The translations under genes were made by a program, and so were the position numbers. From Candidatus Desulfolinea nitratireducens (GTDB lineage: Bacteria; Chloroflexota; Anaerolineae; Anaerolineales; Villigracilaceae): DNA of 35,887 nt. A model generated the notes under the pieces. That model saw only the letters and a program-made list of their open reading frames with translations. It did not search any database and was not told where the DNA came from. The stretch covers positions 1 to 35,887 of the forward strand of contig JACNJN010000114.1 of assembly GCA_014382535.1 (NCBI GenBank). The letters are read 5' to 3'. Shown one piece after another: positions 1 through 35,887 of the stretch. Within the stretch, counting starts at the first letter, position 1, and every line of letters starts with the position of its first letter.

Positions 1-139
1 AGTTCAAGGTCATCTAACATCATCATGTTCTTAGTTTACTTGCTTATTACAAAAATTAAAAGGTCTCCCTCCTTTTTGCTTACCCCTATTTATTGAGAAG
101 ATACCTTTTCCGCTTAGAGAGACACAAAAAATTATAATT

Positions 140-2467
140 GTGGGGGCTAATGAGCAATTAAAAAAGGACCAGCGAGTCTGGCGCTTGCTTACCAACTCCG
201 GGAACTTCTATTCTGATAATTTGGATTTGCAGCTTGAAGACGCATTTATCTTTGGCGGGCAAGCGGCCATTCCCTACGATCTGCCTCGGTCATTGACACG
301 GGTACTGGCGCAAATCGTTCACTACATCCCCTGTGATGGAGGCTGGCTGGCTATCTATGGGGATGGATTCCTGAAAATAGAAGCGCATTGGCAGTTACCC
401 GAAATTTTAGGGAAAAAACTTTCAATGGGGGGAGACACTCTTCTTGCCCAAATCAAAACGAAACCAGATTCTCTTCGATTGGAGAAAGGGCATCCTGACT
501 GGAAAATAATCGCAAAAGAGATATTGCTCCCCGCTAGCGCAGAGGTTTGGGCAATTCTGCCCCTGATGATTGGAAACCGCATCACAGGAATTGTTGCATT
601 ATCGCGTAATGCATTATTCAGCGAGACAGAGTGGCAAAAACTGCAACGATTTAGCGTCCATGCTGCAACATCAGTCGAGATGTTTGTCACTTTTGCTGAG
701 ATGGCAAATCATTTAAGGCGTCAGGCGATGCTCAATGATTTTGCGATGATCGTTTCCTCGGCACAGAATCTTGATCAAATTGTACGGCGCGTTTTTGCAC
801 TGCTCACACGTACCTTTGCGACGGAATCACTGTCTCTCTTTTTGCTCTCCTCCGATGGTAGAACATTGCGAAAATATCGTAACCAGGAACGTCGCTTATC
901 CCCACGCACCGAATTCGTCGAAGGCCATCCGATTGCAAATTTTATTCGCGAAGGAAAGAATATCCGTGTTGAAAGTGCGGAGGCACTAGACTATGCTTTA
1001 GTCGACAAGGATATGCAGGCAGCCTTGATTGTTCCATTAAAGTATCGTGGTAATGTAATCGGTGTGTTGGCTTTGCAGAGTGAGGAAGTAGCTGCTTTCA
1101 GCGGCTATGATGAGAATCTTCTGGTCGTTATCGCCAGCCATTTAGCTGGCTTGGTGGAATACGGCCGGTTGCGGGAAGAAGCTGAGGCTCGCGCGGGGAA
1201 CCTTGGGCTTATCCATGAGGTGGTCCAGCAGGTGATTGGGTTGACCAATGTCGAGGAGGTTGCCCAGATTACAGCTGACTTGCTTGTACAGCATTTTTCG
1301 TATGAATTAGCGGTTGTGATGTTTGTGGATAATCTTCAAAACCTGCAAGTAAAGGGAATTAGTGGCGCAGCAGCACCCTTGGTCAGATCTGCTCTGGATA
1401 AATTTGACTCCCCCACACAGCAAGGAATCACAGGACACGTTTTTACCACTGGCGAGAGCATCATGTCTGATGATGTAAGCCAAAATCAAGCTTATGAACA
1501 TGTCCCTGGCTGGGAGATCGGTTCAGAAATTTGCGTTGCTCTACGGGAGGGTGATCGCATTTTGGGAATCATTGATGTGGAGGCCAGTGTAAAAAATGCC
1601 TTTACACATACTGATCTTATGGCGCTGGAATCATTAGCTGGGTTTTTAACCAGTGTAGTATCCAGCGTGGATCGTTATCAAATGCTCCAGGACACAAATC
1701 AAATCTTGCAAAAAACTCAAAAAGAGCTGCAAAAACGAATGGAAGCTCAGCATGCTGCGGAAAATAAACTAATTCAGGCAGCGAAACTTGCTGCTGTTGG
1801 AGAGATGGCAGCGGGGATTGCCCATGAGCTAAATAATCCTCTTACCACAGTTGCAGGTTTCTCTGAACTCGTCCTTGAAGACCTGCCAGCTGAATCTTCA
1901 CAGCGTGCTGATCTTGAGATGGTTTTACGAGAAGCTAAACGTGCTCGGAGTGTTGTCCGTCGACTGCTCGATTTTTCCCGTCAAAGCGAAAGCGTTCGGG
2001 TACGCGCTGACTTGAATGAAGTCATTGAAGATGTTGCTGCCCTGACGGGGCACCTTCTTGAAACAAGCAATGTGGATTTTGAAATGAAGCTTGGCAAAGA
2101 TCTTCCCTGGGTATTAATGGATCGGGATCAGATGAAACAAGTCGTCTTGAATCTCCTGCATAATGCCCTCCATGCCATGCCAAATGGCGGCAAATTGTCT
2201 GTTCAAACTGAAGCCCGCCAAAAAGACAAAAAGGAATGGCTATTAATGGCTGTGCAAGATACAGGTGATGGTATTGCGGTTGAAGATCTTGATCGAATTT
2301 TCGAGCCTTTCTTTACGACCAAGGCAAAGGATGGTGGAACCGGTCTTGGTCTCGCTGTAAGTTATGGCATTGTGACAGATCATAACGGTAGTATTGATTT
2401 GCAAAGCACAAGCGATGAGGGTACTTGCTTTAATGTTTGGTTGCCCATTGAGGAAAATCACCAATGA
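140..2467 (+). CDS. Soluble triple-GAF sensor histidine kinase
   Basis: This 775-residue protein has no membrane segment or signal peptide, so it should sense cytoplasmic cues. Three GAF-like domains are visible, at about 45-185, 195-345 and 355-510. A short coiled coil leads to HisKA with the H-box IAHELNNPL (phospho-acceptor His562). HATPase_c follows, with the N-box around Asn671-Asn674, a DTGDGI G1 box and GTGLGL. All catalytic boxes look intact. There is no receiver domain, so phosphate must go to a separate REC, most simply the REC of the next two genes. The start is GTG at 140 because no other plausible in-frame start lies nearby. No clear Shine-Dalgarno precedes it, so the start is the least certain point. 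The next gene overlaps by 4 bp (ATGA), which indicates translational coupling. Confidence 0.9.
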
Positions 2468-4053
2468 GCGGACCCTTTGTCTTGATCGTTGACGATGAAC
2501 CGGGCATTGCAAAACTGTGTGAACGACTGTTGACGCGAGCAGGCTTCCGCACTTTGGCATTTACCGATCCCCAAAAGGCAATGGCACAGTTGCGTGGAGA
2601 ACGGGTTGATTTACTCCTTGTTGACATTCGTATGCCGGAGATAGATGGCTTTGGTGTGGTCGCCTACGCAAAGGAACAGCAGCCTGATATCGCCACTCTG
2701 ATCATGACGGGATTCGGAACTGTAGAAACAGCCATCAAAGCCCTGCGCCAGGGAGTAGACGGGTTGATTCTGAAACCCTTTGAGGAAAGCAAGGAACTTG
2801 TTGATGCAGTCAAGCAAGCGCTTTCTGATAATCAGCGGAAGCGAGATGCGGCGCATACTGAAGCCCTGCGGCCACTCTTTGATGTGACCAAAGCATTTCT
2901 AGCAGAAACCCGTCCAGATCGGTTGCCAGAATTAATCGTTGAGGCTATTTGTAATCAGATGCGTTGTGAACAAGCTGCATATTACCAGTATGCACCAGAA
3001 AGTGGGGTGTTGACTCTGCTCTCGAAACGAGGCCAAGCCTTCCCGGAAAACGATGGCGAAACTGCCTGGGAGGCGGTAACAAAAATCAGTGAGACGGGAC
3101 TTCCTGTAACAGTCACAGAAACCGAAACCGAACATCCTTCTTTACAAAAAAAGTTAGTTAATTTGGGAGTGGGTTCTGCACTTTTTGTGCCAATTTCCCA
3201 CTCAGGTGTCCATGCTCTGTTATATGCAGGCAGGGAAATAGCTCAGGCAGCTTTTCGTGAAATTGACCTTGATACTTTTCTGATTCTGGCGCAGCAAGCA
3301 TCGGTTGCGGTTGAGAATGCGACCTTGTATGCTGAACTAAGAGAGTATGTACAGCAAGTGGAGGATTCGCAAAAGGCTCTTTTACAGGCCGAAAAAATGG
3401 CTACGGCAGGACGCCTGACTGCATCGATTGCCCATGAGATAAATAATCCTTTGCAGGCGGTGCGAAATTGCCTGCATTTGGCTGGGCGCGAGGATCTTCC
3501 GGATGAAAAACGGAAAGAATATTTAACATTGGCACAGAATGAATTAGATCGACTCAGCATGACTGTTCAGCGTATGTTGGATTTTTATCGTCCAGGTATT
3601 GTTTCTCCAAAAAAGGTTGATTTGCCAGATATTTTGAACCATGTTTTAGGATTGATGGATACCCAGCTTCAGAAGAAAAATATTATAGTCAGTCAGGCCT
3701 TCCCAAAACACCTTCCGCTAGTGATGGCTGTGGGGGCGCAATTGCAGCAGGTATTCCTCAATCTCATCCTGAATGCTTACGATGCCATGGACTCAGGCGG
3801 AAGGATTGAGATAAGCGCCCGCAGGAGAAAAGATACAGTTGATATAATTTTTCAGGATAGCGGCTCAGGGATCGCACCCAGGGATCAGGCGAGTATATTT
3901 GAGCCTTTTATCAGCAACAAAGAGGGTGGAACGGGGCTTGGTCTAACCGTGAGTTACAACATTATTACTGCCCTCGGTGGCGAATTAGAATTTATTCCAA
4001 ACGATCAGAGTGGAGCATGCTTTCAGGTAACTTTACCAATTGGAGATAAATAA
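2464..4053 (+). CDS. REC-GAF hybrid histidine kinase
   Basis: The 529-residue protein starts with a receiver domain (about 1-125). It has the VDDEP acidic pair, phospho-acceptor Asp54 in VDIRMP, and Lys104 in LKPF. A GAF-like domain spans about 140-290 and is followed by a short coiled coil. HisKA has His324 in IAHEINNPL, and HATPase_c has Asn433/Asn437 and GTGLGL near the end. No membrane segment is seen. An N-terminal REC ahead of the kinase suits a kinase whose activity is set by phosphorylation from a partner, probably the upstream triple-GAF kinase (inference). The ATG lies within the upstream stop (ATGA), and GAGGA sits about 9 nt ahead, so the start is well supported. Confidence 0.92.
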   Translation: MSGPFVLIVDDEPGIAKLCERLLTRAGFRTLAFTDPQKAMAQLRGERVDLLLVDIRMPEIDGFGVVAYAKEQQPDIATLIMTGFGTVETAIKALRQGVDGLILKPFEESKELVDAVKQALSDNQRKRDAAHTEALRPLFDVTKAFLAETRPDRLPELIVEAICNQMRCEQAAYYQYAPESGVLTLLSKRGQAFPENDGETAWEAVTKISETGLPVTVTETETEHPSLQKKLVNLGVGSALFVPISHSGVHALLYAGREIAQAAFREIDLDTFLILAQQASVAVENATLYAELREYVQQVEDSQKALLQAEKMATAGRLTASIAHEINNPLQAVRNCLHLAGREDLPDEKRKEYLTLAQNELDRLSMTVQRMLDFYRPGIVSPKKVDLPDILNHVLGLMDTQLQKKNIIVSQAFPKHLPLVMAVGAQLQQVFLNLILNAYDAMDSGGRIEISARRRKDTVDIIFQDSGSGIAPRDQASIFEPFISNKEGGTGLGLTVSYNIITALGGELEFIPNDQSGACFQVTLPIGDK

Positions 4054-4799
4054 TGCCCCAAACTATTTTAATTGTCGATGACGAACCAATTGCATTGAAA
4101 ACTCTTGGCGATATTTTGCGTCTGGAAGGATACACTATTGCGACTGCATCAAATGGGCAATTAGCCGTCGGTTACGTAAGGAACCACTATGTCGATATGA
4201 TGATCGTCGACTTGCGGATGCCTGGAATTGGTGGTCTTGAGGTTGTACATATTGTTAATGAAATATCCCCTGAAACCGAAATAATTCTTCTGACAGCTTT
4301 TGGCACAACAGAAAGCGCGGTTGAAGCCCTGCGGCTTCGCATTCACGATTATCTTCTCAAACCAGCCTCGCCAGCCCAGATTTTGGCAAGTGTGCGAATG
4401 GGGTTATCCCGTCGGGAGGCCAAACTCCGTTCGCTGGAAGGCTACGCCACCGACGTACCTCCAGATGAGCGGGTTGCTACCATTAAATTAAAAGATGGCA
4501 CAGTAATTGACCTTTCGCGTCGATTAATTAAATATGAGGAAGAGGAAACTCCCCTGACCCCAGCGGAAGGACGCCTATTGAGAATCTTCATCGAAAATGT
4601 TGGACGCGTATTTTCTCACCGTGAATTAGTGCTGCTTGTCCAGGGCTATGAAACTGCCCAACACGAAGCGCCAGAAATTCTCCGTCCACTGGTAAGTCGA
4701 CTCCGTCAAAAGATTCAAAATGTCCCCTCTTTAGAGGGGGCAATTGTCAGTGTTCGTGGAACGGGTTATCTTTTTGTATATAAAACTGAAGGGATATAG
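4053..4799 (+). CDS. OmpR/PhoB-family response regulator (REC + winged helix)
   Basis: The 248-residue protein has an N-terminal receiver domain (about 1-120) with a VDDEP acidic pair, phospho-acceptor Asp53 in VDLRMP, a Thr in LLTAFG and Lys103 in LLKPAS. A winged-helix DNA-binding domain (about 145-245) carries LTPAEGRLLRIF, the recognition-helix stretch LRPLVSRLRQKIQ and the terminal hairpin SVRGTGYLF. This is the transcriptional output of the three-gene operon; its targets cannot be read from the window. It follows the kinase with a 1-bp TAATG overlap and GGAG 7 nt upstream. The start is secure. It ends 3 bp from the convergent transporter gene. Confidence 0.94.
   Translation: MPQTILIVDDEPIALKTLGDILRLEGYTIATASNGQLAVGYVRNHYVDMMIVDLRMPGIGGLEVVHIVNEISPETEIILLTAFGTTESAVEALRLRIHDYLLKPASPAQILASVRMGLSRREAKLRSLEGYATDVPPDERVATIKLKDGTVIDLSRRLIKYEEEETPLTPAEGRLLRIFIENVGRVFSHRELVLLVQGYETAQHEAPEILRPLVSRLRQKIQNVPSLEGAIVSVRGTGYLFVYKTEGI
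4724..4739 (-). terminator. Possible terminator hairpin of the minus-strand operon
   Basis: CCCCTC-TTTA-GAGGGG forms a perfect 6-bp GC-rich stem with a 4-nt loop. It lies inside the 3' end of the response-regulator gene, about 64 nt beyond the stop of the minus-strand transporter. Read on the minus strand it is followed by ACATTTTGAATCTTTT, which is T-rich but not an immediate T run. In the plus direction no T run follows. A role as the end of the long minus transcript is plausible but weakly supported, because the operons converge with only 3 bp between their stops. Confidence 0.3.
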
Positions 4800-4802
4800 T
4801 GA

Positions 4803-5750
4803 TTATGTATGAGGTCCCCAGGGAATATCCGGAGGAAGTTGTTGTGAGGGGCGAATCCAACTGAGCCAACCTCCTGGCCTATTGATTACCTTTTTCTTTT
4901 CAAACCGAACAAGCAAAAGACTGACGATTAACCCAGCTACGCCAATCCACTGAAGCAGGCTTAGTTCCTCATTTAACCAAATTAGGCCCAACCCAACTGT
5001 GATAACAAGTTCTCCAAGCCCCAGTAAGGCTGTTTGTAAACCGCCGATATGTTTTACTCCAAAAAAGAGCGTCAACCGTGATAAAAAAGTGACCAGGGTA
5101 AGACCGATGACTGGCCACCAAACCACATCGCCAATTGGCCACTGGTGGTCAAATAAAAAATAGGCGGGGACAACAATCGCGCTCATAAAAAGCAGTGTAT
5201 AGAGCGTAACTGTTGGAGCAGGTACTTCATAGAGGACACGTTGATTTACGGGGAGGTGGAGTGCATATAAAGCGGATGCGATAAGCATCATCGTTACGCC
5301 AGTCATATCAATCCCCCCGTTATTAACATTGGCGATTAAAATGATTGCCATAGTTGCCAATACTATTCTGATGAGGGTAAGTCGAGTTGGAGCCTGACGA
5401 TCTAACAATAACCAAATGACTACAAAAACCGGATATAAGGAATAAAGTAGATGACCGACGCTTGCACTTAACCTCCCTAAGGCCATATAGTAAAACAAAG
5501 AGCCAATGCCGTTAATTGCACCTGCCAGGGCACATCCAGCAAGCCCAAGGGGAAAAATATAAAAATACTCACGCTTGAAGATCAAAATCAGAGTTAGTAA
5601 TAGTAACGTAGCAAAACTTGTTCTCAATGCGACGACAGCTATGGGGGAAAAACCCCATATAATGGCTTGTTTGCCAAAAATCGGGGTCAATCCCAAAAAA
5701 ACGGCCGAAATAACAGCCGCACTGATGCCTCTTCTTTGCTCTGATCTCAT
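4803..5750 (-). CDS. EamA/DMT-superfamily transporter
   Basis: The 315-residue polytopic membrane protein has about ten hydrophobic helices in two repeats of five, the standard EamA layout. Typical repeat signatures include ALGRLSASVGHLLYSLYPV at the end of the first repeat and GELVITVGLGLIWLNEELS in the second. A polar tail rich in Pro, Trp and Gln follows. The EamA family includes exporters of amino acids and metabolites such as RhtA (threonine/homoserine), but the substrate cannot be read from sequence. The gene begins 6 bp after the stop of the threonine synthase-REC gene, with no clear Shine-Dalgarno of its own, so it is probably translationally coupled. That placement suggests a transport role linked to the enzyme's product (inference). 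Confidence 0.9.
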   Translation of the reverse strand: MRSEQRRGISAAVISAVFLGLTPIFGKQAIIWGFSPIAVVALRTSFATLLLLTLILIFKREYFYIFPLGLAGCALAGAINGIGSLFYYMALGRLSASVGHLLYSLYPVFVVIWLLLDRQAPTRLTLIRIVLATMAIILIANVNNGGIDMTGVTMMLIASALYALHLPVNQRVLYEVPAPTVTLYTLLFMSAIVVPAYFLFDHQWPIGDVVWWPVIGLTLVTFLSRLTLFFGVKHIGGLQTALLGLGELVITVGLGLIWLNEELSLLQWIGVAGLIVSLLLVRFEKKKVINRPGGWLSWIRPSQQLPPDIPWGPHT

Positions 5751-5756
5751 TTTTTA

Positions 5757-7436
5757 TTAATTAATAATAGCGTGAACTTCATCAAGGAATTCATCACTCA
5801 TGAAATCTCCTTTTTGCAGGAGGGATTGAATTTGCCCTTTCAATCTTTCTCTTTCTTTAGCGGTTAATTCCTTGGCTGTTGATACTATGACTGGAATATT
5901 CTCTGTTTCTGAACTTGCCTTTAACTCGTCCAAAACACCAAAGCCATCTAATTCAGGCATCATGAGGTCAAGGATAATTAGATCTGGTTTTTCGCGTCGG
6001 ATAATTTTTAAGGCTTCTTTCCCGTTACTGGCCTCAAAGATATTAAAGTCTCCTTGTGACTGGAGAATGCGGCGGATGAGGAGCCTGGCTTCGGTAGTAT
6101 CATCAACAATGATGATCCTTGGGAAACGCTCGGGGACAACGTGACTAAGTGCGGCCAGCACACCTTCCTGAGGAGTTTTCTCATCAGGATTCGTATCAGG
6201 AAGAACCACATTTCGTGCCCAATTATCTCCCAGGACAAATTTTTCAGGAGGCATGGTATGACCTGTGCAATTGATCACCACAGTCTCTTCAGGCTTAATT
6301 ACACCAGAGCGCACCAGTTTAAAAAGACCTGCAAAGGCAACAGCGGATGCAGGCTCGGCTGAAATCCCCTCCATTTTTGCGAGAACGTGCATGGCACGAA
6401 ACGCTTCCTCATCGGTGACGCTTTCGAAAACACCTCTTGTTGCATCAACTTCCTTGCGCAAGAGTTGGTAGGTACGGCCAGGATCACCAGTGGCAAGGGT
6501 TTCAATATGGGTTCTGGGAACTTCAACAGGCTCTGCTATTTCCAATCCTTTTTTCCAGCTGTTAACGATTGGTGCGCAACCAGCAGACTGAATCCCTGCA
6601 AGGGCAGGTTTTTTATTAATAAATCCCATTTTCTCCAATTCAGAAAAACCTTTTGCAACACCCAGTGGTCCCATTCCGCCGCTAATAGCCTGTATGTACC
6701 AGTCGGGTGTTTGCCAAAGCGGCGTTTCGGAGTCGGTGGTGCTATCAGACGTACCATGAAGGGCTGTGAGTTGCTCAGCGATTTCAAATGCAATTGTTTT
6801 CATTGATTCAACGGCTGAGTTTGATCGCGCCCCCATACTTTGATATAGATTTCTTTGTTTGGCGAATTCTGATGCTGCCCGCTTAACGGCATCATAAGAA
6901 CCCGTTACTTTGACTACCTGACTACCGTAGAGAGCAATTTCCCGCATTTTTACTGCAGGGACAAGACTTGTTACAAAAGCCCAAAGCTTGATGCCTGCAC
7001 GTGCGGCGTATGCAGAGTAAGCGATTGCAACATTCCCGGTTGAGGCAACCACCATTTCTGTGATACCTGCTTCCTTAAGGGCAGCAATGGATACAGCTGC
7101 CTGACGATCTTTAAAGGAGGCCGTTGGTCCTTGGCGCTCATCTTTAATAAAGATATTGGGACAGCCAAGCATCAGGCCAAGATTTGTGGCCCTAATTAAT
7201 GGCGTCCCGCCTTCACCGAGGGAAATTGATGGGTTGGGGTTTTGAACAGGTAACAACTCACGATAACGCCAAAGATCGAAAGGGCGATTTGCAAGCAGTT
7301 TAGGGAGTGTTTTTGAAAGTGTCTCTAGGTCATATTCTGCTTCACGCCATTGACTATTGCACTGAGGGCAATTTGTAGCTGTAGGAAAATAGGGAGCTTT
7401 TTGGCCGCAATCAATACAACGAAGAATGAAAGACAT
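5757..7436 (-). CDS. Threonine synthase-like PLP enzyme fused to a C-terminal REC domain
   Basis: The 559-residue protein opens with a zinc ribbon (Cys7, Cys10, Cys23, Cys26). A fold-type II PLP domain of the threonine synthase family follows (about 60-425), with the PLP lysine Lys109 in TASFKDRQ and the phosphate-binding loop ASTGNVA. Threonine synthase turns O-phosphohomoserine into threonine; the family also holds relatives with other substrates, so the exact reaction is not certain. After a linker a complete receiver domain spans about 440-559. It has Asp445-Asp446, phospho-acceptor Asp490 in LDLMMP, a Ser-Thr pair in IVSTAKE and Lys in LLQKGD instead of the usual KP. The reading frame is continuous and family members normally lack this REC. 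It lies 17 bp after the hybrid kinase gene. The ATG has AAGGA only at a distant spacing. Confidence 0.93.
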   Translation of the reverse strand: MSFILRCIDCGQKAPYFPTATNCPQCNSQWREAEYDLETLSKTLPKLLANRPFDLWRYRELLPVQNPNPSISLGEGGTPLIRATNLGLMLGCPNIFIKDERQGPTASFKDRQAAVSIAALKEAGITEMVVASTGNVAIAYSAYAARAGIKLWAFVTSLVPAVKMREIALYGSQVVKVTGSYDAVKRAASEFAKQRNLYQSMGARSNSAVESMKTIAFEIAEQLTALHGTSDSTTDSETPLWQTPDWYIQAISGGMGPLGVAKGFSELEKMGFINKKPALAGIQSAGCAPIVNSWKKGLEIAEPVEVPRTHIETLATGDPGRTYQLLRKEVDATRGVFESVTDEEAFRAMHVLAKMEGISAEPASAVAFAGLFKLVRSGVIKPEETVVINCTGHTMPPEKFVLGDNWARNVVLPDTNPDEKTPQEGVLAALSHVVPERFPRIIIVDDTTEARLLIRRILQSQGDFNIFEASNGKEALKIIRREKPDLIILDLMMPELDGFGVLDELKASSETENIPVIVSTAKELTAKERERLKGQIQSLLQKGDFMSDEFLDEVHAIIN

Positions 7437-7453
7437 ATTTATTAATTTATTCC

Positions 7454-10400
7454 TTATTTCTTGAAAAGGTTAAGGCTGCGCCCAAGTACAGATAATAATT
7501 CTTTGGGATCCAGCGTGCCTTTTTGGATCAGGTGGTGATTGAGAGAATCAAGTTTTTCTTGTTGGGTGGAACTGATATCACCTCCGCTGATGAGGATTAC
7601 AGGAATATCCCTAAGTTCAGCTTTTGCTTGCATGGCGTCAATTATCTCAAAACCATCCATTTTGGGCATAAAGAGATCAAGGATAACCGCGTCAGGGGGA
7701 TGGCTAACGATCATATCCCAACCAGCAGGCCCATCTTCCGCAAGAATCGGCGTAAAGCCTTTAGCGCTGCTGAGGAGTTTTTCAAGGAGGCGCCGATCAT
7801 CAGGATCATCGTCAATAATGAGGATGTCATGTAGGGTCCCATCGTTGTTTAGCCGATCCAATGCGCCGAGCAGATCATCCTCGATAATTGGTTTGAGAAG
7901 ATAATCTGTTGCGCCAAGCGCGTAGCCTTTATCTGTGTCCTCAACGATGCTGCATACCAATATGGGAATGTGTTGCGTCTCAGGATCAGATTTAAGATCT
8001 TGCAAAACCTGCCAACCATCATAATTTGGCATCATGATATCTAGCGTGATGGCATAGGGATTAATTTCTTTAGCACTCTCAACCGCTTTCTTGGGATCTG
8101 TGAGCGCAATTACCTGATATCCTTGCGTATGTAGATAACGCTGGTAGAGTTTGACGACTTTTTCATCATCATCAATTGCAAGGACAACCCGAGATTGAGC
8201 GTCATCCTGAGATTCTGCAATTTCGATTTCAGGGGTGATCTCTTGATCTTCATGGAGAGGAAGCGTAAAGAAGAAGGTGCTGCCTTTACCAACTTCACTA
8301 TCAAGACCAATTTCTCCGCCGTGCATGTGTACAAGTTCCTGACTGATGGAGAGGCCCAAACCTGAACCACCGGTTGCGCGGGTTGCAGACGCGTCCACTT
8401 GTGAAAATGCCTGGAAAAGTTTCTTTTGATCCTCTTTTGAAATACCAGGTCCGCTGTCAATAACGCTAATGCGAACAAAATCGCCTTCGCTTTCCGCAGT
8501 AACCTTGATCACACCTTCATCTGTAAATTTGGCGGCATTGGAGAATAGATTAATTAATATCTGCCGAACCCGCATTGAATCGGCTTTGACAGCAGGTAAA
8601 TCATTCTGGATCTCTTCCTCCAGGCGAACAGATTTATCTTTAATTAAGCCAACTACGGTAGACATAACGCTCTTGATGAGTTTTTCAACATCAGTTTCGT
8701 CAAAAGTTAATTCCATTTTACCTGCTTCAATCTTGGAAAGATCGAGAATATCGTTAATCAGACCCAGTAAATGTTGGCCCGAATTATAGATAGCAGTCAG
8801 GTCCTGCTGTTGTAAATCTGTTACTGGTCCATCAATACCCTTGATGATGATGCGTGAAAAGCCAATAATGGAATTCAGTGGTGTTCTTAGTTCATGACTC
8901 ATATTTGCCAGAAATTGACTTTTAAGTCTTTCGAGCTCCCGCATTTCAGTAAAGGAATCTTGGGCCAGTTTATAGGAGCGGGCATTGTCAATGGCTGTGG
9001 CAAATTGATCAGCCAGTAGTTGTAAAACAATTACATCATCTGGTGTAAAGGCGTCGACATCGGTAGATTGCAAATCCAGCGCTCCGATAATTCTTCGTCC
9101 AATGATCAGTGGGATGGCTGCCTCCGCCTTTGTTTCAGGAAGCAATGGGTTTGGTTGGTGGTTGGGGTTATCTGTGACATCATTGACAATAAAAGGCTTA
9201 CCGGTATCTGTGGCTGTACCCACAACAGATTTTGAACCAACCTGGAGGGAGTGTTCCCGCTCCTTCATTTCTTTTCCAGCGTCACCTGTTGCTTCACGAA
9301 CAACAACCTCAAACCCAGCCTCTTCAATGGTGAAAATTGCAGCATGGTAATAACCAAAATGCTCCCGAAGCAAATAAACGGCGCGCCTGAACAGGATATC
9401 CATATCCAGTGTCGATGTAACCAGGCGCCCAACCTCCGCCGCTGCGGCCATATAGTCATTTTGTCTCTGCAAAGATTTTTCTGATTCTTGCGCTTCCTGA
9501 AATAAGCGCGCATTTTCAATGGCCACCGCAGCCTGGTTGGCCAGGGTCATTGCTAAATTGAGCTCTTCTTGAGAAAAATGGCGCTCTTCACCAGTACTTT
9601 CCAATTCTATATATCCAATCGCCTGTCTTTTCACGACCAGGGGCAGCACTACAGTGGTTGTGACATCATACTCTTTCATCAATGCCAATTCATTGGGGTC
9701 AGCATCAGGATCGCTGGCATGAATCACCAAAGGTTGAAAATCCGCTAGCGCCTTGGATGTATCGGGATAATCCTTCAAATAGTATATATTCCCAATTTCA
9801 TCCTCTCTGATTTTCTGGCGCCCATTTTTGTCAACCATCAGATCCATTACTACTCGCGCGCTGTGATTTGCAGAATCATATAAGCAGATTGAACATTCTG
9901 GAATTCCTATCACGTTCGTGAAGTTTCGGGCAACAACCCTGGAAATCCCTTCGATTTCAACAGGCGCACTGGAGATGGCCTGGCTGACGTCGAAAATCGT
10001 GGCCATCTCGTTTGCAGCCTTCTGAACGCGTTGATAGGAGAGGGCATTGTCGAGCGCAAGGGCCGCCTGGTTGGCCAGGGTCATCGCCAGGTTTAACTCT
10101 CCATCTGACAAATGTAATTCCTGGTCCCAGTTTTCCAGTTCTACAATACCAATCGCCTGCCCCTTAACAGCTAAGGGTAAGATAATAAGTGATTGAATAT
10201 TGACCTCTTGTGCTTGCATGTAAGCCAGTTCGGCCGGGTCAGCGTCCGAGTCGCTGGCATGAATCTCAAGAGGTTGTTTATTCTCCAACACACGTGCGAT
10301 GACAGGGTAATCTGCTAAAGATTCTGTTCTCCCGACCTCATCATCCACGATCACTTTCCCTGTTTCATCATCAATAAAAATATTGGTACTAATCCTTAGG

Positions 10401-11641
10401 GTTTTTCCATCCGGGTCGAGTAATGAAATGGTACATTCAGAATAAGTCAATACTTTCAAAAAATTATCAGCGATAACTGAGCCAATTTCCTTGATATCGA
10501 CAGATGCGCTCGAGAAATTCTGGCTGACCTCGAAGAGCATGGCCATTTCATCAGCAGCTTGTTGAATGCGCTCGTAAGCCTGGGCGTTGTCAACTGCGAT
10601 GGCAGCCTGTTGTGCCAGACTTTCCAGAAACTTTAATTCTGATGGCAAAAATTCCTGCTCGATCCCTATTCTCCAAATGACCAGCAAACCCCTTAGTTCA
10701 TTTTGGGAAAGAATTGGTGCAACCATGATATGTTCGTTTTCAACTTGCTTGGTCCCCGGGACAGTTCTGGATTCTGGATCTGAACTGGTGTCATTAACAA
10801 ATTTCCCAATTTTGGTAAGGGCAATATTTCCAATTATCCCCTCACCAAGAATTAATGTGTCGCCTTTAATTTTATCAGATCCGGCCCCCAAGGCTGCGAT
10901 AGCGGAAAATGTTTGGGCACTTTCGTCTGGAACAAAGACCGCGCTGGTTTTCGCATTCAATGTTATTTTGGCCTGAGATGCAATACTTTCCAGGACCTTT
11001 TTAAGATCCAAAGTAGAAGATATTTCCCTGGCGACATCCGCAAGTGCTGTCATTTCCTGAGCACGGGTTTGCGTTTCCTGGAAAAGGAGCGCGTTTTCCA
11101 ACGCCTGTGAGAGCTGATCGGTGACTTGTTGAACAAGCTGTTGATCTTCCCCCCCCCATTGACGGTTAGTTTTGCTATCAACAATTTGAAGGGTCGCCCA
11201 GGATTCTGCTCCCAAGCGGACAGGCAGGCTCATAGTTGCATGTGCATCAATGGTGTCTATTTGTACGCGAGGTGTCTCGGTCCTTTTGCCCTTACTTTTG
11301 GCGGCCAGTACAACGTCCAACGGGGGTAGCACGCGTGTGCCAATGAGAGTTGGATCGGGTGACAGTGTTTCGAGCGCCTTTACATCATCTTTGATTTTAT
11401 TGTTTTCAGGAGGAACAGGATCTGGGGCTGGTGTCTCAGGCGCCGTTATTTCCTCCTTGATTTTATCGGTATCAAGAGGAATAGCCTCAGAGGCTGGGGT
11501 TTCAAGAGGCACTTCTGCCTCTTTGACGACATCTTTACCAATAGGAATAGGAGCAGGGGCTGGTGGATCAAGCGCCCTTTCTTCCTCTTTGATATCGTCA
11601 AAGAGTTTGTCAAGTCGGTTGTTGATTTGTTTCTTTGACAT
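7454..11641 (-). CDS. Soluble multi-GAF hybrid histidine kinase with two REC domains
   Basis: The 1395-residue protein has no membrane segment. Its parts in order are: a charged N-terminal peptide (1-22); Pro/Ala-rich 22-residue repeats (24-109); a half-GAF (about 135-190); four GAF domains (about 200-355, 370-535, 550-705, 725-880); HisKA with His916 in MSHELRTPLN; HATPase_c with NAAKFTDEG and GGSGLGLS; REC1 with Asp1201 in LDIMMP and a LLKP lysine; and REC2 with Asp1322 in LDLFMP and QKG in place of KP. GAFs two and three of the four look like an internal duplication. ATG at 11641 is preferred over TTG at 11647 because AGGAG lies 10 nt ahead of the ATG and only 4 nt ahead of the TTG. It overlaps parA by 32 bp. 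This is the only kinase of the minus-strand unit and the probable hub for the receptors (inference). Confidence 0.93.
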   Translation of the reverse strand: MSKKQINNRLDKLFDDIKEEERALDPPAPAPIPIGKDVVKEAEVPLETPASEAIPLDTDKIKEEITAPETPAPDPVPPENNKIKDDVKALETLSPDPTLIGTRVLPPLDVVLAAKSKGKRTETPRVQIDTIDAHATMSLPVRLGAESWATLQIVDSKTNRQWGGEDQQLVQQVTDQLSQALENALLFQETQTRAQEMTALADVAREISSTLDLKKVLESIASQAKITLNAKTSAVFVPDESAQTFSAIAALGAGSDKIKGDTLILGEGIIGNIALTKIGKFVNDTSSDPESRTVPGTKQVENEHIMVAPILSQNELRGLLVIWRIGIEQEFLPSELKFLESLAQQAAIAVDNAQAYERIQQAADEMAMLFEVSQNFSSASVDIKEIGSVIADNFLKVLTYSECTISLLDPDGKTLRISTNIFIDDETGKVIVDDEVGRTESLADYPVIARVLENKQPLEIHASDSDADPAELAYMQAQEVNIQSLIILPLAVKGQAIGIVELENWDQELHLSDGELNLAMTLANQAALALDNALSYQRVQKAANEMATIFDVSQAISSAPVEIEGISRVVARNFTNVIGIPECSICLYDSANHSARVVMDLMVDKNGRQKIREDEIGNIYYLKDYPDTSKALADFQPLVIHASDPDADPNELALMKEYDVTTTVVLPLVVKRQAIGYIELESTGEERHFSQEELNLAMTLANQAAVAIENARLFQEAQESEKSLQRQNDYMAAAAEVGRLVTSTLDMDILFRRAVYLLREHFGYYHAAIFTIEEAGFEVVVREATGDAGKEMKEREHSLQVGSKSVVGTATDTGKPFIVNDVTDNPNHQPNPLLPETKAEAAIPLIIGRRIIGALDLQSTDVDAFTPDDVIVLQLLADQFATAIDNARSYKLAQDSFTEMRELERLKSQFLANMSHELRTPLNSIIGFSRIIIKGIDGPVTDLQQQDLTAIYNSGQHLLGLINDILDLSKIEAGKMELTFDETDVEKLIKSVMSTVVGLIKDKSVRLEEEIQNDLPAVKADSMRVRQILINLFSNAAKFTDEGVIKVTAESEGDFVRISVIDSGPGISKEDQKKLFQAFSQVDASATRATGGSGLGLSISQELVHMHGGEIGLDSEVGKGSTFFFTLPLHEDQEITPEIEIAESQDDAQSRVVLAIDDDEKVVKLYQRYLHTQGYQVIALTDPKKAVESAKEINPYAITLDIMMPNYDGWQVLQDLKSDPETQHIPILVCSIVEDTDKGYALGATDYLLKPIIEDDLLGALDRLNNDGTLHDILIIDDDPDDRRLLEKLLSSAKGFTPILAEDGPAGWDMIVSHPPDAVILDLFMPKMDGFEIIDAMQAKAELRDIPVILISGGDISSTQQEKLDSLNHHLIQKGTLDPKELLSVLGRSLNLFKK
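11315..11572 (-). repeat. About 66-bp coding tandem repeats in the hybrid kinase linker
   Basis: Residues 24-109 of the hybrid kinase hold about three and a half degenerate 22-residue units. Each has a proline-rich part (PAPAPIP, TPASEAIP, TPAPDPVP, LSPDP) followed by an acidic/basic part such as KDVVKEAEV, DKIKEEIT or NKIKDDVK. At DNA level this is a roughly 66-bp degenerate tandem repeat. It probably acts as an extended flexible spacer between the N-terminal peptide and the sensory domains. Confidence 0.6.
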
Positions 11642-12395
11642 ATTCAACTAACTCCTGTGCCAGAAGACGATATTGTTCAGAACCACGGGTATTTGATTTA
11701 TATTTTGTAATTGGTAAACCAAGAATAGGACTCTCACGCAGTTTTGTGTCAATCTCAATAATGCTTTTGAATAACCCATCTCCAAATGTGTTTTCCAGTT
11801 GTGCCTGAATTGTGCGGTGAGAACGATTGCGACGGTCGAGCATTGTAATTAATATACGGTATGCCAAAGGAGGGTTATTTTCACTACGTACTTTTCGAAC
11901 AAGGGTCATCATATTTCTCAGAGCGTAAGCCGAAAAATATTCTGCCTGCGTGGGGACAATCAGAAGGTCAGATGCATTCAGTGCATTCAATGTTACTGCG
12001 CCAAGAGCTGGAGGGCAATCAATTAACAGAAAATCATATTTTGTTGGGTGCGAAGCTTGAATTGCATCTGCGAGACGGGTGGAATAATTGAGATGTATCG
12101 GTAAAAGTTGTTCGGCACGTTCCATTTTCTGACTGGATGGCACTAAATCCAGGCGCTCAACATCACTCTTTTGCCAAACATTTTCCAAAGGAATATTTTC
12201 AAGCAAAATATCACTTGAGGTTAATGCAGCGCCACCTGGCTCAAAGCCTAAGGCCAATGTCAGGTTTGCCTGTGCATCCAAATCTATTAATAAAATTTGA
12301 TATCCTTTTTCGGCTAAAGCGGCGCCAAGGGATAATGTAGTGGTTGTTTTTGCGACACCACCTTTTTCATTTGAAACAGTAATTACGTACGTCAT
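11610..12395 (-). CDS. ParA/Soj-family positioning ATPase
   Basis: The 261-residue protein has the deviant Walker A motif KGGVAKTTTT (signature Lys11 and Lys16), the A' motif IDLDAQANLT (Asp38, Asp40) and Walker B LLIDCPPALG (Asp126). It lacks the N-terminal helix-turn-helix of plasmid type Ia ParA, so it is Soj-like. The basic stretch DRRNRSHR (187-194) lies where Soj relatives bind DNA non-specifically (inference). ParA-type ATPases place chromosomes, plasmids, carboxysomes or chemoreceptor clusters on the nucleoid. No parB is next to it; instead its gene overlaps the multi-GAF kinase by 32 bp, so that kinase is the likely cargo or regulator. The ATG has GAGG 6-7 nt upstream. It lies 45 bp after the last receptor gene. 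Confidence 0.93.
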   Translation of the reverse strand: MTYVITVSNEKGGVAKTTTTLSLGAALAEKGYQILLIDLDAQANLTLALGFEPGGAALTSSDILLENIPLENVWQKSDVERLDLVPSSQKMERAEQLLPIHLNYSTRLADAIQASHPTKYDFLLIDCPPALGAVTLNALNASDLLIVPTQAEYFSAYALRNMMTLVRKVRSENNPPLAYRILITMLDRRNRSHRTIQAQLENTFGDGLFKSIIEIDTKLRESPILGLPITKYKSNTRGSEQYRLLAQELVEYVKETNQQPT

Positions 12396-12440
12396 AAGTT
12401 GCCTCGCTTTGTCTTTGAGACTGCTCTATAATAAAAACCG

Positions 12441-14144
12441 TTAACTCTCTTCAATATCTTCAATTTTGCCAGGGTTGGGAATTTCTGTCGTCAATTCAAT
12501 TTTGCTGGCTCCCAAGGCCTCTTTGAGTTCATCTAATGCAGTTTGGATCATTACCTGTGGATCGTTTGTACTGCGAATTTTGGTTGTGATCTCAGAAACC
12601 AAACGCTCACGGCCTGCACGGCGGGTTGTATCCTCAAGGAGGCGGGCGTTATCCAAGGCTAAAGCAAAACGGTCAACTGTTGCCTGGATGATCTCTAATT
12701 CATCTTCTGTATATTGTGCTACAGGTTTATCGAGATCAACATTGAGATAACCAATCACAATATTCCTAAGTTTAACAGGAAGTTTGTATACAGAGTCGTT
12801 ATTTATCGTTTTGCCATCCATTTGTAAGGGTTCGTTGATTGCTTCCAAGCCGGTTGTCCGGGCTCGATACCCTATGATATCGCTTAAATTACCAAAGCGG
12901 CTCCACTCATTTTTCAGATAGCGCTGGAAGGTGGTATCAAGTTCCTGAAGGGTATCCTGCGATTGCTGGAAAAGCCGTGCATTTTCGATTGCGACTGCGA
13001 CTTGATTTGCAAGCGTCGATAGACCCTCAATATCCTCCCCTGAAAATGCGTTTGTCTCCTCGCTCTGCACATCCAACACGCCAATGACCTCATTACCAAT
13101 CATCAATGGCAGGGCCATTTCAGAATGAGTGTTCGGTAAATCGGGGTTGTCAAAATAGGTTGCGTCATTGCCAACATCCAGCGCTATGCGCGCTGTTTTT
13201 AGATCGACTGCAGAGCCTACAATACCCTCCTGTCCCACCCGGAGTTGGTGATCACGAGCCAGCATGGCTTGCCCACCACCGCTATTTGATGCGCGCAACA
13301 CCGCATATTGTTTATTTTCAGATAGGAGGAAAATACCAATGTGATAGTAACCAAAACGCTCACTAACTGTCCTGGTAATATGAGGTAATAGTTTATCCAT
13401 TTCTTGTAATGAGGCAACCGAGCTTGCTACATCAGCGATGGCCTCAAGTTGTGATGCTCGTTTCTGAATTTGAGTAGAACTGCTTTCCAGATCGAGAGTG
13501 CGCTCATGAACGCGTTGCTCGAGATTTACCTGTAGAATTTGCAGCTCTTTATTGCTTATTTCCATGCGGCGCTCGTTTGCCTGCGCCCGTTTAGCAGCAT
13601 TTCGGAGTCCATTGTCAAGGATGAATAACAATGCCGCACTGATTATCAGGATGAAGGTGATATCAATTGCATTTTCACTCGCTGATGAATAAACAGGAAT
13701 AAAGAGACCGCTGCCTTCCAGGTATGCAAAATACCACACCGAAGCGACACTGGCTATTGTCACCAGGATACTTGCTTTCCAGCCAAGCAAAACACTGGCA
13801 ATCAAAATTACTATGAAATATGCAATTATCCCTGTATCGCGAATACCTTCGCCTCTTGCCAAATTAAAAACTGCGAACCATCCAAAAAGTATTACTGCGA
13901 CGCTTATAGAATTAACATTTCCTCGTTTTAACATTAACCAGCTGCTTATGAGAATAATGATGAGAGTTCCCAAAGTCACGAGTGTATTTAAGTTTACTGT
14001 GGAAGCAATTGTGCGAGATAACAATAATAATGCCAGGAGGAAAATCACGATCAGGAGAAGGTAATTTAATATTCCTGCCAGTCGCGTCTTTTCCTCGTCT
14101 TCAAAAATGGGAGGGCTGAACCAGCGAACAAGACCTTTTAACAT
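12441..14144 (-). CDS. 6-TM GAF receptor without output domain (receptor 10)
   Basis: The 567-residue protein has an FEDEEKTRLAG lead-in and six hydrophobic helices (about 22-43, 52-72, 80-96, 105-120, 122-142, 158-178). A coiled coil runs through about 180-230 and includes the VHERT signature. One GAF follows at about 248-392, with FGYYHIGIFLL and FDNPDLPNTHSE, where His replaces the Arg found in most siblings. The C-terminal half-GAF (about 460-567) has LPVKLRN, the TEDELEI helix, ENARLL-like DNARLLED and a final helix ending in LGASKIELT. No kinase or other enzymatic domain is present. A possible input is a membrane-embedded or hydrophobic ligand. The ATG has GAAGGT about 9 nt upstream. 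It is the last receptor before parA. Confidence 0.88.
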   Translation of the reverse strand: MLKGLVRWFSPPIFEDEEKTRLAGILNYLLLIVIFLLALLLLSRTIASTVNLNTLVTLGTLIIILISSWLMLKRGNVNSISVAVILFGWFAVFNLARGEGIRDTGIIAYFIVILIASVLLGWKASILVTIASVASVWYFAYLEGSGLFIPVYSSASENAIDITFILIISAALLFILDNGLRNAAKRAQANERRMEISNKELQILQVNLEQRVHERTLDLESSSTQIQKRASQLEAIADVASSVASLQEMDKLLPHITRTVSERFGYYHIGIFLLSENKQYAVLRASNSGGGQAMLARDHQLRVGQEGIVGSAVDLKTARIALDVGNDATYFDNPDLPNTHSEMALPLMIGNEVIGVLDVQSEETNAFSGEDIEGLSTLANQVAVAIENARLFQQSQDTLQELDTTFQRYLKNEWSRFGNLSDIIGYRARTTGLEAINEPLQMDGKTINNDSVYKLPVKLRNIVIGYLNVDLDKPVAQYTEDELEIIQATVDRFALALDNARLLEDTTRRAGRERLVSEITTKIRSTNDPQVMIQTALDELKEALGASKIELTTEIPNPGKIEDIEES

Positions 14145-14195
14145 AATATAATTACCTTCTTTTTTGGAAAGTCACTTTGTGAAAGTCAAAAAAAC

Positions 14196-16097
14196 TCATT
14201 GCTCATTATCTCCAATTTCAAGAGTTACCTCTGACGCACCCAAAACATCACGTAACTCACCAACAGCGACCTGCATCAGGCGTTCGATCTCTGTAGTTGC
14301 GCTGAGCTTTGCGGAAATATCACCGATAACGCTTTCTTTTACCGCTTGGCTTTGGGATGCCTCCAAGAGGGTTGCATTTTCTAAGGCCACACCCAAGCGC
14401 TCAGCCAATGAATTTGTTATATCTATCTCATCCGAATTCAATATTTTGTTATCCGGCAAATTGATATAAATTGTGCCAATTTCATCGCCGCGCAACCTAA
14501 TCGGAATACCAATCGATTTCAGTTTTCGTTTTACTGGTTCATTAAGAGGCCGTACAGTTCTACCTGAAAGTTCGTAACCAATTATTTTTTGTTTTTTTGA
14601 AATTTTCTGCCAGGCATCCCGGGAAAATTCTCCCAAGGAGCTTTGTGCCTCTGCTAGTAGACGTTGAGTTTCCTCGTGCAAGCGTGCGTTCTCAATGGCG
14701 ATGCTAACTTCGTCCGCCAGAATTGAAAGAACTTCAATATCATCCTCGGAAAAGGCATTTGCTTCCGTGCTTTGAACATCCAAGGCCCCAATTATCCTGC
14801 CCCCAACAAGGAGGGGTAGAGCCATTTCGGACCGTGTTTCTGGCAAATCTGGGTTATCAAAATAAACCGCATCCTCACCCACGTCCAAAGCGATCCGGGG
14901 CTGGCCTGTGCTGGTTGTAAAACCGACGATACCTTGTTCCCCGATTTTGAGCTTATGCTCACGCTCGAGCATGCGTTTTCCGCCTTCACTATTAGCAGCC
15001 CTCAAAATGGCATTTTCATTTGTGTAGTCATTGAGAAAAATACCGGTGTGGTAATAATTAAATTGCTGGCTGATAAGTTCTGTGATCTTGGGCAATACTT
15101 CATCTAATGAACGAATTGATGCAAGCGCTGCACCCACAAGAGCGATCGCTTCAAATTGCACGGCACGCCTCTCGCTCATTTGAGTGGTAGTTGATAATTC
15201 TGCAGTACGCTCTTCTACACGCGTCTCGAGCTCGATTAAAGAATTCTGCAATTGTTTATACATTCGGTCAAATGTATTGCCAAGCATCGCAATTTCATCG
15301 TTTCCCTCGATCTGAAAAGAAAAACGCAAATCATGCTGTTGTTGCTCAATTGAGGCAGCGGACCGTTCAAGGTATTCAAGCCTGTCACTAACTGAGTGTG
15401 CAATTCTATTTGCAATTAGCCACCCCAAAAACATAGCGAAAATTAAGACAAGCGCCATAAATCCGACAGTGTCCTGATATGCAGAGAAGGATACCTCGCT
15501 AAAGGCTTTTGTATAATTATTATTTGCTTCATTAAGCAATCTCAATTCTTGCTGCACAAGGATCAAACGAGATTTCGTGTTTTCAACGAAGAATTCATCA
15601 CGCATACCTGTGATGTCAAGCTCTTGAAATTGATTCTCCACAATTAAGTATTGAACAAATGCCTGCCGCAACGATACAAAAGTATCCAATTCCTGGTTTT
15701 GTAATTCAATGAGATTATTATCTTGAATCATGGCGGATAGTTCTGCATTATTTGTTGAAAGATGGACCTCTTCATAATTCTCAATAATGCTTTGCACATT
15801 GATCTTGGCAATATTCATCGCTTCTCTTTGACGCGCTTGTTCATCAGGCGAAATGTTTGGAGAAAGAAGTGCGTCAAAGATGGATTGCACCTGCAATATA
15901 GATTCACTTAATTGCGTGGTCGCAATATTTGAATTAATAATTTGGTTATAACTAATTGCCAATGTAGATTGAATCGTTTGCATGCCAAAAATTCCCGACA
16001 CAAAAATACTAAGCAACCCAAAAACCATAATGACGGTAATTAGATTTAGTTTCCTGTTTACCGATATTCTTGTCAGAAAGCTTGTTTGCTGGTTCAT
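14196..16097 (-). CDS. 4-helix-bundle/HAMP/GAF receptor without output domain (receptor 9)
   Basis: With the start used here the protein has 633 residues. TM1 (about 17-38) and TM2 (about 210-231) flank a helical extracytoplasmic domain of about 170 residues that looks like a chemoreceptor-type four-helix bundle. HAMP follows (about 231-283), with a coiled coil to 315. The GAF (about 328-472) has FNYYHTGIFL and RIALDVGEDAVYFDNPDLP. The half-GAF tail has IPIRLRGDEIGTI and ends in LGASEVTLEI. ATG at 16097 (MNQQTSFL) is chosen because it begins 13 bp after the upstream stop; the longer possible start at 16166 would overlap the previous gene by 56 bp. GAGG lies 11 nt upstream of the ATG. It lacks the MCP signalling hairpin despite its chemoreceptor-like input half. 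Confidence 0.86.
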   Translation of the reverse strand: MNQQTSFLTRISVNRKLNLITVIMVFGLLSIFVSGIFGMQTIQSTLAISYNQIINSNIATTQLSESILQVQSIFDALLSPNISPDEQARQREAMNIAKINVQSIIENYEEVHLSTNNAELSAMIQDNNLIELQNQELDTFVSLRQAFVQYLIVENQFQELDITGMRDEFFVENTKSRLILVQQELRLLNEANNNYTKAFSEVSFSAYQDTVGFMALVLIFAMFLGWLIANRIAHSVSDRLEYLERSAASIEQQQHDLRFSFQIEGNDEIAMLGNTFDRMYKQLQNSLIELETRVEERTAELSTTTQMSERRAVQFEAIALVGAALASIRSLDEVLPKITELISQQFNYYHTGIFLNDYTNENAILRAANSEGGKRMLEREHKLKIGEQGIVGFTTSTGQPRIALDVGEDAVYFDNPDLPETRSEMALPLLVGGRIIGALDVQSTEANAFSEDDIEVLSILADEVSIAIENARLHEETQRLLAEAQSSLGEFSRDAWQKISKKQKIIGYELSGRTVRPLNEPVKRKLKSIGIPIRLRGDEIGTIYINLPDNKILNSDEIDITNSLAERLGVALENATLLEASQSQAVKESVIGDISAKLSATTEIERLMQVAVGELRDVLGASEVTLEIGDNEQ

Positions 16098-16110
16098 GCT
16101 ATTTTGAGCC

Positions 16111-18579
16111 TCATGCTTGATCCTTATCAGTAAGCTGAATGACGACATCTGCTCCAGGTATGACACGGCCTAATTCCTCAACGGCAGTTTGCAGAACGTT
16201 GCGAATATTGATGGATGCAGCACCAATATTGGAGGAAATATCACCAATAACTTGCTCCTTGGATGCCCGCCTCTGGCTTTCCGATAGCAAACGGGCATTT
16301 TCCATGGTAATGGCAGCACGCTCAATAATGGCAGTGGCTATATCTAATTCATCCTGAGTCCATGGGCGCTTACCACCGCCCTGTATCTTTATTTCTCCAA
16401 TTTTCTGCCCGCGTAAAATAATTGGAAGATTTAGCATTTCAACGTCATTCAGGTCATCTTTTGCAATTGGTTCCTTTAGCAAAGTGACCTTTCCTTTTCT
16501 GCGACGAAGACCAGCCAGGTTTTCTGAAAGCTTAAATTGATCCCAGCCTAATATTGTCCCCTGCTGTGAGACCAATACTGATTGCGCCAAAGCGTATCGT
16601 GCTTCCTCGTAAAGGCGCGCGTTATTGATCGCAATACTTACCTGATCTGCCAGGGTTGAAAGTGTGTCGATATCTTCTTGAGAAAACGCATTGGGCTCAA
16701 CGCTTTGTACATCAAGAGCACCAATTATTTGGTTGCCGACAAACATTGGTAATGCCATCTCAGAACGGGTGTTGGGCAGATCTGGATTATCAAAATATAT
16801 ATTATCCTGTCCGGTATCCAAGGCGATTCGTGCCTTTCCTCGACTGGTAACAAAGCCGACAATACCAGTTTCCCCAACCTTGAGTTGGTGATTTCGCTCC
16901 AACATTTCCTTGCCACCAGGACTGTTTGCAGCACGCAAAACTGCAAATTCCTTCGATTCATCAAGCAAAAAGACTCCAACATGATAAAATCCAAAATTTT
17001 GGCTAATTACCTCTGTGATATTTGGTAAAAGAGTTTCGGAATTTTGCGAAGTACTAATGCTGCGTGCAACTTGCGCGATGGCCTCAAACTGTACAGCTCG
17101 ACGCTGGCTTTGCTCGCTGGCCTCTTCAAGCTCAGTTGTACGTTCTACAACACGTTCCTCCAGGCTCCCCAACATTTCTTTGAGCTGGGCCGTCATTCCT
17201 TTGAAGGCTTCAGCCAGAACATGAACCTCTTCAACGGAGATTTTGGGAATATTTACTTCCAAATCTCCTTTGCTAAATTGGATAGCTGCGGTTCTTAGTT
17301 GGTTTAGGGGTGTAGTTAACACCCGGCTTACTCCAAAGCTGATTACCATAGCGCCAATTACTATCGCAATCAGCATGAGTAATCCGAAAATCTGTGATTG
17401 TTGATTATTCTCGGCCACCATTGCCTGAGCCTCGCGGTAGGCTGTTTCCATTTCAGCTGCTGGCACAATCACGCCAAGGCTATAGCCTGTGGATGAAACA
17501 GGTGCATAGGCCATATAATGTTCTACCTCATTGATTTGAGCACGGATTTGTCCGGTGTTGCCCGAGGCCATATCTTGAAACTGTGATTGTAAATCCTGCG
17601 GTCCCTGTTTTAGTGATGCAAGTTGTGATTCTTCACCCTCGAGGGTTTCCTCGCGAAGAATTCCAAAGTTTGAGTAGCCAAGATCAGGCATGGCGATAAT
17701 ATTATTTGAGGAATCACTCAAAAAAGCGTAACCAGTTTGGCCAATCTTAATATTCAAAACCTGGGTGGTTATCGTTTCCAATTTAACATCGGCGCCAACC
17801 ACGCCATGAAACTTCCCACTTTTGTCTATGACTGGAACACTGCTTGTAACCACCATACCATGTTGAGCTGCGTCAACATAAGGTTCAGACCAAATTACCT
17901 GGATAAGGTCATTGGAAAGGGAATTCTCTGCTTGCAGGAACCAAGGTCGCTTTGAGGGATCAAATTCTGGCGGTACCAATGTGGCCAGGTCGATATTGGG
18001 ATAATAAGATGTATATCCATCGTAGTTACCAAAGTAGACAGCCAAAATATTGGCATTATTTTCAACAATATCTGGTACGAAAAAATCAAGGTGACTGACT
18101 GCGTTGGCAATTGTGACTGTCTTTGTAGTGAGTTGAAATGTCGAGGGGGCAAAGATTGATGCCGGATCACTATTTGAGTTATCCCAACCGCCACCCTGTA
18201 TGCGATTCAGCTCTTCACTCGCATCCCAGTAATTAGTTCCGGCGATGGCTGTATCCTGACTGAGCAGGTTGGCCGCATAATTAGCTGTTGCGTTTACTTG
18301 TCTGTCAATTTCAGTAAAGAAGTCATTTATGATTTGGGCCTCCCCAGAGGCAAGTGCGGCAATTTGGTTTTCAGTCTTATCTTTCTCTGCATTTTGGATT
18401 TGGTCACCCAGGAATTGCTGTGTTTCGTTGTTGCTGGTGATAAGAAAATAGCCTACAGCAATTGCTGCCAGCACGGCAGTTAATGTTGTGGAAAGTGCGA
18501 TACGCCCTCGCAGAGATGATCTCCGCGGCTGGCGTTGACTGGTTATTTCCTTGATGGGGTTGCCTGATTCGAGGTTCAT
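16111..18579 (-). CDS. dCache/HAMP/GAF receptor without output domain (receptor 8)
   Basis: The 822-residue protein has TM1 at about 27-48, a large extracytoplasmic double-Cache domain (about 50-390), TM2 at about 397-419, HAMP (419-470), a coiled coil, GAF (about 510-655, FGFYHVGVFLLD) and the half-GAF tail (about 700-822, LPIILRGQKIG and WTQDELDIA). The Cache contains FDPSKRPWF, with Arg211, Trp213 and Phe214, followed by Tyr234 in SEPYVD and Asp264 in GVVGADVKL. This resembles the amino-acid-binding dCache signature with Phe in place of both tyrosines, so an amino acid or related ligand is possible (inference). ATG at 18579 has AAGGTG 5 nt upstream, overlapping the end of the previous gene region. 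Confidence 0.9.
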   Translation of the reverse strand: MNLESGNPIKEITSQRQPRRSSLRGRIALSTTLTAVLAAIAVGYFLITSNNETQQFLGDQIQNAEKDKTENQIAALASGEAQIINDFFTEIDRQVNATANYAANLLSQDTAIAGTNYWDASEELNRIQGGGWDNSNSDPASIFAPSTFQLTTKTVTIANAVSHLDFFVPDIVENNANILAVYFGNYDGYTSYYPNIDLATLVPPEFDPSKRPWFLQAENSLSNDLIQVIWSEPYVDAAQHGMVVTSSVPVIDKSGKFHGVVGADVKLETITTQVLNIKIGQTGYAFLSDSSNNIIAMPDLGYSNFGILREETLEGEESQLASLKQGPQDLQSQFQDMASGNTGQIRAQINEVEHYMAYAPVSSTGYSLGVIVPAAEMETAYREAQAMVAENNQQSQIFGLLMLIAIVIGAMVISFGVSRVLTTPLNQLRTAAIQFSKGDLEVNIPKISVEEVHVLAEAFKGMTAQLKEMLGSLEERVVERTTELEEASEQSQRRAVQFEAIAQVARSISTSQNSETLLPNITEVISQNFGFYHVGVFLLDESKEFAVLRAANSPGGKEMLERNHQLKVGETGIVGFVTSRGKARIALDTGQDNIYFDNPDLPNTRSEMALPMFVGNQIIGALDVQSVEPNAFSQEDIDTLSTLADQVSIAINNARLYEEARYALAQSVLVSQQGTILGWDQFKLSENLAGLRRRKGKVTLLKEPIAKDDLNDVEMLNLPIILRGQKIGEIKIQGGGKRPWTQDELDIATAIIERAAITMENARLLSESQRRASKEQVIGDISSNIGAASINIRNVLQTAVEELGRVIPGADVVIQLTDKDQA

Positions 18580-18589
18580 AACTGCACCT

Positions 18590-20281
18590 TTATTTATTGC
18601 TCTCTAGCTGAATGATGATATCCGAACCGCCTAAGGCCTGTTCCAGTTCTTCCGCTGTTGCCTGCATGATGCTTTCTACATCCAGCGCTGCACTGATGCG
18701 CGTAGCTCCTTCTGAAATGACGCGCTCTTTTGTAGCTCGCCGTTGGGCATCTTCCAGCAGCCGGGCGTTTTCCAGCGCAATTGTGGCACGCTCTATTGTA
18801 GATTGAATCAAACCAATCTCATCATCCGTCCACTCGCGATTTTTGTCAGCTGATTTAAGTTTAAGGTGACCAATTATTTTTCCGCGGAGGCTCAACGGAA
18901 GGATCTTATTTGCTTCAAATTTGACCTTTGTCTTGATATCTGTTGTGATTGGTTTTGACTCTACACCATCATAGTGGTACCCGGTTATGGTCTGTTCTTG
19001 TGCGTAACTTTTCCAGGCCACACTTGTTTGCTGCGCATAAGCATCCTCGGTGTCCCTTAGTGCAATCTGGGTTTGTTCGAGAAGTCGGGCATTTTGAATG
19101 GCAATAGCTACCTGGTCGGCCAGAGTAGTGAAAACCACCAAATCTTCATCGGAAAAAGCATTCACCTCTGTAGATTGAATATCCAATGCACCTATGTACT
19201 CGGAACCAAGGCGGAGGGGGATTGCTATTTCCGAACGGGTTTCAGGGAGATCCGGGTTGTCGAAGTAGACGGAATCAACCCCAACGTCCAGGGCGATACG
19301 GGGCTGTCCTGTTTTAACGGCGTAGCCCACAATTCCTTCTTTACCAATTTGAAGTTGATGACCCCGATTCAACATTTTCTGACCGCCAACGCTATTAGCC
19401 GCACGCAAAACGGTATTATTATCCTGGGTATCATTTAAGAAAATGCCCACATGGTAATAGCCAAGTTGTTGACTAATGGATTTGGTAGTAGTGGAAAGGA
19501 GATCGTTAATATCCTGCATGTTGGTAAGAGAGCGAGCAATATTTGCTATGGCGGTTAACTGCTCCGCTCGACGAGATATTTGCTTGTTTGAAAGTGCAAG
19601 ATCGTTTGTTCTTTCATTCACGCGTTGTTCAAGATTTCCACTTAAGGATTCTAGTTCCTGATTGATGGTGAGCAACTCTTCTAATCTTATTTTTTCAGTG
19701 TTATCACGATAATTGGCTAACAAGATGAGCACGACACCGATCACGCCAATGATCGCGGTTTGGGCTATAAGATTTTCAGGAAGGGTTATTCCAATAAATT
19801 GGAGGGACAGGAATAATACAATATTTAGCGCTGTTAGAAGAAGCAGTGCCCAGGAGGAAAGAAATGAGCCGGCAACAATCAGACTAAGAGGTACATAACT
19901 TAGGATCAAGGTGGCAATATCCGCCTGGCTTCTCTGGATAAAGATCGTTATATAAGCTGTTGAGCTGAAACTTAGAGAGAAGATGAAAATCGAAACCCGG
20001 AACCATTTTGTTCTGGAAAACCCGTAAGCGAGCAGGCTTGTAATCAGGGCAAAGATAATTTCAGGCGCAAATGCTATTTCATACCCATCACGGATTAAGA
20101 CGACGATACGACCAATTAAGTTTAAAATGAATATTGCAAATAGAAATGTTGCCGCCAGGCGTGCAGAGCGCTGATCGCCAATATCTTTTAGCGCAGAGGA
20201 GGGTGATGCAAGAAAATCCCAAAAAGATCTTTTGGATTTAGGTATATTTGGCTCTGGTATTGGTTTGATTTCAGAATTCAC
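18590..20281 (-). CDS. 6-TM GAF receptor without output domain (receptor 7)
   Basis: The 563-residue protein has a cytoplasmic lead (1-40), six hydrophobic helices (about 43-63, 72-88, 94-115, 122-140, 142-164, 172-190), a coiled coil (about 195-245), GAF (about 255-400, LGYYHVGIFL and RIALDVGVDSVYFDNPDLP) and a half-GAF tail with LPLSLRGKIIG, WTDDEIGLI and LENARLLEDAQRRA. No output domain is present. The start is GTG at 20281 with AGGAG 7 nt upstream. An ATG just upstream (20281-20283) is read in another frame and is followed at once by TGA (ATGTGA), so it cannot start this protein. The sensed ligand is unknown; the membrane bundle is the only input besides the GAF. Confidence 0.87.
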   Translation of the reverse strand: MNSEIKPIPEPNIPKSKRSFWDFLASPSSALKDIGDQRSARLAATFLFAIFILNLIGRIVVLIRDGYEIAFAPEIIFALITSLLAYGFSRTKWFRVSIFIFSLSFSSTAYITIFIQRSQADIATLILSYVPLSLIVAGSFLSSWALLLLTALNIVLFLSLQFIGITLPENLIAQTAIIGVIGVVLILLANYRDNTEKIRLEELLTINQELESLSGNLEQRVNERTNDLALSNKQISRRAEQLTAIANIARSLTNMQDINDLLSTTTKSISQQLGYYHVGIFLNDTQDNNTVLRAANSVGGQKMLNRGHQLQIGKEGIVGYAVKTGQPRIALDVGVDSVYFDNPDLPETRSEIAIPLRLGSEYIGALDIQSTEVNAFSDEDLVVFTTLADQVAIAIQNARLLEQTQIALRDTEDAYAQQTSVAWKSYAQEQTITGYHYDGVESKPITTDIKTKVKFEANKILPLSLRGKIIGHLKLKSADKNREWTDDEIGLIQSTIERATIALENARLLEDAQRRATKERVISEGATRISAALDVESIMQATAEELEQALGGSDIIIQLESNK

Positions 20282-20294
20282 ATTCGTACTCCTG

Positions 20295-22163
20295 TTAATC
20301 CTGGTCGCTTTCCAGCTCTAAAATAATTTCGGTACCGGTAAGATGTCGTCCCAATTCCTGGACAGTGGAGCGCATGATCGCATCAATATTGGTAGTCGCA
20401 CCAATCTTTAAAGAAATTTCGCCAATGGTACGTTCTTGCACAGCGCGTTGTTGCGCTTGATCAAATAGACGTGCGCCTTCCAGGGCGATGCCGATCTGTT
20501 CTGCTAGGGTTTCAGCTAAGAAAAGCTGTTCCTTGGTCCAGGCACCACTTTCTTTTGGCTTGCGAAGCTTGATTCCGCCAATTACTTTGCCACGATTTTT
20601 AACCGGTAAAATAGCTGTGAGCCCGTCGTGCTGGATCATCTGGCCAGTTTTTAGTGCTTGCAAGGTTTCGGGTGACTGTATTTCCTTTATGGAATGGACA
20701 ATATTTGATTCGTCTGAAAGAAATCGGGGAATTATTTGTCTGCGAGAAAGTTCAATCCATGCTTTCTGACTAAGATCGCCATATGCCTTGCGTTCGGCTT
20801 CCAAAGCAATTTCGCTTTTTGCAAACAAATCTGCGTTATTAAGCGCAACCGCAATCTGATCCGCCATCGTTTGCAGCACAGCGATGATATCCCGATTGAA
20901 GGCAGCAGGTTGACTGCTTTGTATGGTCAGCGCACCAAGCACACGTCCACGAGAGCGCAGGGGTAAGGCCCCTTCGGAGCGTGTTTCTGGCAGGAGGGGG
21001 TTTTCAAATCGGACTGCATCTTCTCCAACATCCAGTGCAAAACGAGGTTGGGCATTAGCAATACTCCAACCAATCATGCCGTCACCGACTTTAAGGCGAT
21101 GATTGCGATCCAGCATGGTTTGGCCTGCCTGGCCCGTTCCGGCCTGCAGAACTGCCCATTCGTTTGCCGGATCCGTCAGGAAGAGCCCAACATAATAAAA
21201 ATTGAAACGGATTTGTATAAGCTTAACAACTTCCCTGATCAAGGCATCTGCATCAGTAATGGATGCAACTGCGCGGCTAATTTCAGCCGAAGTTTGAAGA
21301 TATTTGGAGCGTTCTTCCAGAGACAGAGTACGTTCAGCGACTCGCTCTTCCAGGGTATGAACAAAACTGCTGACTTGAGCTGCCATACTATTAAAAGCCA
21401 TTCCAAGTTGGCCAATTTCATCATCACTTCGCACATGAACCTGTCGATCCAATTCTCCTTGTGCCATTATCTGGCTTACTTCCCCAAGTTCCTCCAAGGG
21501 CGTTAGAATAACACGCCGCAAGAATTGATACATTATCAAAAACAGCAATCCGATCGCGGACAGAAGAGATACACCTAACCCCAAAGTAACAGTTTGGGAG
21601 GTCTCCTGAAAATTACTGAGACTAAGGTCTACAATGCTATCTCCAAGCACTTCAAGCCCGGTACCATGACAAGTTTGGCATCTAGGTTCATTGTATAAAG
21701 GGACAACGCTGCGTAACACATCCTGTCCCTCGATTGAAACGATGGACATCACCGGTCGTTCTTCAGGAGGCAGTTGATGGCAACCCCAGCAAGTGGGATC
21801 GGAAGCACCTACCTCGTAAATACCTCTGTCGAGATTTCTTCCTCCCGGGAATCCTGTAGCATACGAAGTCAGAACATATTGATCGTCATATATTGCAATG
21901 CTATCAAACTGACCACCGATATTTTCTCCCAATTTTTCAAGTGTTGTTTGAATATCGTGTTTATGCCCTTCCATCATTGCATCTGACACCAAACTTGAAG
22001 CAATGGAATTCAGGTTCTCTGCCGCTAAAATCTCACGCTTCCAGAGTTCTCCCTGGGCATAGGTGGTGACAGCATAGATGATACCTCCCAGCAATGGCAA
22101 TAGAATCAAAATGATTATTGAGGAGGCTTTAAAGCGAATACTTCGATTACGCCACCAGTTCAT
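20295..22163 (-). CDS. Diheme c-type sensor/HAMP/GAF receptor (receptor 6)
   Basis: With ATG at 22163 the protein has 622 residues. TM1 (about 12-32) and TM2 (about 194-215) enclose an extracytoplasmic sensor with two covalent heme motifs, CWGCH (Cys125-His129) and CQTCH (Cys162-His166). This resembles the c-heme sensors known in bacterial chemoreceptors and kinases that respond to redox state, NO, CO or oxygen. HAMP (215-268), a coiled coil, GAF (about 305-450, FNFYYVGLFL and FENPLLPETRSE) and the half-GAF tail (LPVKNRGKVIGGI, WTKEQLF) follow. ATG at 22163 is preferred to GTG at 22172 because AAGGTG lies 6 nt ahead of the ATG. It directly follows the pentaheme lipoprotein gene, which fits a redox input. 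Confidence 0.9.
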   Translation of the reverse strand: MNWWRNRSIRFKASSIIILILLPLLGGIIYAVTTYAQGELWKREILAAENLNSIASSLVSDAMMEGHKHDIQTTLEKLGENIGGQFDSIAIYDDQYVLTSYATGFPGGRNLDRGIYEVGASDPTCWGCHQLPPEERPVMSIVSIEGQDVLRSVVPLYNEPRCQTCHGTGLEVLGDSIVDLSLSNFQETSQTVTLGLGVSLLSAIGLLFLIMYQFLRRVILTPLEELGEVSQIMAQGELDRQVHVRSDDEIGQLGMAFNSMAAQVSSFVHTLEERVAERTLSLEERSKYLQTSAEISRAVASITDADALIREVVKLIQIRFNFYYVGLFLTDPANEWAVLQAGTGQAGQTMLDRNHRLKVGDGMIGWSIANAQPRFALDVGEDAVRFENPLLPETRSEGALPLRSRGRVLGALTIQSSQPAAFNRDIIAVLQTMADQIAVALNNADLFAKSEIALEAERKAYGDLSQKAWIELSRRQIIPRFLSDESNIVHSIKEIQSPETLQALKTGQMIQHDGLTAILPVKNRGKVIGGIKLRKPKESGAWTKEQLFLAETLAEQIGIALEGARLFDQAQQRAVQERTIGEISLKIGATTNIDAIMRSTVQELGRHLTGTEIILELESDQD

Positions 22164-22223
22164 TGCGAGCACCTTATAATTGTGAATATGTTGATTTGCA
22201 TGCGGGTAATCCTGATTCTTGAT

Positions 22224-23390
22224 TTACGGGCGGGACATCCCGGTAACATCTCCGCCGAGATTATCTATGCTGTCATACAATATTTGTAAGACATAATCGC
22301 TATTGTGGGCATATGCACCTGGATCATGGGTCAGATAGTTATAGTTATATGCAGCTCGTAGCAGACGGGGAGTCCAGGCATTGTACGCGTTATCAGAAAG
22401 ATTCTCTTCCAAATCAATCAGACCATTATTGTTTGTGTCTATGAAATAGTATGGGTGGGTTTCAAGATCATATGCAATCGGGATCCCGACAATTTGCACA
22501 GAATAGGCTTTAATTGTCGAATAAAGAGTTTCCTGAAGGGCACTAATTTCGTAGGCAATTCCTTCAGAAATATCACCGTCACCGTCATAATCGGTAGTAT
22601 CCACACGAATATCCCGGGGGTCAGTTCCTGTAAAAGTATGGCACTCCCCACATGTTTCAAATTTCAGTTCCAGGCTGTGTTGGTTGTGGCAATCAAGACA
22701 AGAAAAGAAATCCTCGCCCCGGTTAAAGCGACCTTTATACGTATTTCCTGCGTATTGGTAGGCCCCTTGTACTTCAGTGCCAAATGGTGTTGCGGCTGAG
22801 GTGGAGTGGCTATTTATGAACTCAAGCTCAGTACTTGGTACATCAAGATCTACAAGCGCTAATTCGGCAATCGCCTTGTCGACAGTTGATGTTGATGCAC
22901 GACCTTGGTGACATAATATGCAGCGGACCTCAGGTCCGAGTAGGCGAAGGGTTGACCCCGAAGGAAATACAACACTTGCCAGATCCTCAAATGCCTCATT
23001 ATGACAAACATAACAGGTAATTGTAGTGCCGGTTTTTGCGGAATTGTCGACCTGATTAATCGTAGTACCGTCAATACCCAGAAAATCTATCAATCCCGGT
23101 CTGCTGTGGCATTTGGCGCAGTCGACAGGAATCTCTTGAGGATCATCTTCATTCCAGTGGGTGAAGGCCTCTGCCTCTGCATCTGCATGAGCAGATGTAA
23201 ACCAAAGATCCTGATAACTCTCTGGCACTGGACAAACCAATGTTTCGCATTCTGGACAGGTAAATGGTTTGGCCGAGGAAGTTGGCACTTCAATTTTTGG
23301 ACTACAAGCATTCAAAACAGTCACTGCTCCAATCATGAAAGCTAAAACGAGCCACGACATATTCTTGTGGGAAGTTCTTTGTACTCCCAT
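22224..23390 (-). CDS. Pentaheme c-type cytochrome lipoprotein with EF-hand loop
   Basis: The 388-residue exported protein has a lipoprotein signal peptide ending in the lipobox LNAC (Cys29). Five CxxCH motifs bind heme c at Cys91, Cys126, Cys157, Cys231 and Cys247. An early CPEC/CP cluster (Cys45, Cys48, Cys53) lacks the histidine. Near the C-terminus DTNNNGLIDLEE (318-329) matches a canonical EF-hand calcium loop, and DYDGDGDISEG (267-277) is a weaker one. The tail with DPGAYAHNSDYVLQ recalls other multiheme cytochromes. It should transfer electrons on the outer face of the membrane. It overlaps the upstream receptor gene by 1 bp (TAATG) and has AGGAG 7 nt ahead of the ATG. It is the only non-receptor gene inside the receptor array. 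Confidence 0.9.
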   Translation of the reverse strand: MGVQRTSHKNMSWLVLAFMIGAVTVLNACSPKIEVPTSSAKPFTCPECETLVCPVPESYQDLWFTSAHADAEAEAFTHWNEDDPQEIPVDCAKCHSRPGLIDFLGIDGTTINQVDNSAKTGTTITCYVCHNEAFEDLASVVFPSGSTLRLLGPEVRCILCHQGRASTSTVDKAIAELALVDLDVPSTELEFINSHSTSAATPFGTEVQGAYQYAGNTYKGRFNRGEDFFSCLDCHNQHSLELKFETCGECHTFTGTDPRDIRVDTTDYDGDGDISEGIAYEISALQETLYSTIKAYSVQIVGIPIAYDLETHPYYFIDTNNNGLIDLEENLSDNAYNAWTPRLLRAAYNYNYLTHDPGAYAHNSDYVLQILYDSIDNLGGDVTGMSRP

Positions 23391-25036
23391 TATTTATCTC
23401 CTATCGCATTGTTGTCTTGTGGATCAGCGCTTACCCAAACTTCTGCTTCAGCTATACCTAGCGCTTTTCGAAGCTCAATTGCGGCAGTTTCAAGTACGCT
23501 TTCAATATCCAGTGTTTCTCGCATACGGGTAGAAGTTTCGCTGATAATCAATTCACGTTCAGCTCGATGTTGTGAAGCCTGGTAAAGCCGTGCGCTGTCC
23601 ATCGCTGATTCCAAACGCGATGCCAAAATTCTCAATAACTCCCTTTCCGAGTTTGTCCACGCACGATCTTTTGGTTTATGGGCGTCGATATATCCAACTA
23701 CCTTGCCACGAATTGTGATCGGTATTTTTTCAGATTCGCGCTGTTTTGCTGAAGGGTCATATGGTTCTGCAGGCACAGAGGTCAAGCCATTTTTATCGCG
23801 AAGATAGGCGCCGAATTTTTGAGATTCGATATATTCTCCCCACGCTTTCTGCGTAATTTCTCCATAGGCACGGCGCTCTGCCTCTAACGCGCTCTCCTGT
23901 TTTGCGAATAACTCAGCATTCTCAATCAACAGGGCAGTCTGGTCTGCAAGAATCTGTAAAATTGAAACCCTACCATCGCCAAATGCCTCAGATTTTTCAC
24001 TTTGAATAAGGAGGGCACCCATTACATCGCTCCTCCCTCGTAATGGAATTGCAGCATACGAATTGGTTCCCAGCAATGCTGTTTTCAATCCCCTGTCAGT
24101 ATCAATGTTGGAATATGCCTGCCCCTCGATAATAGCCAACCCTACAATATCCTCGTTTATGGGAAGAACAAAACTGTCTGGGGGATAAGCTTGCTCATTC
24201 CATCCATTGCTGGATGCCAGTCGAAGATCTCTATTTGCATCAAAGAGAAAAACAGCGGCACTATTTAGCATAAAGTCTTCTCGGAGAAGATGAGTTATTT
24301 CATTCAATATGTCTTGAGGAGTGACCAGGGCTGCAAGTTTCCGGCTTATCTTTGCTGATGCCTCCAGGGCATTGGATCGTCGCTCAAGAGCATTGTGCTG
24401 GGTTTCAAGAAGATGACTCTGCTCCGCAGCTCTGCCAGCAAGCATTGATCTATCCTCAATTGTTTTATTCAGGTTGACCAATAATACGCCTATTGAGAGG
24501 ATAATAGTGAAGGTAACTATAACAAGTGTTACTGTTGTCCCACCCCAAATCGAAATAGAAAATTGTTCCAATTCTGGTACAGGGATAGCTGAAGATATAA
24601 AGAGATACCCGGTAATTGCCCATATCAAAGTAATGGCAATTGTAAAAGCCAATCCAGCACGTCGGCCGAGGAAGATAGCAGCTAAAACGGCTGATAAAAT
24701 CAACCAAATCCGCCCATCGCCAATCGCAGCTCTTTCAAATGAGCTCAAAAGGCCAATCGACAGTACTATTAAAGTAAAGCTATACGCCCGATATTTTATT
24801 GGCACACGTGTGAAAAAGGCCGTAGCCATGACCCATATATATGCAGCAGTATAGCTTAGAAAGAAAACTGGAGTTAAGTTTTTATAAGCTAAAGCAATAC
24901 CAACAAAATATGCAATCGTACCGAGAATTGCGACCGTTCTAATAACGGTGGCAAATACCGTTGCGCGCCAGGCCTCGAGTACATTCTCTTCATGATTGGT
25001 TTTTGGGACGCCTGGGGTGGGGGAAGGAGAAATCAT
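23390..25036 (-). CDS. 6-TM receptor with divergent GAF, no output domain (receptor 5)
   Basis: The 548-residue protein has about six hydrophobic helices between 28 and 190, with an ERAAIGDGRIWL segment between helices. A coiled coil (190-230) and a GAF (about 240-385) follow. This GAF is the most divergent of the set. It has FMLNSAAVFLF in place of FGYYHxGIFL, and the aspartate-rich FDNPDLPxTRSE segment is absent (LLGTNSYAAIPL at that place), so it probably binds a different ligand or none. The half-GAF tail is typical: IPITIRGKVVGYI, WTNSERELL, MDSARLYQASQHRAE. No output domain is seen. Its ATG overlaps the upstream stop as ATGA, with AGGAG 5 nt ahead. It overlaps the cytochrome gene by 1 bp. 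Confidence 0.87.
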   Translation of the reverse strand: MISPSPTPGVPKTNHEENVLEAWRATVFATVIRTVAILGTIAYFVGIALAYKNLTPVFFLSYTAAYIWVMATAFFTRVPIKYRAYSFTLIVLSIGLLSSFERAAIGDGRIWLILSAVLAAIFLGRRAGLAFTIAITLIWAITGYLFISSAIPVPELEQFSISIWGGTTVTLVIVTFTIILSIGVLLVNLNKTIEDRSMLAGRAAEQSHLLETQHNALERRSNALEASAKISRKLAALVTPQDILNEITHLLREDFMLNSAAVFLFDANRDLRLASSNGWNEQAYPPDSFVLPINEDIVGLAIIEGQAYSNIDTDRGLKTALLGTNSYAAIPLRGRSDVMGALLIQSEKSEAFGDGRVSILQILADQTALLIENAELFAKQESALEAERRAYGEITQKAWGEYIESQKFGAYLRDKNGLTSVPAEPYDPSAKQRESEKIPITIRGKVVGYIDAHKPKDRAWTNSERELLRILASRLESAMDSARLYQASQHRAERELIISETSTRMRETLDIESVLETAAIELRKALGIAEAEVWVSADPQDNNAIGDK

Positions 25037-27975
25037 ACTGTCTCCTCTCTTTCTTCATCATCAGCTAAAAGGTGGATCGTCACATGGTCTAAATCCAGCA
25101 ATTTATATAATTCGTCCGCGGCCAATCGGATTACTGATTCAACATTCATCGTTTCTTGCATTCGACTCGCAATTTCACCAACCACGCGTTCTCGATCGGC
25201 TTGCTGCCTTGTTTCGTCAAAGAGTCTCGCGCTATCCATTGCCTGGCTAAGTTCTGTTGTTAGCGTTTCTGCCAAGTCCAAATCTTTCTGATCCCACGAT
25301 CTTGCGTCATCTGGTTTAGAAAGTCGAATGGTACCTATAGATTTTCCACGAACTGTGATTGGAATATTCGCTGTTCGCTTGTTTTCTTCCAAAGTTGATT
25401 GACTTTCTAAATAATTTTGATCAGCCTTTTCTTCCAGAGGAAATATACTGCCATCGCTGGCGCTTCGAAAACCGAAATTTTTCCCTTGTCGAATGAGTTC
25501 CTGCCATCCAAGATGACTCTGCTCTCCATAGGCCCTGCGAACATTAGCGAGTGCAATTCGACTTTCTTCAAAGAGATGAGCGTTTTCAATGGAAATCGCA
25601 ATTTGATCTGCTAATACTTGTAATGTAACCATATCCGCTTCCCCAAAGGCTTCCCCTTCCTGACTCTGGATGTCAAGGGCACCGAGAATTTTTCCTCCAG
25701 CGATTAGAGGAAGCGCCAATTCGGAGCGCGTATGTGGAAGATCAGGGTTATTGAAGAAAACGGCATCCTGCCCAACATCGAGGGAGATACGGGATTTCCC
25801 GGTCGCTGTGACATGGCCGACAATCCCCTCCTCGCCAACCTTTAGTTTATGGGACCTGGCGAGCATCCTTAATCCGCCTAAGCTATGGGCAGCCTTGAGC
25901 ACTGCATATTTGCCGTGGACATCGATCAGGAAGATGGCGGCATGATAAAAACCAAATTGTTGACTGATCAACTCAGTTGCCTGTGAAAGGAGTTTGTCAA
26001 GATCACGCAATGAAGCAGCAGCATGTCCAACGGCGCTTGCCGCACGTAGCTGTTCCGCTCGACGCTCAAGAGCCTGTGTGCGCTCTGCGACCCGATCTTC
26101 AAGTGTTGTAATCAGGGAATTTAGCTGCCCTGTCATCATATTGAAGGATTTCCCCAGTGCCCCGATTTCATCTTCTGAGTTGATTATTGCACGTGCGCTG
26201 AGATCTCCCTGGGCAACTCTATTTGCAGTTTCGGCCAGCCTTAATACGGGCCTTGTAAGATATTGACTTCCACTAAATGCCAAAAGTGATGCGCCAATTG
26301 CGGTTGCAATGGCTATCAATGTGCTTATATCGTTTTGCCTTTGAATAGGGGCGTTAATGGATTCGATGTCTTGAGAGACAATTACAATCCAGGGCAGCGA
26401 AGCTTCCTCGATTTCCACAGATGCTATTAAATCCAGAGGCACCTCTGTCTCGGAATCTCTTGGGAAAGCCTGCGCTTCAAAAACAGGAGAAATTAAGCGA
26501 TTTCGTAAGCCTTTATCTAGACCTGGAACATCCAAAGAGAGTTGAGCTGTACTTCCCACGGGAAGAAAGTGATTCATTTGCAATGGCGTAATAATATTTG
26601 TTGTAAGGGGTGTTGCCGACTTAAAATTTAGCTCCGGATTTTTTCCGTTTGAGAGTAATAAATAAACTGAGGACGGATCTTCCGGGTCAATATTATTTAC
26701 CTCTTCCTCAGTAAGAAGAGCTATAAAAAATTCTCCTATATCTTCTCCCTCTGTTTCCATATAATTGTTGATCTCTTGCTGCAAAATATATGGGTGATAT
26801 TCAGCTCGAAGAACTCCGACCACTATGCCGCTTTTTAATTTGATAGGTGCGCTAAAGTAAATAGAATATTCACTTGAGGAAAGGATTGTAGAGAATTCAC
26901 TCAAGGTTCTTGTCCTAATTATATTAGAAACAAATGGTAAATTTGTATTTAGGGGTTGAATGAAATAGTCTGTTTCGTGCTCGTCGTTTCCAATGTTTTC
27001 CAAGGTTGTATCAAGGATGTTTTTTCCTGAGATGTCTAATATTGCATACGATCCAACCGCAAGCATATTTTTTTGCCTGAATGATCGCAAGCTTTCAAGA
27101 GCTTGATCTTCTAACCTTTCTTTATTTTCCTGGCCACCAATAGTAGTTAGACTGGAAAGATATTCGATAATAGCGGGGGACTGAGCCTCAGCTCGTAATT
27201 CACGTTTATTGGTCAGGATCAGGTTCTCAATGCCCTGACCAACAAAAGCTGCTTTAACTTGCAAGATTTTATTCTGACGCGAGCCTAGTGAGCTTCGTAG
27301 GGATATTGAGCCTGTAATGGCCAAAATAATAATGGGAATAAGAACAACAATAACCATGGCTATAATTATTTTTGAGGATAAAAGCAGGAAGCGATGCTGT
27401 GTTAAAAGAAAGAGCACGAAAAAACCTATCAGAAGAATAGCAACGAAGATAATTGTTCTCGCTAGAGGTTCAACAATTTCTGTCATTTGACGATATGAAG
27501 GTAAATAACGCGTTACAAGAAGATCAAAGATGTAGTAGAAAGAGCCTGAAACAAAACCTAAACTCAGCACCCGCCCAAAGGAATCGGGTTTTAATGTCAG
27601 CAAGCCTATGATCGGGATTAGGGTAAATGCAATGATTGCAAAAATCAGCCCAAGATCGGCAGTGAAAGCATTGCGTAAGGCCATTGTGAGAATAAAAGAA
27701 TTGAGCAATAACCAAATCCCTTTATCCTTTTGGCCCTGCCAGATCATTCGTGCGGAAAAGATGGACATGATAAAAAGGGTTAAAACCGAGATTGTGTCTC
27801 CAACTGAAATAAGGGTTCTAGTTGATAGGCTAATCCGGACTGAAATAACCAGATTGGCAAATACCGCTATCATGAATATGATAGCAACTAAAAACGCATT
27901 GCGCGCTTCTCGACTAATCGATGATCCTGCTATTGAATCGGGGATTGAGTTCTGATTTGTTATGGGCGTTTCCAT
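25033..27975 (-). CDS. 7-TM/dCache-like/HAMP/GAF receptor without output domain (receptor 4)
   Basis: The 980-residue protein has a polytopic N-terminus with about six to seven helices (about 27-48, 62-80, 87-104, 108-128, 135-153, 172-191, 201-222). A large extracytoplasmic Cache-like domain (about 225-550) is followed by another TM (about 553-573), HAMP (about 573-628), a coiled coil, GAF (about 655-800, FGFYHAAIFL with His678, FNNPDLPHTRSE) and the half-GAF tail (IPITVRGKSIGTI, WDQKDLDLA, MDSARLFDETRQQAD). Two membrane-linked sensing modules therefore lie in one chain. The ATG has GAGGA 7 nt upstream and begins 3 bp after the stop of the previous gene. The next gene overlaps by 4 bp. No enzymatic output domain is present. 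Confidence 0.88.
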   Translation of the reverse strand: METPITNQNSIPDSIAGSSISREARNAFLVAIIFMIAVFANLVISVRISLSTRTLISVGDTISVLTLFIMSIFSARMIWQGQKDKGIWLLLNSFILTMALRNAFTADLGLIFAIIAFTLIPIIGLLTLKPDSFGRVLSLGFVSGSFYYIFDLLVTRYLPSYRQMTEIVEPLARTIIFVAILLIGFFVLFLLTQHRFLLLSSKIIIAMVIVVLIPIIILAITGSISLRSSLGSRQNKILQVKAAFVGQGIENLILTNKRELRAEAQSPAIIEYLSSLTTIGGQENKERLEDQALESLRSFRQKNMLAVGSYAILDISGKNILDTTLENIGNDEHETDYFIQPLNTNLPFVSNIIRTRTLSEFSTILSSSEYSIYFSAPIKLKSGIVVGVLRAEYHPYILQQEINNYMETEGEDIGEFFIALLTEEEVNNIDPEDPSSVYLLLSNGKNPELNFKSATPLTTNIITPLQMNHFLPVGSTAQLSLDVPGLDKGLRNRLISPVFEAQAFPRDSETEVPLDLIASVEIEEASLPWIVIVSQDIESINAPIQRQNDISTLIAIATAIGASLLAFSGSQYLTRPVLRLAETANRVAQGDLSARAIINSEDEIGALGKSFNMMTGQLNSLITTLEDRVAERTQALERRAEQLRAASAVGHAAASLRDLDKLLSQATELISQQFGFYHAAIFLIDVHGKYAVLKAAHSLGGLRMLARSHKLKVGEEGIVGHVTATGKSRISLDVGQDAVFFNNPDLPHTRSELALPLIAGGKILGALDIQSQEGEAFGEADMVTLQVLADQIAISIENAHLFEESRIALANVRRAYGEQSHLGWQELIRQGKNFGFRSASDGSIFPLEEKADQNYLESQSTLEENKRTANIPITVRGKSIGTIRLSKPDDARSWDQKDLDLAETLTTELSQAMDSARLFDETRQQADRERVVGEIASRMQETMNVESVIRLAADELYKLLDLDHVTIHLLADDEEREETV

Positions 27976-27978
27976 TGC

Positions 27979-30213
27979 CTAGTCCTCAATTCTATTCTCA
28001 TCGGAGATATTTAATCGCACTTCCGCTTCATCAAGGCCAAATGTTTTTTTCATCTCCTCGAGGGCGGTTTTAACAACTGTGTCCATATCAAGGGTTTCGC
28101 GCAATCTGGAAGAAAATTGAGTGATAAGTTGATCGCGATATGCTTGTTCACGTGTTTCGTTCACAAGCCTGGAATTTTCGACTGCCAGCGCAACTTGATC
28201 GGCCACCTCCGAGGCAAGGGCCTGTTCTTTCTGTGTCCATTTTCTTGTACTTCTTTTCAACGATATATTCCCGATCTTTCTCCCACGAAGTATTATCGGT
28301 GAATCAGATAGCTCATCATCTTTTCCTATACTTTCGGACAACCCTTCTGATGCTAGAGGTTTAATTTCAAGGGGCGTATAAAGGAAACCATGAGATTTTT
28401 TCTCCAAATGCTCCCTCCAAACACTTCTTGTTTGCTCAGCTGCAAATGCCTCCAATTGGGCAATGTTCACCTGGGCTTCCTCACGTAAGCGTGCATTTTG
28501 AATTGCCAGAGCCACCTGATTTGCAAGTGTTAGCAATATCTCGACATCCTGTTGCGCAAAAGCCTGAGATTCTGTAGATTGGATATCCAAAATACCAATA
28601 ACATCCTCATTAATAAGCAATGGGAGGGCAATCTCTGAGCGAGTTTGTGGCAAATCAGGATTGTCAAAGAAAATTGCGTCTTTACCAACATCCAATGCAA
28701 TATGCGGACGGCGAGCCACGGCAGTCGTACCCACGATCCCCTCTCTGCCTACTCTGAGTTGGTGGCCCTTCTTCAACATTTGTTGTCCACCCTCAGATGA
28801 CGCTGCCTGCAATATGGCGTATTCCTTTTTATCGTCAAGGAGAAAAATGCCAGTGTGGTAGTAATTAAAGCGTTCAGTAATAAGATTCGCTACATTTGTC
28901 AGTAAAGTTCTAACATCCTGGATGGTGAGGGCATCTTGGGCAACTTGGGCCGCCGCTTGTAATTGTACGGCTCTATACTCAAGATCCTCAGTACGTTCTG
29001 ACACTCGTTGTTCCAGGCTGCCGACAAGATCTCGAAGTTGAGCGGTCATGGTATTGAAAGAGTTGGCAAGTGTAACCAACTCAGTACCACCAGTGATTTG
29101 CACTGACTGGGTCAAATCACCCTGCCCCAGCCTTTGAGCTGTATCACTGAGTTGGTTCAAAGGTCCAATGATGCGTCGCGCTAGCACGAACGCGGCCAAA
29201 GACCCTAGCCCCAGTGCCAAAGCTGAAACAACTATCAATGCCAACCTGCTCTGATCACTCACAGTTTGTAGCTGATCGCGAGCACGAGTAAAGCCAGCAT
29301 CACCTCCCCGGAGTATGTCGCTTGTGACTTGGTTGATATCCACCGTCACTTCTCTGAAAACAGCGGTGTTGATTTCGATATTTCCTTCTAAGGCTACTAA
29401 CTCTATTAGATGATCTTGATATATCCCGATTAAATCAAGTAGTTCTAAGACAGGTATCTGTACCGTTTCTTCTGGTGGATCGGATGCTGGGTCAGGAATT
29501 GCCACTATTTCTTCCGGGAGATCTACCTGAGAGCTGTTTTGTACCAGATCGGTAAACTCGAGTATCAACAATCGAAGGTTGTCATAATATTGCTGCTGTC
29601 CTGTGTTTAAATAGGATTGCTCATTGGCCCGAATTTTCAAAACCAGTTGATGGAACTCAGGATTTGGCAAAGGGGAAACGATGGCTTCAAGCTCGTTGAG
29701 CTTTGTGTTCAGCGTGTTCTCTTGTCCATCGGGGCGACTGCGCTCTTCGATATCGGTGACAACGGCTTGAAAAGCAGATTCGTAAGTATCAAGCAAAGGA
29801 ACCAAACTGGCAGTATCCTCCAGAATGAGCTGTAGTTCCGGATCGCCCGAATTTTGAACTAAACTGTCAATTTCGTTTAGCTTACTGCGGGCTTGCTCTA
29901 AGTGTAGTTCATTAGTTGATACGTATTTGTCCTGAGCCGTTTCAAACCCCAAGGAACGCCAGGAAGCCAGGAAGTTTGATTCGGCTTGGCGGGCTTGCAG
30001 GAACTCGGTCTTGATTTCCAGGCTCAGCTCACGAATTCGATTGGATTCATCAAGTGTAGTTTGAACACTCTTTTGCAAGCTCTGCAAACTCTGATAGCCA
30101 ATGAGAGCAATCACCAGAGCCAAAACCAATATCAACCCAAACCCAAACACGAGTTGGGATCGAATTGAGCCAATGATACGATTAGGCTTTGATGAGGGTT
30201 CAGGTGATGTCAT
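27979..30213 (-). CDS. HBM-like/HAMP/GAF receptor without output domain (receptor 3)
   Basis: The 744-residue protein has TM1 (about 20-40), a long helical extracytoplasmic domain of about 285 residues, TM2 (about 325-345), HAMP (346-400), a coiled coil with VSERT, GAF (about 430-575, FNYYHTGIFLL with His453, FDNPDLPQTRSE) and the half-GAF tail (SPIILRGRKIGNI, WTQKEQALA, VENSRLVNETREQAY). The helical input is too long for a single four-helix bundle and resembles the helical bimodular (HBM) type that binds organic acids in some chemoreceptors; this call is from length and helix pattern only. A Pro-rich insert splits it. The ATG has AAAGG 8 nt upstream. It follows the largest gap in the array (114 bp), which may hold an internal promoter. 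Confidence 0.87.
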   Translation of the reverse strand: MTSPEPSSKPNRIIGSIRSQLVFGFGLILVLALVIALIGYQSLQSLQKSVQTTLDESNRIRELSLEIKTEFLQARQAESNFLASWRSLGFETAQDKYVSTNELHLEQARSKLNEIDSLVQNSGDPELQLILEDTASLVPLLDTYESAFQAVVTDIEERSRPDGQENTLNTKLNELEAIVSPLPNPEFHQLVLKIRANEQSYLNTGQQQYYDNLRLLILEFTDLVQNSSQVDLPEEIVAIPDPASDPPEETVQIPVLELLDLIGIYQDHLIELVALEGNIEINTAVFREVTVDINQVTSDILRGGDAGFTRARDQLQTVSDQSRLALIVVSALALGLGSLAAFVLARRIIGPLNQLSDTAQRLGQGDLTQSVQITGGTELVTLANSFNTMTAQLRDLVGSLEQRVSERTEDLEYRAVQLQAAAQVAQDALTIQDVRTLLTNVANLITERFNYYHTGIFLLDDKKEYAILQAASSEGGQQMLKKGHQLRVGREGIVGTTAVARRPHIALDVGKDAIFFDNPDLPQTRSEIALPLLINEDVIGILDIQSTESQAFAQQDVEILLTLANQVALAIQNARLREEAQVNIAQLEAFAAEQTRSVWREHLEKKSHGFLYTPLEIKPLASEGLSESIGKDDELSDSPIILRGRKIGNISLKRSTRKWTQKEQALASEVADQVALAVENSRLVNETREQAYRDQLITQFSSRLRETLDMDTVVKTALEEMKKTFGLDEAEVRLNISDENRIED

Positions 30214-30327
30214 AGATCAAGCCTTTCGGGAAAATTTTGTGAACAAACCAGAAGATTTGTGGGAATACAATTCCATGTCAATAGGGTTTTGCTTTGCGCC
30301 ATGGAATTTATTTTCAAAATTGAAATA
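30214..30327 (-). promoter_or_regulatory. Candidate internal promoter/operator in the receptor array
   Basis: This 114-bp gap is the largest inside the minus-strand unit. On the minus strand it contains a consensus-like TTGACA (plus 30276-30281). Just downstream is the 13-bp palindrome GGAAT-TGT-ATTCC (30262-30274), and a 9-bp inverted repeat AATTCCATG/CATGGAATT (30269-30277 and 30300-30308) overlaps it. The -10 position 17-18 nt further on (AAATCT/AATCTT) is poor. The palindrome sits where a repressor or activator would bind between the two promoter elements. The support is only from sequence pattern. Confidence 0.3.
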
Positions 30328-32259
30328 TTAATCCGCATCAGATTCGTCCAGAATATTTAGTTCTATCGTAGCTTCGGACGCGCCGAGGGCGCCTCCAAGT
30401 TCCTTGAGCGCTGTTTTTAAAATTCCGTCTGTGGTATTGGATGACCATATTTTGCTGGTAATCTCTGCGACGAGCCGTTCTTGCAAGGCGACTTGTTGGC
30501 TTTCTTCAAGAAGCCGGGCATTTTCAAGTGCAAGAGCTGTTTGTGTAGCAACCGCTTCAACCCAGCCTCGATCTTCTGTGGTCCAGTCTGATGCCCCATC
30601 AAGGGTGATTTCTCCAATGATCTGATCCCTTAAGGCCAATGGAATATTAAGCAAAAATTCATCTGATAGTGGCTTCTCCCCAGCTGAAAATTCAAGGTTA
30701 GCATGAGTATCCATTGCTCCAGACCAGGCATCAGATAGCTGTATTTGCTGGCTTGTACGAATTTCTTTCAAAGCTTGCTGTGCTTCCTGAAATAAACGTC
30801 CATTTTCGAGAGCAATAGCTACTTGATTTACCATGCCCTGTAATGTTTCAATATTCTCTTCATCAAAAGCATTTTCTTTTGTCGACTGTGCATCAAGCGC
30901 ACCTAGAACATTCCCGCCAACAATGAGAGGAAGGGCGATCTCAGAGCGGGTGTTTGGGAGCAGGGGATTATCAAAGCGGACGGCTTCGCGTCCAACATCA
31001 TGTGCGATTCGAGCCTCTCTCAAGTTAATCGCAGATCCCACCATGTTGTTACCCGCTATGGGTAGTCGATGTTTTTTTGCTTGCAGCTCTTTCCCGGCTT
31101 CACCTGTTGCACTTCTTAACTCTGCCCAGCGTCCATCCGGAGAGACAATAAAAATGGCAGCGTAATAATAGCCCAGCCTTTCTGTAATAAGATTGACAAA
31201 TTTTTCAATCAGCTCTTCGGGATTAAGAATTGAACTGACTGCTCGTCCCACTTCCGATGTGGCTTTAAGTTGTTCTGTACGCTCCATGATTTGCTTTTCA
31301 AGATTGCCCTGCAATTTATCAAGACGGGAAACCATGTGGTTGAAATATACCGCTAATTCTCCCACCTCGTCAGTTGCAGTCACCCTAGCTCTTTGAGTAA
31401 GATCCCCCGCTTCGATTTTCTTAAAAGTATTAATGAGTTGCTGAAGAGGGGAAGATACTGAGGTGGCAAATAAAGCTGAAAGGATGATGCCAAAAATAAT
31501 CGTTAAAAATGCAACAACCAGAGATTGAATTTGCATTGTTTGCAAAACGGAAGGATCGCCTGTTTCCAGAGCTTTGACTGTCTGATGATAACCAATGGGA
31601 GCAACAAGGAGAATACTTGTTAATACCAACGCGAGGGATATGCTTTGTAATTTGACAGATATATTTATGCCTTTAGCACCAGCAATACCCTCTGTAAAAC
31701 CTTTGGGTAGCAATACTTCCCGCGCTGGAACCAGAAGTAGATCGAGCAGTAGTAACGAAAGGGAAGAGCTTCCCAAAATTGCTGCAAATGCTCCCAACAA
31801 TGTGTAGATGATTTGATTTGTGCTAACTTCCAAAACAAATGCCTGATATAAGAGCATCGGTATCATTGTGGCCGCGAGTCCCCCGACAAATAGAAATAGG
31901 CTAAAACGCCACCCAAGCGAGGTTATTTGATGCCAGGCGGTAAGATCATCCTGTGAGTCACTTGAAAAACTTATTCCAGATCTCCATGAATTTAGTTTTT
32001 TGCGCACATCACTATATAAAACAAAGATAACGGCAAAAACAATAATATTGGCAATCAGAAGCCCAAGTAGGGCAAATTTTGCCAAGGCTGCTAGCTCATC
32101 TGTTGTAAACTCCGCATTTACTTGAATCGAATATTCTGCTGCAATCGTACTAATGCTTGAGAAAATTTGGGTAAATAATACTGCAATAACCAGATATAAC
32201 CCACCCGTGCGACGCAGTATTTTATGGAGAACTGTGGTTTTTTCTACTGGATTATTCAT
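30328..32259 (-). CDS. 6-TM/HAMP/GAF receptor without output domain (receptor 2)
   Basis: With ATG at 32259 the protein has 643 residues. Six hydrophobic helices lie at about 20-42, 61-82, 117-140, 148-172, 203-223 and 245-266, followed by HAMP (266-318), a coiled coil, GAF (about 345-490, LGYYYAAIF and RIAHDVGREAVRFDNPLLP) and the half-GAF tail (IPLALRDQIIGEI, WTTEDRGWV, LENARLLEESQQVAL). This 6-TM plus HAMP layout is like that of some membrane adenylate cyclases, but no cyclase follows. The start is ATG at 32259, with GAGGG 5-6 nt upstream and an 8-bp overlap with the previous gene. The longer possible start (GTG at 32292) would overlap by 41 bp and is less likely. Confidence 0.87.
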   Translation of the reverse strand: MNNPVEKTTVLHKILRRTGGLYLVIAVLFTQIFSSISTIAAEYSIQVNAEFTTDELAALAKFALLGLLIANIIVFAVIFVLYSDVRKKLNSWRSGISFSSDSQDDLTAWHQITSLGWRFSLFLFVGGLAATMIPMLLYQAFVLEVSTNQIIYTLLGAFAAILGSSSLSLLLLDLLLVPAREVLLPKGFTEGIAGAKGINISVKLQSISLALVLTSILLVAPIGYHQTVKALETGDPSVLQTMQIQSLVVAFLTIIFGIILSALFATSVSSPLQQLINTFKKIEAGDLTQRARVTATDEVGELAVYFNHMVSRLDKLQGNLEKQIMERTEQLKATSEVGRAVSSILNPEELIEKFVNLITERLGYYYAAIFIVSPDGRWAELRSATGEAGKELQAKKHRLPIAGNNMVGSAINLREARIAHDVGREAVRFDNPLLPNTRSEIALPLIVGGNVLGALDAQSTKENAFDEENIETLQGMVNQVAIALENGRLFQEAQQALKEIRTSQQIQLSDAWSGAMDTHANLEFSAGEKPLSDEFLLNIPLALRDQIIGEITLDGASDWTTEDRGWVEAVATQTALALENARLLEESQQVALQERLVAEITSKIWSSNTTDGILKTALKELGGALGASEATIELNILDESDAD

Positions 32260-35200
32260 TCGTACCCTCAGTTTCGGAGTTATGTTCAACACCTACTTTA
32301 ACCTGGGTGTGTTGTGCGCCAATTGCTTTGTTCAATTCAGTTGCTGTGGTTGACAGAATGGTTTGAACATTTGTTGAGCTGCGAATTTTACTCGTAATAT
32401 CATGAAGCGTTCGGTCACGTTCGGCTCTCCGGCGAACCTGCTGAAGCAACCGGGCATTTGCAATAATGGCAGCAAGACTACCGGCGAGAGTTCCGAGCAT
32501 TTCTTCATCATGCTCATCATAGGCGGCTTCCTGTTCGCTCTCGACATTTAGAACTCCCAGGAGTTCACTCCTGAAAATTAGGGGAATTGCTAATTCAGAG
32601 CGTGTATTAGCGCTAACGGCGAAATAGCGTGAATCGGTTGGTGCATCATCAATCCGCAACAGTTTTTTATTTCTTGCCACCCAACCCGTGATGCCACTTC
32701 CAAAGGGAATATTAATCTCTGCAATATCCTCTTCAGAGTATCCGATAGCCGCGCCGACGGTCAACTTCTCTTGTTTGTTATTTGCGAGGAGGATGGCTAC
32801 GCGGTCACCACCTAATGTGACCTGTAGACCCTGCACTGCACCATTTAGAGCCTCTTCAAGTGTTGTTCCGGATGCAGCGGAGGTAGTGATATGATGGATA
32901 AGGCGGTGTTGAGATAGATGCTCTTGGGTTTCTGCAAATAGCTCTGTATTATTAATACCAACAGCCAATTGATCAGCGATAATATTGAGAGTTTGTATAA
33001 TCTCTTGGGAAAATGCGTATGGTTCATTACTGTGCACATCCAATACGCCGAGAATTCGCTCGCCAATTTTGAGCGGAATGGCTGTTTCCGCACGGGTATT
33101 TGGTAATAAGGGGTTTTCCTGATAAGTAGGGTCTGTTTCTGTGTTATCGATAGTCAGCGCCTCTCCGTGCCCAGAGACATATCCAACGGGAGAATTTGAG
33201 CCAACACCCAGCCTGAAACCGTTCCGCTTAAGTTGGGCTCCGGCTTCACCTGTTGCCTCGCGAATTACCGCGTAATGCTGCAAATGGTCGACAAGAAATA
33301 TTGCTGCATGGTAAAAACTAAAGCGTTCCTGGATCATGGTGACAGCATTATTGAGCAACTCATCCAAATTGAGAGAGCCACTTATATCACGAGCGATCTC
33401 AGCTGCGCTTTCCAATTGGATGGCTCTTTTATGGCTTTCCTCCAGAAGTTGAATATTGTAGATTGCTCCAGATACCTGGGCGGTTAGGGATTTGAGAAAA
33501 CGGAGAGAATTCTCATCAAAACTGTTTTCATTTTCGAAATCCTGAACAATTATGGCTCCGATTACCTTTTCACTAACCAGGAGTGGACAGCCAAGCCAGG
33601 ATTTTGGTGGTTTGTCGTCAAGAACTGCACCTAAAGCGGCAGAACGCATTTTGGTTTCTTCAACAATCATAAGGGGTTGTGCTGTGCGGATAATAACGGA
33701 TGTTAGACCCTCGCCCAGCGAGAAAGAGGGGACACTGGATACTGTTCCTGCTTCATAGTTATAGGGGATATTTATGGTGCTGCTAACCTCGTCATACAGG
33801 GCGACGGCGAATGGATAATCTCCCAAGACTTGGCGTGATTGTTCATGCAACGATGGATATAGAGAGTTTAGATCCTTTGCAGCTATGACAGCCTGACTTG
33901 TTAGGGAGATCGCTTCGAGCTCAGTCAGGCGTCTGTCTGTCAATTCTGTTGCCTTAATTTTATCAAGTGTAATGGCAATCATTTCGATAAAGTTTGTATA
34001 AGGCTGTACCGCCGTTTCGGTCAGGTAATCTTTTTGGCGGGAGCCGATCATGATTAGCGCAGTAAATTTTCCACCCTGGGTCAGGGGTAAAAGCGATATT
34101 GCCTGACAGCCAAATTTGCGAGGAATACTGATAAATTCCTTTGGCAAAGTTGTAGGAGACCCTAAATCAATAATTAGGTCTTCTTTATCTTTAATGCGTT
34201 CTGTGAGCTCACTGGGCTGGATATCTATATACTCAGGCAGGGCAGCTAAAGTAATAATTTGATCAGGGTCTGATGCAGAGAAAATGCCCAATCCTTTGCC
34301 TTTAGGCGTAAAAATAGCGGAAATGAAGGGAGAATTTTGTAAAATTCGGCCAGTTAATTTAAAAGTACCTTCTATCGTATTCTCTTGAGCAATATCTCTG
34401 CTGGCCCGATAAAGCCTGTCAAGTTCATAGATGTTGACATCAGAAGATTTGAAAAGGCCAACATTTTGAATTGCGGTAGCTATTTGATTGGAGAGCGTTA
34501 CAAGGATCTCAATAGTAGCATCGTCGAAGGCTTCGGGATGGGTGCTTTGGACATCCAAAACACCGAGAACTGTATCTCCGATAGCAATTGGGATGCCTGC
34601 TTCTGCGCGAGTTTCAGGAAGAAGATCGTTCCTAAAATGAACAGGGTCATCTCCAACATCAGAGGCGGCCCGCGGCTGATTGTTTTTTGTCACCCATCCT
34701 ACAATGGATGCAGATCCGACATCCAGGCGATGTCCCCGCTCCAGCATTTGTTGTGCCGAAGGACCATAGGCTGATTTGAGGATAGCAGTCGTTCCGGAGC
34801 GCTCTACCATGAAAATGCCTGCGTGGTAGTATCCAAAGCGTTCAACAATCAGGCGAGTTGTTTTACCGAAGAGTTCGTCCAAATTGAAGGTTGAAGCAAT
34901 ACTCTGGGCAACCTCAGAAGCCGTGCGGATGTATTCGGTGCGTTCTTCAACTTGAGATTGAAGTGACTGGTATAACGTGCTTAAATCATCGGCCATCTGG
35001 TTAAATGAATAAGCTAATTCTCCAATCTCATCATTGCGTTTTACAAAGAAGCGTGCCAGCCAATCTCCTTCAGAAAATTTACGAGCAGTTTCAGATAGAT
35101 CTTGTATAGGTTGTACAATCCGACTGCTAGCGACCCAAAGAACTACTCCCATTGCAATGAGTGTGATCATAAATAAGATGATAAAGAAGGGGACCAGGTT

Positions 35201-35887
35201 ATCTATTTGTCCGAAAGCGATTTCATTAGGTATTTCAAGGACAACCTGGCTATGAACTGATGTAATTTGGTGAGATTGTGCAACAACCGGTATCTCCAAG
35301 TTATTTTCGAAATCTAAAGAGTGGAAGATTTCTTCTGCCTCCTCAAGAGGAGGCTGTTCCAAAAAACTACTGAATACATTTTGCTGCTCCTGCGAGGGAT
35401 CAAAGGCTACCAATTGTTTTGTATATGGGTCTATCCCAATATAAACACCATTGGAAGAAATGATATATGCGCTTGTACTGGGGTTGAATAAAGTGGTCTC
35501 ATTGAGAAAGTCTTTTATTGCATCCTTTCCGGTCAGCCCAACTAAAATACCTAGATCTTCCCCTGTTTTTGCTTTTAGGGGTTTGGTTGTAAAGATATAA
35601 AATTCATTAGGAAAGAGTGGGGAGAGACCGTAAAGCCCAACAGAGTCTGCTTCTCCGGTAATTTGAGGGTAGTAGGGAGATTCTGCCAATGAAACTCCGT
35701 GCCAGGCATAATTTGTAGAAGCGTAAATTACGCCTTCAGGATTCATTATAAAGAAAGAGTGAAAAAGAGGTTGCCCTTCGGGGCGGTTTACGATATCGAA
35801 TTCTTCCAGTAATTGTTTGCGATAAATACTCGAATCGTTTCTTATAAGATTTTCTGCTGCTTCCTGAAAGCCAGGGCGACGACCGAT
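32252..35887 (-). CDS. dCache/HAMP/multi-GAF receptor, 5' end outside window (receptor 1)
   Basis: At least 1211 residues are visible. The frame stays open to the right edge, with 47 codons upstream of the internal ATG at 35746, so the true start lies outside the window and that ATG falls inside the sensor domain. A Cache-like extracytoplasmic sensor (visible part to about 230) is followed by TM (about 232-253), HAMP (about 254-305), a coiled coil, and about five GAF or GAF-like domains: FGYYHAGIF, a weak one, one with YPFAVALYD, FSFYHAAIF, and one with GDRVAILL. The usual tail helix follows (NARLLQQVRRRAERDR). Here the last GAF is full length, unlike the half-GAF of the siblings. No kinase or other output domain is present. 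It overlaps the next receptor by 8 bp. Confidence 0.85.
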   Translation of the reverse strand: MGRRPGFQEAAENLIRNDSSIYRKQLLEEFDIVNRPEGQPLFHSFFIMNPEGVIYASTNYAWHGVSLAESPYYPQITGEADSVGLYGLSPLFPNEFYIFTTKPLKAKTGEDLGILVGLTGKDAIKDFLNETTLFNPSTSAYIISSNGVYIGIDPYTKQLVAFDPSQEQQNVFSSFLEQPPLEEAEEIFHSLDFENNLEIPVVAQSHQITSVHSQVVLEIPNEIAFGQIDNLVPFFIILFMITLIAMGVVLWVASSRIVQPIQDLSETARKFSEGDWLARFFVKRNDEIGELAYSFNQMADDLSTLYQSLQSQVEERTEYIRTASEVAQSIASTFNLDELFGKTTRLIVERFGYYHAGIFMVERSGTTAILKSAYGPSAQQMLERGHRLDVGSASIVGWVTKNNQPRAASDVGDDPVHFRNDLLPETRAEAGIPIAIGDTVLGVLDVQSTHPEAFDDATIEILVTLSNQIATAIQNVGLFKSSDVNIYELDRLYRASRDIAQENTIEGTFKLTGRILQNSPFISAIFTPKGKGLGIFSASDPDQIITLAALPEYIDIQPSELTERIKDKEDLIIDLGSPTTLPKEFISIPRKFGCQAISLLPLTQGGKFTALIMIGSRQKDYLTETAVQPYTNFIEMIAITLDKIKATELTDRRLTELEAISLTSQAVIAAKDLNSLYPSLHEQSRQVLGDYPFAVALYDEVSSTINIPYNYEAGTVSSVPSFSLGEGLTSVIIRTAQPLMIVEETKMRSAALGAVLDDKPPKSWLGCPLLVSEKVIGAIIVQDFENENSFDENSLRFLKSLTAQVSGAIYNIQLLEESHKRAIQLESAAEIARDISGSLNLDELLNNAVTMIQERFSFYHAAIFLVDHLQHYAVIREATGEAGAQLKRNGFRLGVGSNSPVGYVSGHGEALTIDNTETDPTYQENPLLPNTRAETAIPLKIGERILGVLDVHSNEPYAFSQEIIQTLNIIADQLAVGINNTELFAETQEHLSQHRLIHHITTSAASGTTLEEALNGAVQGLQVTLGGDRVAILLANNKQEKLTVGAAIGYSEEDIAEINIPFGSGITGWVARNKKLLRIDDAPTDSRYFAVSANTRSELAIPLIFRSELLGVLNVESEQEAAYDEHDEEMLGTLAGSLAAIIANARLLQQVRRRAERDRTLHDITSKIRSSTNVQTILSTTATELNKAIGAQHTQVKVGVEHNSETEGTNE

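Follow-up and report, generated by a model that had tools for sequence, protein, structure and literature searches.

Organization of the receptor locus

The window, meaning the whole stretch of DNA analyzed (35,887 nucleotides), is an entire contig and carries the following features.

140 to 4799, plus strand: divergent trio of a GAF histidine kinase, a REC-GAF-histidine kinase, and a REC-winged-helix regulator
4803 to 5750, minus strand: EamA-family transporter, syntenic
5757 to 7436, minus strand: PALP (threonine-synthase-like) enzyme with a C-terminal REC domain (PALP-REC)
7454 to 11641, minus strand: hybrid kinase, likely start ATG at 11641
11579 to 11641, minus strand: 21-residue conserved putative ParA-binding peptide of the kinase
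11610 to 12395, minus strand: array ParA, Walker A NEKGGVAKT
12441 to 14144, minus strand: R1, five hydrophobic segments, coiled coil, GAF, half-GAF tail
14196 to 16166, minus strand: R2, two hydrophobic segments around a probable periplasmic domain, HAMP, coiled coil, GAF, tail
16111 to 18579, minus strand: R3, dCache_1 (100 bits), HAMP, GAF, tail
18590 to 20281, minus strand: R4, five hydrophobic segments, GAF, tail (C-terminal 356 residues modeled)
20295 to 22172, minus strand: R5, Mcp40H-like diheme sensor (CWGCH, CQTCH), HAMP, GAF, tail
22224 to 23390, minus strand: c-type cytochrome with five CxxCH motifs, probable lipoprotein (lipobox by eye)
23390 to 25036, minus strand: R6, MASE11 membrane sensor (69.7 bits, Pfam), variant GAF, tail
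25033 to 27975, minus strand: R7, seven hydrophobic segments and a weak dCache, HAMP, GAF, tail
27979 to 30213, minus strand: R8, helical-bundle sensor (4HB_MCP_1 below the Pfam cutoff), HAMP, GAF, tail
30328 to 32292, minus strand: R9, six hydrophobic segments, HAMP, GAF, tail
32252 to 35887, minus strand: R10, weak Cache, HAMP, four GAF stretches, last tail segment only

As the initial annotation described, ten consecutive receptor open reading frames (R1 to R10) fill the minus strand from 12441 to 35887, and the pentaheme cytochrome gene is the sole interruption. At cytochrome-like places in the arrays of relatives, the extra genes mostly encode solute-binding proteins. The 5' end of R10 is lost at the contig end. 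The common C-terminal layout that had been assigned to all ten receptors holds for nine of them, R10 having only the last segment of the half-GAF tail, and the proposed GAF signature is present in nine, the exception being R6 (by eye). Among the sensor types that had been proposed, dCache_1 in R3 lies above the Pfam cutoff, while Cache in R7 and R10 and 4HB in R8 lie below it; the N terminus of R6 is MASE11. The genes had been described as spaced from an 8-bp overlap to a 114-bp gap. The 114-bp gap stands, whereas the largest overlap between longest open reading frames is 56 bp, a value that depends on the choice of start, and on longest frames the cytochrome interval comes on top of this range.

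Across the window and the arrays of 17 relatives, the tail genes of each array all lie on one strand, with a median gap of 3 bp and 135 of 137 gaps at or below 60 bp (intervals of at least 600 bp set aside). This one-strand, tight spacing is more than chance. The tandem banks comprise 6 to 14 receptors in view, and no RNA elements or tRNAs were found in the window. The order receptors, ParA, hybrid kinase, PALP-REC, and EamA, whose conservation the initial annotation had proposed to check, is kept in all 17 relatives' arrays read closely, and it recurs in the named loci (80 of the 426 relatives) wherever the contig extends upstream, save L103. The receptor array is thus an old conserved unit, and among the loci with surroundings read there is no main-locus array of receptors without a linked kinase.

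Two CheY-like receivers, with phospho-acceptor residues judged by eye, stand ahead of the receptors in 11 of the 17 relatives, and the divergent trio adjoins the locus in most relatives. In PALP-REC, the phospho-acceptor Asp and Lys are invariant in a nine-row alignment. A role of this enzyme as the housekeeping threonine synthase was rejected because it falls below the ThrC cutoff and two other genes of the genome lie above it.

The receptor tail and the half-GAF of the kinase

The central claim of the initial annotation, that the receptors carry no output domain, is borne out over Pfam cutoffs in all ten, which match only GAF families, HAMP, dCache_1, MCP-like_PDC_1, Mcp40H-20_sensor, and MASE11. 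Matches below the cutoffs (E ≤ 0.1) are to scattered names, with no HisKA, HATPase, GGDEF, EAL, cyclase, or MCPsignal among them; STAS likewise has no match at E ≤ 0.1 in any of the ten, and in an NCBIfam scan of eight of them no match reached its cutoff. A structure search with a receptor C terminus retrieved GAF-domain proteins among the matches listed (best 50). In the 18 arrays formed by the window and the 17 relatives, every one of the 167 receptor-type proteins ends within 39 residues of the same tail, with no output domain after it. Among 170 further receptor-type proteins in the named loci, many of them cut at contig ends, two run more than 39 residues past the tail, one by a doubled tail (L134) and the other by a split kinase fragment (L156). 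The tails therefore contain no recognized MCP or catalytic domain.

The phosphorelay set of HisKA, HATPase, and receivers is present in the locus, on the hybrid kinase, which comprises an N-terminal peptide MSKKQINNRLDKLFDDIKEEE, a Pro-rich linker, a half-GAF, GAFs, HisKA, HATPase, and two REC domains. Its N terminus is predicted by AF2 as an N-terminal helix, a disordered linker, and a folded half-GAF. Sensor and kinase are separate polypeptides in the window and the 17 array relatives and fused in four divergent lineages. Because in these four a receptor-like core is joined in frame to the kinase, the locus kinase appears to be the obvious partner of the receptors. The fusion in L207/G038 consists of a membrane segment, core GAF, tail (78.9 bits, profile positions 2 to 147), and HisKA; that in L199/G045 has MASE11, GAF, and half-GAF and aligns with R6 over 532 residues; L202/G046 has GAF and tail (43.9 bits); and L103/G023 contains the GAF region of R10 (58% identity over 544 amino acids). 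Deletions that joined homologous GAF repeats could have produced such fusions, L103 being the most plausible instance. The earlier suggestion that the receptors signal through a partner, a multi-GAF kinase, is strengthened by these fusions as regards the partner, but the kinase is not always mainly GAF, since several relatives' kinases bear PAS domains.

The half-GAF of the kinase, which the initial annotation had not noticed, is by its sequence of the same kind as the half-GAF of the receptor tail. It scores at least 45 on a half-GAF profile in 81 of 91 kinases or ParA-partner proteins, whereas the 226 other GAF stretches of those proteins reach at most 40.1; the profile was trained on 48 of the kinases, and their matches therefore hold by construction. 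The ten proteins below 45 are four paralogous-locus kinases, the G032 kinase, L156, L103, L199, L202, and L207. In G032 the half-GAF lies on an adaptor (72) instead of the kinase, and in L156 it lies on the split-off fragment (108.5), so that just four main-locus lineages lack it, exactly those with receptor-fused kinases (L103, L199, L202, and L207). It is found behind the PAS region in the kinases of G047, G059, G042, and G036 (48 to 66 bits; Pfam and profile) and in that of G058 (62 bits), and the idea of half-GAF docking therefore stands. Compared with each other, the kinase and tail half-GAFs score 110.6, against 62.5 for the kinase half-GAF and the core GAF, and a Trp is present in 46 of 48 kinase and 48 of 73 tail half-GAFs but in none of 73 core GAFs (alignments A3, 48 rows, and A4, 73 rows made up of 9 from the window and 64 of 128 nonredundant receptor pieces). 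A point against docking is that the tail half-GAF scores almost as high against the core GAF (99.8) as against its counterpart in the kinase. Tail-like segments also turn up in the kinase of G032, which lacks the N-terminal peptide (65 bits), and, as a weak match, in that of G048, which has it (31 bits).

The receptors might alternatively be of general purpose, stored together and pairing with many GAF kinases, so that the adjacent kinase is just one client. The 75 GAF matches in the genome would suit such promiscuity, as would the GAF signature seen by eye in the locus kinase itself. Of the 50 relatives with a full PALP-REC, however, 45 have strong tails (E ≤ 1e-25), against none of the 10 without it, and the tail-type half-GAF is unique among the GAF stretches of the kinases and lost where a receptor is fused, which makes this explanation very unlikely. 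Still less likely is docking by a split domain, in which the terminal start-of-GAF fragment of a receptor would complete the N-terminal C-half GAF of the kinase into one domain. The receptors do stop after the first GAF segment, the first GAF unit of the kinase is a C-terminal half, and the tail end matches the N part of the core GAF (83% probability), but the tails already hold a mini-GAF of their own, and their last residues form no strand in AF2.

ParA and the N-terminal peptide

With shorter frames admitted, all 18 arrays and 66 of the 80 named loci contain ParA (17 and 65 before that); of the 14 named loci without it, 13 are cut by a contig end, and the remaining one, L103, lacks it. The array ParA forms a clade of its own, distinct from chromosomal ParA (98/94), in a tree that samples 25 array ParAs of arrays and named loci plus five left from other loci and leaves out eight ParA-like proteins failing a strict Walker pattern, six of them from arrays. 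The deviant Walker A NEKGGVAKT is shared by the window and 80 array ParA rows (some species twice), and five more rows have a deviant Walker A form.

In all but two of 83 distinct cases, the gene that follows ParA encodes a protein opening with a charged, conserved peptide, MSKKxxIxxRLDKLFxDI. The score on the peptide profile exceeds 4.1 in 81 of the 83 distinct ParA-downstream genes (94 before identical ones were counted once), a level reached by 4 of 755 control proteins, two of which are kinases of a paralogous locus. The profile was used instead of a strict pattern, which caught 52 of 66 kinases. The peptide travels with the position after ParA, being found on a soluble adaptor in G032 and on a MASE11 receptor in G038, where the kinases are without it. 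An exception is a G032 receptor that does not occupy this position yet reaches 9.5 on the profile. Main-locus lineages without ParA in view have the peptide in none of three cases (L103/G023, G045, and G046), G058/L200 has ParA but no peptide, and L204 has only a variant (score −5.6). Two paralogous loci, G032b and G019b, have both the peptide and tail-like segments although no ParA is visible beside them; the peptide may there serve another role or use the array ParA in trans.

ParA partners work through positively charged N termini, and PomX has a conserved 22-residue N terminus followed by an Ala/Pro-rich stretch (PMC7993993, PMC10241942). The peptide of the locus bears a modest likeness to the ParA-activating N terminus of ParB. 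All 61 peptides compared, which are related to one another, align in the same register as chromosomal ParB N termini, with a median shuffle p of 0.008; the comparison, limited to plus-strand frames, covers 14 of 30 ParB loci. On the minus strand, most ParBs have the same LGKGL start.

The ParA link, with its peptide and separate clade, the half-GAF of the kinase, and the two stand-alone receivers are new relative to the initial annotation. A positioning protein of the ParA type apparently holds the kinase. It is also conceivable, if unlikely, that receptors and kinase form one pathway in which the peptide is a helical oligomerization or membrane-adhesion element and ParA is a neighbor with another role. 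The peptide without ParA in G032b and G019b, ParA without the peptide in G058, and the moderate likeness to ParB would all fit such an arrangement. Two observations speak against it: the peptide is found on the product of the gene after ParA even when this is a soluble adaptor or a receptor, and it is absent in the three lineages whose main locus shows no ParA.

A proposed pathway and its relation to known systems

The reading we favor, and consider fairly probable, is that of one multi-input phosphorelay, with a bank of receptors docked on one kinase that is positioned by ParA via the peptide. Gene order, the lack of output domains, the conservation of the peptide and its tracking of ParA, and the half-GAF with its loss on fusion are read from sequence; the contacts, ParA activation, clustering, phosphotransfer, and outputs would be as follows. 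About ten transmembrane receptors with different sensors would pass their state down the coiled coil and the conserved GAF into the common noncatalytic tail (long helix, mini-GAF, long helix). Through these tails the receptors would make contact with a single, separate soluble hybrid kinase and control it, most likely with the half-GAF of the receptor packing on its like in the kinase. The kinase would then phosphorylate its own receivers, the two CheY-like receivers of relatives, and the receiver of the PALP enzyme. Its positively charged N-terminal peptide, on a disordered linker, would bind and activate the adjacent ParA, which would in turn space or partition the receptor-kinase assembly along the nucleoid in the way that PpfA handles a chemoreceptor cluster.

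The initial annotation knew of no described system like this one. For the locus itself this holds in the open-licence literature, where no description was found among the matches listed, but its logic closely resembles that of chemosensory arrays (MCP-CheW-CheA-CheY, positioned by ParC/PpfA), to which the locus is best read as analogous, not homologous. Both combine sensor-diverse receptors that have a common cytoplasmic end with one kinase, stand-alone CheY-like receivers (here in relatives), a ParA-family protein of their own, and a partner with a charged peptide at its N terminus. Unlike these arrays, the locus has no MCP hairpin, CheW, or CheA but GAF/half-GAF tails and a HisKA hybrid kinase; MCPsignal has no Pfam match in the ten receptors, and the kinase has HisKA, HATPase, REC, and GAF with no CheA-type domain. 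In multikinase input of the RetS/GacS type, several sensor proteins converge on one hybrid kinase. Such phosphorelays share this convergence and the HisKA-HATPase-REC chemistry, whereas the sensors here have no kinase remnant, form tandem banks, and are accompanied by ParA. The ParA/MinD systems (PomX-PomZ, McdB-McdA, TlpT-PpfA, and ParB-ParA) likewise place a ParA beside a gene with a charged N-terminal peptide of about 20 residues and a Pro-rich linker, but here the partner is a histidine kinase (or an adaptor or receptor) and activation is putative. In the stressosome, the RsbR paralogues join diverse sensors to one shared noncatalytic C-terminal module, as do the receptors here, which differ in lacking a STAS match, in being membrane proteins, and in having a histidine kinase as partner.

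The genome itself has no CheW in a genome search and one MCPsignal match, below the cutoff and on another contig; within the family one genome of 36 has CheW, and overall 8 of 60 do. Strong tails do occur alongside chemotaxis genes in G032, G041, G045, and G047 (CheW and MCP), G040 (CheW), and G017 (MCP), which counts against the favored reading. Given ten output-less sensors and one kinase apparently held by ParA, the locus may be a chemotaxis-like sensory cluster made of different parts, in bacteria mostly without chemotaxis genes. More tentatively, in a proposal nearly as plausible as its opposite, it could represent a separate class of sensory array in which output-less receptors dock by half-GAFs on one hybrid histidine kinase with CheY-like receivers, without MCP, CheW, or CheA, and in which a dedicated ParA, acting through the ParB-like peptide of the kinase, holds or partitions the whole on the nucleoid. 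Such an array would replace the chemosensory system in most of one Anaerolineales family.

If this is true, multi-receptor clusters with a dedicated positioning ATPase arose independently of the chemotaxis proteins, in a group of bacteria represented here largely by metagenome assemblies. The natural fusions and losses could then show how receptors free of catalysis control a kinase, and a simple prediction would be that the kinase peptide activates ParA. The locus would offer a candidate answer to how many signals are integrated in these bacteria, which are mostly without CheW.

The receptor array and its C-terminal tail

The window is the entire contig C17 of a 3.65-Mb assembly with 97.9% completeness. 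Its reading frames confirm the ten-receptor array (R1 to R10) described in the initial annotation, with a cytochrome gene between R5, itself diheme, and R6 as the sole interruption. Downstream of the receptors lie genes for ParA, a hybrid kinase with two receivers, a PALP enzyme with a C-terminal receiver (PALP-REC) and an EamA transporter and, farther on, a divergent trio of two kinases and a regulator.

12441-35887, minus strand: receptor genes R1 to R10, all on the same strand
22224-23390: cytochrome, between the diheme receptor and a MASE11 receptor, that has five heme motifs and probably a lipobox
5757-7436: PALP-REC, a threonine-synthase-like enzyme with an intact receiver, adjoining the EamA transporter
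140-4799: divergent trio (GAF kinase, REC-GAF-kinase, REC-winged-helix regulator), an array neighbour in most relatives

Domains above the Pfam cut-offs in R1 to R10 are sensors, HAMP and GAF, and at that level no output domain was found in any of the ten, as had been claimed. The common C terminus proposed for all ten is present in nine: beyond the core GAF, a helix that carries an invariant Trp leads into a half-GAF, then a long helix, and the protein ends on the opening part of one more GAF. R10 has only the last part of this tail. In the AlphaFold2 model of the R4 C terminus (pLDDT 88.6, 73-row alignment), a helix and the GAF are followed by a four-stranded mini-GAF set between two long helices, and the end is loose; the best 50 Foldseek matches listed for the receptor C-terminus model are GAF proteins. 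In relatives' arrays, the tail profile ends at most 39 residues from the C terminus in 167/167 receptor-type proteins called. One fetched locus (L134, 3435-6683) encodes a receptor with the tail module in double copy.

Gene order, neighbours and distribution

Conservation of gene order, a point raised in the initial annotation, was found in 17/17 relatives' arrays fetched, all running receptors, ParA, kinase, PALP-REC, EamA; in G032 an adaptor gene separates ParA from the kinase. The tail genes of each array lie on one strand (6 to 14 in view, median gap of 3 bp). In 11 of these 17 arrays the first receptor is preceded by two stand-alone receivers, and in G004 one is in view at the contig start; the fetched stretch stops short of this position in G032, G048, G014, G027 and G015, as does the window contig. 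The receptor array and its downstream genes are an old unit.

PALP-REC is 65 to 84% identical to the copies of eight relatives, and the receiver Asp and Lys are kept in 9/9 aligned copies. A role as housekeeping threonine synthase was ruled out, as two other genes exceed the ThrC cut-off and PALP-REC falls below it.

The cytochrome may feed redox input. It fits a periplasmic partner of the neighbouring receptors, because five of six extra genes scanned inside three relatives' arrays encode solute-binding proteins (three NMT1, one Peripla_BP_6, one ABC_sub_bind); the sixth gave no domain match. Orphan solute-binding proteins lie within relatives' receptor arrays at L055, L060, L061 and L074.

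The tail profile matches at E<=1e-10 in 58/60 relatives, a level that other GAF proteins also reach. At E<=1e-25 it is found in 45/50 relatives with full-length PALP-REC and 0/10 without. An even draw of 400 phylum genomes gave tails at this threshold in 30, 24 of them in the window's own family, and, to judge by record titles, most of the 80 named relatives are assemblies of Anaerolineales, Anaerolineae or unclassified Chloroflexota. One record (L125), which is titled Blastopirellula marina and is probably a mislabelled assembly, bears an Anaerolineales-type locus. Contig C528 (L175) of G070, a genome placed no closer than the same phylum, has several strong tail matches, by transfer or contamination (8% contamination).

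The kinase half-GAF and receptor-kinase fusions

Before its other GAFs the kinase has a half-GAF (C-terminal half only), which is, by sequence, of the receptor-tail kind. Profile scores are 110.6 for kinase against tail, 62.5 for kinase against core GAF and 99.8 for tail against core, and a Trp occupies the same place in 46/48 kinases, 48/73 tails and 0/73 core GAFs. Among kinases or ParA-partner proteins, 81/91 score at least 45, and 226 other GAF stretches in them score at most 40.1.

The ten below 45 are four paralogous-locus kinases, the G032 kinase, L156 and four others. G032 has the half-GAF on the adaptor (72), and L156 is a split gene with it on the first fragment (108.5). The remaining four, and only they, are fusions in which a receptor-like core precedes HisKA in the same frame. 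In G038 (L207) this core comprises a membrane segment, core GAF and full tail; in G045 (L199) MASE11, GAF and half-GAF, aligned with R6 over 532 residues; in G046 (L202) GAF, tail and GAF; and in L103 the multi-GAF region of R10 (58% identity over 544 residues). L103 has also lost ParA, receptors and the peptide described below, and the rest of its genome contains no complete tail, the best match being a partial one of 78 bits. Since only fused main-locus kinases miss the half-GAF, with G032 and L156 carrying it on another protein, it is kept where the receptors have to reach the kinase and missing where a receptor is already part of it. In a control on the fusions with 88 distinct complete kinases, tail matches of at least 30 bits reaching the profile's first ten positions occurred in seven: those of G038 and G046, that of G032 (65 bits; it too is without the peptide), the peptide-bearing one of G048 (31 bits) and three from paralogous loci. 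Receptors and kinase very probably act in one pathway.

The ParA-linked peptide and chemosensory arrays

The gene directly after ParA starts with a conserved peptide, M(S/P)KKxxIxxRLDKLFxDIxxEE, in which, among 62 distinct copies, Phe is kept in 62, the first Leu in 59, Arg in 58, the second Leu in 57 and Glu in 54. The linker after it varies in length and looks Pro-rich by eye. In the AlphaFold2 model, residues 4 to 22 are a helix, pLDDT in the linker is mostly 45 to 65, and the half-GAF and long helix beyond it are folded. With a profile built without the window's own locus, 81 of 83 distinct ParA-downstream genes score above 4.1; L204 has a visible variant (-5.6), and L200 (G058) has none. 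Of 755 other proteins of the same loci, four reach 4.1: paralogous-locus kinases in two genomes (15.2, 11.3), a G032 receptor (9.5, unexplained) and a G048 receptor (4.1). The second, paralogous locus of some genomes (L209, L210, L211, L212) encodes PALP-REC, kinase and tail-like proteins; its kinases have the peptide without ParA in view in G032b and G019b, and both in G051b.

The peptide tracks ParA rather than the kinase: in G032 it stands at the N terminus of a soluble multi-GAF protein of 1082 residues, next to a kinase that lacks it, and in G038 at that of a MASE11 receptor. Main-locus kinases without ParA in view have it in 0/3 cases (L103, whose kinase equals that of G023 in length and start, G045 and G046). 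The alignment of the peptide with chromosomal ParB N termini has the same register in 61/61 copies (shuffle p<0.05 in 53, median 0.008); the copies are related and count as one observation, and the ParB profile comes from 14 loci, among which the motif has four distinct sequences. Array ParAs form their own clade (98/94), apart from chromosomal ParAs (100/97). Two papers describe partners of ParA that work through N termini with positive charge, a conserved 22-residue N-terminal peptide in PomX, whose N-terminal domain is Ala/Pro-rich and likely unstructured, and positioning of chemotaxis clusters by ParC/PpfA (PMC7993993, PMC10241942). As judged from these sequence patterns, ParA is a likely positioning partner.

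Chemotaxis genes are nearly absent from the family, with CheW in 1/36 family genomes (8/60 overall) and MCPsignal above cut-off in 2/36 (7/60 overall). The relation is an association rather than strict replacement, because genomes with strong tails can also have CheW and MCP (G032, G041, G045, G047), CheW only (G040) or MCP only (G017). On contig C70 of the window's own genome, a frame of 715 residues has a ParB-domain match, and an MCPsignal match below threshold lies about 2 kb away (15476 and 17720).

The receptor locus would work like a chemosensory array yet stands outside that family, as MCP hairpin, CheW and CheA, the features tested, were all lacking. The original observation is upheld, and the system extends beyond what it had suggested. 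Interaction, phosphotransfer and localisation are all matters that we infer, and we consider it fairly likely that the receptors form a bank docked by half-GAFs on one kinase, in a cluster positioned by ParA through the kinase peptide.
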